Shown: positions 1 through 64,000 of the stretch, piece by piece
How the letters are laid out: each line of letters starts with the position of its first letter
Numbering within the stretch: position 1 is the first letter of the stretch
Assembly: GCA_021647985.1 (NCBI GenBank)
Contig: JAKITQ010000012.1
Coordinates: forward strand, 1-64,000
Length of the DNA: 64,000 bases
Reading direction: 5' to 3'
Source: Flavobacteriaceae bacterium
Lineage (GTDB): Bacteria > Bacteroidota > Bacteroidia > Flavobacteriales > Flavobacteriaceae
Notes under the pieces: generated by a model
What the model was told of the DNA's origin: nothing
The model's database searches: none
What the model saw: only the letters and a program-made list of their open reading frames with translations
Program-made: the position numbers and the translations under genes

Positions 1-84
1 AAAAATATTTATGTATTTTTGTCGAATTCTTTTGGATTTGGAGGAACCAACTCCGTAATTATTGTGAAAAAAATAAAAAGATAG
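1..84 (+). CDS. Beta-ketoacyl-ACP synthase, C-terminal fragment (truncated by window start)
   Basis: Frame 1 reads KNIYVFLSNSFGFGGTNSVIIVKKIKR*, the conserved ketosynthase C-terminal SNSFGFGGTN motif, ending in TAG at 82-84. Confidence 0.85.
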   Translation, partial: KNIYVFLSNSFGFGGTNSVIIVKKIKR

Positions 85-93
85 TATATAGAA

Positions 94-336
94 ATGGAGA
101 AAAATTTTATAATTAATAAAATTAATGATTTTTTAATAGATGAATTTGAGGTAGAAGCTGAAGAGTTAAAGCCAGAAGCAAATTTAAAAGAAACATTAGA
201 GTTAGACAGTTTAGATTTTGTTGATCTAGTGGTGTCGGTAGAGTCTAATTTTGATGTAAAATTGGTAGCTGATGACTTTGTTAGTATCATTACATTGAAA
301 GATTTCTATGATTTTATTGATCATAAATTGAATTAA
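94..336 (+). CDS. Acyl carrier protein
   Basis: 80 aa acidic protein with LDSLDFVDLV phosphopantetheine-attachment motif. Confidence 0.88.
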   Translation: MEKNFIINKINDFLIDEFEVEAEELKPEANLKETLELDSLDFVDLVVSVESNFDVKLVADDFVSIITLKDFYDFIDHKLN

Positions 337-346
337 ATTACTTTTA

Positions 347-1225
347 ATGTCGCAATGGGATGGCAAATCGAGAGGAGCGGTTCTTGGCTATAAAATATTT
401 ATTTTTTTAATAAAAAATGTAGGTCTAAGAGCAGCATACTTTTTGCTTTACTTTGTAGCATTTTACTTTCTGTTATTTTCTTGGCAAGGAACCAAAGCAA
501 GTTTTTATTATTTTCATAATCGTTTGGGCTTTTCTACGCTTAGAAGTATAGGAAAGATTTATAAAAGCTATTTTGTATTTGGGCAAACGATTATCGATAA
601 AATTGTTATTTCTTCTGGAATTAAAAATAAGTTCACCTATGAGCATGACGGAGGAGAGGCTATCGTTCAATTGTTAAAAGAAAAAAAAGGAGGAATTTTA
701 ATTAGTGCCCATGTAGGTAATTTTGAAATTGCAGATTACTTTTTTAATGAGTTAGAAAATAGCTCGCAAATCAACCTTGTTGCTACAGACAGAGAGCATC
801 GTGCCATTAAAGAGTATCTGGAAAGTATGTCTTTGAAAAACAATTTGAAATTTATTGTTGTTAATGAAGATTTATCTCATATTTTTGAAATCAATAATGC
901 ATTGAGTAATAATGAACTGGTATGTTTTACCGGTGACAGATATTTTGAAGGGAATAAGGTTTTAACTGAGACCTTACTGGGTAAAAAAGCGAAGTTTCCG
1001 GCAGGAACTTTTCTGTTAGGATCAAGAATAAATGTACCGGTTTTGTTTGTATATGTAATGAAAGAAACAAGCAAACATTACCATTTATATACGCGTAAAG
1101 CCAATTTTAAAAATAGAGATGCACAAGACCTTTTAAAAAGTTATACGAAAAGTGTAGAGTGGATTTTGAAAAAATATCCATATCAATGGTTTAATTATTT
1201 TGATTTTTGGAATGATATAAAATAG
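347..1225 (+). CDS. LpxL/HtrB-type lysophospholipid acyltransferase family protein
   Basis: GGILISAHVGNFEIADYF (HxxxxE-like) and FTGDRYF / FPAGTFLLGSRINVPVLFV pattern of the LpxL/HtrB family; in operon with ACP. Confidence 0.8.
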   Translation: MSQWDGKSRGAVLGYKIFIFLIKNVGLRAAYFLLYFVAFYFLLFSWQGTKASFYYFHNRLGFSTLRSIGKIYKSYFVFGQTIIDKIVISSGIKNKFTYEHDGGEAIVQLLKEKKGGILISAHVGNFEIADYFFNELENSSQINLVATDREHRAIKEYLESMSLKNNLKFIVVNEDLSHIFEINNALSNNELVCFTGDRYFEGNKVLTETLLGKKAKFPAGTFLLGSRINVPVLFVYVMKETSKHYHLYTRKANFKNRDAQDLLKSYTKSVEWILKKYPYQWFNYFDFWNDIK

Positions 1226-1232
1226 AATAGAT

Positions 1233-2156
1233 TTGAAAAATGTTTTAGTAGTTTACTACACCCAGTCGGGACAGTTATTAGATATTGCAAAAAATATTAC
1301 CAACGAGTTAGCATCATCAGAAGATGTAAATCTTAGCTTTTACGAAATTAAGCTCAAAGAAAATTTTCCATTTCCATGGGATAAATCTACTTTTTATGAT
1401 GCGTTTCCAGAATCCTTTATACAGATTCCTGCAGACTTAACCGATTTAAATAACCCTTTGCTAAAGCAAAAATATGATTTAGTTGTTGTGGCATACCAGA
1501 TTTGGTATTTATCTCCTGCAGTTCCAATAAACTCTTTCCTAAAAAATAAAGTTGCTAAACAATTGTTAGCAAATACGCCTGTGCTAACAGTTATTGGCTG
1601 TAGAAATATGTGGGTAATGGCACAAGAAAAAATGAAGAAATTGCTTGTAGATAATGGAGCAAATCTTGTTGGGCACATTTCATTATTTGACAGACATCCA
1701 AATCATATAAGTGTTATTACCATATTTGATTGGGCTTTTTCGGGTGTTAAAAAAAGAATTTTAGGTATTTTTCCTAAACCGGGAGTATCTGATAAAGATA
1801 TTGAAAACTCTAAAAGATTTAGTAATGATATATTACAGACGGTACAGTCGAATAAATATACAGACCTGCAAGATAAATTATTAAATAAAGGTGCTGTAGT
1901 AATCAAGCCTTTTTTAATTGTAACAGATAAAAGAGCACAGATTATTTTTGATAAATGGTCTTCTTTTGTGTATAAAAAGGGTAAGGCAAAAGATCCGAAA
2001 AGGCAATTTAGGTTACAGATGTTTAGTTATTATTTAATGTTTGCAATTTGGATTATTGCTCCTTTGGTTTTTATTGTATATTTGTTCACTTTTCCCTTTA
2101 CGATGGCTAAAAGGAAGAAGGAAAAATATTATTACTCACATACCAAATTAAAATAG
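1233..2156 (+). CDS. darA: DarA-like dialkylresorcinol condensing enzyme (flavodoxin-like N-terminus)
   Basis: VLVVYYTQSGQLLDIAKNI flavodoxin-like start; immediately followed by a DarB-like KASIII; TTG start likely. Confidence 0.75.
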   Translation: MKNVLVVYYTQSGQLLDIAKNITNELASSEDVNLSFYEIKLKENFPFPWDKSTFYDAFPESFIQIPADLTDLNNPLLKQKYDLVVVAYQIWYLSPAVPINSFLKNKVAKQLLANTPVLTVIGCRNMWVMAQEKMKKLLVDNGANLVGHISLFDRHPNHISVITIFDWAFSGVKKRILGIFPKPGVSDKDIENSKRFSNDILQTVQSNKYTDLQDKLLNKGAVVIKPFLIVTDKRAQIIFDKWSSFVYKKGKAKDPKRQFRLQMFSYYLMFAIWIIAPLVFIVYLFTFPFTMAKRKKEKYYYSHTKLK

Positions 2157-2157
2157 A

Positions 2158-3300
2158 TTGTATAAAATGTCGGACGTTTATATCAATAGAATTTCCAAGA
2201 CTTTACCAAACAATCCAGTTTCGAATGATGAAATGGAAGATATCTTAGGATATATAGATGGGAAAAAATCAAAGGCAAGAGCACTTATTCTTCGTAGCAA
2301 TAAGATCAAAACGAGATACTACTGTTTGGATGAAAACAGAAATATAACACATACAAATGCACAATTAACAAAAGAAGCAATTGATGAATTATTTGATGCA
2401 GAATTCACAGAAGAAGATGTAGAGGTTTTATCATGTGGAACAACTACTCCAGACCAATTATTACCTTCGCATGCGGTAATGGTACATGGTCTGTTTGATA
2501 AGAGAAGTTATGAATTAAATTCAGCTTCCGGGATTTGTACATCAGGTATGAATGCATTAAAATTTGGTTTTTTATCTGTAAAATCAGGAAGCACCAATAA
2601 TGCAGTGTGTGCTGCTTCTGAAAGGTTTTCAACATGGATGCTTGCTGAAAAGTTTGATAATGAAGTTGAAAATTTAAAATTCTTACAAGAAAAACCAATT
2701 ATAGCCTTTAAAAAGGAATTTTTAAGATGGATGTTGTCTGACGGTTCTTCGGCAATGCTTTTGGAAAATAAACCAAAAGGTAAAATGTCGTTAAAAATTG
2801 AATGGATGGAAGCATTTTCTTATGCACACGAATTAGATACTTGTATGTATGCCGGTGGTGACAAACAGGAAGACGGTTCTATCAAACCATGGAATGAATA
2901 TACGCCTGAAGAATGGCTTACTAAATCTGTTTTCTCATTAAAACAAGATGTTAAATTACTAGACGCTAATATTTTACAAAAAGGTGTTCTTAGCATGGCT
3001 GAAGCCTTAAAAAAGCATAAAGTTGACCCTTCTACTATTAATCATTTTTTACCACATATTTCTTCCTTTTATTTTAAAGATGGTTTAAAAGAACAAATGG
3101 ATGAAAAAGGTATTAATGTACCTGCTGATAGTTGGTTTTTAAACTTAGACAGCGTTGGAAATATAGGATCAGCTTCTATTTATATTATGTTAGAAGAGTT
3201 ATTTCATTCAAGTAAATTAAAAAAAGGAGATTCTATATTTCTATGTGTTCCAGAGAGTGGTAGGTTTTCTTATGCTTACGCACTTTTAACAGTTTGTTAA
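2158..3300 (+). CDS. darB: DarB-like 3-oxoacyl-ACP synthase III family protein
   Basis: SASGICTSGMNALKFGF active-site Cys region, SVGNIGSASIYIMLEEL C-terminal KASIII motif; adjacent to darA-like gene. Actual start may be the internal ATG at 2167. Confidence 0.78.
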   Translation: MYKMSDVYINRISKTLPNNPVSNDEMEDILGYIDGKKSKARALILRSNKIKTRYYCLDENRNITHTNAQLTKEAIDELFDAEFTEEDVEVLSCGTTTPDQLLPSHAVMVHGLFDKRSYELNSASGICTSGMNALKFGFLSVKSGSTNNAVCAASERFSTWMLAEKFDNEVENLKFLQEKPIIAFKKEFLRWMLSDGSSAMLLENKPKGKMSLKIEWMEAFSYAHELDTCMYAGGDKQEDGSIKPWNEYTPEEWLTKSVFSLKQDVKLLDANILQKGVLSMAEALKKHKVDPSTINHFLPHISSFYFKDGLKEQMDEKGINVPADSWFLNLDSVGNIGSASIYIMLEELFHSSKLKKGDSIFLCVPESGRFSYAYALLTVC

Positions 3301-3312
3301 ATTTTTTATAGA

Positions 3313-3732
3313 ATGATTGTTGATAGTGATAAAGTAAAAAAATTAATTCCTCAAAAAGAGCCGTTTGTAATGGTTGATGAATTATTAACTTATACAGAAG
3401 AGCATTTAAAATCTCGATTTAGAGTTGCATCCAATAATATTTTTGTTGAAGATAATCACTTTGTAGAATCAGGAATTATTGAACACATGGCACAGTCGGT
3501 AGCTTTACATACTGGTTACCACTTTTTTTTGAAGAATAAACCTGCGCCTATTGGTTACATTGGATCCATTAAAAGTGTGATAATTAACAGATTGCCAAAA
3601 ACAGGAGAATCTTTAGAAACTAAAGTTGATATTATTCAAGAATTTATGGGAGTAACTTTGGTAAATATTGAGGTTTTCTGTAAAAATGAAATCATCGCTA
3701 AAAGTCAAATGAAAACGGTATTGGCAAAATAA
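3313..3732 (+). CDS. 3-hydroxyacyl-ACP dehydratase-like hotdog protein
   Basis: LIPQKEPFVMVDELL...FVESGIIEHMAQSVALHTGY hotdog dehydratase pattern. Confidence 0.75.
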   Translation: MIVDSDKVKKLIPQKEPFVMVDELLTYTEEHLKSRFRVASNNIFVEDNHFVESGIIEHMAQSVALHTGYHFFLKNKPAPIGYIGSIKSVIINRLPKTGESLETKVDIIQEFMGVTLVNIEVFCKNEIIAKSQMKTVLAK

Positions 3733-3736
3733 ATAA

Positions 3737-4210
3737 ATGGGTACGCTAAACAAAAATATTGATATAAGAAAATACTTACCACATAGAAAATCTATGTTAA
3801 TGGTTGATGCGTTAAAAACATTGACAATAGATTTTGTTAAAACAGAATTTTTAATAAAACAAAACAACATTTTTTTAAAAAATGATACTTTTATTGAATC
3901 GGGTTTGGTAGAGAATATAGCCCAAACATGCTCAATAATTGCAGGTAGTTCTTATTTTAATGATGGAGATGAAAGAAAAGAAAACAAATCAGAAGTTATA
4001 GGTTATATTACCACAATAAAAACTGTTAATATTTATAACTTACCCAAAATAAATGACCTTCTTATTTCAAATGGAAAAATGATTTCAAGATTTGATTTTG
4101 AAAATTATTTAACTTGTACTATGCAAGGTGAAATATGGTGTAATGATAAATTGATGTTAGACTGTTTATTGAACTTGTTTATTAAAGACATAAGTCATGA
4201 AAGAAAATGA
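3737..4210 (+). CDS. Second hotdog-fold dehydratase-like protein
   Basis: YLPHRKSMLMVDALKTL...FIESGLVENIAQTCSIIAG; parallels the preceding ORF (tandem paralogue). Confidence 0.7.
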   Translation: MGTLNKNIDIRKYLPHRKSMLMVDALKTLTIDFVKTEFLIKQNNIFLKNDTFIESGLVENIAQTCSIIAGSSYFNDGDERKENKSEVIGYITTIKTVNIYNLPKINDLLISNGKMISRFDFENYLTCTMQGEIWCNDKLMLDCLLNLFIKDISHERK

Positions 4211-4598
4211 AGTCCCTCAAGATAAGAGTCACCTTGCTTCTGCAAAAATGAATGAACTCTGTTATGTGGTAGATAAAAATGGTAATTATTCAACAAAACA
4301 AAGTTCAGGATGGGCTCCAAAAACTCTAGCACTTGATAAATCACTAGAGTTAATAGATGAACGTGTTAAAGAAATAAAGCAAAAGGTAATAAATAATGAA
4401 CTTAGTCCGATAGCATACTATATGGAATTGAATCGAATGGATCTTTCTGTTTTAGCAGCGTATTTTGGTAAATGGAAATGGATTGTAAAAAGACATTTTA
4501 ATCCTTCTAAATTTGATAAACTCACTTCAAAATCGTTAAAAAAATATGCAGATATTTTTAATATTAGTATGGATGAATTAAAAGAGATTTCGAAATAA
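4197..4598 (+). CDS. Hypothetical protein within the biosynthetic cluster
   Basis: 133 aa ORF overlapping the previous gene by 14 nt, followed closely by the next; no recognised catalytic motif. Confidence 0.7.
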   Translation: MKENEVPQDKSHLASAKMNELCYVVDKNGNYSTKQSSGWAPKTLALDKSLELIDERVKEIKQKVINNELSPIAYYMELNRMDLSVLAAYFGKWKWIVKRHFNPSKFDKLTSKSLKKYADIFNISMDELKEISK

Positions 4599-4599
4599 A

Positions 4600-5598
4600 A
4601 TGAAAATTGATTTTAAACATAAACAAACCGCTCATTGCGAAAATGGTGTTATTTCAAATTTGTTAACACATAATGGATTAAAAATTAGTGAACCCTTAGC
4701 ATTTGGATTAGGTTCAGGAATATTTTTTGTGTACTTACCATTTATAAAAGTAAATTTTGCACCAGCACTTAGTTTTAGACCGCAACCAGGGCTAATTTTT
4801 AAACGTATGACGAAACGTTTGGGGATTAAAATTAAAAGGCAAAAGTTTAAGAATCCAGAATCTGCAAAAAACACTTTGGATAAAATGCTTGCCAATAATA
4901 TCCCTGTAGGATTACAAGTTGGAGTTTTTAATCTCACCTATTTTCCAGACGAATACCGTTTCCATTTTAATGCACATAACTTAGTTGTTTATGGTAAGGA
5001 AGGTGATACTTATTTAATAAGTGATCCTGTAATGGAAAATACAACAATACTTACTTCAAAAGAATTAGAAACTGTAAGGTTTGCAAAAGGGGTTTATGCA
5101 CCCAAAGGGCAAATTTATTATCCAGTTGAAATACCAAAAGAAATTGATTTTGAAAGTGCGATTAAAAAAGCAATTAAGGCAACTTGCAGAGATATGTTAG
5201 CTCCTGTACCAATAGTTGGAGTAAAAGGTATGCGGATGGTTGCAAAGTCAATAAAAAAATGGCCTAAAAAAATTGGCATAAAAAAGACCAATCATTATTT
5301 AGGACAAATTGTAAGAATGCAGGAAGAGATAGGTACTGGTGGGGGAGGTTTTAGATTTATGTACGGTGCTTTTTTACAAGAAGCTTCAGAAATTTTAAAA
5401 AATAATGAATTAAAAAAACTTTCAAAAGAAATAACAGATATTGGTGATTTGTGGCGTGATTTTGCTTTAGATGCATCGCGTTTGTATAAAAATAGAAGTA
5501 ATGAATTTGATGGATATAATAAAGTCGCAGATAAATTATTTCATATAGCTAATATGGAAGAAGTATTTTACAAAAAATTAAAAAAAGCTATTGCCTAG
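4600..5598 (+). CDS. BtrH N-terminal domain-containing protein
   Basis: HCENGVISNLLTHNGLKISEPLAFGLGSGIFF... and FNAHNLVVYGKEGDTYLISDPV, resembling the BtrH_N/DUF4872 arrangement. Confidence 0.75.
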   Translation: MKIDFKHKQTAHCENGVISNLLTHNGLKISEPLAFGLGSGIFFVYLPFIKVNFAPALSFRPQPGLIFKRMTKRLGIKIKRQKFKNPESAKNTLDKMLANNIPVGLQVGVFNLTYFPDEYRFHFNAHNLVVYGKEGDTYLISDPVMENTTILTSKELETVRFAKGVYAPKGQIYYPVEIPKEIDFESAIKKAIKATCRDMLAPVPIVGVKGMRMVAKSIKKWPKKIGIKKTNHYLGQIVRMQEEIGTGGGGFRFMYGAFLQEASEILKNNELKKLSKEITDIGDLWRDFALDASRLYKNRSNEFDGYNKVADKLFHIANMEEVFYKKLKKAIA

Positions 5599-6354
5599 AT
5601 GAGTAAAGCATTAATCCATATCAATCAATTGGCGAAAAAGTATAAGGACTCTGATTATTTTGCAGTGAATCCGTTGAGGTTGTCTATTCAAAAAAATGAA
5701 ATATTTGGGTTAATAGGGCCAAACGGAGCTGGTAAAACAACGCTTATTTCTATGCTTTGCGGTTTGGTAAAACCTACTGCTGGCACTATAGAAATTAAAG
5801 AGTTAAATTATAGAAAAAACAAAAATAAAATTCAAAATATAATTGGAGTTGTACCGCAAGAATACGCTTTGTATCCTACCTTGACTGCATTTGAAAACTT
5901 GATGTATTTTGGAGCGATGTACGGTTTGAAAGGAGAGAATTTCAAAAATAAAATTAAAGAATCATTAAAAAGATTAGGATTAACACGCTTTACAAATAAA
6001 AAAATAAAAACTTTTTCAGGAGGTATGAAGCGACGTGTTAATTTAATTGCAGGAACTTTACATAACCCAGAAATATTATTTTTAGACGAACCAACTGTTG
6101 GTGTTGATGTACAATCAAAAAATGTAATTATTCAACATTTAAAACAATTAAATAAAGAAGGATCGACAATTGTTTACACTTCGCATCACATGTTGGAAGC
6201 AGAAGATTTTTGTACAGATGTAGCAATTATTGATGATGGAAATATTATAGCGAGAGGGCATCCAACAGAATTGATTAAATCCGTTAAAATGGCATCTAAT
6301 TTAGAAGAGGTATATCTAAATTTGACAGGGGGAGAATTAAGAGATTATGCATAA
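5599..6354 (+). CDS. ABC transporter ATP-binding protein
   Basis: Walker A GPNGAGKTTL, signature FSGGMKRRV, Walker B ILFLDEPTVGVD. Confidence 0.95.
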   Translation: MSKALIHINQLAKKYKDSDYFAVNPLRLSIQKNEIFGLIGPNGAGKTTLISMLCGLVKPTAGTIEIKELNYRKNKNKIQNIIGVVPQEYALYPTLTAFENLMYFGAMYGLKGENFKNKIKESLKRLGLTRFTNKKIKTFSGGMKRRVNLIAGTLHNPEILFLDEPTVGVDVQSKNVIIQHLKQLNKEGSTIVYTSHHMLEAEDFCTDVAIIDDGNIIARGHPTELIKSVKMASNLEEVYLNLTGGELRDYA

Positions 6355-7621
6355 GTTATGGCAATCAACATATAAAGAATTTTTACTCTTAAAAAGAGAT
6401 ATAGGGGGCTTAGTCATACTTTTTGTGATGCCATTAATTCTCGTTATAACTGTAACACTAATTCAAGAAAACACATCGCAACATATATTTAATTCAAAGA
6501 TTAATATTTTGCTAATTGATAATGATGTAGATGCGTTATCAAAAACTATTATTTCAAATTTAGCCAATAGTAATTCATTTGAAGTTGTTACAGAAATTGA
6601 CGGGAAACATATTACTGAAGAGCAGGTAAATGATTTGGTTTTGAGTAGTAAATATAAGTTTGCAATAATTATCCCTAAAGACTTAACGAAGAACTTAAGT
6701 GCCAAAGTATCGCAAAATGTTTCAAAAATATTAGAAGAATTTGAAATTTCAGAAAATGAGATAATTGAAAATAAAGTAATAGAACCACAGCAAATTAAAT
6801 TGTATTTTGACCCTACAATTCAATTATCGTTTAGAAATGGAATAAAAAATGCCATAGATAATATGATTTCTAAAATTGAAACACAATCTATTTACAAGGC
6901 ATTTAAAGACGAGTTAGAAATAGATAAAGATGTTTTTAAGAATGAAAAATTTATTACTTTTTTAGAAATAAACCCACAAAAAAACAACAAAGAGATCAAA
7001 CCTAATTCAGTACAACACAATGTTCCTGCATGGGCTTTATTTGCCATATTTTTTATCATCGTACCGCTTTCAATAAATATTGTAAATGAAAAAAATCAAG
7101 GAACATTTGTGCGATTAAAAACTAATCCTATTTCTTATGCTACAATTTTAGGAGGTAAAGTTATTATTTATTTAATAGTTTGTTTGATCCAATTTACCTT
7201 AATGTTATTGGTTGGCCTTTATTTATTCCCTAATTTAGGGCTTCCAAATTTTGATGTAAATGGTAGTTATTTTTTATTATTTTTAGTGGCTATATTTTCT
7301 GGTTTAGCTGCAATTGGTATCGGAATATTAATCGGCACAATTGCAAGTACACATGAGCAGTCTGCACCATTTGGAGCTACATTGGTAGTGATTTTAGCCG
7401 CAATTGGCGGGGTGTGGATTCCTGTATTTGCTATGCCTAATGTAATGCAGTTAATTGCGAAAATTTCGCCAATGAATTGGGGATTGAATTGTTTTTATGA
7501 TGTTATAATTCGCGATAACAGTTTTATAGAAATTTTACCTAAAATTTTATTGATGGGAATATTTTTTATTGTGATAACTGCTATTGCAATAAATTACGAT
7601 AAAGCTAAAAACACGATGTAG
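6347..7621 (+). CDS. ABC transporter permease (ABC-2 type)
   Basis: N-terminal TM, large extracytoplasmic loop, C-terminal multi-TM block; overlaps the ATPase gene by 8 nt. Confidence 0.9.
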   Translation: MHKLWQSTYKEFLLLKRDIGGLVILFVMPLILVITVTLIQENTSQHIFNSKINILLIDNDVDALSKTIISNLANSNSFEVVTEIDGKHITEEQVNDLVLSSKYKFAIIIPKDLTKNLSAKVSQNVSKILEEFEISENEIIENKVIEPQQIKLYFDPTIQLSFRNGIKNAIDNMISKIETQSIYKAFKDELEIDKDVFKNEKFITFLEINPQKNNKEIKPNSVQHNVPAWALFAIFFIIVPLSINIVNEKNQGTFVRLKTNPISYATILGGKVIIYLIVCLIQFTLMLLVGLYLFPNLGLPNFDVNGSYFLLFLVAIFSGLAAIGIGILIGTIASTHEQSAPFGATLVVILAAIGGVWIPVFAMPNVMQLIAKISPMNWGLNCFYDVIIRDNSFIEILPKILLMGIFFIVITAIAINYDKAKNTM

Positions 7622-7623
7622 AG

Positions 7624-8037
7624 ATGGAGTTAAAGAAGCTTACCAATATTAGAATTAGATTCAATGAAACAGATCCGTTAGGAATTGTTTGGCACGGAAA
7701 CTACATTGCTTATTTTGAAGATGGGAGAGAAGATTTTTGTAACAAACACGGTATTTCATATATAGATGCAAAAGCAAATGGTTTTGCAACACCAATAGTC
7801 GAATCTATTTGCAAACATAAATTGCCATTAAAATATGGTGATATTGCAACAATTGAAACGACTTATGTTGACACACCTGCAAATAAAATGATTTTCACAT
7901 ATATTATTTATAACCCTAAAGGGGAAGTGGTTTGTACAGGTAAAACAACACAGGTTTTTATTACTGATAAAGGAGATTTGGTGTTAAATATTCCTGAATT
8001 TTTTGCAGCATGGAAAAAAAAGGTTGGATTATTATAA
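7624..8037 (+). CDS. Acyl-CoA/ACP thioesterase, 4HBT hotdog family
   Basis: IRIRFNETDPLGIVWHGNYIAYFEDGREDF: 4HBT thioesterase signature with D-P-x-G-I-V-x-H-x-x-Y. Confidence 0.85.
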   Translation: MELKKLTNIRIRFNETDPLGIVWHGNYIAYFEDGREDFCNKHGISYIDAKANGFATPIVESICKHKLPLKYGDIATIETTYVDTPANKMIFTYIIYNPKGEVVCTGKTTQVFITDKGDLVLNIPEFFAAWKKKVGLL

Positions 8038-8045
8038 TAGAATAA

Positions 8046-9197
8046 ATGAGAGAAGTTTATATTACAAATCATCATGTTATTAGCGCTTTGGGTTTTGATA
8101 GTGCTTCTAATTATAAAAGCTTATTAGAAGGTAAATCAGGTATTAAAAAACATATAAGAAAAAATGGTGATTCATATTATAGCTCTCATGTTGATAAAAA
8201 TAAAGTTGATGAGGCTTTTTTAAAAATTGAAGATAAAGAAAAGTATACTGTACTTGAAAAAATGATGATTTTAACCATAAATCATGTATTAAAAGAATCT
8301 AATTTAAAAATTACAGATAAAACAGGTTTGATTATAGCGTCTACCAAAGGGAATGTAGAAGCTTTATCTCCAGATTCGGAGTTTTATAAGTTGAAAAATA
8401 AAGCATATTTACCTCAATTGGGTAAACAAATACAAGTTTTTTTTAGTTTTAAAAATGAGCCTGTAATTTTATCAAATGCTTGTGTGTCGGGTGCTTTAGC
8501 TTTGGTGGTTGCAAAGCGATTGATTCAATCTAATTTGTATGATGATATTGTTGTAGTTGGTGGAGATTTGGTTTCTGAATTTATTTTATCAGGTTTTACA
8601 TCATTTCAAGCAATAAGTGACAAACCATGTAAGCCGTTTTCAAAAAACAGAACTGGAATTACATTAGGCGAAGCAGTAGCAAGTGCATTGGTTACTTCAG
8701 ATGAAAAAAGTACTTATAAAAATAGGGTTCAAATTATTGGAGGAGCTTCTTGTAATGATGCAAACCATATTTCTGGTCCATCACGAACAGGTGAAGGTTT
8801 ATTTTTAAGTGTAAAATCAGCTTTGGAAGAAGCTAATATTGAAGCTGCCGAATTGGATTATATTTCTGCGCATGGTACAGCGACTAATTATAATGATGAA
8901 ATGGAATCGATTGCTTTTAGTAGATTAAATATGTTAGATATCCCCCTAAATAGTTTAAAAGGGTATTATGGGCATACCTTAGGAGCCTCGGGACTTTTGG
9001 AGATCATAATGGGTATTGAAGCTTTAAATAGCAACACATTAATTGCTTCAAAAGGTTTTGATGAATTGGGTGTTACACATCCTGTAAAGGTTATAAAAAA
9101 AACGACTCAAAAAGAGTTGCATATGTTTTTAAAAACAGCATCAGGATTTGGTGGTTGTAATACTGCTGTGATTTTAAAAAAAGTACAAAACTATTGA
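8046..9197 (+). CDS. Beta-ketoacyl-ACP synthase (KAS I/II type)
   Basis: SNACVSGALAL active site, DYISAHGTATNYND, KGYYGHTLGASGLLE, SGFGGCNTAVIL. Confidence 0.88.
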   Translation: MREVYITNHHVISALGFDSASNYKSLLEGKSGIKKHIRKNGDSYYSSHVDKNKVDEAFLKIEDKEKYTVLEKMMILTINHVLKESNLKITDKTGLIIASTKGNVEALSPDSEFYKLKNKAYLPQLGKQIQVFFSFKNEPVILSNACVSGALALVVAKRLIQSNLYDDIVVVGGDLVSEFILSGFTSFQAISDKPCKPFSKNRTGITLGEAVASALVTSDEKSTYKNRVQIIGGASCNDANHISGPSRTGEGLFLSVKSALEEANIEAAELDYISAHGTATNYNDEMESIAFSRLNMLDIPLNSLKGYYGHTLGASGLLEIIMGIEALNSNTLIASKGFDELGVTHPVKVIKKTTQKELHMFLKTASGFGGCNTAVILKKVQNY

Positions 9198-9245
9198 TAA
9201 GATATAATTAATTTGAATTCAGATTCTATAAATTTGTTTTAAGAA

Positions 9246-10328
9246 TTGAAAATGACAATACCAATGAAAAATAAAACAATACGAGCAGTAGATGCACTGC
9301 AAGAAGCTCAAAAAATTGCTTTTGCTCCTTTTTTGTTTCAAGCAGTAGTTTCACTAAGAAAATTAGGTATTTTTGATCTTATCTTTGAAAAAAGAATAAT
9401 CGGAGGCGTTACTATTAATGAAATAGCTAAAGCGTTATCATTGACATCTTATGGAGTAGGAGTTTTATTGGAAATAGTTGAAAGTTCAAATATTGTTGTT
9501 AAAGATAAGACCGATAAATATGAATTAACTAAAATCGGATATTTTCTAAACTATAATGAAACTGCAAATGTGAATATAAATTTCGCAAATGAGATATGTT
9601 ATAAAGGGCTTTTTCATTTAAGTGATTCGATTAAAAATAGTAAACCAGAAGGATTAAAAGAGTTAGGAAACTGGAACACTATCTATGAAGGCTTATCAAC
9701 ACTTGACCCAAAAATAAAAGATGCTTGGTTTCAATTTGATCACCACTATTCTGATTACGCTTTTCAAGAAGCATTAAAAATTGTCTTTGAAAAGCAGCCA
9801 AAAGTTATTTTTGATATTGGTGGAAATACTGGAAAGTTTGCAATTAGTTGTTGTAATAAAGATAAAAATGTAACTGTAAAAATTCATGACTTACCAGGTC
9901 AATTAAATGTAGCTTTGGCCAATGCTAAAACTAATGGTTTTGAAGATAGAATTTCAGGTTATCCAATTGATTGGTTGTCTGAAAATATAAAAATCACAAA
10001 AGGAGCTGATATTATTTGGTTAAGTCAGTTTTTAGATTGTTTTTCAGAAGATGAAATCGTAAAAATATTAAAAATCTGTGTTGCATCTATGGATGAAAAT
10101 ACAGAGTTGTTTATTATGGAAACTTTTACAGATAGACAGAAATTTGATAATGCTAAATTTATTCTTGAGGCTACATCACTATATTTTACAGCAATAGCGA
10201 ATGGAAACAGTAAAATGTATAGCGCAGAAGTAATGATTGATTTGATTAATAAATCAGGACTTATGATTAAAAAAGAGATTAATCCAGTAGGAGAAAATCA
10301 TACTATTTTGGTTTGTAGGAAAAAATAA
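9246..10328 (+). CDS. SAM-dependent methyltransferase with winged-helix N-terminus (O-methyltransferase family 2-like)
   Basis: VIFDIGGNTGKFAISC SAM motif, KIHDLPGQLNVA, IIWLSQFLDCFSEDE; N-terminal wHTH-like region; start probably 9252. Confidence 0.82.
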   Translation: MKMTIPMKNKTIRAVDALQEAQKIAFAPFLFQAVVSLRKLGIFDLIFEKRIIGGVTINEIAKALSLTSYGVGVLLEIVESSNIVVKDKTDKYELTKIGYFLNYNETANVNINFANEICYKGLFHLSDSIKNSKPEGLKELGNWNTIYEGLSTLDPKIKDAWFQFDHHYSDYAFQEALKIVFEKQPKVIFDIGGNTGKFAISCCNKDKNVTVKIHDLPGQLNVALANAKTNGFEDRISGYPIDWLSENIKITKGADIIWLSQFLDCFSEDEIVKILKICVASMDENTELFIMETFTDRQKFDNAKFILEATSLYFTAIANGNSKMYSAEVMIDLINKSGLMIKKEINPVGENHTILVCRKK

Positions 10329-10330
10329 GA

Positions 10331-10945
10331 TTGTTGTATAAAAACTTTTACATACAAAGCTATTGCTATATAAGAAATAACCAACTTTGGTTAGATGGAG
10401 AAGTTGTATTTGATGGCAAGCAAAGTGATAATCTTAATTTTTTTTTAAAAAGTGCTTATAGAAACTTGGAAATAAAATATTCTAAATTTTTTAAAATGGA
10501 TAATTTAAGTAAAATTTCATTTTTAGCTGCTGAAACTATTTTTAAAAATATTATTTTAGAAAATAAAAATACTGCCATAGTGTTTTCAAATAAAGCTGCA
10601 AGTTTAGAGACAGATAGAAAGTTTCAAGACTCCATAAGTAATGTAGATAATTTTTATCCTAGTCCAGCTGTATTTGTATATACATTACCAAATATAGGAA
10701 TTGGTGAGATTAGTATTCGACATAATTTAAAAAGTGAAAGTGCATTTTTTATTTTTGAGAATTATAATGCAAACTTTCATCAAAATTATGAAAATGAATT
10801 ATTGCAAAACACCAATTTAGAATCAGTTTTAGGGGGTTGGGTTAATGTTGATGGTGATAATTACGATGCATTTGTATATTTGGTTTCAAAAAAGGGAAAT
10901 GTGAAACACACAAAAGAAAATCTATTAAAATTATATAAAGGTTAA
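10331..10945 (+). CDS. Small beta-ketoacyl synthase-like protein (incomplete KS-like domain)
   Basis: 204 aa TTG-start ORF; FFLKSAYRNLEIKYSKFFKMDNLSKISFLAAETIF and PSPAVFVYTLPNIGIGEISIRHNLKSESAFF resemble KS-like N-terminal folds; located before ACP/KS pair. Confidence 0.55.
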   Translation: MLYKNFYIQSYCYIRNNQLWLDGEVVFDGKQSDNLNFFLKSAYRNLEIKYSKFFKMDNLSKISFLAAETIFKNIILENKNTAIVFSNKAASLETDRKFQDSISNVDNFYPSPAVFVYTLPNIGIGEISIRHNLKSESAFFIFENYNANFHQNYENELLQNTNLESVLGGWVNVDGDNYDAFVYLVSKKGNVKHTKENLLKLYKG

Positions 10946-10950
10946 TAAAA

Positions 10951-11205
10951 ATGAAGAATTTAAAAAAAGAGTTAAAAGAAAAAATTATTGAGAATTTAAA
11001 CTTAGAGGATCTTGAAGTTTCAGATATTGGTGATGATGATATTTTATTTGGAGATGGATTGGGTTTAGATTCAATAGATGCATTAGAGTTAATAGTTATT
11101 CTTGATAAAGATTACGGAATTAAATTAACAGATCCTAAACAAGGAAAATCAATATTCCAGTCTATCAATACCATGGCAAAATACATATCTGAAAATAGAA
11201 GTTAA
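10951..11205 (+). CDS. Acyl carrier protein (second in cluster)
   Basis: LGLDSIDALELIVIL phosphopantetheine-attachment motif. Confidence 0.9.
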   Translation: MKNLKKELKEKIIENLNLEDLEVSDIGDDDILFGDGLGLDSIDALELIVILDKDYGIKLTDPKQGKSIFQSINTMAKYISENRS

Positions 11206-11206
11206 A

Positions 11207-12406
11207 ATGAGTAAAGGTGTTGCTATTACGGGTATGGGAATAATTTCTTCAATTGGGAATACGGTTGAAGAGAATTTACAATCTTTAATAGATAAAAAAC
11301 CAGGAATTTCGAAAATTAAAAAAATAGATACTATTCATAAAGATGTAATAAGAGTTGGTGAGATTGATATGGATAATGTAGAATTAGGACACCTTTTAAA
11401 CTTATCAGAAAATAATAATTATTCACGAACCGCACTCTTGGCAGAAATTGCAGCCAAAGAAGCGATAAAAAATGCCAATATAAAAAACATCAATCAATAT
11501 AAAACCGGATTCATATCAGCAACAAGTGTTGGAGGTATGGATATGACTGAAAAGTATTATTATTCTTACTTTGATGCAAAAGAAAAAAGAAAATATATAG
11601 ATGCACATTCTTTAGGAAATGGAACTTCAAAAATTGCCAAAAAACTTGGTATTAATGGTTTTGTAACAACAATTAGTACAGCTTGCTCTTCGGCTACTAA
11701 TGCGATTATGTTAGGAGCAAGAATGATAAAAAGCGGAAAATTAGATAGAGTAATTGTTGGTGGTGCAGATTGTTTATCAAAATTCACAATAAATGGATTT
11801 AAAACTTTAATGATATTGTCTGAAGTCGATTGTAAACCTTTTGATGAAAATAGAACAGGATTAAATTTAGGGGAAGCAGCAGCTTTTTTAGTATTAGAAT
11901 CCGATGAAATAGTTAAGAGTGAAAGTAAAAATATTTTAGCTTATGTTTCTGGTTATGCCAATGCAAATGATGCCTTTCACCAAACTGCTTCTTCAGAAAA
12001 TGGTGATGGGGCAACTTTGGCTATGAAAAAAGCATTAGAGCTTGCTAATTTATCACCTAATGAGATTGACTATATCAATGCACACGGTACGGCAACTCCC
12101 AATAATGATAGCTCAGAAAGCAAAGCTATATTGAGGGTTTTTGAGAATAATGTACCAAATTTTAGTTCTACCAAAGGATATACAGGTCATACTCTAGCTG
12201 CTGCAGGAGCAATTGAAGCCGTTTATTCTGTACTTGCTTTGCAAAATAATTTAGTATTTCCTAATTTAAATTTTGAAATACCCATTGTCGCAACTAATTT
12301 AACTCCGGTAACGGAAGTTTTAAGGAAGGATATAAATCATGTTTTGTCAAATTCTTTTGGGTTTGGAGGTAATTGTTCTACATTAATTTTTTCAAAAGAA
12401 TCTTGA
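11207..12406 (+). CDS. Beta-ketoacyl-ACP synthase II-type (FabF-like)
   Basis: STACSSATNAIMLGARMI active site, INAHGTATPNND, TKGYTGHTLAAAGAIEA, SNSFGFGGNCS. Confidence 0.92.
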   Translation: MSKGVAITGMGIISSIGNTVEENLQSLIDKKPGISKIKKIDTIHKDVIRVGEIDMDNVELGHLLNLSENNNYSRTALLAEIAAKEAIKNANIKNINQYKTGFISATSVGGMDMTEKYYYSYFDAKEKRKYIDAHSLGNGTSKIAKKLGINGFVTTISTACSSATNAIMLGARMIKSGKLDRVIVGGADCLSKFTINGFKTLMILSEVDCKPFDENRTGLNLGEAAAFLVLESDEIVKSESKNILAYVSGYANANDAFHQTASSENGDGATLAMKKALELANLSPNEIDYINAHGTATPNNDSSESKAILRVFENNVPNFSSTKGYTGHTLAAAGAIEAVYSVLALQNNLVFPNLNFEIPIVATNLTPVTEVLRKDINHVLSNSFGFGGNCSTLIFSKES

Positions 12407-13467
12407 TGAAAAATTATTATATAAACGGAATAGGATGTGTCTCTGCCCAAGAGACTTTTAAAAACGATTTTTCTTTTGATGACTGTAATGAATTAAAGAA
12501 AAATATAGTTACTGCACATAAACCAGATTACAAGAGTTATATCAAACCAGCCTTAATAAGACGAATGTCAAACGGGGTTAAAATGGGTGTTGTTGCATCG
12601 TCTATTGCTTTAAAAGAAGTTTCTATTTCTGAACCAAAATCAATTATTACAGGATCGGGTATGGGATGTTTAAAAGATTCTGAATTTTTTTTAGAGAATG
12701 TTATAAATAATAAAGAACAATATTTAACACCAACTTCATTTATACAATCTACACATAATACCGTTGGTGCACAAATTGCATTGGGTTTATCTTGTAAATC
12801 TTACAATGTTACCTATGTGCATAATGCCACTTCGTTTGAATCTTCTTTGATGGATGCCATGATGACCATTGATGAAGGTGTAGAACCTGTTTTGGTTGGT
12901 GGAGTTGATGAAATCGGACCTCATACTACAGCGCTTTATAAGTTGGTAGATCATGTTAAAAAAGAAGAAGATCTTAAAGAAGGTATCTTAAAATCTAATT
13001 CAAAAGGAGCAGTTTTTAGTGAAGGTGCTCAATATTTTGTAGTAGAAAATATTAAGAAAACTAATTCATATGCACAATTAATAGATGTTGTTATTTATGA
13101 TAACTTGAAAGAAAGTGAAGTTGAAAATAGAGCACAGCAATTTTTGAAAGACAACGACCTTCAAGTAGCCGATATGGATATAATAATTTTTGGTAATAAC
13201 GGAGATGTAGATTTTGATGTTTATTACGAAAAGTTACAGAATAATATTTTTAAAAACACGCAACAATTGTATTATAAACACCTTACAGGAGAATATAATA
13301 CCGTATCAGCTTTTGGGCTATGGACAGCCTGTAAATTGATTAAATCTCAAAGTATTCCTAAAATTTTAAAGTTGAATAATAAAGAAGTTACTTCAATTAA
13401 GAATATTTTACTTTATAATCAATATCAAGGTAAAAGCCATAGTTTTACATTATTAAAAAAATGTTAA
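12406..13467 (+). CDS. Ketosynthase-like / chain-length-factor-like protein
   Basis: ORF track starts at 12373, but ATG at 12406 overlaps the upstream TGA (TGATG). KS fold with IITGSGMGCLKDSEFF and TYVHNATSFESSLMDAM where a catalytic Cys would be expected. Confidence 0.72.
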   Translation: MKNYYINGIGCVSAQETFKNDFSFDDCNELKKNIVTAHKPDYKSYIKPALIRRMSNGVKMGVVASSIALKEVSISEPKSIITGSGMGCLKDSEFFLENVINNKEQYLTPTSFIQSTHNTVGAQIALGLSCKSYNVTYVHNATSFESSLMDAMMTIDEGVEPVLVGGVDEIGPHTTALYKLVDHVKKEEDLKEGILKSNSKGAVFSEGAQYFVVENIKKTNSYAQLIDVVIYDNLKESEVENRAQQFLKDNDLQVADMDIIIFGNNGDVDFDVYYEKLQNNIFKNTQQLYYKHLTGEYNTVSAFGLWTACKLIKSQSIPKILKLNNKEVTSIKNILLYNQYQGKSHSFTLLKKC

Positions 13468-14237
13468 AATTTAAAACTGTAAATATTATTTCTATAACAG
13501 TTTTTGTAGTTTTCTTATTTTTAAGAATAAACAATAGTATTTCTAATTGGTGGTTGATTTTTATTTTACTTGTTTGGTTGATATTAACAATAATTGGATC
13601 TTTTCATATTCGATGGAATTACTTTTTAAAAGCAAAACATAGAAACCATCTGATAAAAGATAAAGTTATCGCCTTAACATTTGATGATGGTCCTAACCCA
13701 GAGTATACTTTGAAAGTATTGATTTCATTAAAAAAACATCATGCAAAAGCTACTTTTTTTTGCATTGGTAAGCATGTAAAAAGCAATCCTGAAATTTTGA
13801 GAGAGATTGTAAGTGAAGGCCATTTGGTAGGAAATCACTCCTATAATCATCAAAAATCATTTGGTTTTTTAAGCTCAAAAAAAGTTATTGAAGAATTGAA
13901 AAAAACTAATAAAATAATAGAACAAACTATAGGCTTTAAAGCTATTTTTTTTCGCCCTCCCTTTGGCGTTGTAAATCCAAATATATCTAAGGCAGTCAAA
14001 AAATTGAAGTTACATGTTTTTGGCTGGAGCATAAGATCGTATGATACGGTAGCAAAAAATCCAGAAAAGGTTTATCAAAAAATTATTGCAAAAGTTAAAA
14101 AAGGAGATGTTATTTTAATGCACGACTCTAGTGCATTGAGTATTGATGTTTTAGAAAAAGTATTGGTTTATTTTGATAAAAATAATTTTAAAACAATTAC
14201 ATTAGATAAGTTGTTTAATATGAAAGCGTATGAATAA
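13461..14237 (+). CDS. Polysaccharide deacetylase family protein (NodB domain)
   Basis: ALTFDDGPNPEYTLKVL, HLVGNHSYNHQ, FFRPPFGVVNP motifs after N-terminal TM segments. Confidence 0.92.
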   Translation: MLKFKTVNIISITVFVVFLFLRINNSISNWWLIFILLVWLILTIIGSFHIRWNYFLKAKHRNHLIKDKVIALTFDDGPNPEYTLKVLISLKKHHAKATFFCIGKHVKSNPEILREIVSEGHLVGNHSYNHQKSFGFLSSKKVIEELKKTNKIIEQTIGFKAIFFRPPFGVVNPNISKAVKKLKLHVFGWSIRSYDTVAKNPEKVYQKIIAKVKKGDVILMHDSSALSIDVLEKVLVYFDKNNFKTITLDKLFNMKAYE

Positions 14238-14865
14238 GTATTTATTTTTTATGGTGTCTTTTTTTGTTTTAAATACACAAAATTGTATTTCTCAAGAAAA
14301 TAAAATGTCAAATGAAGAAGCGAGTCAATTGAGAACAAATATTATAGAAAAATCAAAAAAAACAGTAACTATTGTAAGTGAATTTGAGCAATTTAAACAT
14401 TTAGATTTTTTATCAAATGATATAAAATCAAGTGGAAACCTAGTGTTTAAATCTCCCAATCTTATAAAATGGGAATATCTTATACCTTTTAATTATAGCG
14501 TGGTTTTTAAAAACGACAAACTATTTATTAATGATGAAGGTGTTAAAAGTAAGATAGACTTGAGCTCAAATAAAACTTTTAAATCACTTAATAATTTAAT
14601 TATAAAAAGTGTAAGAGGAGATATGTTTGATGATAAATTATTTGATATGCAATATTTTGAAATTAAAAAAAAGTATATTATAAAATTTATTCCAAAGGAG
14701 AATACATTAAAATCAATGATTCGTGTTTTTATACTTTCTTTTGATAAAAACTCTTTAAATGTTATTGAAATTAAGATGCAAGAAAATGCAGAAGACTATA
14801 CCTTATTAAAATTTATAAACCAAAAAATAAACACAATAGTGAGTGATGAGGTTTTTTCAAATTAG
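14230..14865 (+). CDS. LolA-like outer membrane lipoprotein carrier family protein
   Basis: Signal peptide; SSGNLVFKSPNLIKWEYLIPFNYSVVFKNDKLFINDEG LolA-like pattern. Confidence 0.72.
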   Translation: MNKYLFFMVSFFVLNTQNCISQENKMSNEEASQLRTNIIEKSKKTVTIVSEFEQFKHLDFLSNDIKSSGNLVFKSPNLIKWEYLIPFNYSVVFKNDKLFINDEGVKSKIDLSSNKTFKSLNNLIIKSVRGDMFDDKLFDMQYFEIKKKYIIKFIPKENTLKSMIRVFILSFDKNSLNVIEIKMQENAEDYTLLKFINQKINTIVSDEVFSN

Positions 14866-15463
14866 TTTATTGTTCTTTATTTTAGTTTCATGTAGTTTGC
14901 CTACAACTAGGGGTTTACTTGAAAAACCGGTTGAAAGGCAATACACATGGAATAATTATTTTTCTAATGAAAAGATAGATTATTTGTATAAAGCTAAAAT
15001 TAATATTTACAATAAAAATTTTGGAGGGATATTAATTATTAAAAAAATTAAAGATAACCATCATAGAATAGTTTTTACAACTGAAATGGGTAGTAAAATA
15101 TTTGATTTTGAAATTGTTAATAATGATTTTAAAGTTAATTATATATTTGATGAATTAAACAGGAATATAATTTTAAATACTTTAAAAAATGATTTTGTTA
15201 TTCTTGTTAAACAATTTGTTCATGTAAGTAAACAATTTGATTCGAAAGAGGAACATATTTATCAATCCACTTTTAAACAAAGCAATAATTATTATTTTTA
15301 TAAAAAGAATATGAAACAGTTGTGTAAAATTATTAATACAACTAAAAACAAGGAAAAAGTTATTATATATTTTTCGAAAATTAAAAATGAAATTGCTACA
15401 AATATTGTTTTAGAACATCAAGATTTTAAATATAAAATTGATTTGACTTCAATTAATAAATAA
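14843..15463 (+). CDS. Hypothetical lipoprotein
   Basis: ISLLFFILVSCSLPTTRG lipobox; 23 nt overlap with lolA-like gene. Confidence 0.7.
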   Translation: MMRFFQISLLFFILVSCSLPTTRGLLEKPVERQYTWNNYFSNEKIDYLYKAKINIYNKNFGGILIIKKIKDNHHRIVFTTEMGSKIFDFEIVNNDFKVNYIFDELNRNIILNTLKNDFVILVKQFVHVSKQFDSKEEHIYQSTFKQSNNYYFYKKNMKQLCKIINTTKNKEKVIIYFSKIKNEIATNIVLEHQDFKYKIDLTSINK

Positions 15464-15474
15464 TGCTACTTTTG
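15442..15474 (+). promoter_or_regulatory. Candidate Bacteroidetes-type promoter (TTTG ... TACTTTTG) inside the cluster
   Basis: TTTG at 15442-15445 and TACTTTTG (TAnnTTTG) at 15467-15474, just upstream of the 15500 ORF. Confidence 0.45.
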
Positions 15475-15499
15475 TATAAACCCTATACGGATTAAATAA

Positions 15500-15874
15500 A
15501 TGATATTAGAAAATTTTTACACCATAAATTCCAAGCAAATTAGCGAAGATCATATTAATCATTTATATGAAATTCTAATTAATAATAAACACGATATATT
15601 TAAAGGTCATTTTCCTGATAACCCTGTAATGCCAGGAGTATGTATGATGCAAATTATTAAGGAGATAACAGAATCTGTTATAGGTAAAAAACTATTTATG
15701 GAAAAATGTTCGAACGTTAAGTTTTTGACCATAATAAATCCTGATAAAACTCCTATATTAACTTTAGATTTACAAATAATTATTATTGATAGTAAAGTTA
15801 AAGTAAAAAATACGACAAAATTTGACAATACAATCGCTTTAAAATTATCCGCTCAATATCAAATTTTAGTTTAG
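15500..15874 (+). CDS. 3-hydroxyacyl-ACP dehydratase (FabZ/FabA-like)
   Basis: DIFKGHFPDNPVMPGVCMMQIIKE, the canonical FabZ-type GHFPxxPVMPGV motif. Confidence 0.88.
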   Translation: MILENFYTINSKQISEDHINHLYEILINNKHDIFKGHFPDNPVMPGVCMMQIIKEITESVIGKKLFMEKCSNVKFLTIINPDKTPILTLDLQIIIIDSKVKVKNTTKFDNTIALKLSAQYQILV

Positions 15875-15916
15875 CTAAATCTTGTATTATAAAACGAGCA
15901 TACCAAATTTTGACAC

Positions 15917-16411
15917 ATGAAACTTTTATTTTTGTTTTTAAGCATTTTTATTTTATCATTAGAATTGAATATTACTGATGTTAGAAAAAATTATAAAGAA
16001 GCTGTAATTTCTAAGTCAAAAACATTTTTACTTAATGATGATTTAAAAGGTATAACAAAAAATGATGACCAAAGATTTGTTGCTTATAAAGGTGCTGTTA
16101 TGGCTCTTACTGCTAGACATTTAAAAGGAGTAAAGTTAAAAGGTGAGGCATTTAAAAATGGAGCAGAATGGATTGAACACGCAGTTTCTCATAACTCATC
16201 TGATATTGAAATCCGATTTGTACGATTAAGTATTCAACAAAATAGTCCAAAATTTTTAGGGTATAATGATGATATTAAGGCAGATAAAAATTTTCTTTTA
16301 AAGAATTTTCGCCAGGTAAAATCTACAGAATTAAAAGAATATTTAAAAGGTTATATTTTAGAATCAGAAAATTTTACAGAAGACGAAAAAAATGTAATTT
16401 TGGCAAAGTAA
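15917..16411 (+). CDS. Hypothetical exported protein
   Basis: 164 aa ORF with N-terminal signal-like segment, in line with cluster genes. Confidence 0.65.
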   Translation: MKLLFLFLSIFILSLELNITDVRKNYKEAVISKSKTFLLNDDLKGITKNDDQRFVAYKGAVMALTARHLKGVKLKGEAFKNGAEWIEHAVSHNSSDIEIRFVRLSIQQNSPKFLGYNDDIKADKNFLLKNFRQVKSTELKEYLKGYILESENFTEDEKNVILAK

Positions 16412-16426
16412 TTAAACATAATTAAT

Positions 16427-17605
16427 TTGAACCTTAATATTGATTACCCTTCATTAATTACAGAATTAAAAACCTGTATTATCATTCCAACTTATAATAA
16501 CGATAAAACTTTAAACAGAGTTATTGATGGTATTTTGATTTATACCAATCAAATTATCATTGTTGATGATGGTAGCACAGATCAAACGGCTGCTATTCTA
16601 AAAACATATACAAATCTTAATCAGATACATTTCCCCAAAAATAGAGGAAAAGGAAAAGCTTTGCGTGAAGGATTTAAAAAGGCGATGTCCTTAGGTTATG
16701 ATTATGCCATTACAATTGACTCTGATGGCCAACATTACCCAGATGATATACCTGTTTTTATTGAAGCTTTAAAAAAAGATAAGGGTACTTTATTTATCGG
16801 ATCTCGAAATATGACACATAATTCTGTTCCAAAAGGGAGTAGCTTTGGTAATAAGTTTTCAAATTTTTGGTTTTGGGCAGAAACTGGAATTAAATTGATC
16901 GATACACAATCTGGATTTCGTTTATATCCTTTAAATCCATTATCAGGGATTAAGTTTTATACCAATAAATTTGAGTTTGAAATTGAAGTTATTGTAAAAG
17001 CCGCTTGGAGGGAAATTCCTGTTAAAAATATTCCTGTTAAAGTATTATATGATGAAAAAGAAAGGGTAAGTCACTTTAGACCAATTAAAGATTTTACTCG
17101 TATAAGTATTTTAAATACTTGGTTAGTTTTAGTAGCTTTTTTTTATATAAAACCTAGAGATTTTTTTCTAAAAATCAAGCATAAAGGGATCAAAAATTTA
17201 TTTAAAGAAAATATTTTATACAATGCTGATTCCCCTTCCAAAAAAGCCTTTTCTATTGCCTTAGGTGTTTTTATTGGGATTTCCCCATTTTGGGGTTTTC
17301 AAACTATTTTAGTCTTGGCTCTAGCTACTTTATTAAAGCTAAATAAGTTGATTAGTTTTACATTCTCCAACATTAGTATTCCGCCAATGATTCCATTTAT
17401 TATTTATGGAAGTCTAAAAAGTGGATCTTGGATTTTAAGTAAAAATAAAGGAATTGCATACGAAAATGTTACTTTTGATTTTAATTTTTTATTAAGTTTG
17501 GAAGAATATATTATTGGAAGTTTTGTATTGGCTTTTATTAGTTCCATAATATTTGGTATCACTGGATTTATTATTTTTAAATTAATGAGAAGAAAGCGTG
17601 GGTAA
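16427..17605 (+). CDS. Glycosyltransferase family 2 fused to DUF2062-like membrane domain
   Basis: IIPTYNNDKTLNRVIDG, IIVDDGSTDQTAAIL, TIDSDGQHYPDDI; C-terminal AFSIALGVFIGISPFWGFQTILVLALATLLKLNK (DUF2062-like). Confidence 0.85.
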   Translation: MNLNIDYPSLITELKTCIIIPTYNNDKTLNRVIDGILIYTNQIIIVDDGSTDQTAAILKTYTNLNQIHFPKNRGKGKALREGFKKAMSLGYDYAITIDSDGQHYPDDIPVFIEALKKDKGTLFIGSRNMTHNSVPKGSSFGNKFSNFWFWAETGIKLIDTQSGFRLYPLNPLSGIKFYTNKFEFEIEVIVKAAWREIPVKNIPVKVLYDEKERVSHFRPIKDFTRISILNTWLVLVAFFYIKPRDFFLKIKHKGIKNLFKENILYNADSPSKKAFSIALGVFIGISPFWGFQTILVLALATLLKLNKLISFTFSNISIPPMIPFIIYGSLKSGSWILSKNKGIAYENVTFDFNFLLSLEEYIIGSFVLAFISSIIFGITGFIIFKLMRRKRG

Positions 17606-20600
17606 TTTATTTTTTAATATATATAAAACCTTAATAAATAAAAAAATAATTGTAGTTGGTTTCTTACTATTATTATTGAGTACACTTTTATTTTTCGCCA
17701 CAAAACTTGACTTTGAAGAAGATATTTCAAAACTAATTCCGCAATCAGAAGAAACTAAAACACTAAACAAAGTTTTAAATAACACTAATTTTTCCGATAA
17801 AATAATTGTTAATATATCTACAAGAAAAAATGGTACTACAGAAAACCTAATTGCTTATGCTGAAGAAATTATTGATAGTTTGCAGCTCCATTGCAAGGAT
17901 TATATTTTAAATATCCAAGGAGAAATATCAAATGATGATATGGTTAATACCATGGATTTTGTTTATAATAATTTACCTCTTTTTATGGAGGAAAAAGATT
18001 ATCAATATTTAAGAGATAGGTTTTCTGAAGATAGTTTAACCGCTGTCATAACAAATAATTTTAAAATTTTAATTTCTCCAAGTGGAATTTTCGCAAAAAA
18101 CACGATTCGCAAAGATCCATTTGGTTTGTCTTTTAGGGCGCTAAAAAAATTAGAAGATTTAAAACTAACCGATAACTTTGAAATTTACAATGGATTTTTA
18201 ATTACAAAAGATAAAAAGAATCTTTTATTATTTATCAAACCAAAATTACCAACCAATGAAACAGATGCCAATACCGATTTTGTAAATAAATTATACGCCA
18301 TATCTGATGGTTTAAATCAAAAGTATGTTGATATAGTAGTATCAGAATATTATGGTTCAACAGTAATTGCTGTTGCTAATGCCAGTCAAATCAAAACAGA
18401 TATAAAGTATACAATAACCTTGGCTCTTTTGGTTTTAATTTTTATACTGATTTTCTTCTATCGCAAACTATTCATCCCAATTTTATTGTTTATTCCAACA
18501 ATTTTTGGTGCATTAACGGCAATGGTTACCTTGTTGATCATAAGAGAAAATATATCTGCTATTTCACTCGGAATAGGCTCGGTGTTATTAGGTATTACTT
18601 TGGATTATTCTTTACATATTTTAACCCATTACAGAAATAATAATGATGTTAATCAACTCTATAAAGATATTACCAAACCAATATTGATGAGTAGTATAAC
18701 TACCGCCGTAGCATTTTTATGTTTATTACTTTTAAGATCACAAGCCTTACAAGATTTAGGTATTTTTGCCGCTATAAGCGTTTTAAGTACTTCTATTTAC
18801 GCATTGTTGATAATTCCGTTGTTTTATAAACCAAAAATTTTAAAAAATAAATTTTCAAAAAATTTTATTGAAGTAATTGCCAATTATAGTTTTGATAAAA
18901 ATAAATTCATTTATACAGGTATTTTTATTGTTTTAATTTTGAGTTTCTTCACTTTTAAAAATGTTCGTTTCAACAAAGATTTGAATAGCATGAATTACCA
19001 AAGCGAAGTGATATTAAATGCTGAAAAAAACTTGGACTCGATGTTAAGTCTTTCATCTAAATCAGTTTACCTTGTTGGATATGGTAATAATTTAAATGAG
19101 GTTTTACAAGCAAATACCAATATAAATCAGCTTTTGCAAAGATTAGAATTAACCAATGATATTTTGCAGTTTAGCTCTAATGGCTCAGTAGTTTTGTCTG
19201 AGAATGATCAACAAAAGAAATTAGAAATATGGAATTCTTTTTGGACAGATTCCTTAAAACACAAGTTAAAAATAGATTTAATTGAAAAAGGAGAGCAGGT
19301 TGGTTTCAATGCGTCTACTTACAAGCCATTTTATAATTTGATATATAAAGACTTTAATACCATTGATCTAGAAGTATATAATAGTGTAAAGTCATTATTA
19401 GCTGAAGAGTATATTGTAAAGAATAGTGATTTTATAACAGCAGTGTCTTTGGTGAAAATAAATGGTAGTCAAAAAGAACATTTAAGCCAATTGGTCGATG
19501 AAATTCCAAATGCATTGTTAATAGATAGAAAACAAATTAGTGAAACCTTTTTAGGTGGATTGAAAGATGATTTTTCATCATTAATCAATTATTCGTTAAT
19601 TGCAATTGTTATTATTTTATTGCTCTTTTTTAGAAATATAGAACTTACCTTATTAACTGTTTTTCCTATTGTACTTACGTGGATGTTAACCCTTGGAGTA
19701 ATGGGGTTTTTCGGTATTGAATTTACAATTTTTAATGTTATTATTACAACATTTATTTTTGGCTTAGGGGTTGATTATAGTATTTTTATGACCAATGCCT
19801 TGGTAAAAGATTATACATATGGAACCAAAGAAATCGCTACCTATAAAATCTCCATTCTTTTATCCGTTATTACAACAATATTAGGTGTTGGTGTATTGAT
19901 ATTTGCAAAACACCCTGCATTAAAATCTATTTCTATTTTATCTTTAATAGGTATTTTAATTACAGTTTTGGTAACCTTTACGATACAACCATTATTGTTT
20001 AGAATCTTCATAGTGAATAGAGCAAAAAATGGTTTTTCTCCAATAAAAATAAGATCTTTTCTTTATGCAATTTTTACACTTTTAATATATGGATTGGGAG
20101 GTATGTTTTTGTCAATTTTGAGTATTACGATCTTGCCACTAATACCAATTGCTAAAAAAAATAAATTTAAATGGCTACACAAAGCTATGGCAAAATTCGT
20201 TCAAATAGTATTGTATACGAATCCATTTGTTAAAAAAAGAGTTATCAATTCAGGTAAAGAAGACTTTAAGAAACCAGCAATTATTATTGCAAATCATTCC
20301 TCTTCATTAGATACATTAACAATGGGTTTATTAACTCCTAACTTAATTTATTTAGTAAATGATTGGGTATATAAGTCGCCAATATTCGGAATTTTAGCAA
20401 AAGTTGCTGGGTTTTACCCTGTTTCTAAAGGTGCTGAAGAAATTACAGAACCTTTAAAAGAGAAAATACGTCAGGGATATTCATTAATGGTTTTTCCAGA
20501 AGCGAAAAGGTCTTTCACCAATAAGGTTGGTAGGTTTCATAAAGGAGCTTTCTTTTTACAAGAGCAATTAAAATTGGATATTGTACCTGTTTATTTACAT

Positions 20601-21275
20601 GGAAATGCAGAGGTTATGCCTAAAAATGATTTTATTATTCACGATGGCTCTTTAACGGTAAAAGTTGGAGATAGAATTGCTTTTGATGATAAAAGTTTTG
20701 GATTAACATCTAGAGAAAGGAATAAAAAAATAAGTAAATATTTTAAAAGTAATTTTTTGGAATTTCGTGATGAAATTGAAAATAAAAATTATTATAGAGG
20801 TATACTTTTATCCAACTACTTGTATAAAGACAAGAAGATTCAAAATTTGGTAAAAGAAGATTTTGAAAAATATAAAAGTCTTTATTATAATTTGAATATA
20901 ACATTACCAAGAAGCATAAAGATATTGCATATAGGAAATGATTTTGGGCAAATTGATATCTTATTAGTATCAAAATCAATAGAAAGAAAAATCGACTCAT
21001 TTATTAGCGATGAAAATCATTTAAACGTAGCAAAAAACTGTTATACTGTAAAATGTAGAAAGGTTACTTATATTGAAAACCTTTCAGAGATTAAAGCTAT
21101 TGATTATGAATTATTATTAATTTCTGATGCAATTGGATTAAAATATTTAGATCAAAAAGAATTACTTGCGTTTAAACAAGTTTTTGTGCTAAATAAAACC
21201 TTATCTGAAGTAAAAACCATTAAAAATGAAGATAAAAATATTTCACGATTAAATGAATTAATTGGATACGATTAA
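17598..21275 (+). CDS. MMPL/RND-family exporter fused to a PlsC-like acyltransferase and a C-terminal methyltransferase-like region
   Basis: Two 5-6 TM MMPL repeats (GIGSVLLGITLDYSLHILTHYR; FIFGLGVDYSIFMTNALV), then IIIANHSSSLDTLTMGLL ... VFPEAKRSFT acyltransferase motifs; C-terminus has IKILHIGNDFGQIDILLVSKS. Confidence 0.85.
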   Translation: MGNLFFNIYKTLINKKIIVVGFLLLLLSTLLFFATKLDFEEDISKLIPQSEETKTLNKVLNNTNFSDKIIVNISTRKNGTTENLIAYAEEIIDSLQLHCKDYILNIQGEISNDDMVNTMDFVYNNLPLFMEEKDYQYLRDRFSEDSLTAVITNNFKILISPSGIFAKNTIRKDPFGLSFRALKKLEDLKLTDNFEIYNGFLITKDKKNLLLFIKPKLPTNETDANTDFVNKLYAISDGLNQKYVDIVVSEYYGSTVIAVANASQIKTDIKYTITLALLVLIFILIFFYRKLFIPILLFIPTIFGALTAMVTLLIIRENISAISLGIGSVLLGITLDYSLHILTHYRNNNDVNQLYKDITKPILMSSITTAVAFLCLLLLRSQALQDLGIFAAISVLSTSIYALLIIPLFYKPKILKNKFSKNFIEVIANYSFDKNKFIYTGIFIVLILSFFTFKNVRFNKDLNSMNYQSEVILNAEKNLDSMLSLSSKSVYLVGYGNNLNEVLQANTNINQLLQRLELTNDILQFSSNGSVVLSENDQQKKLEIWNSFWTDSLKHKLKIDLIEKGEQVGFNASTYKPFYNLIYKDFNTIDLEVYNSVKSLLAEEYIVKNSDFITAVSLVKINGSQKEHLSQLVDEIPNALLIDRKQISETFLGGLKDDFSSLINYSLIAIVIILLLFFRNIELTLLTVFPIVLTWMLTLGVMGFFGIEFTIFNVIITTFIFGLGVDYSIFMTNALVKDYTYGTKEIATYKISILLSVITTILGVGVLIFAKHPALKSISILSLIGILITVLVTFTIQPLLFRIFIVNRAKNGFSPIKIRSFLYAIFTLLIYGLGGMFLSILSITILPLIPIAKKNKFKWLHKAMAKFVQIVLYTNPFVKKRVINSGKEDFKKPAIIIANHSSSLDTLTMGLLTPNLIYLVNDWVYKSPIFGILAKVAGFYPVSKGAEEITEPLKEKIRQGYSLMVFPEAKRSFTNKVGRFHKGAFFLQEQLKLDIVPVYLHGNAEVMPKNDFIIHDGSLTVKVGDRIAFDDKSFGLTSRERNKKISKYFKSNFLEFRDEIENKNYYRGILLSNYLYKDKKIQNLVKEDFEKYKSLYYNLNITLPRSIKILHIGNDFGQIDILLVSKSIERKIDSFISDENHLNVAKNCYTVKCRKVTYIENLSEIKAIDYELLLISDAIGLKYLDQKELLAFKQVFVLNKTLSEVKTIKNEDKNISRLNELIGYD

Positions 21276-21376
21276 AAAAATAAAACTCGTTTGTTATTAG
21301 GTTGATAATAAGACCTGTAAATTGTAATAGAAAGAGGTTTTGGTAGGGGGATTAATAAATAAAACTAATTTTTAGA

Positions 21377-21534
21377 AATTATAATGGCTCTAGTTTAATT
21401 TAGCGTTGATATTTGTAAACAAAGTCGATTGTTCTGTTTTATTGGATGTAATTTTTAACATCGAGTAACCCCGAAGCCTTTAAAATTAGGTAATGCGAAT
21501 GTAATAGCTATTTTAAACTAGAGCCATTATAATT
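21377..21534. repeat. 22-bp perfect inverted repeat flanking a 114-bp spacer (MITE-like or structured element)
   Basis: AATTATAATGGCTCTAGTTTAA at 21377-21398; exact reverse complement TTAAACTAGAGCCATTATAATT at 21513-21534. Confidence 0.75.
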
Positions 21535-21583
21535 AAAGGATTAATTTGTATATTTGTTACTGAAATTTTAAATTCTTTAAATA

Positions 21584-22213
21584 ATGAGAAAATTATTATT
21601 AGTAACCATAGTCTTATTAGGATTTGGTATAATTAATGCACAAGAAAAAGTAAAAGAAGGTATTAAAAAAGGTGCAGATGCTGTCGAAACAGAAGCAGTA
21701 AAGCTTTATAATCAAGCTAAAACAGGTGGTTTTAAAGCAGGTGCAAATATTGGGTTGCCAATACAAGGTGCTAGTGATGTTTCATCATTTAATTTTGGAG
21801 CAGATATAGCATATTTATTTGAAATAATGGAAAATCTTGAAGTAGGAGGGTTAGTTGGATATACTGTGTATAATGGTGATGGTAAATATGAGGTTTATGA
21901 TGGTGGAGAGGGTGTAGTTGTTAAAAATTATAAGGATGCTGGTTTTGTGCCAATTTCAACAACCGCAAGGTATTATTTTTCTAATCGTAAATTTTTTGGG
22001 GGATTGGATCTTGGTTATGCTATTAATGTTTCTGGAGATGCAAATGGAGGCCTTTTTGTTAGACCAAAATTTGGTTTTAATTTTGGTAAAATAACCTTGA
22101 TAGGGTCTTTTCAAAGAATTTCTGGAGGTGTTGATTATTATGAAGGAAATGTTAATGTATTTAAAATTAGTGGTTTTACATCTGCAAATTTTGGTATAGA
22201 ATATGGATTTTAA
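21584..22213 (+). CDS. Outer membrane beta-barrel protein
   Basis: Signal peptide (LLLVTIVLLGFGIINAQ), amphipathic strands, C-terminal ANFGIEYGF. Confidence 0.8.
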   Translation: MRKLLLVTIVLLGFGIINAQEKVKEGIKKGADAVETEAVKLYNQAKTGGFKAGANIGLPIQGASDVSSFNFGADIAYLFEIMENLEVGGLVGYTVYNGDGKYEVYDGGEGVVVKNYKDAGFVPISTTARYYFSNRKFFGGLDLGYAINVSGDANGGLFVRPKFGFNFGKITLIGSFQRISGGVDYYEGNVNVFKISGFTSANFGIEYGF

Positions 22214-22231
22214 GATTATATAAAATATTTC

Positions 22232-22260
22232 AAAGCGGAGGCCTTGCTTCCGCTTTTTTT
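22232..22260 (+). terminator. Rho-independent terminator
   Basis: AAAGCGGAGGCCTTGCTTCCGCTTTTTTT hairpin plus T-run after the beta-barrel gene. Confidence 0.85.
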
Positions 22261-22300
22261 ATGCCCTATTTTTTGGTATTTTTACCCATAACATATTTAA

Positions 22301-23821
22301 GTGAAAGAAAAATACGATATAGTAATTATTGGGAGCGGTTTAGGCGGCTTAGTATCTGCTAATATTCTTGCTAGAGAAGGCTATAGTGTATGTGTTCTTG
22401 AAAAAAATAATCAGTTTGGAGGTAATTTACAAACCTTTGTTAGAGATAAAAATATTTTTGATACAGGAGTTCACTATATTGGAAGCTTAGATAAAGGTCA
22501 AAATTTACATCAATATTTTAAGTATTTAGGCATTATGGATGACTTAAAACTTAAAAAATTAGATAACGATAAATATGATGTTATTACATTTGAAGGTGAT
22601 GATAAAGAGTACTATCACGCCCAAGGTTTTGAAAAATTTACTAGATCACTTATAAATCAATTCTCCGAAGAGGAAAAAGCAATACACCTTTATTGTGAAA
22701 AACTTAAAGCCGCATGTAAAAGCTTTCCTTTATATAATTTAGACGGGAATTCTAATGGATATGATAAGTCTTATTTAACTTTGAAAATTTCTGATTATCT
22801 AGATTCTATTACCGAAAATAAAATATTAAAATCTGTTTTAGCAGGTTCTAATTTTTTATATGCAGGAGAAAGAAATACACCATTTTATGTCCATGCTTTA
22901 TCTACCAATTCATTCATTCAAAGTGCTTGGCGATGCGTAAATGGAGGTGGTCAAATATCAAAATTACTAGTAAAAAAGCTCAAAGAATTTGGAGGAGAAA
23001 TATATAAATACCAAGAGGTATCTAAATTTGGTTTTGAAGAAGAAAAATTATCATCAATAATAACTAAAAAAGGAAAAATTATTAAAGCCGATATTTTTAT
23101 TTCAAACATTGAACCAAAGCTTACTATAAAAATGTTAAACGGGAAAGGGATGCGTAAATCGTATGTCAATAGAATAAAACAAATCAAAAGTGGTATATCT
23201 GCATTTAGTATGTATATTGTATTTAAACCAAAAACATTCAAATATTTAAATTACAATTATTATCATTTTAAAGATGTAAATAAAATTTGGGATGTTCAAA
23301 AATATTCCAATTCTTCATGGCCAGAAGGGTATATGATTTCTATGGGCGTGAAAAAAAATCAAACCAAATGGACAGATAGCTTAACAGCAATGACTTATAT
23401 GAATTTTGAAGAGGTAAAACAATGGGAAAATACATTTAATACGGTTGCTGAAGAGTTTGAAAGAGGAGAAGCATATAAGAAATTTAAGAAAGATAAGGCT
23501 GAAGTTTTCATTGTAGAATTAGAAAAAAAATTCCCAAATATTAGAGCGTGTATACAATCGGTTTATACTTCTACTCCTTTGTCATATCGTGATTATATTG
23601 GTAGTAATGAAGGAGCAATGTACGGTTACGTTAAAGATGCTAACAATCCAATGCAATCATTCTTATCGCCTAAAACGAAATTAAAAAATCTTTTCTTTAC
23701 AGGGCAAAGTTTAAACATGCATGGTATTTTGGGAGTAACAATTAGTGCTGTTTTAACATGTTCACAAATTATTGGAAAAGAAAAATTACTAAATACTATT
23801 AATTCTGCAATAAGTGAATGA
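22301..23821 (+). CDS. FAD-dependent phytoene desaturase/CrtI-like oxidoreductase
   Basis: YDIVIIGSGLGGLVSANILAREGYSVCVLEKNNQFGGNLQTF dinucleotide-binding motif; C-terminal FFTGQSLNMHGILGVTISAV; GTG start. Confidence 0.88.
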   Translation: MKEKYDIVIIGSGLGGLVSANILAREGYSVCVLEKNNQFGGNLQTFVRDKNIFDTGVHYIGSLDKGQNLHQYFKYLGIMDDLKLKKLDNDKYDVITFEGDDKEYYHAQGFEKFTRSLINQFSEEEKAIHLYCEKLKAACKSFPLYNLDGNSNGYDKSYLTLKISDYLDSITENKILKSVLAGSNFLYAGERNTPFYVHALSTNSFIQSAWRCVNGGGQISKLLVKKLKEFGGEIYKYQEVSKFGFEEEKLSSIITKKGKIIKADIFISNIEPKLTIKMLNGKGMRKSYVNRIKQIKSGISAFSMYIVFKPKTFKYLNYNYYHFKDVNKIWDVQKYSNSSWPEGYMISMGVKKNQTKWTDSLTAMTYMNFEEVKQWENTFNTVAEEFERGEAYKKFKKDKAEVFIVELEKKFPNIRACIQSVYTSTPLSYRDYIGSNEGAMYGYVKDANNPMQSFLSPKTKLKNLFFTGQSLNMHGILGVTISAVLTCSQIIGKEKLLNTINSAISE

Positions 23822-25488
23822 TAATAAAAATAGGTAAATATAATTTTTTGTTAGTTTTATTACTTCTTGTTTCATGTGGTACCAAAAAATCAATTAAAAA
23901 CGAGCCCAATAAAGCTGATTTTTTTATTGAATCCATACCGAAAAATAGAATTACAGATTCATTATTTTTTAAAGGAAATAATAGCCTAAGAAAAAATCAA
24001 TATGGTCAATGGGAATTGACAGCTTCTGGAGACCCAATAAATCTTGGGAATAATATAGGTGATTTAACAACAGAATTAGTACAACAACAAGAAGAAATTT
24101 TTTTTAATAAAATAGAAGAGTTGGTGCCTTCAAAGTTTAGCCAGCGATTTTTAAGAAAATTTTTATCCTGGTATACTCGAAAAATGTATTTGTACATGAA
24201 TGAAGAGTATAAACAAGAAATTTTTGGAATTTCTCAGTATTTATCTGATAAGTATGATTTTATTGCCGATAATTACCAGCGGAGCTTGTATTTACATGCC
24301 GCTCATGATATTGGTCATGCAATGCAAGACCTTGCCTTGGTTGGTTGTTCTTCATTTGCAGTTTGGGGAGACAATACCCCTGATGGAAATTTAGTAATAG
24401 CCAGAAATTTTGATTTTTATCTTGGAGATGATTTTTCTAAAGAAAAAATAATAACATTTATTAACCCTGAAAAAGGATATAAATTTATGGCGGTTTCCTG
24501 GGCAGGATTTGTAGGTGTTATGTCGGGTATGAATAATGAGGGTTTAACAATAACCATAAATGCCGGAAAATCAGATTTACCTTTGGTTGCTAAAAATCCT
24601 ATTTCATTAGTAGCAAGAGAAATTATACAATACGCCTCAAATATTGAAGAAGCAATTGCAATTGCGAAAGAAAAAGAAGTATTTGTTTCTGAATCTATTT
24701 TGGTTGGAAGCGCAAAAGACAATAAGGCAGTAATTATAGAAATATCACCAGAAAAATTTGGAGTATTTGAAGTTGCTAATGCATCAAAATTAATATGTTC
24801 TAATCACTTTCAAAGTGAAGCCTATCAAAACGATGCGAAGAATAAGCAGCATATTGAAGAGAGTCATTCTAAATATAGGTATGATAAAATGCTTGAACTA
24901 TTAAATAAAGCGCATAAAATTACACCTAAAATTGCTGTAGGTATTTTAAGAAATAAAAAAGGTTTAGATAATAAAAATTTGGGTTATGGCAATGAAAAGG
25001 CTCTTAATCAGTTAATTGCGCATCATGGAGTTGTATTTTTACCTCATAAAAAAATGGTTTGGGTATCTGCCAACCCATATCAAATGGGTGAGTTTGTTGC
25101 TTTTCAATTGGATAGCGTTTTTAAAAATTCCAATAAAAAAATAAATACTTTATCCTTGCCAAAGTATCTGATCAAAAAAGACCCGTTTATAGATTCTCAC
25201 GAGTTTAAAAACTACGAAACCTATAAATTAGAGAAAAATATTATCCAAACGGCTATTGATAATAACGAGAAACTAGATGTGAATCGATTAAATAACTTTA
25301 AAGAATTGAACCCTTATTCATGGGAGGTTTATTATCTTGTAGGTTTGTACTATTATCAAAATAAATATTATCAAGCGGCATTAAATGAGTTTGAAGCATC
25401 GTTATTAAAAGAAATTTCAACAATTCCGAATAAAGAAAAAATTGAAAATTATATTAAAAAAATTAAAAGGAAATTAAATGATTCCTAA
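23818..25488 (+). CDS. C45-like (acyl-CoA:6-APA acyltransferase/choloylglycine hydrolase superfamily) Ntn-hydrolase lipoprotein
   Basis: Lipobox VLLLLVSCGTKK; GCSSFAVWGDNTPDGNLVIARNFDFYLGD and SWAGFVGVMSGMNNEGLTITINAG; C-terminal TPR-like region. Confidence 0.75.
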   Translation: MIIKIGKYNFLLVLLLLVSCGTKKSIKNEPNKADFFIESIPKNRITDSLFFKGNNSLRKNQYGQWELTASGDPINLGNNIGDLTTELVQQQEEIFFNKIEELVPSKFSQRFLRKFLSWYTRKMYLYMNEEYKQEIFGISQYLSDKYDFIADNYQRSLYLHAAHDIGHAMQDLALVGCSSFAVWGDNTPDGNLVIARNFDFYLGDDFSKEKIITFINPEKGYKFMAVSWAGFVGVMSGMNNEGLTITINAGKSDLPLVAKNPISLVAREIIQYASNIEEAIAIAKEKEVFVSESILVGSAKDNKAVIIEISPEKFGVFEVANASKLICSNHFQSEAYQNDAKNKQHIEESHSKYRYDKMLELLNKAHKITPKIAVGILRNKKGLDNKNLGYGNEKALNQLIAHHGVVFLPHKKMVWVSANPYQMGEFVAFQLDSVFKNSNKKINTLSLPKYLIKKDPFIDSHEFKNYETYKLEKNIIQTAIDNNEKLDVNRLNNFKELNPYSWEVYYLVGLYYYQNKYYQAALNEFEASLLKEISTIPNKEKIENYIKKIKRKLNDS

Positions 25489-26767
25489 AATAGAAATAAA
25501 GACCATAGCTGAAATAAAGGAGTTTCAGGAAAAAGAACTGCAATTGTTGCTAAAATATTTAGATAGCAGATCTCCTTTTTATAAAGAGTGGTTTAAAAAA
25601 CATCATATTAATCTTAAAGAGATTCTAACACTCGAAGATCTTGTGAAGATTCCGGTAACAACCAAAGAAGAATTACAAAAGTATAACAATGATTTTTTCT
25701 GTGTTGATAGCTCAAAAATAGTTGATTATGTAACTACATCAGGAACAACTGGTAAACCTGTTTTTTTTGGTTTAACCGATAAGGATTTGGATAGATTGGC
25801 ATATAATGAAGCCATATCTTTTGCTTGTTCAAAAGTGTCGAATAATGATGTTATTCAATTAATGACAACCATGGATAGACGTTTTATGGCAGGCTTGGCA
25901 TATTTTTTAGGCGCAAGAAAATTAGGTGCAGGAATTATTAGAGTAGGAGCAGGAATACCAGAATTACAATGGGATTCTATTCAAAAATTTAATCCCACTT
26001 ATCTTATTGCGGTTCCATCATTTTTATTAAAATTGATTGCATATGCAGAGAATAACAATATTGATATAAATAAAAGCTCGGTTAAAGGAGTAATTTGTAT
26101 TGGAGAACCTTTAAAAAACCAAGATTTTGGTTTAAATATTTTATCAGAAAAAATAAAAAATAAATGGAATGTTGACCTTTTTTCTACTTACGCATCTACC
26201 GAAATGGGTACCGCTTTTGCGGAATGTGAATACCAACAAGGAGGCCATCATCACCCCGAATTAATAATTGTAGAAATATTAGATGAAAATGATAAACCTG
26301 TTAAAGATGGAGATGAAGGTGAGCTGGTTGTCACAACTTTAGGTGTTGAAGCAATGCCATTATTGCGGTTTAAAACAGGAGATATAGTTAAAGCTCATAC
26401 CGAACCATGTAAATGTGGAAGAAATACACTTCGTTTAGGACCTGTTGTTGGAAGAAAAAAACAAATGATAAAATATAAAGGGACAACTATTTATCCTCCA
26501 GCCATGTATAATTTATTAAATGATTTTACTGAAATCGAAAATTATATTATTGAAATAAATAATAATGAAATTGGAACAGATAAAATAACAATAAAAATTG
26601 GAGCCAAAAAAACTTCAATGGATTTACTAGAAAAATTAAAAGATCATTTTAGAGCTAAACTAAGAGTTTCGCCACAAATTGAATTTATTTCAATTGAAGA
26701 AATGAACGCTATTAAATTTCCAAAAATGAGTAGAAAACCAATGTTGCTTATTGATAAAAGAAAATAA
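25478..26767 (+). CDS. AMP-binding enzyme, phenylacetate-CoA ligase (PaaK)-like
   Basis: VTTSGTTGKPVFFGLTDKDLDR, YASTEMGTAFAECEYQQGGHHHPE, LLRFKTGDIVKAHTEPCKCGRNTLRLGPVVGRKKQMIKYKGTTIYP. Confidence 0.88.
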   Translation: MIPKIEIKTIAEIKEFQEKELQLLLKYLDSRSPFYKEWFKKHHINLKEILTLEDLVKIPVTTKEELQKYNNDFFCVDSSKIVDYVTTSGTTGKPVFFGLTDKDLDRLAYNEAISFACSKVSNNDVIQLMTTMDRRFMAGLAYFLGARKLGAGIIRVGAGIPELQWDSIQKFNPTYLIAVPSFLLKLIAYAENNNIDINKSSVKGVICIGEPLKNQDFGLNILSEKIKNKWNVDLFSTYASTEMGTAFAECEYQQGGHHHPELIIVEILDENDKPVKDGDEGELVVTTLGVEAMPLLRFKTGDIVKAHTEPCKCGRNTLRLGPVVGRKKQMIKYKGTTIYPPAMYNLLNDFTEIENYIIEINNNEIGTDKITIKIGAKKTSMDLLEKLKDHFRAKLRVSPQIEFISIEEMNAIKFPKMSRKPMLLIDKRK

Positions 26768-27874
26768 ATGGAAGAAATTTTTAAAACAATAGCCCCATAT
26801 TCAAAAGAAAAGGTTTTAGAAACTTTAGTTTGGTTAGAAAGTAGTGATAAGTTTGTTAAGGGGGTGCAATATTTTTATCCAAATTGGAGTAAAGGTTTGA
26901 TTATTGAAAAATTACAATCTTGTAAAACCTGTTCTGATTTTCAAGTTACATTTATTGAGATGATTATTAAGAATTCTATTAATAATTCGATGGATTCTTT
27001 TGAGCTTATTGGTTTAGATAAAATTGACACAACAAATTCACTCTTTATTTCAAATCACAGAGATATTTTTTTAGATTCAGCTTTACTTCAAAACCATTTG
27101 TATGATATGGGAAAACCATTTACCGAAATTTCTTTAGGAGATAATTTAATGGTAAATGACACAATGAAAGCCATAGCAAAATTGAATAATATGTTTACTG
27201 TTTTTAGAAGTGATAAAAGAATGGAAAAATTAAAGAACTCTATTAATTTGTCAAAATATATACGACATTCAATTATTAATAAAAAGGTATCCTCGTGGAT
27301 TGCTCAAGGTAACGGAAGAACCAAAAATGGCAATGATATTACTGAGCCAGGTTTAATAAAAATGTTATTATTAAGTGGTAGTAATGATGTTAGAGCGTCT
27401 TTGTCAGAATTAAATATTGTAGTTTCAACTATATCTTTTGAATACGAGCCATGTGCTTTTGAAAAAGCAAATGAGTTAAGTATTCAAGAAAAAGATGGAG
27501 ATTATAGAAAGGATAAATTTGAAAATATAAACAGTATTTTAAGTGGAATAAATAGTAATAAGGGTAATGTAAAACTTTTATTTGAAAAATTAAATGTCGA
27601 TAATATTGAATTTACAAATAACCGTAAGCAAGATGTTGTAAAAATAGTTAATGAGCTAGATAGCTTAGTTTATAAAAATTATCAACTATGGAAAACGAAT
27701 TATATGGCTTATGATTTGTTGCATAGTGATTTTAAATATCAAGAATACTATAACCGAGAAGATATAGTGAGGTTTAAAAAATATCTTAAAATATCTGAGA
27801 ATGAAGATATTTATTACAAAGTTTTAAAAATGTATGTAAACCCTGTTTATAATAAAAATAAGGCTAATCTCTAA
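26768..27874 (+). CDS. Glycerol-3-phosphate/1-acylglycerol acyltransferase-like protein
   Basis: [22 protein letters not shown] (NHR/HxxxxD-like motif) and [16 protein letters not shown]. Confidence 0.72.
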
Positions 27875-28739
27875 TTTCGCAAGCCAGAAGCGTATTTTTC
27901 AACAACATAGCTATGGTCATGGGTCCAACGCCACCAGGTACTGGAGTAATAAAATCAGCTTTTTTACTCACACTTTCAAAGTCAACATCACCAGCCAATC
28001 TGTAGCCTCGTTTTTTTGAAGAGTCATTTACTCTGGTAATACCAACATCAATTATGGTAACTCCATCTTTAACCATATCGCCTGTTAAAAATTCAGGCAT
28101 TCCAAGGGCTGCTATAATGATATCGGCATGGAGACAAAGTTCTTTTAGGTTTTTAGTTCTACTATGCGCAACGGTTACTGTTGCGTTACCCACCTTTCTT
28201 TTTTGGCTCAATAAAATACTCATGGGCCTCCCTACAATATGACTTCTGCCAATTACAACAACATTTTTGCCTGAAGTTTCAACATTGTACCTATCTAATA
28301 ACTCCAAAATACCATAAGGTGTTGCCGGTAAAAATGTTGGCATATCTAAAGCCATTTTCCCTACATTTACTGGGTGAAACCCATCTACATCTTTATTCGG
28401 GTCAACTGCCATTAAAACTTTTTGTTCATCAATATGTTTGGGCAATGGCAATTGCACAATAAAGCCATCAATATCATTATCCTTGTTAAGATCTTCAATT
28501 TCATTTAGCAATTGTTCTTCGGTAGTATCTTCGGGTAGGTCTATTAAAGTAGAATTAAATCCAACTTTTTCACAAGCCTTAACTTTACTATTTACGTAGG
28601 TCATACTTGCACCATCTGTTCCAACCAGAATAGCTGCCAAATGTGGTGTTTTTAAGCTTTGTGACCTTCGGATTTTAACTGCTTCTGCAATTTCATCTTT
28701 TAAGTCGTTGGAAGTTTTTTTTCCGTCAAGTATTATCAT
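27864..28739 (-). CDS. folD: Bifunctional methylenetetrahydrofolate dehydrogenase / methenyltetrahydrofolate cyclohydrolase
   Basis: [65 protein letters not shown]. Confidence 0.97.
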
Positions 28740-28775
28740 ATAGATTGTTTATTTTTACTCACTACTCACTACTCA

Positions 28776-30107
28776 CTATCCCCCCATCCCTTTCATCATT
28801 TGCATCATTTTCTTACCGCCACCACCTTGCATCATTTTCATCATCTTGCTCATTTGATTGAATTGTTTCATCAATTGATTAATTTCTTGAACACTTGTTC
28901 CTGAGCCTTTTGCTATTCTTTTTTTACGACTTGCATTGATTGTTGCAGGTTTACTTCTTTCATCAGGAGTCATAGAATAAATAATCGATTCAATACCTTT
29001 AAAGGCATCATCATCTATATCCACATCTTTCATCATTTTTCCAGCACCAGGTATCATACCCATCAAATCTTTCATGTTACCCATTTTTTTGATTTGCTGG
29101 ATTTGTTTTAAAAAATCATCAAAGCCAAACTGATTTTGCGCAATTTTCTTTTGTATTTTTCTAGCTTCTTCTTCGTCGTATTGTTCTTGTGCTCTTTCTA
29201 CCAAAGAAACAACATCACCCATACCCAATATTCTTTCAGCCATTCTATCAGGATGAAAAATATCAATGGCTTCCATTTTCTCTCCTGTTCCAATAAATTT
29301 GATGGGTTTGTTTACAACAGACTTTATGGATAGTGCAGCTCCACCTCGAGTATCACCATCTAATTTGGTTAGAACAACACCATCAAAATTCAAGATATCA
29401 TTGAATGACTTTGCCGTATTAACAGCATCTTGCCCAGTCATAGAATCAACAACAAATAAGGTTTCTTGAGGTTGAACAGCCTTATGAATATTTGCAATTT
29501 CTGTCATCATCAATTCATCTACAGCCAATCGACCTGCAGTGTCAATAATCACAACATTTTTTCCATTGGCTTTGGCATGTTTAACAGCATTTTCAGCAAT
29601 TTGAACTGGGTTTTTATTATCTTCTTCAGCATAAACCTCAACACCAATTTGTTCTCCAACGACTTTTAATTGATTAATTGCAGCAGGGCGATAAACATCG
29701 GCACCAACCAACAAAACTTGTTTTGATTTTTTTGTAGTAAGGAAATTTGCAAGCTTACCAGAAAAAGTAGTTTTACCCGAACCTTGTAAACCCGACATTA
29801 AGATTACTGTTGGAGATCCTTTAAGGTTAATCCCAACGGTTTCTCCACCCATTAATTCGGTCAATTCGTCTTTGACAATCTTTATCATTAACTGACCTGG
29901 ATTCAAGGTAGTTAAAACATTTTGACCTAAGGCTTTTTCTTGGATTCTTTTGGTAAAATCCTTAGCAATTTTAAAGTTGACATCAGCATCTAATAAGGCT
30001 CTGCGAACTTCTTTTAAGGTTTCTGCTACATTTATTTCTGTAATACTTCCATGACCTTTTAATACATGAAAAGCTTTATCTAATTTATCACTTAAATTAT
30101 TAAACAT
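28776..30107 (-). CDS. ffh: Signal recognition particle protein
   Basis: GLQGSGKTTFSGKLANFL, DTAGRLAVDE, LTKLDGDTRGGAALS and methionine-rich M domain. Confidence 0.98.
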   Translation of the reverse strand: MFNNLSDKLDKAFHVLKGHGSITEINVAETLKEVRRALLDADVNFKIAKDFTKRIQEKALGQNVLTTLNPGQLMIKIVKDELTELMGGETVGINLKGSPTVILMSGLQGSGKTTFSGKLANFLTTKKSKQVLLVGADVYRPAAINQLKVVGEQIGVEVYAEEDNKNPVQIAENAVKHAKANGKNVVIIDTAGRLAVDELMMTEIANIHKAVQPQETLFVVDSMTGQDAVNTAKSFNDILNFDGVVLTKLDGDTRGGAALSIKSVVNKPIKFIGTGEKMEAIDIFHPDRMAERILGMGDVVSLVERAQEQYDEEEARKIQKKIAQNQFGFDDFLKQIQQIKKMGNMKDLMGMIPGAGKMMKDVDIDDDAFKGIESIIYSMTPDERSKPATINASRKKRIAKGSGTSVQEINQLMKQFNQMSKMMKMMQGGGGKKMMQMMKGMGG

Positions 30108-30296
30108 AATATCTTACATCATTTTTTTTGAAGATACAAAATTACATAAATTTATTGAGTTTTGGTAGCAGGTAGCAAGTATTTAGGCTTTGTTTATTGG
30201 CGCTTAGTTTTTGGTATTAGATATAAGGTTGCAGGTCTTTAATATTACGAAAATTTCACTTTCAACCAAACAACCAGCAACCAAATTCTAATTTTT

Positions 30297-30767
30297 CTAT
30301 TCTTTGGATTTCACAAAGCTTATGGATGAGGTATTAACACAATATCGTTTACCGGTTGTTTCTTTTGGGCCGTCATCAAAAATATGGCCTAAATGACCAT
30401 CGCAATTTGTACAGGTAATTTCAGTCCTCACCATACCATGGGAGGAGTCTACGGTAAAATCAACAGCTCCTTTTATGGCATCGTCAAATGATGGCCACCC
30501 ACAATGTGATTCATATTTTGATCCAGATATAAATAGTTGGGCATCACAGGCAGCACAAAAATAGGTTCCTTTTTCAAAATGTTTGGTATATCCGTAATCA
30601 CCAGCAGCGTCTGTTCCTTTTTCACGTAAAACAAAATATTGTTGAGGTGTTAGAATTTCTTTCCATTCTTTTTCAGATTTTTTAACTTTTTTATCCATAA
30701 TAGATTTTTCCTGAGCCATTAAAGTAGCAGTAAATAATAAGACACTAATAATAAATATGGTTTTCAT
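30297..30767 (-). CDS. msrB: Peptide-methionine (R)-S-oxide reductase, exported
   Basis: YFCAACDAQLFISGSKYESHCGWPSFDDAI, HLGHIFDDGPKETTGKRYCVNTSSISF; signal peptide. Confidence 0.96.
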   Translation of the reverse strand: MKTIFIISVLLFTATLMAQEKSIMDKKVKKSEKEWKEILTPQQYFVLREKGTDAAGDYGYTKHFEKGTYFCAACDAQLFISGSKYESHCGWPSFDDAIKGAVDFTVDSSHGMVRTEITCTNCDGHLGHIFDDGPKETTGKRYCVNTSSISFVKSKE

Positions 30768-31624
30768 TTTATAAAATTAACAATTCGTTGCATAATTTTG
30801 TTATCCTTAAAAATTTTATGGTGGCCTAATCCATTTGTAATTAAAAGCTCACCATTTTTTAGGTTTTGACGTATAGAAAATGCAGAACTTACAGGTACAT
30901 ATTTATCTTCGCTATCATGAATAACTAACGTAGGAATTTCCACTTTTTTTGCATTGTGGTGCGAAGAATAAGTATCTATATCAATATCGTACTTTTTTAA
31001 GTGAAATTTAGCTAAATCTTCTGCTATTATGGGTTTGAGCTCCATTTTTTTTACAAAATTCATTAAGATTTCCGTAACAGCATCATCGGTGCCTATCGTT
31101 ACAAGTTTTTCTGTTTTTAACCCTGATGATATTGCATTTAATAATGACATTCCGCCAAAAGAGTGGCCAATAACAGCATGAAATGGTCCATATTTTGATT
31201 CCAGTTCTAGAATTGTTTTTACAAATTCGTTCATTATAGTGATTTTGCCACTAGAAAGCCCGTGGGCAGGTGCATCAAAAGATATCACCATCATTTGGTT
31301 TTCTAATATTTTATCGGCCAATTGATATAATTGAGTGCCACGACCAGACCAGCCATGGACTAACAATACTTTTTTTCTAGAATAACCATACGAATATACC
31401 ATTACCTTTTTTTGAATTGACTTTATCTCAATGGACTCTTTTTTAGCACTTTTTCGCATCATCAATTCTCTTTCCGGAATATTAAACTTTAAGGGAGTGG
31501 AAAATATTTTGGCAGCGAATTTTGTTGCCAGCTTATTAGAGATAAATTGTAAAACCTTACCGCTAATTAAAATTATCTTAGGAATTTTAAAAATATTTTT
31601 ATTATTTGTTAGTTTGGTTTTCAT
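30764..31624 (-). CDS. Alpha/beta hydrolase
   Basis: VLLVHGWSGRGTQL, AVIGHSFGGMSLLNA, IHDSEDKYVPV, GLGHHKIF. Confidence 0.9.
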   Translation of the reverse strand: MKTKLTNNKNIFKIPKIILISGKVLQFISNKLATKFAAKIFSTPLKFNIPERELMMRKSAKKESIEIKSIQKKVMVYSYGYSRKKVLLVHGWSGRGTQLYQLADKILENQMMVISFDAPAHGLSSGKITIMNEFVKTILELESKYGPFHAVIGHSFGGMSLLNAISSGLKTEKLVTIGTDDAVTEILMNFVKKMELKPIIAEDLAKFHLKKYDIDIDTYSSHHNAKKVEIPTLVIHDSEDKYVPVSSAFSIRQNLKNGELLITNGLGHHKIFKDNKIMQRIVNFIK

Positions 31625-31657
31625 AAAACAAATCTAAATAATTTTTTAAGAATTTTA

Positions 31658-31760
31658 TTCGTGAGACTTTAAAAAATTAATTTCAATTTTTCAGTAAGTA
31701 GAACCATCATTCCGACGAGGCAGGTACCTCGACCCTTGGGTTGATCCTATTATTGTATCC
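31658..31760. repeat. Dispersed intergenic repeat, copy A
   Basis: TTCGTGAGACTTTAAAAAATTAATTTCAATTTTTCAGTAAGTAGAAC...ACCTCGACCCTTGGGTTGATCCTATTATTG, closely matching the 55298 copy. Confidence 0.7.
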
Positions 31761-31888
31761 ATTCCGTCAGCTTGCGAATGGGTTTGGTTCATTATATTTC
31801 AATTCGGTATATAAAAATTTCAATTCTCAACTAGGCAAAAACATAAAAAATTGTACATTGGCATATTATAGATAATTTAATTGTTTAG

Positions 31889-33193
31889 ATGCTTCAAAAA
31901 GGGGATAAAAAATTATTATTTGGGTGGGCCTTTTATGATTGGGCAAACTCAGTATATTCCTTAGTGATAAGCACTGCTATTTTTCCAATTTATTATGAAA
32001 GTGTAACGCGAACCGATAGTGGTTTAGTTCATTTTTTTGGTATGGAATTCAACAATACCTCGTTGTATTCATATGCCTTATCCTTTTCGTTTTTATTAGT
32101 GGCATTTATATCACCAGTATTATCTGGAATCGCAGATTATGTAGGTAACAAAAAAAATTATATGAAGTTTTTTTGTTATTTAGGAGCAATCTCTGTAATG
32201 ATGTTATTCTTTTTTAAAGGAATAGAAACCTTGTGGATTGGAATATTATTTTCTGTTCTAGCGAGCATTGGGTTTTGGGGTAGTATGGTTTTTTATGATG
32301 CTTATTTACCAGAAATTGCTTATAATGATCAACAAGATGATGTAAGTGCCAAAGGATTTATTTATGGATATATAGGCTCGGTAATTTTACTGCTATTTAA
32401 CTTGTCTATGGTTTTAAAACCTGAATTGTATCATATTACCGATGCAAATTTGGCATTGAGAATTTCGTTTTTAACAGTTGGAATTTGGTGGATTGCATTT
32501 GCACAAATAACATTTAGAATCTTACCAAAAAACATAAAAGATAAAAAGTTTAAAAAAAATTATTTTTTAAAAGGGTTATTAGAATTAAAAAAAGTAATCA
32601 AGGAACTGCGAGATCAATCCAATCTATTAAACTTTTTAATAGCCCACTTTCTTTATAGCATAGGTGTGCAATCCATTATTTTACTAGCAGCAATTTACGG
32701 AAAAACAGAAATAGGCCTTTCTACTTCTAATTTGATTATGGCTATTATCATGATCCAATTGGTTGGGATCATAGGAGCATATTTCTTTTCAAAACTTACA
32801 AAGATAATTGGAAATTTAACGGCGATCAAAATAACCATAGTGATTTGGACCGCAATAACTTTTGCAGCTTACTTTTTAAATAAAAATGACCCTAATGTAT
32901 TGCTCAAATTTTATGTGATAAGTGGTTTTTTAGGCCTGGTTTTAGGTGCTATTCAAACCTTGTCACGTTCTACCTATTCTAAATTGCTACCTAAAGACTC
33001 TACAGATCATGCCACCTATTTTAGCTTTTTTATTGTAACAGAAAAAATTGCTATAGTTTGGGGTACCTTTATATTTGGAATATCTATTTCAATAACCGGG
33101 TCTATGAAAATATCAATATTATTGTTATCTATATTTTTTGTAGCAGGATTCATAGCTTTGAGTTTTATGAAAAAAACGGAATATGTAAAATAA
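31889..33193 (+). CDS. MFS transporter (UMF1/Atg22-like)
   Basis: LLFGWAFYDWANSVYSLVISTAIFPIYY and GAIQTLSRSTYSKLLPKDSTDHATYFSFF motifs, ~12 TM. Confidence 0.9.
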   Translation: MLQKGDKKLLFGWAFYDWANSVYSLVISTAIFPIYYESVTRTDSGLVHFFGMEFNNTSLYSYALSFSFLLVAFISPVLSGIADYVGNKKNYMKFFCYLGAISVMMLFFFKGIETLWIGILFSVLASIGFWGSMVFYDAYLPEIAYNDQQDDVSAKGFIYGYIGSVILLLFNLSMVLKPELYHITDANLALRISFLTVGIWWIAFAQITFRILPKNIKDKKFKKNYFLKGLLELKKVIKELRDQSNLLNFLIAHFLYSIGVQSIILLAAIYGKTEIGLSTSNLIMAIIMIQLVGIIGAYFFSKLTKIIGNLTAIKITIVIWTAITFAAYFLNKNDPNVLLKFYVISGFLGLVLGAIQTLSRSTYSKLLPKDSTDHATYFSFFIVTEKIAIVWGTFIFGISISITGSMKISILLLSIFFVAGFIALSFMKKTEYVK

Positions 33194-33217
33194 GCAATTT
33201 TAATCTCCATGGTATTG

Positions 33218-33590
33218 ATGAAAAATAAAGCATTTAATTTTATAGTTGTTGGAGGAGGTATTGTAGGGGCTGCAACAGCCTATAAGTTACAATTAAAATT
33301 TCCTCATAAAACCATTGTAATTCTTGAAAAAGAAAACACATTGGCGTTTCATCAAACCGGAAGAAATTAAGGAGTAATTCATTCGGGTATTTATTATAAA
33401 CCTGGTTTTTTAAAAGCCTTAAATTATTAAAAACGGCAATATAATTCATGTTATCAATGCACCTTCACCAGCTACCACGGCTTGTTTGGCCATTGCAGAT
33501 AAAATTGTAAGTAAAACCTTTTCAGAAAAAATTACCAGAAATGATGTAAAATCGCAACAAGGAGATTGTTGTTATTATAAAAATATATAA
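33218..33590 (+). pseudogene. lhgO: Remnant of L-2-hydroxyglutarate oxidase-like gene (nonsense plus large internal deletion/frameshift)
   Basis: N-terminus [69 protein letters not shown], then in another frame NGNIIHVINAPSPATTACLAIADKIVSKTF. Confidence 0.85.
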
Positions 33591-33618
33591 AAAAACCGCC
33601 CTAGATAGCGGTTTTTTT
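33591..33618. terminator. Bidirectional terminator-like hairpin
   Basis: AAAACCGCcctagataGCGGTTTTTTT between lhgO remnant and convergent MscS gene. Confidence 0.75.
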
Positions 33619-33636
33619 TAAAATTATACTAGACTC

Positions 33637-34452
33637 TTATTGGTGTAAGTGCACATCCATTTGAGGAAATGGTATATTGATACCTTCCTTATTAAATGCA
33701 TCATAAACATTTTCATTCAAGTCAAAATAAATACCCCAGTAGTCTTCACCCTTTGCCCAAACTCTAACCGTTAAATTAACTGAGCTATCTCCTAAACTTC
33801 CAACACCTATAAAATGTTGCGGGTCATCTAAAATTCTTTGATCATTTTTTATCAAAACATTTAATATCTCTCTTGCTTTATTTACGCTATCACCATAACC
33901 AATACCAAATGAAAAATCGACTCTTCTTATAGGCTGGGTAGAATAATTTACCATAGCAGATGTTGATAGATTTCCATTAGGTAAAATGATAGTTTTATTG
34001 TCTAAATCAGTGAGGATGGTATTGAAAATTTGAATTTCTTTTACAACGCCTTTATGCCCTTGGGCATCAATAAAATCACCTACTTTAAAAGGTTTAAAAA
34101 TTAATATCATAACGCCACCTGCAAAGTTTTGTAAGGTGCCAGATAATGCCATACCAATAGCAAGACCTACAGCACCTAATAAGGCGATAAATGATGTCAT
34201 TTCAACACCCAACATACCTAGAACACTAATTGCAAGCATTACTTTTAAAAGTATTCCTACCAAACTTCTTAAGAAAGGTTTTAAGGAGGTATCTGTATTT
34301 TGTTTGTCTAATGATCTATTAAAAATTGCGATAATTTTTTTGATTAGCATGGATCCAATGATCCAAACCAATATGGCTCCAATTAATTTAGGACCATATT
34401 CTAATACAGTATTGGTCAACTGTTCGATTAATGTATTCATGTTTAATTCCAT
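33637..34452 (-). CDS. Small-conductance mechanosensitive ion channel (MscS family)
   Basis: FIALLGAVGLAIGMALSGTLQNFAGGVMILIFKPFKVGDFID...NGNLSTSAMVNYS. Confidence 0.95.
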   Translation of the reverse strand: MELNMNTLIEQLTNTVLEYGPKLIGAILVWIIGSMLIKKIIAIFNRSLDKQNTDTSLKPFLRSLVGILLKVMLAISVLGMLGVEMTSFIALLGAVGLAIGMALSGTLQNFAGGVMILIFKPFKVGDFIDAQGHKGVVKEIQIFNTILTDLDNKTIILPNGNLSTSAMVNYSTQPIRRVDFSFGIGYGDSVNKAREILNVLIKNDQRILDDPQHFIGVGSLGDSSVNLTVRVWAKGEDYWGIYFDLNENVYDAFNKEGINIPFPQMDVHLHQ

Positions 34453-34487
34453 TTGTAATACTTGTTTTATGGTTTATTAATTTGTTT

Positions 34488-35567
34488 TTAATGTCTGGTT
34501 CTTCTGTAACTTGATCTTGATGGTGCTTGTCTTGAATAAGATGAAGTTCGAGGAGCAGGTTTTGAATAGGATGGTTTACTAGTACTTGGTCTTGTGCTTG
34601 GTCTAGAGCTAGGTCTTGCACTAGGTCTATTGTTAGGTTTGTTGCTTGGCTTGGTACTAGGTCTTGTGCTTGGTCTTGTACTAGGATTTGTTTTATTAGG
34701 TTTGTTAGCAGGTCTTGTATTGGGTTTGCTTTTTGGTCTTGTTACTGACCTCCCAGAAGATTTATAGCCTTTATCCGTATTTATTCCTTTGTTTCTTGTT
34801 GTGTTTTTTCTACTATTTGATAATTGATCTTTGTTACTGATTCCAGGGTTTCTCTTATTAAAAGTTTTATTCGGGTTATTTTTAAAATAAGAATTATTTC
34901 TTGTATTAATACTACTTCTATTATTTATCCTTACGCTATTTCTATTATAAGTAACATTTCTGTTGATATGAACATTAACATTGGCGTGATATCTACCATA
35001 AGAATGCGGACTCCAACCGTGCCAGTAATGTGGGTGATGGCCCCAATACCAGGGAGAATGCCATGGGCTATATGCTGCCATCCAAAAAAAAGTAAAAAAT
35101 ACGGGTACTACAGGATATACAGGAGTGATATAATAATTTGGGCCATACATACCAACATTACCAACAAATTGAACTTGCGTAGTGCCATTGGAGTCTTTTT
35201 TTACGTCAATAGTAGCTACTTCCTGAAACTGATCTTTACCAATTATAGATTGAATAGATATGGTATGTACATTGTTATCTGTACCTGTTTCCATTACTCT
35301 TAAATAATCTACTTCACCATCATTGTTAAGGTCTAAATTTGATATTTGCGTTTTAGGGTCGTTAAGTCTTTTTTCAAAATCTTCTAAATCTTTCGACGCA
35401 CCAAAAATAGAAGCAACAGCCTCTAAATCTAAATTATCACTAATATCTTCACTGTTTGCTTGAATTGTGGTAACATCTTGTGCCACAATGTAGTTAAAGG
35501 AAATTGAAAATAGAAATACAATTAAAATAGAGATTTTTGTTTTAAATATAAAATTTGATTTACCCAT
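34488..35567 (-). CDS. Exported protein with aromatic/His-rich central segment and C-terminal R/P/S/T/K repeats
   Basis: Signal peptide; AAYSPWHSPWYWGHHPHYWHGWSPHSYGRYH; RPSTRPSTKPSNKPNNRPSARPSSRPSTRPSTSKPSYSKPAPR. Confidence 0.8.
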   Translation of the reverse strand: MGKSNFIFKTKISILIVFLFSISFNYIVAQDVTTIQANSEDISDNLDLEAVASIFGASKDLEDFEKRLNDPKTQISNLDLNNDGEVDYLRVMETGTDNNVHTISIQSIIGKDQFQEVATIDVKKDSNGTTQVQFVGNVGMYGPNYYITPVYPVVPVFFTFFWMAAYSPWHSPWYWGHHPHYWHGWSPHSYGRYHANVNVHINRNVTYNRNSVRINNRSSINTRNNSYFKNNPNKTFNKRNPGISNKDQLSNSRKNTTRNKGINTDKGYKSSGRSVTRPKSKPNTRPANKPNKTNPSTRPSTRPSTKPSNKPNNRPSARPSSRPSTRPSTSKPSYSKPAPRTSSYSRQAPSRSSYRRTRH

Positions 35568-35746
35568 TTTTTAAATTTTCATGAAATAAATTACGAAGAG
35601 CAAATATAATAAAATGAATGCTAAAAATTATTTAATCATATCAATAAATAGCATTATTACATAATGTTTAAATAAATCAAACTAATTGTTTCATTAGCTA
35701 AAGATTCAATTAAATTTGTAATAAGAATCAACTAATAAAAAAATCA

Positions 35747-37093
35747 TTGAACTTAAAAAAATACACATCTGAATTTAAATATAATTTTAAACTAGCTATT
35801 CCTGTAATGATAGGTCACTTGGGCCATGTTTTGGTGGGCCTAGCCGATAATATTATGGTTGGTAGATTAGGTGCTGCACCATTGGCTGCAGTATCATTAG
35901 GAAATAGTTTTGTTTTTATTGCTTTTTCAATAGGAATTGGTTTTTCTTTAGCAATAACACCATTGATTGCAGAAACTGATGGTGAAAATGATATTGAAAA
36001 AGGCAGAAATGTTTTTCAGCACGGTTTAATACTATGTGCAATTTTGGGTTTAAGCATGTTTTTGATGTTGCTTTTGGCCATACCATTAATGCGTTATATG
36101 AATCAACCTCAGGAAGTGGTTGAACTGGCGATTCCATATCTTGAAATTGTGGCATTTTCTATGATTCCGTTAATGATCTTTCAGGCGTTTAAGCAATTTA
36201 CAGACGGTTTGTCACAAACCAAATACGGAATGCATGCGACCGTGATTGCCAATGTTGTAAATGTTGTTTTAAATTTTGTATTGATCTATGGTTTCTGGAT
36301 TTTTCCAAGGTTAGAATTGATTGGAGCTGCTTACGGCACTTTAATTTCAAGATTTGCCATGATGTTTTTTATCATTTTAATCATGAATTCTAAAGATAAG
36401 TTTGCACCGTATTTTAATCGTTTAAAACTGGCAGAAATAAAGAAAAGTGTTTTGATGAAAATCATTAATTTGGGTTTTCCTACAGCCATGCAAATGTTGT
36501 TTGAAGTTGGTATATTTACAGCAACTGTTTGGTTGGCAGGTACTTTGGGTACAGTTGATCAGGCAGCAAATCAAATAGCTTTAAATTTATCTTCCATGAC
36601 ATTTATGATAGCCGTTGGTATGGGTGTTGCTGCAACAATTAGAGTAGGTAATCAAAAAGGCTTGAAAAATTATAAAGATTTAAGAAGGATAAGTTTTTCT
36701 ATTTTTTTGCAGGTTTTTATAATTGAATTTTTCTTTGCAATTTCATTTTTTCTGTTCAAAGATGTTTTACCTTTGGCATATATTGACAATATATCTGTAA
36801 TAAAAACGGCATCTTCTTTATTATTAATTGCCGGTTTGTTTCAGTTGTCTGATGGGTTTCAAGTTGTTGTTTTAGGAGGCTTAAGAGGATTGCAAGATGT
36901 TAAAATGCCTACATATATTACTTTTGTAGCCTATTGGTTGGTTGGATTTCCAATAAGTTATTTACTTGGTATAACTTTTGGTTATGGAAGTCAAGGCTTA
37001 TGGATTGGATTGTTAGTAGGTTTAACCACTTCGGCTGTATTATTATTTTTAAGATTTAATTATTTATCGAATAAATTAATAGATAGAGGATAA
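35747..37093 (+). CDS. MATE family efflux transporter
   Basis: LAIPVMIGHLGHVLVGLADNIMVGRLGAAPLAAVSLGNS; ~12 TM. Confidence 0.95.
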   Translation: MNLKKYTSEFKYNFKLAIPVMIGHLGHVLVGLADNIMVGRLGAAPLAAVSLGNSFVFIAFSIGIGFSLAITPLIAETDGENDIEKGRNVFQHGLILCAILGLSMFLMLLLAIPLMRYMNQPQEVVELAIPYLEIVAFSMIPLMIFQAFKQFTDGLSQTKYGMHATVIANVVNVVLNFVLIYGFWIFPRLELIGAAYGTLISRFAMMFFIILIMNSKDKFAPYFNRLKLAEIKKSVLMKIINLGFPTAMQMLFEVGIFTATVWLAGTLGTVDQAANQIALNLSSMTFMIAVGMGVAATIRVGNQKGLKNYKDLRRISFSIFLQVFIIEFFFAISFFLFKDVLPLAYIDNISVIKTASSLLLIAGLFQLSDGFQVVVLGGLRGLQDVKMPTYITFVAYWLVGFPISYLLGITFGYGSQGLWIGLLVGLTTSAVLLFLRFNYLSNKLIDRG

Positions 37094-37094
37094 T

Positions 37095-38555
37095 ATGGGA
37101 GTAGTATTGCAACAATCGTTTAAAAACACCTTGATCATATTTTTAGGATTTGCCATAGGTGGTATCAACGTTTTGTTTTTGTATACGCATTTCTTAGAAG
37201 CAGAATATTATGGATTGATTACATTTTTATTATCATCAGCAAATATATTAATGCCTTTATTGGTATTTGGTATGCAGCATACCATCATTAAGTTTTTTTC
37301 ATCTTATAAAAAAAAATCTGATAAAGATAATTTTTTATTAACTGCATTGGTTTTACCCTTGTTAATTATTGTACCCTTATCTTTTATAGGATCGTTATTT
37401 TATGAGTACATAGCCGATTTACTTTCTAAAGAAAATACTATTATAAAAAAGTATACGTATCTCATATTTTTGATTTCCATTTTTATGGGTTATTTTGAAG
37501 TTTTTTATGCCTGGAGCAAAGTACATATGCAAACAGTTTTTGGTAATTTTATCAGAGAAGTTTTTGCTAGAATATGCGTAACTGTATTATTGCTAGCTGT
37601 ATATTTTGAAGTTTTAACCAATGAACAGTTTATTTATGCGGTTGTATTGGTTTATTTAATCCGCATGATTATTATTAAGATCTATGCGTTTAAATTGTAT
37701 TTCCCACAAATATTGAACTTTGCTTTACCTGATAATATAAAGGGAATCATATCATTTTCTTTTTATATCATTTTGGCTGGATCGGCAGGCAGTATTTTAT
37801 TGGAAATTGATAAGTTTATGATACCACAAATAGAAAATATTGTACAAGTAGCTTATTATGCTGTTGGAGTTTATATTGCTTCGGTAATTGCTATCCCTTC
37901 AAGGGCATTACAGCAAATTGCAAATCCAATTACAGCAAAAGAATTAAACAAAAATAATTTGAATGAAGTTGAGGTTCTTTACAAAAAGAGTTCTATAAAT
38001 TTACTTATTATTGGAGGTTTGTTTTTTTTATTGATCAATGTTAATATAAATGAACTTTATCAACTCATAAATAAACCAGAGTATACGGTTGGTATTTATA
38101 TCGTGTTAATCATCTCAATTTCTGAACTTTTTAAGTTGTCTCTTGGAACAAATGGTGCTATTTTGACCAATTCTAAATATTATAAAATGTTATTTTATTT
38201 TTCAATTGCTATGGCTGTTAGTGTAATTGTTTTAAATAGAGTATTGATAAATTTAATGGGTATCGAAGGAGCGGCTTTAGCAACCATAATTGTAGTAATT
38301 ATTTTTGGAATTATTAAAATATTATATGTCAATAAAAAATTAAAAATGCACCCGTATTCAAAAAACTCTATGTTAATTCTAGGGATTATCGGAATACTTT
38401 TTTTTGCATTTTATTTTGTACCTGTTGGTGATAATCCGATTTTGAGTATTCTTTTAAAAAGCGTATTGCTTATAGTTATTTATACCGTATTGATCATTAA
38501 ATTACATCTTTCAGAGGATATTAATAATTTATTTTATAAATATTTCCGCAAATAA
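37095..38555 (+). CDS. Polysaccharide biosynthesis/flippase (Wzx-like, MVF superfamily)
   Basis: ~14 TM, GFAIGGINVLFLYTHFLEAEYYGLITFLLS; typical flippase start. Confidence 0.85.
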   Translation: MGVVLQQSFKNTLIIFLGFAIGGINVLFLYTHFLEAEYYGLITFLLSSANILMPLLVFGMQHTIIKFFSSYKKKSDKDNFLLTALVLPLLIIVPLSFIGSLFYEYIADLLSKENTIIKKYTYLIFLISIFMGYFEVFYAWSKVHMQTVFGNFIREVFARICVTVLLLAVYFEVLTNEQFIYAVVLVYLIRMIIIKIYAFKLYFPQILNFALPDNIKGIISFSFYIILAGSAGSILLEIDKFMIPQIENIVQVAYYAVGVYIASVIAIPSRALQQIANPITAKELNKNNLNEVEVLYKKSSINLLIIGGLFFLLINVNINELYQLINKPEYTVGIYIVLIISISELFKLSLGTNGAILTNSKYYKMLFYFSIAMAVSVIVLNRVLINLMGIEGAALATIIVVIIFGIIKILYVNKKLKMHPYSKNSMLILGIIGILFFAFYFVPVGDNPILSILLKSVLLIVIYTVLIIKLHLSEDINNLFYKYFRK

Positions 38556-38573
38556 TTTTATAAAATAAGAACA

Positions 38574-38602
38574 TTTGTATTCCGTTGTAATGTTTACTTT
38601 TG
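38574..38602 (+). promoter_or_regulatory. Candidate Bacteroidetes-type promoter
   Basis: TTTG 38574-38577 and TACTTTTG 38595-38602 upstream of the LysE-type gene. Confidence 0.45.
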
Positions 38603-38622
38603 TTTAAATACAAATTTATTTT

Positions 38623-39237
38623 ATGCAATATATTTTTCATTTATTTTTAGGTTTCGTAATGGCTTTTATTAGTTTGGTTCCACCGGGTATGTTAAACATG
38701 ACTGCGGTTCGTACAGCCATAGAAAAGAATCGAAAATCAGCAATTTTCTTTTCTTTTGGAGCAGCAATTATTGTAATACCACAAGCTTATATTGCATTAG
38801 CCTTTGCAAAATACTTTGTAAAACACCCCGAAATAATAGATAGGCTTACCATTGCTGGAATTGTTGTATTATTTGTTTTGTCGGTGTTTTTCTTCTTTCA
38901 AGCTCGTAAAAAGTTTAAAGGAGAAGGAAAAGAGAAGAAAGGAAATTTTATTTTAATAGGCATGTTTATGTCTACCATGAATATGCTGGCAATTCCTTTT
39001 TATTTGGTTTTAAGCTCTGTATTAGAAACTAAAGGTCTACTCATAATGAGTCAACCGTATATTAGTATTTTTGTAGGAGGAGTATTTTTCGGTGCCTTTG
39101 CCTTATTTACACTATATGTGATTTTCGCATCAATTATCGAGAAAAAAGCACAGTTTATTGCCAGAAATATCAATTATATTTTAAGTATTTTATTTTTTGT
39201 TTTAGGAATTTTGACATTAATTAAAATATTAAAGTAA
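38623..39237 (+). CDS. LysE-family transporter
   Basis: FLGFVMAFISLVPPGMLNMTAVRTAIEKNRKSA; 6 TM. Confidence 0.85.
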   Translation: MQYIFHLFLGFVMAFISLVPPGMLNMTAVRTAIEKNRKSAIFFSFGAAIIVIPQAYIALAFAKYFVKHPEIIDRLTIAGIVVLFVLSVFFFFQARKKFKGEGKEKKGNFILIGMFMSTMNMLAIPFYLVLSSVLETKGLLIMSQPYISIFVGGVFFGAFALFTLYVIFASIIEKKAQFIARNINYILSILFFVLGILTLIKILK

Positions 39238-39277
39238 TTAATTTATTAAATTAGCGACAAATAAAATAAATACTTTA

Positions 39278-39772
39278 ATGGTTCAAGCAATTATCTACAA
39301 TCTTCAAAGAGGAATTAAATTATTAAATATTATTGATAGTCAACAGTATAATGATACTTCAGTAGCACCATATTATTCTAGTATTGGAATTCATATGCGC
39401 CATATTCTAGATGTTTTTGATTGTATTTTTACTGGTTTAGAAACTGGAAAAGTTAATTTGGCAGCGAGAAAACGGAATGAATTGGCTGAAACTAAAGTTG
39501 AAAATGGTCTTGAATATTTTGAGGTAATAATAGCAAAACTTAAAAAAATTCAACTTGAAAATCTGGATACTATGATTGAGGTCCAAGATGATTTAGGGTT
39601 GGGAGTTGTTACGGCAAGCTATACTTTAGCGTCGGCTTTTATACAAGCGCATAGCCATGCTATTCATCATTTTGCGAGTATAGGTTATATTATTTCTCAA
39701 TTAGGAATTAATTTACCCGATGCCGATTTTGGATATAACCCTACAACTCCGAGAAGTAATATTTTAAACTAA
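39278..39772 (+). CDS. DinB-like family protein
   Basis: SSIGIHMRHILDVFDCIF and AHSHAIHHFASIGYI histidine pattern. Confidence 0.75.
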   Translation: MVQAIIYNLQRGIKLLNIIDSQQYNDTSVAPYYSSIGIHMRHILDVFDCIFTGLETGKVNLAARKRNELAETKVENGLEYFEVIIAKLKKIQLENLDTMIEVQDDLGLGVVTASYTLASAFIQAHSHAIHHFASIGYIISQLGINLPDADFGYNPTTPRSNILN

Positions 39773-39776
39773 TTAT

Positions 39777-40895
39777 TTAAAAAGTTTTTTTATTTAATAC
39801 GCTAAGCTTTTTTGAATACTTTCTTAGCCATAGTAAATTTTTTAAAAGAGGAATGAATTTAGGGTAGGGTACACCAAACTCTTCATGGTTTACCATTGCA
39901 ATTTTACCCATTATTTTCCAATGATGATTTAAGTTTTTAAGAGCCTTAAAAAATGAAGCATTTTTATAAGAAGCATCATAAATATGAGTTGGTTCTGAAA
40001 TAATACCATTCACTTCTAATATTTTAAGATTTTTTCCTTGAAGTAAGTTTTTGAAATTTTCATATTTTATATCCAATCTACCGTAATACCATCCATCTAT
40101 TTGTGTGCAGATTTGATTTATTATTTGTGTCAATTCATTACTAATTAAATGATTACCATTTAAAAATTCAGTACCTTTTGAATGATTTCCAATAGCTGTT
40201 AATGTAATTGTTTTTCCAAGTTCAAATACAATTTTCATTTTTTCTTTATGGATATTTTGAAAAATATTAAAGTACAAAAAAGCTCTTTCATCCTGTTTGA
40301 TCAGTTCTGATAAGGTATGAACACCGTCACCAGTTACAGTTAAAAATCTTTTTATTGTTATGGATGTGATTTTGCCATTTGTATTTCCCGGAATTCTGTG
40401 ATAAAATATACCTAGTTCTTTGTTATAAGTGATAAACTCTTGGATCAATTTATTTTCATCTACATTTTGTAAATACCTTTTTAGATCGTCTTTTGTATTT
40501 ATTTTTTTTACCAAATAACCTCGAAACCCAATATCTGGTTTGGCTATAATTGGAAATTCCAAACCTAGTTTGTCAATCTTGTTTAAACACTCTTGAAAAT
40601 TTTCTTTTTTAAGAATAAGTATGCTTTTAGGTCTATATTTTTCGGGTACCAAAAGCAAGGTTTTATATTTAGACTCTGTTCCATTTCCCGAAAACAAAAT
40701 CCCTGGGTTTGTTGCTAAAAAAAATATAATATGGCCTGCTTTGATCGACCTATATATAAAAAATGGAAATAATGGGATATAATAAATAATCGTTGGCCAG
40801 TGTTCCCATTGGGTTGATCGAATAAAAAAAGATTTTATTTTTATTTTTGAGACAATTTGCATTTTCATTATTTTCTTAGACGAATAATATTTCAA
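39777..40895 (-). CDS. ATP-grasp domain protein (D-Ala-D-Ala ligase-like)
   Basis: FPIIAKPDIGFRGYLVKKI, KLIQEFITYNKELGIFYHRIPG, GRLDIKYENFKNLLQGKNLKILEVNGIISEP. Confidence 0.8.
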   Translation of the reverse strand: MKYYSSKKIMKMQIVSKIKIKSFFIRSTQWEHWPTIIYYIPLFPFFIYRSIKAGHIIFFLATNPGILFSGNGTESKYKTLLLVPEKYRPKSILILKKENFQECLNKIDKLGLEFPIIAKPDIGFRGYLVKKINTKDDLKRYLQNVDENKLIQEFITYNKELGIFYHRIPGNTNGKITSITIKRFLTVTGDGVHTLSELIKQDERAFLYFNIFQNIHKEKMKIVFELGKTITLTAIGNHSKGTEFLNGNHLISNELTQIINQICTQIDGWYYGRLDIKYENFKNLLQGKNLKILEVNGIISEPTHIYDASYKNASFFKALKNLNHHWKIMGKIAMVNHEEFGVPYPKFIPLLKNLLWLRKYSKKLSVLNKKTF

Positions 40896-40897
40896 AC

Positions 40898-41155
40898 TTA
40901 TCTGTTGAAAAGCGCTTTTAAAATTTTACGAAATGCTTGAACAACTATAAATATGGTGAAAAATGCCAAAAAACAACCCAAAATTAAAATGATGTAAGTA
41001 TCACTTTTTTTCAAAGCCTTAAACCCAATGGTAATTAATATTGGAGAAATAAAAAGTAGTGGTAAAGAGATGGCCAAATACTTTAAACCAGTATTGAATA
41101 ATGACTTGGACTCTTTATTCTCAAAAGTATTTTGTTTATGATTTGATTTTGCCAT
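40898..41155 (-). CDS. Small two-TM membrane protein (DUF6095-like)
   Basis: 85 aa, LLFISPILITIGFKALKKSDTYIILILGCFLAFFTIFIVVQAFRKIL. Confidence 0.65.
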   Translation of the reverse strand: MAKSNHKQNTFENKESKSLFNTGLKYLAISLPLLFISPILITIGFKALKKSDTYIILILGCFLAFFTIFIVVQAFRKILKALFNR

Positions 41156-41215
41156 ACTTTACTTTCAATTGAAATAGTTTGTGTAAATATATGAATTGAT
41201 TTATCAATCAAAAAA

Positions 41216-41240
41216 AAAGCGAGAATTTAATTCTCGCTTT
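41216..41240 (-). terminator. Terminator hairpin downstream of icd
   Basis: AAAGCGAGAATTtAATTCTCGCTTT perfect 12-bp stem; T-run on the minus strand (A-run at 41211-41218). Confidence 0.88.
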
Positions 41241-41260
41241 AAACAAATTTTAGTTTATGT

Positions 41261-43516
<2,256 letters not shown>

Positions 43517-43783
43517 CTATTTTTTTTAATTCGCTGTAAAAAATAGTGTTGCTAATTATTTTAAATTTTTTTGCGCCACAAAGATACTTTTTTTTAAACA
43601 AGAAAAGTGATTTAAGATACAGCTAAAATTGAAATATAACAACATCTTTTAAAGATATTGCCAAAGTTATAGTTTAGAGAATTAACCAATAATTTTTCAC
43701 AGATTTTAAACCTGTATTTTATAAGATTTATTTATATAATCAATGAAAGAATAGTTTGTAAAAACGTATATGTTAAACAATAA

Positions 43784-43821
43784 AAAAGCCATAAAAAACT
43801 TTATGTTTTCTTATGGCTTTT
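43784..43821. terminator. Orphan terminator-like hairpin in long intergenic gap
   Basis: AAAAGCCATAA (43784-43794) / TTATGGCTTTT (43811-43821) 11-bp stem; T-rich on both flanks; not immediately downstream of any called gene. Confidence 0.55.
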
Positions 43822-44404
43822 ATAAATGGTATTCAAAAGAGTACAATTAATGTTAGTAAGACATTAAAAATACAATTTTAAAAACTGCTTTTATATTTTC
43901 ATTTTTAAGATGTATTAAATACTTTGTTTATGAAAATCATAAAAACAAAAAAGAGAATATAATTCTCAACATCATTTATTTATAACAGTTTTCATAACTA
44001 TATAGGGGGTGAATAAATAAATGGATGCAAAACAAAAATAGGTTTTATGCCTTGTAGATGCTGATATTTAGTAGGTAACTTGTTAACTATGAGTTAACAA
44101 GAATTATTAACATTTGTTTATATCTAGATAATTATCACTTATGTTAAAATGCTCAGGGTCTTAAAGGTGTAAAAATTTGAATAACCCATGTAGCCTTATT
44201 TTTGACTTGATTGCTAAATTAATTTACATGATCCAAATTAAAAATTTGGCAAAGCTTGTGGCCAACTTGATTGGCTATGAAAACAGCACCGCCTACAAGA
44301 TGTGGCTAGGAAATACTCCTATGCCCGCTCGCCTTTGAGGGCTCTGCCTCGAAGATAGTTGATTGTATCGGATACTATAAAATATACGCCCCCTCATCCT
44401 TGAA

Positions 44405-46204
44405 TTGATTATTATGCCTTCTTGTCATGAATCGTTATATTGGCTTGGTTTTAGACTAATAGAAATTATGACTAAACAAAAAGTATCCTTCTCGTGGGCA
44501 TTTAAAGAATTTATTTGGCCCAGAAAAAAAATCGTTTTAATTGGTTTGGTATTAATTATTTTTAAAAGCTTGGCGGGACTTGTTTTACCATATGCTACAA
44601 AAAATTTAATTGACGAAATTATTCCTTCAAAAGATATGCAAGCCTTGACTATGCTGTTAATAGTTGTAAGTTCTTCCATATTAATTCAATCTGTTAGCTC
44701 TTTTTCATTAACGAGATTACTTAGCGTTGAAGCACAACATTTAATCTCTTTATTAAGAGCCAAAGTACAGAGAAAACTACTGACCTTACCCATAAGTTTT
44801 TTTGACAATAACAAATCTGGTGCTCTAGTATCTCGTGTAATGACTGATGTTGAGGGAGTTAGGAACTTGGTAGGTACAGGTTTGGTGCAGCTTATTGGTG
44901 GTACTATTACTGCAATTATTTCCTTAGTAATTTTGATTAAAATCAATGCAACCATGACGTTTTTTGTATTGGTTCCGGTGGCAATTTTTGCTTTTATTGC
45001 GCTGAAGGCCTTTGGATTTATTCGGCCTATTTTTAGAGCTAGAGGTAAAATTAATGCAGATGTTACTGGTAGATTGACCGAAACTTTAAATGGCGTACGT
45101 GTTATAAAGGGATTTAATGCCGAAGAACAAGAGAATAAAACTTTTGAAAAAGGGGTAGAGCTATTGTTTTTAAATGTGAAAAAAAGTTTGACTGCTACAG
45201 CGTTAATGACCAGTAGTTCAACCTTGTTATTGGGTTTAGCTTCCGCTGGAATTATGGGGCTAGGCGGCTATTATATTATGAATGGAACAATGACCTATGG
45301 TGAGTTTGTTTCCTTTACTTTGTTTTTAGGATTTATGATTGCACCCATTGTTCAAATGAGTAATATTGGAAGTCAGCTTACCGAAGCTATGGCGGGTTTA
45401 GATCGTACCCAAGAGCTCATGCAAATGACTGAAGAAGATGACCCTAAAGTGAGAAAGGTGTTCTTAGATAAAATTACCGGCGATGTGGTTTTTAAAGATA
45501 TTTCTTTTGGTTATGATGAAAATAAAGAGGTTTTACATGATATTAATTTTTCCGCTCCTGCGGGAAGTGTAACCGCTTTGGTAGGATCATCAGGATCTGG
45601 AAAATCAACTATTGCCGGATTGGCTGCTACTTTTTTAAATCCGAGTAAAGGATTGGTTACCTTAGATGGAGTTGATTTATCAAAAGTTAATTTAAGTAGT
45701 TATAGAAATAAGTTAGGTGTGGTTTTACAAGATGATTTTTTATATGAAGGAACCATCCGTGAAAACATATTATTCCCAAGACCAAATGCTTCTGATGAAG
45801 AATTACAAAAAGCTGTTAAAGGAGCTTATGTAAATGAATTTACTGATCGTTTTGAGGATGGCTTAGAAACAGTAATTGGTGAAAGAGGTGTAAAACTTAG
45901 TGGCGGACAAAGACAAAGAATTTCTATAGCCAGAGCACTTTTGGCAGATCCGAAGATTATTATTTTAGATGAGGCAACTTCTAATTTAGATACCGAAAGC
46001 GAATCTTTTATTCAAAAGAGTTTACAAATACTTATGAAAGACCGTACTACATTTGTAATTGCACACAGGTTGAGTACCATTCAAAAGGCCGATCAAATAT
46101 TAGTTGTTGAAGACGGTAATATTGTTGAACGAGGTAAACATCAAGAATTGATAGATAAAAAAGGTCGTTATTTTGATTTGTATACTTATCAAAGCAGGAT
46201 ATAA
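44405..46204 (+). CDS. ABC transporter ATP-binding/permease (MsbA-like exporter)
   Basis: Walker A GSSGSGKSTI, signature LSGGQRQRISIARALL, Walker B IIILDEATSNLD; TM domain at N-terminus. True start likely the ATG at 44468 (MTKQKVSFSW). Confidence 0.95.
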   Translation: MIIMPSCHESLYWLGFRLIEIMTKQKVSFSWAFKEFIWPRKKIVLIGLVLIIFKSLAGLVLPYATKNLIDEIIPSKDMQALTMLLIVVSSSILIQSVSSFSLTRLLSVEAQHLISLLRAKVQRKLLTLPISFFDNNKSGALVSRVMTDVEGVRNLVGTGLVQLIGGTITAIISLVILIKINATMTFFVLVPVAIFAFIALKAFGFIRPIFRARGKINADVTGRLTETLNGVRVIKGFNAEEQENKTFEKGVELLFLNVKKSLTATALMTSSSTLLLGLASAGIMGLGGYYIMNGTMTYGEFVSFTLFLGFMIAPIVQMSNIGSQLTEAMAGLDRTQELMQMTEEDDPKVRKVFLDKITGDVVFKDISFGYDENKEVLHDINFSAPAGSVTALVGSSGSGKSTIAGLAATFLNPSKGLVTLDGVDLSKVNLSSYRNKLGVVLQDDFLYEGTIRENILFPRPNASDEELQKAVKGAYVNEFTDRFEDGLETVIGERGVKLSGGQRQRISIARALLADPKIIILDEATSNLDTESESFIQKSLQILMKDRTTFVIAHRLSTIQKADQILVVEDGNIVERGKHQELIDKKGRYFDLYTYQSRI

Positions 46205-46238
46205 TTTTTAGTAAATTAGCACAATAAAAAAATAGATT

Positions 46239-46463
46239 ATGACACTACCTAAATTTTTACTTGGAGACAATACAGATCACCCAGACGATATATTTGTTGT
46301 ACATACAGAATACCCTCAGTTTATAATCAATTTGGTAAACGATGAGGTTGAATGGATGGATGATCTACAAGGAGATGAAGAAGAATTGGCTATTGAAATT
46401 GCTCAATTGGTGGAAGAAGCAAGTCTTTTTTATGATAGAGAGATGGAAAGGTATAAGGAGTGA
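46239..46463 (+). CDS. Conserved small acidic protein
   Basis: 74 aa MTLPKFLLGDNTDHPDDIFVVHTEYPQFIINLVNDEVEW; coding-like composition. Confidence 0.7.
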   Translation: MTLPKFLLGDNTDHPDDIFVVHTEYPQFIINLVNDEVEWMDDLQGDEEELAIEIAQLVEEASLFYDREMERYKE

Positions 46464-46636
46464 ATGAGACGATGAGAGAATGAGAGATTGAGAGAATGAG
46501 ACAATTTGGTGATTTAAAAAAGGATCAATTTGAAAATTAATTATTTAAGCAAACAACTAAAAGCCAAAAGCTAAATGCCAAAAGTGAAGAGTGAAAGGCC
46601 AAAAGTCAAAGCCAGCAACCAACAATCAAATTCAAT

Positions 46637-48898
46637 CTACTTCTTCGCCTTCTGCACCAATTCTAGCTGATTAACATTTGTTTTGGCTGTGAAAATCCCG
46701 TAATTTATAGTAGCAATATTTTTTTCAATTTTATCTATTGTACCTTTGGCATTGCCATCAATCAATCGAACACGATCGTTAATTTGAAATTCATAACCTT
46801 CAATAATAATTGCTTTTTCTCTTTCAATTAGTTTTTTCTGTTTGATTACTTTTTTTATTTCGGGCAATACTTCTTTTTCAATTTTTTTAAGTTGCTCTTC
46901 TTTTAGTTTTTGCTCTAATTTAATTGCTTTATTTATTTTAGTGCGCTCTCTTTTTGAAAGGGGCTTTTCTTTTTGCGAGTTATTTTTTTTGTGCTCAACT
47001 TCAATTTTATCTTTTTTTAATTTTTCATGTTTAGATTGCTCTATCATGGCCCATTTTAAAAACTCATTTTGAAGTTGATTTTTGTTTTTGGTTTGAAAAA
47101 ACTTATGCATAAACTCATTGGATTTTCTTCCGTAGGAGAGCATTTTTTGGTTGTTTTCATATAATTCTTGAAAACTGTTTATTTTATCTTGGATCTTTTT
47201 TTGTTGCCCAATTAATTTTTCAGAATTTTCTTTGGCAACTAATTTTTCTTTTTCTAAAGCATTGGTATACGCCTGTAATTTATTCCTTTCCTTTTGAAGT
47301 TTGGCAATGGTTTTATCTAACCTTATTTTTTCACGTTCTACTTTCTTTTTTGCTCTGTTAATTAATCGAAAAGGAATACCGTTTTTTTGAGCAACTTCAA
47401 AGGTAAAAGAACTTCCCGCCTGACCAATATGCAATTCAAATAAGGGTTCAAAAGATCTTTCATCAAATTGCATGTTGGCATTGACAACATTTTCCAATTC
47501 ACTGGCTAAAACCTTTAAATTGGCATAATGCGTAGTAATGATACCATAAGAACCTTTTTCATGAAATTCTTCTAAAAATATTTCTGCCAAAGCGCCACCT
47601 AATTCAGGGTCGGAACCTGTACCAAATTCATCAATTAAAAATAGCGTATTGTTATTGCATTTGTTCAAAAACTTGCGCATATTTTTTAATCGATAACTAT
47701 AGGTACTTAATTGATTTTCAATAGATTGATTATCTCCTATATCGGTTAATATATTATCGAAAACACTTACTTCACTACGCTCGTTTACCGGAATTAAAAT
47801 ACCACTCTGCAACATAATTTGTAGCAAACCAATGGTTTTTAAAGTAATACTTTTACCTCCAGCATTTGGTCCAGAAATAACTATAATCTGCTGCTCTTTA
47901 TTTAGTTTTATGGTTTGTGCTACCGTTGTGATATTTCTCAAATTGTTCTCTTCCCACAGAATAGGGTGGATAGCATTTTTTAAATAGATTTTTTGTTCTT
48001 GAACAATTTTTGGTAACAAGGCATTAATTTGATAGGCGTAATTTGCCTTGGCACCAACTAGGTCTAAATGACTTAAATAATCTTGATATATTTTTAATAG
48101 TTCCTGATATGGGCGGATGGTATTGGTAAGTTGTTTAAGTATTTTTACTACTTCTTCCTGTTCTTCATAATGTAAGTTTTGCAGGGCTCTAGAGAACTGT
48201 AATGTTGCTTCAGGAGCAATAAAAACAATACTTCCAGTTTTTGAGTTACCTAAAATAGAACCTCTAACTTTTTTTCGGTACATGGCTTGTACCGCTAAAA
48301 CTCTTTGGGTATCTACAACAGATTCTTTGATATCATCTAAATAACCCAAGCTGGAATAATGAGCCAATGATTTTGTAAAGCTACTTCCAATTTTACCTCT
48401 AATTTTATTGATTTCTTTTCGGATGCCAAATAAAATTTCAGAAGCTTTATCTACCACCTCGCCATATGGAGAGATTACCTTATCGATGCATGCAATTAAA
48501 ACTTTAGTCAATTCAATATTTTCCGATTCGATAAAAAGGGTAGGGTAGTATTCTTTAAATTTTTTATAAAAGAGCAATAAATTATTTGCTGTAGCCGAAA
48601 TAGAAGCTATTTTTTGAAAAGAAGTCGCTTCTAAAAAACTATCTTCAATACCAAGCATGTATATTTCTTTGCTTATTTCGTCGAAATAATGATTCGGAAT
48701 TCTATTTTCATTTGAAAAAGAAGCTAGGTATTCATTTACCTGATTTAATTCAGATTTTAATTCAAGTATCCTTTTTATAGGTTTTATTTGCAATGTTTTT
48801 GCTCTTCCTAAATCAGAAATACAATGTGCTTCAATTTTTTGTAGCACCGTGTTGAATTCTAAATCGTTTAAAGTTTTTTGTGTTATATTATTGGTCAA
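46637..48898 (-). CDS. mutS2: MutS2-like DNA mismatch repair ATPase family protein, no Smr domain evident
   Basis: VISGPNAGGKSITLKTIGLLQIM, LFLIDEFGTGSDPELGGALAEIFLEEF, ITTHYANLKVLA; long coiled-coil; ends without Smr motifs. Confidence 0.88.
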   Translation of the reverse strand: MTNNITQKTLNDLEFNTVLQKIEAHCISDLGRAKTLQIKPIKRILELKSELNQVNEYLASFSNENRIPNHYFDEISKEIYMLGIEDSFLEATSFQKIASISATANNLLLFYKKFKEYYPTLFIESENIELTKVLIACIDKVISPYGEVVDKASEILFGIRKEINKIRGKIGSSFTKSLAHYSSLGYLDDIKESVVDTQRVLAVQAMYRKKVRGSILGNSKTGSIVFIAPEATLQFSRALQNLHYEEQEEVVKILKQLTNTIRPYQELLKIYQDYLSHLDLVGAKANYAYQINALLPKIVQEQKIYLKNAIHPILWEENNLRNITTVAQTIKLNKEQQIIVISGPNAGGKSITLKTIGLLQIMLQSGILIPVNERSEVSVFDNILTDIGDNQSIENQLSTYSYRLKNMRKFLNKCNNNTLFLIDEFGTGSDPELGGALAEIFLEEFHEKGSYGIITTHYANLKVLASELENVVNANMQFDERSFEPLFELHIGQAGSSFTFEVAQKNGIPFRLINRAKKKVEREKIRLDKTIAKLQKERNKLQAYTNALEKEKLVAKENSEKLIGQQKKIQDKINSFQELYENNQKMLSYGRKSNEFMHKFFQTKNKNQLQNEFLKWAMIEQSKHEKLKKDKIEVEHKKNNSQKEKPLSKRERTKINKAIKLEQKLKEEQLKKIEKEVLPEIKKVIKQKKLIEREKAIIIEGYEFQINDRVRLIDGNAKGTIDKIEKNIATINYGIFTAKTNVNQLELVQKAKK

Positions 48899-48911
48899 AA
48901 TTGTAGATTTG
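48877..48911 (+). promoter_or_regulatory. Candidate promoter of ung in divergent intergenic region
   Basis: TTTG 48877-48880 and TAGATTTG 48904-48911; a minus-strand TACTTTTG (CAAAAGTA 48920-48927) could serve the divergent mutS2-like gene. Confidence 0.4.
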
Positions 48912-48941
48912 TACTAAAGCAAAAGTAAATAAAAAAATGCT

Positions 48942-49607
48942 ATGGAAGTAAAAATTTCTGAAAGTTGGAAAAGAGTTTTAAAAGAGGAATTTGAGAAGGG
49001 TTATTTTCAAGATTTGATCACTTTCGTAAAAAGAGAATATGAAAACCATACTTGTTACCCACCTGAAAATAAAATTTTTGCTGCTTTTGATCATTGCTCT
49101 TTTGAGGATTTAAAAGTTGTTATTATTGGTCAGGATCCTTATCATGGTCACAAACAGGCAAACGGTTTGTGCTTTTCTGTTCATGACGGAATTAAACATC
49201 CACCGTCATTAATTAATATTTTTAAAGAAATAGCAGCAGATATTGGAAACCCGTATCCTGTAAGTGGTAATTTAGAAGCTTGGGCTGATCAAGGAATTCT
49301 ATTATTAAATGCTACATTAACCGTAAGGAAAAGTGAAGCTGGATCACATCATAAACAAGGATGGGAAATTTTTACAGACGCAGTAATTAAAAGAATATCC
49401 GATCAAAAAGAACATGTTGTTTTTTTACTTTGGGGTGGTTTTGCTAAAAAGAAAGGTGCAAAAATTGATAGAAAAAAACATTTTGTATTAGAAACAGGTC
49501 ACCCATCACCATTGAGTGCAAATAGAGGTTATTGGTTTGGTAATAAGCATTTTAGTAAAACAAATGAATATTTAAATGAGCAAAGTAAAGAAAAATTGAA
49601 ATGGTAG
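48942..49607 (+). CDS. ung: Uracil-DNA glycosylase
   Basis: VVIIGQDPYHGHKQANGLCFSV, LLLNATLTV, GHPSPLSANRGYWFGNKHF. Confidence 0.98.
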   Translation: MEVKISESWKRVLKEEFEKGYFQDLITFVKREYENHTCYPPENKIFAAFDHCSFEDLKVVIIGQDPYHGHKQANGLCFSVHDGIKHPPSLINIFKEIAADIGNPYPVSGNLEAWADQGILLLNATLTVRKSEAGSHHKQGWEIFTDAVIKRISDQKEHVVFLLWGGFAKKKGAKIDRKKHFVLETGHPSPLSANRGYWFGNKHFSKTNEYLNEQSKEKLKW

Positions 49608-49650
49608 CAGCAAGGAAATACTCGCTATGTGTGTTGAGTATATTATTAAA

Positions 49651-51003
49651 TTACAGTTGTAACATTTGTCTTTTGTTGTTGTATTTTCTTAAAAATAATT
49701 CCCAAAATAAAACACCGTATATAACAATATATTCCAAAGCAATAATGTATAAATTTTCAGTATTCTTTGTATTGGCATAAGCGAGGTAACTAAATATAAT
49801 GACAAAACTCCACACCAATGGAAAAATATATTTGGTGTAAATACTTAATAAAACTAATGTTGCCAAATACCAGGGATGTACAGTGGTTGCTGTAAAGTAA
49901 TAAAAACTAAGCATCATAAGCATGGCAGTAATAAGTTGTTTTGTTGTTTTGTTTTTTCTGTAAAAAGCAATGATAAAAACGACAACAACAACAACTAATG
50001 GTAATATTTTTCCAATGATTGCAATTTCATTCCACCCTCTTATTTTATAAGAAAGCTCTCTAATAATATAATATATACTTGCATTAAATTCAAAATTTTG
50101 AAACCAAAGTGCAACTGTTTGCGCATAGTTAGGTATAAAATTAGAAGAATAAAATGGCGCAAAAAACATTAGCGTGAGAAAGCCTATAATACTATAAAAA
50201 TAAATACTTTTTTTCCAACCAAGTTTTTGTAAAAACAGAGGTAAAAATATTAGTGGTATAAGTTTTACGGAAACTGAAAGAGCAAATACTATAGCTGATT
50301 TTCTCCATTTTTTTAGCTGTAATAGGTATAAACTCCAAATCAAAAAGAAAAGCATTACAGATTCGAAGTGAAGATTTCCGGTAAGTTCAATAATAATGAA
50401 AGGATTGAGTAAATACCAAAAAATATGATGGTTTGGAATATTTAATTGTTGCAATAATTTTTTACCGAAAAAAAGTATACCTACATCTGCAAAAATGATG
50501 AGAATTCGCATTACAACCACTGAGCCTAAAATGCTTTTACCTGCAATAATACCAGCAATTACAAAACTAAATTGATTGATGGGTGGGTAGTTTGTAAAAT
50601 GACTTCCATTAAGTTCTCCCATTCCTGTATATAGTTCTTTGGCCTGAACTATAGGAAATTCTCCACTGTTAATAAATGATTCTGGTGTAAATAAATATGG
50701 GTTAAATCCTTCTAAAATCATCCGGCCATCCCAAATAAAACGGTAAAAATCTTGAGACAAATTGGGGATTGCAAATAAAAATAGCAGCCGAAACAAAAAT
50801 GAAATTATTACTAAAAAGTTAAAATTATCATGATTTGTTGTTATGAGTTTATAAAATAAGACAAATAAAGCAGTATAAAGAAAAATAAGTGTAGCGTAGT
50901 TGTTTCTAGATAAGTTATAAGCAAATGATAAATACATTAAAACACTAAGCACAACAAAAATAAATGAAGTTTTATATTGAGGTAGATAAGTTTTAAAATT
51001 CAT
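49651..51003 (-). CDS. Polytopic membrane mannosyltransferase-like protein (GT87/PMT-like)
   Basis: ~11 TM; FAIPNLSQDFYRFIWDGRMILEGFNPYLFTP and TVHPWYLATLVLLSIYT motifs. Confidence 0.75.
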   Translation of the reverse strand: MNFKTYLPQYKTSFIFVVLSVLMYLSFAYNLSRNNYATLIFLYTALFVLFYKLITTNHDNFNFLVIISFLFRLLFLFAIPNLSQDFYRFIWDGRMILEGFNPYLFTPESFINSGEFPIVQAKELYTGMGELNGSHFTNYPPINQFSFVIAGIIAGKSILGSVVVMRILIIFADVGILFFGKKLLQQLNIPNHHIFWYLLNPFIIIELTGNLHFESVMLFFLIWSLYLLQLKKWRKSAIVFALSVSVKLIPLIFLPLFLQKLGWKKSIYFYSIIGFLTLMFFAPFYSSNFIPNYAQTVALWFQNFEFNASIYYIIRELSYKIRGWNEIAIIGKILPLVVVVVVFIIAFYRKNKTTKQLITAMLMMLSFYYFTATTVHPWYLATLVLLSIYTKYIFPLVWSFVIIFSYLAYANTKNTENLYIIALEYIVIYGVLFWELFLRKYNNKRQMLQL

Positions 51004-51020
51004 TATTTTTTATAAGTTCT

Positions 51021-52511
51021 TTACATTTTCGAAGTTAGTGATTTAATAAATACATAACCAAAACCAAGAAATAACATAAGGTGAAAAGGGAATAACCCAA
51101 AGTCACCTCCTTGGTCACCAACAATAAAAGCACTATACATACCGAAGGCGAAATAGAGTACTAATATTCCTTCAACAATAACATTAAGCGATAGTTTTTT
51201 ACGTAAATATTTATTGCCTTTCCAGGAATCAGAAATACTATTTATATTAAATTTTGGAGTACGTATAAAATCACTGCGTTTACCAAAATGACCTTCCATA
51301 ACTGCTACAGAATTATGAAACGAAAAACCCATTGCAATTGAAAAAAACGTTAAAAACATTCCAATATATTTTACAAATTTTTTAAAACCACCACCATATA
51401 TTTGTTTGTACATAAACCAATAACAAATAAAGAAAATAAAGGTGCTTATAACAAAAAAGCTCATGACATAAAAATAAGGTTTTAAATGTGCATATTCGTT
51501 TTTAATGTAAAGCATTGGAATACTTAAAACAGCTACAATAAATATGTTTAAAAACATCGTGCTATTTAATAAATGCAAAATACCATGTATTTTGGTTTTA
51601 ATCGAAATATTTTTGCTCAAAATTAATTTAAAAAGCATTTTTCTAAAGTTTTCTGCACCACCTTTATTCCATCTAAATTGTTGTGTACGAGCAGCACTTA
51701 TTACTACAGGAAGCTCGGCCGGAGTTACTACATTTTCAAGGTATTTAAACTTCCAGTTCTTTAACTGTGCTCTATAACTTAAATCTAAATCTTCGGTTAA
51801 AGTGTCACCTTGCCAGTTGCCAGCATCTATGATGCAATCTTTTCTCCAAACTCCAGCAGTACCATTAAAATTGATAAAATGACCTTTGCTGTTTCTTCCT
51901 ACCTGTTCTAACGTAAAATGAGCATCTAGCGCAAATGCTTGAATTTTTGTAAGTATAGAATAGTTTTTGTTAATATGCCCCCAACGAGTTTGTACGACAC
52001 CAATTTCAGAATCTTTAAAATATGGAATAGTAGATTTTAACCAATCTTTTTGAGGTAAAAAATCGGCGTCAAAAATGGCAATAAATTTACCTTTTGCAAC
52101 TTTTAATCCTTCCTTTAAGGCTCCTGCTTTAAAGTTTATACGATTGTCTCTTGATACATGCTGAATATCTAAACCTGTTTTTTGTAGCTGAGCAATATGT
52201 TTTTTTGTATTCTCAAAAGATTCGTCTGTTGAATCATCTAAAACTTGAATCTCTAATTTATTTCTAGGATATTCAATTTTAGCAATATTATTAAGCAAGC
52301 GTTCCATAACGTATAACTCATTATAAACAGGAAGTTGAATGGTTACATAAGGAGTTTCATCAGGGTTATTTAAATTAAATTTAGGCGAATTATCTTCTTT
52401 TTTTTGAGCAGATAAGTAATTAAATAACAAGTTTAATTGCGCTAAAGCATACAAGAAAATAAGTATGAGAGCAATTGAATAAACAACTATTATTGTAGTT
52501 TCTAATATCAT
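51021..52511 (-). CDS. Membrane glycosyltransferase family 2 (cellulose synthase-like)
   Basis: VTIQLPVYNELYVMERLLNNIAKIEYPRNKLEIQVLDDSTDES, AIFDADFLPQ, GTAGVWRKDCI, EDLDLSYRAQLKNW, QQFRWNKGG-like (TQQFRWNKGGAENF). Confidence 0.92.
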   Translation of the reverse strand: MILETTIIVVYSIALILIFLYALAQLNLLFNYLSAQKKEDNSPKFNLNNPDETPYVTIQLPVYNELYVMERLLNNIAKIEYPRNKLEIQVLDDSTDESFENTKKHIAQLQKTGLDIQHVSRDNRINFKAGALKEGLKVAKGKFIAIFDADFLPQKDWLKSTIPYFKDSEIGVVQTRWGHINKNYSILTKIQAFALDAHFTLEQVGRNSKGHFINFNGTAGVWRKDCIIDAGNWQGDTLTEDLDLSYRAQLKNWKFKYLENVVTPAELPVVISAARTQQFRWNKGGAENFRKMLFKLILSKNISIKTKIHGILHLLNSTMFLNIFIVAVLSIPMLYIKNEYAHLKPYFYVMSFFVISTFIFFICYWFMYKQIYGGGFKKFVKYIGMFLTFFSIAMGFSFHNSVAVMEGHFGKRSDFIRTPKFNINSISDSWKGNKYLRKKLSLNVIVEGILVLYFAFGMYSAFIVGDQGGDFGLFPFHLMLFLGFGYVFIKSLTSKM

Positions 52512-53200
52512 TATTTAAAACTGTATTTAAATATCCAACCTAAAATTTTTACGCCTGCAAAAATACTGCCTTTTACAGTTCCTGAAACTTTTGAGACACC
52601 TATTCGGTTTCTATAATTAACAGGTATTTCGATATAAGTTAGCTTTTGTTTGATAGCTTTTAATTGCATTTCTACAGTCCAGCCATAGGTTTTATCTTCC
52701 ATATGAAGCGCTAATAATTTATCATACTTTATAGCTCTAAAAGGTCCTAAATCGGTAAATTTTGCTCCAAACATAAACTTCATTAAAAAGGTTGCTAACC
52801 AATTACCAAAAACCTGTTGGGGTTTCATTGCGCCTTGTTCACGTAGTCGTTTTACGCGTGCACCAATTACAAAATCGATATTATTATTTACAATTGGTTC
52901 TACGAGTTTTGTCAGTTCTTCAGGATAATCGCTATAATCGCCATCTAAAAATACAATTATTCCTGGTTGAATAGACTGATTTGCTATATAATCCATTCCT
53001 TTTAAACATGCATATCCATAGCCTTTTTGAAATTCATCAAGAACAGTTGCTCCTGCATTTTTCGCATTTGTTGCAGTATCATCTGATGAGTTATTATTTA
53101 CTACTATAATCTCATCTACTATACCCGGAATATCACGGATAACATTTCCTATAGAATCTGCTTCATTATATGCAGGAATGATGACTTTAATCTTTATCAT
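52511..53200 (-). CDS. Glycosyltransferase family 2 (dolichyl-phosphate mannose synthase-like)
   Basis: VIIPAYNEADSIGNVIRDIP, IIVVNNNSSDDTA, VFLDGDYSDYPEEL. Confidence 0.93.
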   Translation of the reverse strand: MIKIKVIIPAYNEADSIGNVIRDIPGIVDEIIVVNNNSSDDTATNAKNAGATVLDEFQKGYGYACLKGMDYIANQSIQPGIIVFLDGDYSDYPEELTKLVEPIVNNNIDFVIGARVKRLREQGAMKPQQVFGNWLATFLMKFMFGAKFTDLGPFRAIKYDKLLALHMEDKTYGWTVEMQLKAIKQKLTYIEIPVNYRNRIGVSKVSGTVKGSIFAGVKILGWIFKYSFK

Positions 53201-53682
53201 TAAAAATCAAATAAGTTATTGTCCTTTTTAAAAGATTTAACATTTGTCCATTCTCTAATTTTTTGCCCATCTTTATATTTTTCAGCTTTTATCATTTTTT
53301 TATTTTTATAACACAAGCAATATCCGTTTTTTAAATTATTTTTAAACTGACTCTTATGAGTGATCTGCTCATTACTATCATAAAAAATCCACCAATCATT
53401 TTTTTTGCCATTAGCAAAGTATCCTTGACTGTTTTTAACACCGTTTTCGTAGTAAAAATACCAGTATTTATCTAAATTAGAATTGTTAAAATGTCCTTCT
53501 TTTTCTGTATTTCCATTTTTATAGTAAAATTTCCAGTAATCTGTTTTTTGACCGTTTTGTATCCAACCTTCAGATTGTAAGTTTCCATTATCAAAATAAT
53601 TTTTTTGATATTCCTTTTGAGCATGTATGTTTAGTGCAAGAAAGAAAATAATACTGAATATTGAATACTGAATACTACGCAT
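53200..53682 (-). CDS. MORN/YwqK-type repeat protein, exported
   Basis: Signal peptide; repeated YxNGxxxxEGxxxNxxxxxYWxFYYxNG units. Confidence 0.85.
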   Translation of the reverse strand: MRSIQYSIFSIIFFLALNIHAQKEYQKNYFDNGNLQSEGWIQNGQKTDYWKFYYKNGNTEKEGHFNNSNLDKYWYFYYENGVKNSQGYFANGKKNDWWIFYDSNEQITHKSQFKNNLKNGYCLCYKNKKMIKAEKYKDGQKIREWTNVKSFKKDNNLFDF

Positions 53683-55280
53683 TATTTTTGATTTACCAAT
53701 TTCATTAAATCTACATCATTGCCTAATAATATTTGATTTGGGTTTATACGACCTTCTATTGAACCGTTTTCCAATTTTAAAACTCCTCTTGGGCAAACAG
53801 CGGCACAAATACCACAACCAACACAGCTTGAACGTACAATATTTTCTCCTTTTTGCGCATAAGCTCTTACATCAATTCCCATTTCGCAATAGGTTGAACA
53901 ATTTCCGCAAGAAATGCATTGTCCGCCGTTGGTAGTAATTCTAAATTTTGAAAATAACCGTTGTTGAAATCCTAAAATGGCAGCCATTGGGCAACCAAAT
54001 CGACACCAAACTCTGTTACCAAGAATAGGGTAAAACCCTGTTCCTACAACTCCAGAGAATATAGCTCCAATCATAAATCCATAGCTTGAACGTAAGGTTT
54101 CAGCTTCAAATAAAAACAAATTAGTTCCATTATTAAAATAATGCATTCCAAAAAGAGCTATAATAATAACAAAATAACCAATGGCACCATAACGAGCGTC
54201 TTTACCAAATTCGTTACGTTTAAAAATCATAATAATCGTAAATACCAATGTTAAAATCGCTCCAACTAAAGCTAAAAACACGCCTTTAGTAAGCCAATAT
54301 TTACTTGGTTCGTACCCTAAATATGTGTAAATAACTGCTGTTGTCATTAGTGTTACAAACACTAAAACCGTGTGTATTAGCCATCGTTCCAATTTCCATG
54401 CAGACAATTTTTTGGATGATAATTGACGAAAAGAGTCTCCAGCAGTTTCTGCTAATCCTCCACAGCCACAAACCCAAGAACAATACCAACGTTTTCCATA
54501 TTTATAGGTTAGAATAGGAGAAACAACAAATATAGAAAGCACTCCAAAAGTTAATAGCGCTAGACCAATATTACCTGCATTAATAAAATCGTCAATTCTG
54601 TATTGTTCAAAATTATAATAGTTTAAAGGCCACATACTTTTTAAATCGTAGTAAGGCAGTTTAAATGTATCTGAATTTAAACGTGCCATAAATTCTGGAA
54701 TTAAAAAAGCAAAACCCAACTGAAAAAACATAACAGAAGCTGTTCGCAATTGTTGGTAACGATTGTGTTTATATTTTAGCATAAACTTATAGCCAAATGC
54801 CATAATAGCAATTGTGTAAAGCACACCATATACAAACCACTGGCTTGCAGGATTTCCACTTAAGAGTTTGCTTAACGGGTCGAATAAAGAAACCAATCCA
54901 GTATTTGAATTTCCATCAACACCAAGTCCTAATAAATAAGGGTAGAAATATAGAACTATATAAAATGAGGTTAAAACAATGCCTGTAATCCAACCTAAAG
55001 TGCCTCGCGACGAAATGGATTTAAACCACACAGCATCATTTTTTATACCTTCTAATTTATTGAGGTAAACAGCATTTGCAAAGCCTATTATTCCAACAGA
55101 AATTAATATTAATGAAGTGGTTAAAAACAGTTCTTTATTAGGAAAATTTGTATTGAAAAGAGCTAATGTTAAAATAAAAAATCCAATAACAGCAAGTGCA
55201 AGTGCAATTTTTTGTTTAGAAGAAAGGTCTATAGCATCTGGTTTGGCTAAAGACATACTATGATTTATTTTATTATTCAT
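53682..55280 (-). CDS. NapH/CcoG-like polytopic 4Fe-4S protein
   Basis: RFGCPMAAILGF, CISCGNCSTYCEMGIDVRAYAQKGENIVRSSCVGCGICAAVCPRGVL; CGCGGLAETAGD; multiple TMs. Confidence 0.88.
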   Translation of the reverse strand: MNNKINHSMSLAKPDAIDLSSKQKIALALAVIGFFILTLALFNTNFPNKELFLTTSLILISVGIIGFANAVYLNKLEGIKNDAVWFKSISSRGTLGWITGIVLTSFYIVLYFYPYLLGLGVDGNSNTGLVSLFDPLSKLLSGNPASQWFVYGVLYTIAIMAFGYKFMLKYKHNRYQQLRTASVMFFQLGFAFLIPEFMARLNSDTFKLPYYDLKSMWPLNYYNFEQYRIDDFINAGNIGLALLTFGVLSIFVVSPILTYKYGKRWYCSWVCGCGGLAETAGDSFRQLSSKKLSAWKLERWLIHTVLVFVTLMTTAVIYTYLGYEPSKYWLTKGVFLALVGAILTLVFTIIMIFKRNEFGKDARYGAIGYFVIIIALFGMHYFNNGTNLFLFEAETLRSSYGFMIGAIFSGVVGTGFYPILGNRVWCRFGCPMAAILGFQQRLFSKFRITTNGGQCISCGNCSTYCEMGIDVRAYAQKGENIVRSSCVGCGICAAVCPRGVLKLENGSIEGRINPNQILLGNDVDLMKLVNQK

Positions 55281-55297
55281 TTTGATTATATTATTTG

Positions 55298-55432
55298 TTC
55301 GTGAGACTCTAAAAAATTATTTTCAATTTTTTAGTTAGTCGAACTAATCCCGCTTCTTGTACTGAACTTGTTTCAGTATCTAGCGGGATCTTGGTTAATA
55401 CCTCAACCCTTGGGTCGATTCCTGTTATTGGG
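55298..55432. repeat. Dispersed intergenic repeat, copy B (with internal inverted AATCCCGC...GCGGGATC)
   Basis: TTCGTGAGACTCTAAAAAATTATTTTCAATTTTTTAGTTAGTCGAAC ... ACCTCAACCCTTGGGTCGATTCCTGTTATTG, matching the 31658 copy. Confidence 0.72.
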
Positions 55433-55452
55433 TTCAGGGCTTGCTCTGGGGT

Positions 55453-56745
55453 TTAATATCTTTCGTTTTTAAAAGCTGATAAAATTTCGTTTTCATTTTG
55501 TTTATAAAACTCTGGGTCAAAATTAGCTTCAGATAAATGATTCATTACATAATCTACATTGCGTTTTTCGGTAAGCCATTTGTCAAATACTTCGTGACGC
55601 ATTCTTATTCCGAAGGTATTGATGCCCAAAAATTCATTTGTATACTTGTCGAAGCAAACAGTAATACACTTGGTGTCGTCTTGGTGTTTCCAATGAAAAT
55701 GTGCTTCGTTGCCTCTAGGATTTGGGAAAACCCAACCGTAAGTTTGATATTCAATATCTAAAAATTTTGCAGAATTAAACCAATGTCCTGGATTGTACTT
55801 TGTTGGTTTATTGCAAATTGTTTGAGCCAAAGCTTCTCCCATCATTCTGCCTGTATACCAAACTGCTTCTACAGGTCTTCGTTGTCCAATCGCGTTTATT
55901 TGCTCGGCACAATCTCCAATAGCGTAAATATCTTTTTTATTAGTCTCTAAAAATCTATTTACTTTCACCCCTCTGCCAGTTTCAATATTTGAATCTTTAA
56001 TAAAATCAATATTTGGAGATACTCCTGCAGTTAAACCTATAAAATCACAAGCTATTTCTTCTCCTGTTTCTGCAATTACAACACCTTTTACTTTTCCGTT
56101 TTCATCTGAAAGTACTTCTTTTAAATTTGTACCCAAACGCAAATCGATATGATGATTTTTAATATGCCTGTTTAGCATATGGCTTTCACCTCCTGGTAAA
56201 ACAGCATTCCAAAAACTAGTTTCACGAACTAAAAAGGTTACAGGAATGTTACGTGAATTGAGCATTTCGGCCAATTCAATTCCAATTAAACCTCCTCCAA
56301 CTATTACAGCTCGTTTACATATTTCATTATTAGGCGCGTATTTCTCTAGCGTATCTAAATCTTGCTTGTGATAAAGTCCTTGAACTCCCTTAAGATCTTG
56401 CCCTTTCCATCCAAATTTGTTAGGCTTGCTTCCGGTTGCAATAATAAGTTTGTCAAATACTAAGGTTTCTCCGTTTAAAAAATGTAGCGTATTAAAATCT
56501 GGATCTATACGTTTTACAGTTCCTTTTTTAAGGTCAATTTTATTTTTTTTCCAAAACCAATTTTCATAAGGTTGGGTGTGTTCAAATTTCATATGCCCCA
56601 TATATACGTACATCAGAGCAGTACGCGAAAAGAAATAATTCGTCTCTTCAGAAATAACAGTGATTTTTTTATTTGATAATTTTCGAATATGTCTAGCAAC
56701 TGAAATTCCAGAAATTCCATTTCCTATTATAACAACGTGCTCCAT
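55453..56745 (-). CDS. FAD/NAD(P)-dependent pyridine nucleotide-disulfide oxidoreductase family protein
   Basis: VVIIGNGISGISVARHIRKL, LIIATGSKPNKFGW, AVIVGGGLIGIELAEML, DIYAIGDCAEQ. Confidence 0.93.
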   Translation of the reverse strand: MEHVVIIGNGISGISVARHIRKLSNKKITVISEETNYFFSRTALMYVYMGHMKFEHTQPYENWFWKKNKIDLKKGTVKRIDPDFNTLHFLNGETLVFDKLIIATGSKPNKFGWKGQDLKGVQGLYHKQDLDTLEKYAPNNEICKRAVIVGGGLIGIELAEMLNSRNIPVTFLVRETSFWNAVLPGGESHMLNRHIKNHHIDLRLGTNLKEVLSDENGKVKGVVIAETGEEIACDFIGLTAGVSPNIDFIKDSNIETGRGVKVNRFLETNKKDIYAIGDCAEQINAIGQRRPVEAVWYTGRMMGEALAQTICNKPTKYNPGHWFNSAKFLDIEYQTYGWVFPNPRGNEAHFHWKHQDDTKCITVCFDKYTNEFLGINTFGIRMRHEVFDKWLTEKRNVDYVMNHLSEANFDPEFYKQNENEILSAFKNERY

Positions 56746-56874
56746 ATCTTATTTTTTATATTGCAAAGATATTTTTATTTTTATCTATAAAGTGTTAGAA
56801 GGCTAACATTTTATAACATAATATTGGTATTACCTTTGCTATAATTATTTTAATTAATTTAAATTCTCAGAATA

Positions 56875-57591
56875 ATGTCATACAAAATAAATTTGCTCCT
56901 TACACTAATTATGAGTGTTCAAATAACTTTTTCTCAAAATGTCACAACTTTTTTTGATGAATCAAATATATTTTTAAATGAATATGTTTCAAATGGAAAA
57001 GTAGATTATACTGCAATTAAAGAAAACCCTGAAAAATTAAACAACTTATTAATGCTTGCTAATAATAGTATTGTTTCTGAAAAGGATGCACTTGTATATC
57101 AATCTTTTTGGATAAATTCTTATAATTTGGCTGTAATTAAAGGAATTATAGACAATTATCCATTAAAGTCCCCTTTAGACAAGGCTGGTTTTTTTGACGG
57201 TATTGAATATGATATTGCTGGTAAATCAATTACATTAAATGATATAGAACACAAACTGTTAAGAGCCAAATTTAACGATGCACGTTTTCATTTTGTCTTA
57301 GTTTGCGGAGCGATAGGATGTCCTCCTTTAATTAAAGATGCTTATTTACCAAATACATTAGATGCTCAAATGGAAACGCAAACTAAAATAGCTTTAAATG
57401 GAAGTTTTTTAAAAGTAAACACAAAAAAGAAACGTGTACAAGCTTCAGAAATAATGAAATGGTATAAAGAAGATTTTACAATGCATGGTATGACCGAAAT
57501 AGATTTTATAAATAAGTATAGAACAGAAAAGATTCCTAAAAACTATAAATTAACTTATTTTACTTATAATTGGAATTTGAACAAACAATAA
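56875..57591 (+). CDS. DUF547 domain-containing exported protein
   Basis: QSFWINSYNLAVIKGIIDNYPLKS, FVLVCGAIGCPPL; signal peptide. Confidence 0.85.
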   Translation: MSYKINLLLTLIMSVQITFSQNVTTFFDESNIFLNEYVSNGKVDYTAIKENPEKLNNLLMLANNSIVSEKDALVYQSFWINSYNLAVIKGIIDNYPLKSPLDKAGFFDGIEYDIAGKSITLNDIEHKLLRAKFNDARFHFVLVCGAIGCPPLIKDAYLPNTLDAQMETQTKIALNGSFLKVNTKKKRVQASEIMKWYKEDFTMHGMTEIDFINKYRTEKIPKNYKLTYFTYNWNLNKQ

Positions 57592-57697
57592 AACAGCCAT
57601 CCCTTTATGAGTTTTAATGATATGAGTTACATAAAGTAGGTGGGTAATGTATAACAATAAAAAAATTCAGCGAAAGCAGAAATAAAAACTAGAAACA

Positions 57698-58621
57698 ATG
57701 AAAAAATTAATAGTATTATCAGTATTTATAAGTCTTACCTTTTCGGGATTTGCGCAAGAAGATGAAAATGAAATTCAGAAAAGTGTTATTCAAGAATATA
57801 CACCTTCAAAATTATTGAAGAAAGGACAATGGGATATTAAATTTTTTAACAGTATTTACACACAAACCGAACGTACAGATGCAGGAAGTAAATCCGTCAC
57901 TATACCTAGAGAAACATTTTTCACAAATACTACTGAAATTTACACAGGAATAAGCGAAAACTCCCGTATAAATATTGGGTTTATTTTTCAAATACGCTCC
58001 AATACTTTTGGTGGTGCAGGAGCTTTAGATGTTTTTAAATTTGAAGATAATGCAAACGCAAGAAGCGGATTTACAACAATTGCTCCTTCAATAAGAATAC
58101 AGCCTTTTGTAAGTATATCTAATTTTTCAATTACTAGCTCTGTATATTTACCTATTTTTCCAGATAAAGCTAATGCTCCATATTTAGATAAACGAAGTGT
58201 ATTTTGGGAAACAAGATTTTTCTACGATAAAACATTTGGTAACAATAAATGGCAAGTATTTACGCAAGCAGATTTTGGTCTCAACTTTGGTAAAAAAACA
58301 GTAAATGAAAATAATATAGATGCTATATTAGATTTTAATAATATAGAACGTTTTGCAAACAATAGCCTATTTGTGCCTTTGGGTGCGTTTTTGAGTTATT
58401 TTCCAGGAGCTAAATCAACGGTTTATGTCAATGCGAAACAAGCGTTTTTAATAGATTTAGGAAATGATTTTGCACAGAATTCAACTTCGTTTGGCTTTGG
58501 AGGCAAGTACCAATTAACCAAAGTTTTAAATGTGGAAGCTTCATATGATAAGTTCATTAGAGGGCATAATTTTCAAGGTCTCGGACAGACATTTAGTATA
58601 GGATTAAGAGTTTTGTTTTAA
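57698..58621 (+). CDS. Putative outer membrane beta-barrel protein
   Basis: Signal peptide (LIVLSVFISLTFSGFAQ), alternating strands, terminal aromatic-rich FSIGLRVLF. Confidence 0.75.
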   Translation: MKKLIVLSVFISLTFSGFAQEDENEIQKSVIQEYTPSKLLKKGQWDIKFFNSIYTQTERTDAGSKSVTIPRETFFTNTTEIYTGISENSRINIGFIFQIRSNTFGGAGALDVFKFEDNANARSGFTTIAPSIRIQPFVSISNFSITSSVYLPIFPDKANAPYLDKRSVFWETRFFYDKTFGNNKWQVFTQADFGLNFGKKTVNENNIDAILDFNNIERFANNSLFVPLGAFLSYFPGAKSTVYVNAKQAFLIDLGNDFAQNSTSFGFGGKYQLTKVLNVEASYDKFIRGHNFQGLGQTFSIGLRVLF

Positions 58622-58715
58622 TGAAACTCATTTTTTGTTAAAAAAATATTAGTTGAATTAATCCCGTTTTTATAACGGGATCTCATTATATTTAGAAGAA
58701 AAAAGTATCTCAAAA

Positions 58716-59714
58716 ATGAAAATTTATAGACTTCGAATTATTATATTCATTCCTTTACTATCTTGTTCTGGACAAGTTGAAAAGATTAATGGTGTTAGTT
58801 TTGTTGCCTCAAGAGACACTATTAATCATAAGCATGTAAATCCTGTACTTGATGTAAATGCTAATTTTGTAGCAATAATGCCATTTGGGTTTATTAAAGA
58901 TTTAAAACACCCTGAAATATCCTTTAATACAAAAAGGCAATGGTATGGCGAAACCAATGAAGGTGCTAAACACTATATTAACAAATTTCAAGACAAGGAA
59001 ATTAAGATTATGCTAAAACTACAAATTTGGGTTTGGCGAGGAGAATATACAGGATTTATTGAAATGAAAAACGAAGAACACTGGTTGGTTTTAGAAAATT
59101 CTTATACCAAATTCATTTTATTATATGCTAAACTTGCACAAGATATTAATGCGGAACTTTTTTGTATAGGAACTGAACTAGAAAAATTCATTGAAAATAG
59201 ACCCACTTATTGGAATCGTCTTATAAAAGAAATTAAGAAAGTATATAAAGGAAAACTTACTTATGCTGCCAATTGGGATGAGTTTAAACATACACCATTT
59301 TGGAACGAATTAGACTATATTGGAGTAAATGCATATTTTCCTGTAAGTAATGAAAAAAAACCCTCAGTTAATGCATGTTTAGAAGGGTGGAAGCAACATA
59401 AAAAAGTTATTAAAGAGATATCTAAAAAATACAAAAAATCAATTATTTTTACCGAATTTGGATATAGAAGTGTTGATTATACTGGTAAAGAACCTTGGAA
59501 AAGTGATAGAAGTATGACTTCAATAAATATAGAAGGGCAATCTAATGCTACTAAAGCACTTTTTGAAACATTTTGGAATAAAGATTGGTTTGCTGGAGGA
59601 TTTATCTGGAAATGGTTTCACGATCATGAAAATGTTGGAGGTGAAAGCAATAATCAATTTACACCACAAAATAAACCAGTTGAAACGATTATAAAAAACC
59701 AATTTTCTAATTAA
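58716..59714 (+). CDS. Glycoside hydrolase TIM-barrel protein (GH113-like)
   Basis: KIMLKLQIWVWRGEYTGFIEM, ELFCIGTELEKFIENRPTYW, KLTYAANWDEF, IGVNAYFPVS, IIFTEFGYRSVDYTGKEPW, GGFIWKWFHDHEN. Confidence 0.78.
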   Translation: MKIYRLRIIIFIPLLSCSGQVEKINGVSFVASRDTINHKHVNPVLDVNANFVAIMPFGFIKDLKHPEISFNTKRQWYGETNEGAKHYINKFQDKEIKIMLKLQIWVWRGEYTGFIEMKNEEHWLVLENSYTKFILLYAKLAQDINAELFCIGTELEKFIENRPTYWNRLIKEIKKVYKGKLTYAANWDEFKHTPFWNELDYIGVNAYFPVSNEKKPSVNACLEGWKQHKKVIKEISKKYKKSIIFTEFGYRSVDYTGKEPWKSDRSMTSINIEGQSNATKALFETFWNKDWFAGGFIWKWFHDHENVGGESNNQFTPQNKPVETIIKNQFSN

Positions 59715-59716
59715 AA

Positions 59717-60442
59717 ATGAAACTATTTAAATACATAAGTATATTTATAATTTTAGCATCATGTACCAACATGGATGATATAAATAACAATAGTTTGTCA
59801 ACATATACTTTAAATAAAACTATTGAAACCGGAGCCGTTATTGCTTGTGCTGCAAGTGATGAAGTTACTAATGATGTCTTGGTTTTTTATTATCCAAAAG
59901 CTGGTGCTTAAAATATTAGACTGTGTGAAACTAATCATGTTGAAGTTGATAAAAATGATTTTTCAAACTACTTAGAAATCAAAACCGAACCACTTCCTTT
60001 TTTTAATGGTTATCTCGGAAAATACGAAAGGAATTATTTAAATGAAAAATGGATAATTGTAACTTTCGAATTGAATGACGAAATTAAAATGTCAAATCCA
60101 ATACGCATAAAACACGTTTTAAAACCCACTGTTTGGACCGAAGATGTAAGCATAGATCATACACAAACAGGAATGCCAATTTTTAATTGGATAAATAATG
60201 AGTTTGGAGATAATGCCATTTACTTTCAAGTAGTATCAGATTCTCAAAACAGTTTACTTTCAGGAACATATACCAATGAAAATCAATTTCAGTATTATAA
60301 TACATCTAATGTGGTTTTAAATATTACAACGCAAACCCCTCCTGAACTTATAATTGGAACTTCTTACAATTTTACATTAATGGATGTTAGCGAAGACAAT
60401 TGGGTAAATTCTGTAATTCAAAAAATATTTGAAGTGCAATAA
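59717..60442 (+). pseudogene. Lipoprotein gene interrupted by a single in-frame TAA (59909-59911)
   Basis: One continuous frame of 242 codons apart from the stop: ...VFYYPKAGA*NIRLCETNHVEVDKNDFSNYLEIKTEPLPFFNGYLGKYERN...; lipobox FIILASCTN. Confidence 0.8.
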
Positions 60443-60549
60443 AAAAAACAATATGCCAAAACTCCATAAATAATTCTTTATAATTAGAGAAATTTTTTAT
60501 GCACAACAACGAGCAAGAGTTGTAAGTTTGGTAATTATTTTAAGAGGCG

Positions 60550-61815
60550 ATGCGTTTAAAAGTGTTTTTGTGTTTATGTTTTATGATGATTTTAGGGAAT
60601 TCCTATAGTCAAGAAAACACGGTTTATGATGTAAAAATTAGAGGGGCAAAAAAAATTAAAATTGATTTTATAAAAAAAATCTTGGCAATTAAAAAAGGCG
60701 AAGTATTAGATTCATTAATTCTAAATGAAGATGTGATTCGTTTAAAACGGTTGCCAGCCATTTTCCATGTTACATATCAAGTGTTTTATCATCAAGATAG
60801 CTTGTATAATGTTTATTTTAATATCGAAGAGAATCTTACTATAATTCCAGATTTTAGCTTTTGGTCAACCGTTAACAGAAAATTTGCTTACAGATTGGGT
60901 GTTTCGGATTATAATTTTTTAGGAAGAAACATCACCTTAGGTGGGTTTTACCAAAATAATGGTTTTGACTCTTATGCTTTAAGAATGGCAGCACCATATT
61001 TGTTTACAAATAAACTAGGAATTTCAATTTTTTTTCAGAATTGGACAAGTGAAGAACCATTGTTTTTTAATCAGGGATCTGCTAATTATAAATATAATAA
61101 TATTTCGATTGAGGTTATGGGCTTGTATGAAATTAATTTTAGACATAGTTTGCAGTTTGGAATTAATTTTTTTACAGAAAAATATAATTATCTTGATGGT
61201 TTAACGGATCCAAATATTCCACAACAGTTAGAATTAGATAAACAGCTTCTTAAATTGGTATATACCTATGATCATTTAGATTATTTTTATCAGTACATCA
61301 AAGGATTTAAAAGCATTTTTTATGGGCAGTATGTGACAACAGAGAATGATTTTCAAGAACCGTTTTTGATTTTTTGGAATGATTTTTTATATTTTAAAAG
61401 AATAGGAGCAAAGGGCAATTGGGCGAGTCGAGTTCGCTTTGGATTGTCATCTAATAGTGATTCTCCTTTTGCACCTTTTGCAGTTGACAACAATACAAAT
61501 TTGCGAGGTGTTGGTTTTTTAGTAGATAGAGGTACCGGTAGTTTTGTAGTCAATACCGAATATCGTTATACTTTATTTGAAAGAAAATGGTTTGTATTTC
61601 AAGGAAATGGTTTTATTGATGCTGGTTCTTGGAGAAATCCAGGTGGTAATTTTAACGATTTTTTTCAAAGCGAAAACATAAGGGTTTACACAGGTGTAGG
61701 TATACGGTTTATACATCGAAAAATATTCAATGCCATTTTTAGAATTGATTATGGTTATGGTATTACCAAAAATGCTTCAAAAGGCTTTGTATTTGGTGTA
61801 GGACAATATTTTTAG
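60550..61815 (+). CDS. POTRA/BamA-TamA-like outer membrane protein
   Basis: Signal peptide; YDVKIRGAKKIKIDFIKKILAIKKGEVLDS POTRA-like; RGVGFLVDRGTGSFVVNTEYRYTLF and IRFIHRKIFNAIFRIDYGYG barrel strands. Confidence 0.82.
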   Translation: MRLKVFLCLCFMMILGNSYSQENTVYDVKIRGAKKIKIDFIKKILAIKKGEVLDSLILNEDVIRLKRLPAIFHVTYQVFYHQDSLYNVYFNIEENLTIIPDFSFWSTVNRKFAYRLGVSDYNFLGRNITLGGFYQNNGFDSYALRMAAPYLFTNKLGISIFFQNWTSEEPLFFNQGSANYKYNNISIEVMGLYEINFRHSLQFGINFFTEKYNYLDGLTDPNIPQQLELDKQLLKLVYTYDHLDYFYQYIKGFKSIFYGQYVTTENDFQEPFLIFWNDFLYFKRIGAKGNWASRVRFGLSSNSDSPFAPFAVDNNTNLRGVGFLVDRGTGSFVVNTEYRYTLFERKWFVFQGNGFIDAGSWRNPGGNFNDFFQSENIRVYTGVGIRFIHRKIFNAIFRIDYGYGITKNASKGFVFGVGQYF

Positions 61816-62729
61816 TCTTTTTTTCCTAAAGGATAAGTTTCTTGTAAAATGAAATTTTTCGGAAATTTTTCATCTCCTTCAAAGCCTAATTCTATATCTC
61901 TTCCGTTAAACGGAATGTAATCCGTTTTAAAAAGATAATCCCAAATACTTAAGGTGATTCCAAAATTCACTCCATACCTTCTTTCATGTGGTAGTTTTTT
62001 TGCATGATGCCAAATATGCATTTTAGGGTTGTTAAAAACATATCTTAAAGGTCCATAATCTAGAGCAATATTAGCGTGGTTTAAATGCCCAACAGTAATA
62101 TTAAAAAAATGAACTACAGCAACATCTTGTGCAGTAAAAGCTCCCATTATAGCTAAAGGAATATATTTTATCGAATTATAAAGCACCGGCTCCATCCAAT
62201 GGTAACGTAAATGTGCCGCAAACCCCATTTCTTTTACGGAGTGGTGCACTTTGTGGAAATTCCATAAAAAATCATACTTATGTAACAAGACATGGGTAAG
62301 CCATTGTACAAAATCAATAACTACAAAAAAGGTTAAAATTTTAGCCCAATACGGAAAAGAATTGATGTTAAACAATTGAAAACTATCGATGGATAAACCA
62401 ACAATGGATAACATATCATTAAAAATTGTCGCTGCAGTATTAGAAAGTGCAATGAGTACGATTAAGTTGAGTAAAAAAAAGTTGAAAAACATATAAAAAC
62501 CATCCAACCAAAAATCTTTTCTAAATACAGATTGATTTTTCCGCCAAGGAAATAACAATTCCAAACCCCATACAAATACAGATATAAAAATTAATCCATA
62601 AAAATAATTTTCCCAATTTAATTGGAATAAAACTGATTGTTGTAAGTAGTTCCAATAACCGGTGTATGAATTTTTAATAATTTCGAGGTATTTATCCATA
62701 GTATAAGAAGGTAATAATTTTAGCAACAA
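61812..62729 (-). CDS. Sterol desaturase/fatty acid hydroxylase family protein
   Basis: His-box pattern: QWLTHVLLHKYDFLWNFHKVHHSVKEMGFAAHLRYHWME ... GHLNHANI ... MHIWHHAKK. Confidence 0.92.
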   Translation of the reverse strand: MLLKLLPSYTMDKYLEIIKNSYTGYWNYLQQSVLFQLNWENYFYGLIFISVFVWGLELLFPWRKNQSVFRKDFWLDGFYMFFNFFLLNLIVLIALSNTAATIFNDMLSIVGLSIDSFQLFNINSFPYWAKILTFFVVIDFVQWLTHVLLHKYDFLWNFHKVHHSVKEMGFAAHLRYHWMEPVLYNSIKYIPLAIMGAFTAQDVAVVHFFNITVGHLNHANIALDYGPLRYVFNNPKMHIWHHAKKLPHERRYGVNFGITLSIWDYLFKTDYIPFNGRDIELGFEGDEKFPKNFILQETYPLGKKD

Positions 62730-63688
62730 CCGCCACCATCATAATGATAGGTGCTTTCGCTAATATAAATGTCATCTCTGTTAAGTGCAGCTATTGCACT
62801 TGCGGTTTTGTCACAAATTGCTATGGGTTGATTTTTTACTAAAACATGTCCAGCTTTGTCATCAAAATAATCCTCATTCCCATAATAAATAGCAGCTTTC
62901 CCTGTAAAAATACATGGTCCGTCTATAGGCATCGGGTCTTTTATTGCTGCAACTTCAATAGACTCAATATAAATTAATTCGTCAGTAGGATAATTTTTTG
63001 TGTCTAAAATTCTGTATGGTTTTCTGGCTCTAATTTCAATAGTTCCAAAACCAGCATCTGTTAATGCTTTTACATATTCAGCAATTGGTAAACTTCCGCT
63101 TAAACACAAAGCTCGCAATCTATCATCGTTGCGTAATTCATCATTCATTGGTTGCTCGCAAGTTGGATCGCTCATTACTAATTTTCCGTGTGGTTTTAAA
63201 ACGCGATACATTTCTTCAATAGCTTTCTTTAAATCATCCGCTTTAAAAATATTGAACAGACAATTTTGTGCAGCAACATCAATACTATTATCTTCAACAG
63301 GAAGATGCATCGCATCTCCTTTTTTAAGTTCTACAAAGTTACTTTTAAACCAAGGGTTTTGGGCTTCAGCTTCTATAAAATTTTTGCGTGATGCTTTTAA
63401 CATTTCGTCAACAACATCAACACCAATAACACCATTTTTTTGACGATTAAAATACGCGAATTGTAAAAGTTCCATTCCGCCTCCAACACCAACATATAAC
63501 ATTTTTGGATTGTTGGTTAGATCACGAGCATGTACGGTACTACCACATCCGTAATTCATTTCTTGCATAATTCTTGGAATTTTTAATCCAGGCAACTCCC
63601 AAATAGGGTTTGTTGTACAGCATAAACCAATATCAGGCTTCAATGCAGCTTCTGTATACACATTTTTCACAGTTTCTAAATAGCTCAT
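62720..63688 (-). CDS. arsM: Arsenosugar-pathway-type arsenite methyltransferase (ArsM-like)
   Basis: GLCCTTNPIWELPGLKIPRIMQEMNYGCGSTVHARDL, MLYVGVGGGMELLQFAYF SAM motif, C-terminal DGGGCC. Confidence 0.88.
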   Translation of the reverse strand: MSYLETVKNVYTEAALKPDIGLCCTTNPIWELPGLKIPRIMQEMNYGCGSTVHARDLTNNPKMLYVGVGGGMELLQFAYFNRQKNGVIGVDVVDEMLKASRKNFIEAEAQNPWFKSNFVELKKGDAMHLPVEDNSIDVAAQNCLFNIFKADDLKKAIEEMYRVLKPHGKLVMSDPTCEQPMNDELRNDDRLRALCLSGSLPIAEYVKALTDAGFGTIEIRARKPYRILDTKNYPTDELIYIESIEVAAIKDPMPIDGPCIFTGKAAIYYGNEDYFDDKAGHVLVKNQPIAICDKTASAIAALNRDDIYISESTYHYDGGGCC

Positions 63689-63696
63689 ATTTATTT

Positions 63697-64000
63697 TTAT
63701 ATAGATTCAATTATTTTTTTTAATAGAAATATTAACTTGGGTTCTGTATCACCAACAATCGAGATTATTTCTTCAATATTGATGGCTTGTAAGTTTTTAG
63801 GATCACAGGTGTCAGTTATAATAGAGATAGCTGCACAAGGTAATCTCAAATGATTAGCAACAATGACCTCTGGTACTGTACTCATACCCACAGCATCAAC
63901 TTCTAGTATTTGTAACATTCTATACTCCGCTTTTGTTTCTAATTGCGGACCAAACACAGCAGCATAAACTCCTGTTCTTAATACAACGTCGTTGTTTTGG
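63697..64000 (-). CDS. Purine-nucleoside phosphorylase, C-terminal part (truncated by window end)
   Basis: GVYAAVFGPQLETKAEYRMLQILEVDAVGMSTVPEVIVANHLRLPCAAISIITDTCDP, PNP family; frame stays open to the window edge. Confidence 0.88.
   Translation of the reverse strand, partial: QNNDVVLRTGVYAAVFGPQLETKAEYRMLQILEVDAVGMSTVPEVIVANHLRLPCAAISIITDTCDPKNLQAINIEEIISIVGDTEPKLIFLLKKIIESI

Follow-up and report, generated by a model that had tools for sequence, protein, structure and literature searches.

Flexirubins are yellow-orange membrane pigments. The tyrosine ammonia lyase (TAL) activity of FlxA and the 4-coumarate-CoA ligase (4CL) activity of FlxY have been shown in Chitinophaga pinensis, where the dar genes make the resorcinol half of the molecule, and a darB mutant of F. 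johnsoniae was reported to be flexirubin-negative (PMC3992019). The locus described here shares the enzyme set (flxA-flxY plus darA/darB) and the proposed pathway with C. pinensis, but its dar genes lie inside one cluster whereas those of C. pinensis lie apart from the flx genes (PMC3992019). Arcuflavin, from Azoarcus sp. BH72, likewise joins an aryl polyene to a dialkylresorcinol; according to the published account (PMC3949708), its starter is hydroxybenzoate made from chorismate by a XanB2-type enzyme and does not arise via a tyrosine ammonia lyase.

Identity and extent of the cluster

The window, meaning the whole stretch of 64,000 nucleotides that was analysed, comprises bases 1-64000 of contig C36 in an incomplete 3.0 Mb genome of 80 contigs. 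Its compact cluster, at 94-27874, almost certainly represents the major part of a single, ordinary flexirubin locus that is split across two contigs, an assignment based on curated NCBIfam models and gene-for-gene synteny. The locus is thus one more flexirubin cluster in the Flavobacteriales and new biochemistry is not needed to account for it; what is unusual is the presence of two very different versions of the resorcinol genes in one assembly.

Gene types were assigned by Pfam and NCBIfam profile scans (Table 1). The NCBIfam flexirubin cut-offs were exceeded in the window by DarB, DarG, DarH, LolA2, LolB2 and FlxY, and the type II ketosynthase (KS), ketoreductase (KR), dehydratase (DH) and acyl carrier protein (ACP) set expected for the polyene was recognized from profile scans and active-site motifs. 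Nearly all genes between 94 and 27874 are on the + strand, with neighbours that touch or overlap in the list of open reading frames. The cluster ends at folD, which lies directly to its right on the opposite strand, and it is truncated on the left because position 1 of the window is the first base of C36. A sequence-only reading of this DNA had proposed a flexirubin-type cluster of about 28 kb on the + strand, truncated at the left edge, and both proposals hold, the first 81 bases being the end of a ketosynthase gene. The DarA/DarB-like enzymes, ACPs, KS and KS-like proteins, thioesterase, CrtI-like oxidoreductase, methyltransferase, CoA ligase and exporters that it listed were all found where it had placed them. 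Its three hotdog dehydratase genes were also located, at 3313, 3737 and 15500, the one at 3737 being hotdog by resemblance only: Pfam and NCBIfam scans gave no family match for this protein, and the FabZ histidine is absent from its sequence. Profile assignment of the Dar enzymes succeeded for DarB, which exceeds the NF053539 cut-off, but not for the DarA-like protein, which exceeds no family cut-off and is placed by homology and synteny.

Table 1. Predicted genes and other features of the cluster, with window coordinates
Feature	Position	Strand	Evidence and remarks
FlxC-like ketosynthase KS1, 3' end	1..81	+	cut by contig end; reads NSFGFGGTNSVIIVKKIKR-stop; full gene at C20 3200-4423
Acyl carrier protein, DSL phosphopantetheine site	94..336	+	PF00550 36.5 bits; motif
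FlxE-like LpxL-type acyltransferase	347..1225	+	PF03279 31.8 bits; position conserved in named loci; letter E presumed from gene order
DarA-like enzyme, putative second allele	1233..2156	+	sub-threshold flavodoxin match only; homologues in 79/80 DarB loci
DarB ketosynthase, putative second allele, apparent mosaic at 3155	2158..3300	+	NF053539 635 bits, cut-off 550
Exact 127-base match to C20 end; assembly junction and putative haplotype breakpoint	3155..3281	+	relatives' identity flips here
FabZ-like hotdog dehydratase	3313..3732	+	NF000582 36 bits, below cut-off; 80/80 loci
Second hotdog-like protein	3737..4210	+	motif resembles 3313-3732; 80/80 loci
DarG	4197..4598	+	NF053545 192 bits, cut-off 170
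DarH, BtrH-related acyltransferase	4600..5598	+	NF053550 517 bits, cut-off 300; PF14399, PF16169
ABC exporter (ATPase 5599-6354, permease 6347-7621)	5599..7621	+	PF00005, PF12698
4HBT thioesterase	7624..8037	+	PF13279
Ketosynthase with C146, H276, H310	8046..9197	+	PF00109, PF02801; triad
FlxJ-like O-methyltransferase family protein	9246..10328	+	NF053543 448 bits over whole model, below cut-off 560
Conserved 204-aa protein	10331..10945	+	72/80 loci
Second acyl carrier protein	10951..11205	+	NF006617 80.5 bits, cut-off 70
Ketosynthase with C160, H293, H328	11207..12406	+	PF00109, PF02801; triad
Degenerate ketosynthase	12373..13467	+	PF13723; active-site Cys absent
Polysaccharide deacetylase-like protein	13461..14237	+	PF01522
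LolA2 pigment carrier protein (predicted)	14230..14865	+	NF053544 207 bits, cut-off 125
LolB2	14843..15463	+	NF053540 233 bits, cut-off 60
FabA/FabZ-like dehydratase	15500..15874	+	PF07977
Conserved 164-aa protein	15917..16411	+	found in G022, G024, F. pectinovorum, Sphingobacterium
Family 2 glycosyltransferase fused to DUF2062	16427..17605	+	PF00535, PF09835
MMPL exporter fused to PlsC-type acyltransferase	17598..21275	+	PF03176, PF01553
Small predicted outer-membrane protein, outside conserved core	21584..22213	+	among relatives examined, G010 only
CrtI/CrtD-like FAD oxidoreductase	22301..23821	+	PF01593; 46-84% identity in full clusters
C45 acyltransferase/hydrolase (penicillin acyltransferase-like)	23818..25488	+	NF040521 228 bits, cut-off 85
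FlxY, 4-coumarate-CoA ligase (PaaK-like)	25478..26767	+	NF053551 735 bits, cut-off 520
PlsC-like acyltransferase after FlxY	26768..27874	+	PF01553 18.9 bits, below cut-off

Public genomes were scanned with the DarB profile and the gene neighbourhoods of 80 loci were compared. Most of these loci have the same genes in the same order around DarB, and the row is complete through to FlxY in F. pectinovorum DSM 6368, Sphingobacterium allocomposti and two relatives (G022 and G024). The co-conservation with flexirubin clusters whose absence the sequence-only reading would have counted against its assignment is present, in F. pectinovorum as in most of the 80 loci. F. pectinovorum (NZ_FRBX01000002.1), which belongs to the same genus as F. 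johnsoniae, whose cluster was studied, matches the present locus in gene content, order and strand between the FAD oxidoreductase and TAL at one end and FlxY at the other, with protein identities of roughly 34-75%. It lacks three genes of the window cluster, the FlxJ-like methyltransferase gene, a 209-aa gene and a 368-aa gene. The FlxJ family methyltransferase was counted in 24 of the 80 loci at the search depth used. The PlsC-like acyltransferase that follows FlxY was seen only in genus and family relatives (G010, G016, G021 and G024) and is absent from F. pectinovorum. Convincing FlxY and DarA matches are absent from G004, G009, G011 and G013, which are listed as 95-100% complete, so its distribution across the genus is patchy.

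Ammonia lyase, starter unit and predicted pathway

No ammonia lyase was found in the window by Pfam and NCBIfam scans, in agreement with the sequence-only reading, which had left two explanations: a lyase upstream of position 1 or a different starter unit. Only one PF00221 gene exists in the whole genome; it lies on contig C20, and its product exceeds the FlxA (tyrosine ammonia lyase) model NF053541 (893 bits, cut-off 700); a PDB search at E 1e-100 returned no solved structure for this TAL. A nearby reductase exceeds the FlxB model (417 bits, cut-off 340). The gene order on C20 is FAD oxidoreductase (on the opposite strand), FlxA, WG-repeat protein, FlxB, ketosynthase, ACP, acyltransferase, DarA, DarB and contig end, and the final 127 bases of the contig are identical to window positions 3155-3281. 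From this overlap and from synteny, C20 would continue into C36. The lyase can thus be placed upstream of position 1, since FlxA is on C20, the 127-base overlap is exact and the order C20-then-window is conserved in the named loci. The search for a TAL gene and the remaining KR and KS genes that had been recommended for the upstream region accordingly ends on C20, with FlxA, the FlxB reductase and the ketosynthase KS1.

That the cluster works without an ammonia lyase, from another starter, as in aryl polyenes made from 4-hydroxybenzoate, is suggested by the lyase-free window itself, but C20 carries FlxA, FlxB and KS1 in conserved order and the window encodes FlxY, of the 4-coumarate-CoA ligase family; this explanation is exceedingly improbable and was dropped once FlxA turned up on C20. 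A second complete flexirubin cluster in the genome was also ruled out, by a genome-wide search that found FlxY, like the aromatic lyase, in a single copy.

The pathway can be modelled as follows. FlxA would deaminate tyrosine to 4-coumarate, which FlxY would convert to its CoA ester. On the carrier proteins, its extension to an aryl polyene would then fall to the type II ketosynthases together with the hotdog dehydratases and the reductase FlxB. The dialkylresorcinol would be formed from fatty-acid intermediates by DarB and DarA, and an acyltransferase would join the two halves as an ester. The candidate for this step here is DarH, which is related to the acyltransferase BtrH; the proposal in PMC3992019 assigned ester formation to FlxW. 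The ABC, MMPL and Lol-like proteins may transport the pigment to the outer membrane. The activities given to FlxA, FlxY, DarA and DarB have been demonstrated in relatives, and the other steps are modelled on the scheme of PMC3992019. The residues Cys127, His300 and Asn335 are kept in an alignment of the window DarB, whose nearest solved structure is the ketosynthase StlD. A motif check found the Cys-His-His triad in two window ketosynthases (those beginning at 8046 and 11207) and in KS1 on C20; the ketosynthase at 12373, which lacks the active-site cysteine, is probably a partner subunit resembling a chain-length factor.

Two versions of darA-darB

The region shared by C20 and the window spans 3.28 kb (window 1-3281), with 78% DNA identity. 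The first 150 bases of the overlap are 99% identical and the last 127 are fully so, with 67-87% identity in the middle, and protein identities are 90% for the ACP, 88% for the acyltransferase, 66% for DarA and 75% for DarB. The ACP-acyltransferase-DarA-DarB segment is therefore present as two divergent versions that converge, at the darB end, on an identical stretch of exactly 127 bases, and the simple view that C20 and C36 are one sequence cut in two was ruled out by this divergence between the ends.

Comparison with relatives shows a switch at the same place. Window 1-3154 is nearest to G021, G016 and G010, and just left of 3155 its identity to G002 is about 70%; right of 3155, identity to G002 is 88-97% over the first 250 bases. 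In the 250 bases that lead up to the junction, C20 has 89-91% identity to G002. In the DarB tree the C20 copy groups with G002 (100/99) and the window copy with G021, G016 and G010 (100/100), and the AU test rejects one clade for both copies (p about 1e-62 for DarB and 8e-4 for DarA).

The most likely reading is that two haplotypes with exchanged darA-darB alleles were co-assembled, in which case the cluster would look cut because the assembly breaks where the two divergent haplotypes meet. Stated fully, two strains of one population would carry different alleles, one of them gained by homologous recombination whose breakpoint would lie close to where darB ends, and this account is reasonably probable. 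It fits the direct adjacency of 127 exact bases to sequence of 69% identity, the rejection of a single clade, and the pattern of matches, with the window resembling G021/G016/G010 left of 3155 and G002/G005 right of it while C20 resembles G002 on the left. It is conceivable, however, that the assembler attached a tip belonging to a second species, and this tip is not traceable past 3281. If so, window 1-3154 would derive from a different species in the same sample, as a chimeric end of the contig, and no recombinant cell need exist. The 127-base shared stretch does seem to resemble an assembler k-mer length, but k-mers across 3154/3155 require G002-type sequence directly after the other type, and G021, G016 and G010 themselves differ at the junction (79-83%), so that such a chimera is unlikely. 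Less plausible still, the two copies might be paralogues in one genome. There is a precedent in two Paenimyroides loci (L071 and L072), where a second DarA-DarB pair lies within the flexirubin cluster, between two ABC transporter genes; against it, darA-darB is single-copy in every genus member that gave a full-length hit, and the two copies here share their neighbours instead of occupying a new location.

If the haplotype reading is correct and the swapped segment is real, allele exchange could be a source of side-chain diversity in flexirubins. It may be, though this is tentative, that the genus exchanges darA-darB by homologous recombination within a conserved cluster, and that one population holds two alleles with possibly different resorcinol side chains. 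No paper on recombination in flexirubin clusters was evident among the titles and abstracts screened. As a practical caution, the left 3.15 kb of the window should not be taken as the partner of the remaining cluster.

Other relatives give further glimpses of the history of these genes. At three loci (L104, L147 and L148), the DarB of some genus members and of Urechidicola MAG6 groups with Aquimarina, apart from the window's group. The KS1 of G003 and Urechidicola MAG6, unlike their DarB, groups with the window's KS1 in a tree from which the rows for G002 and G005 were left out as other ketosynthases on a very long branch, and this discordance suggests that the history of the cluster is mosaic.
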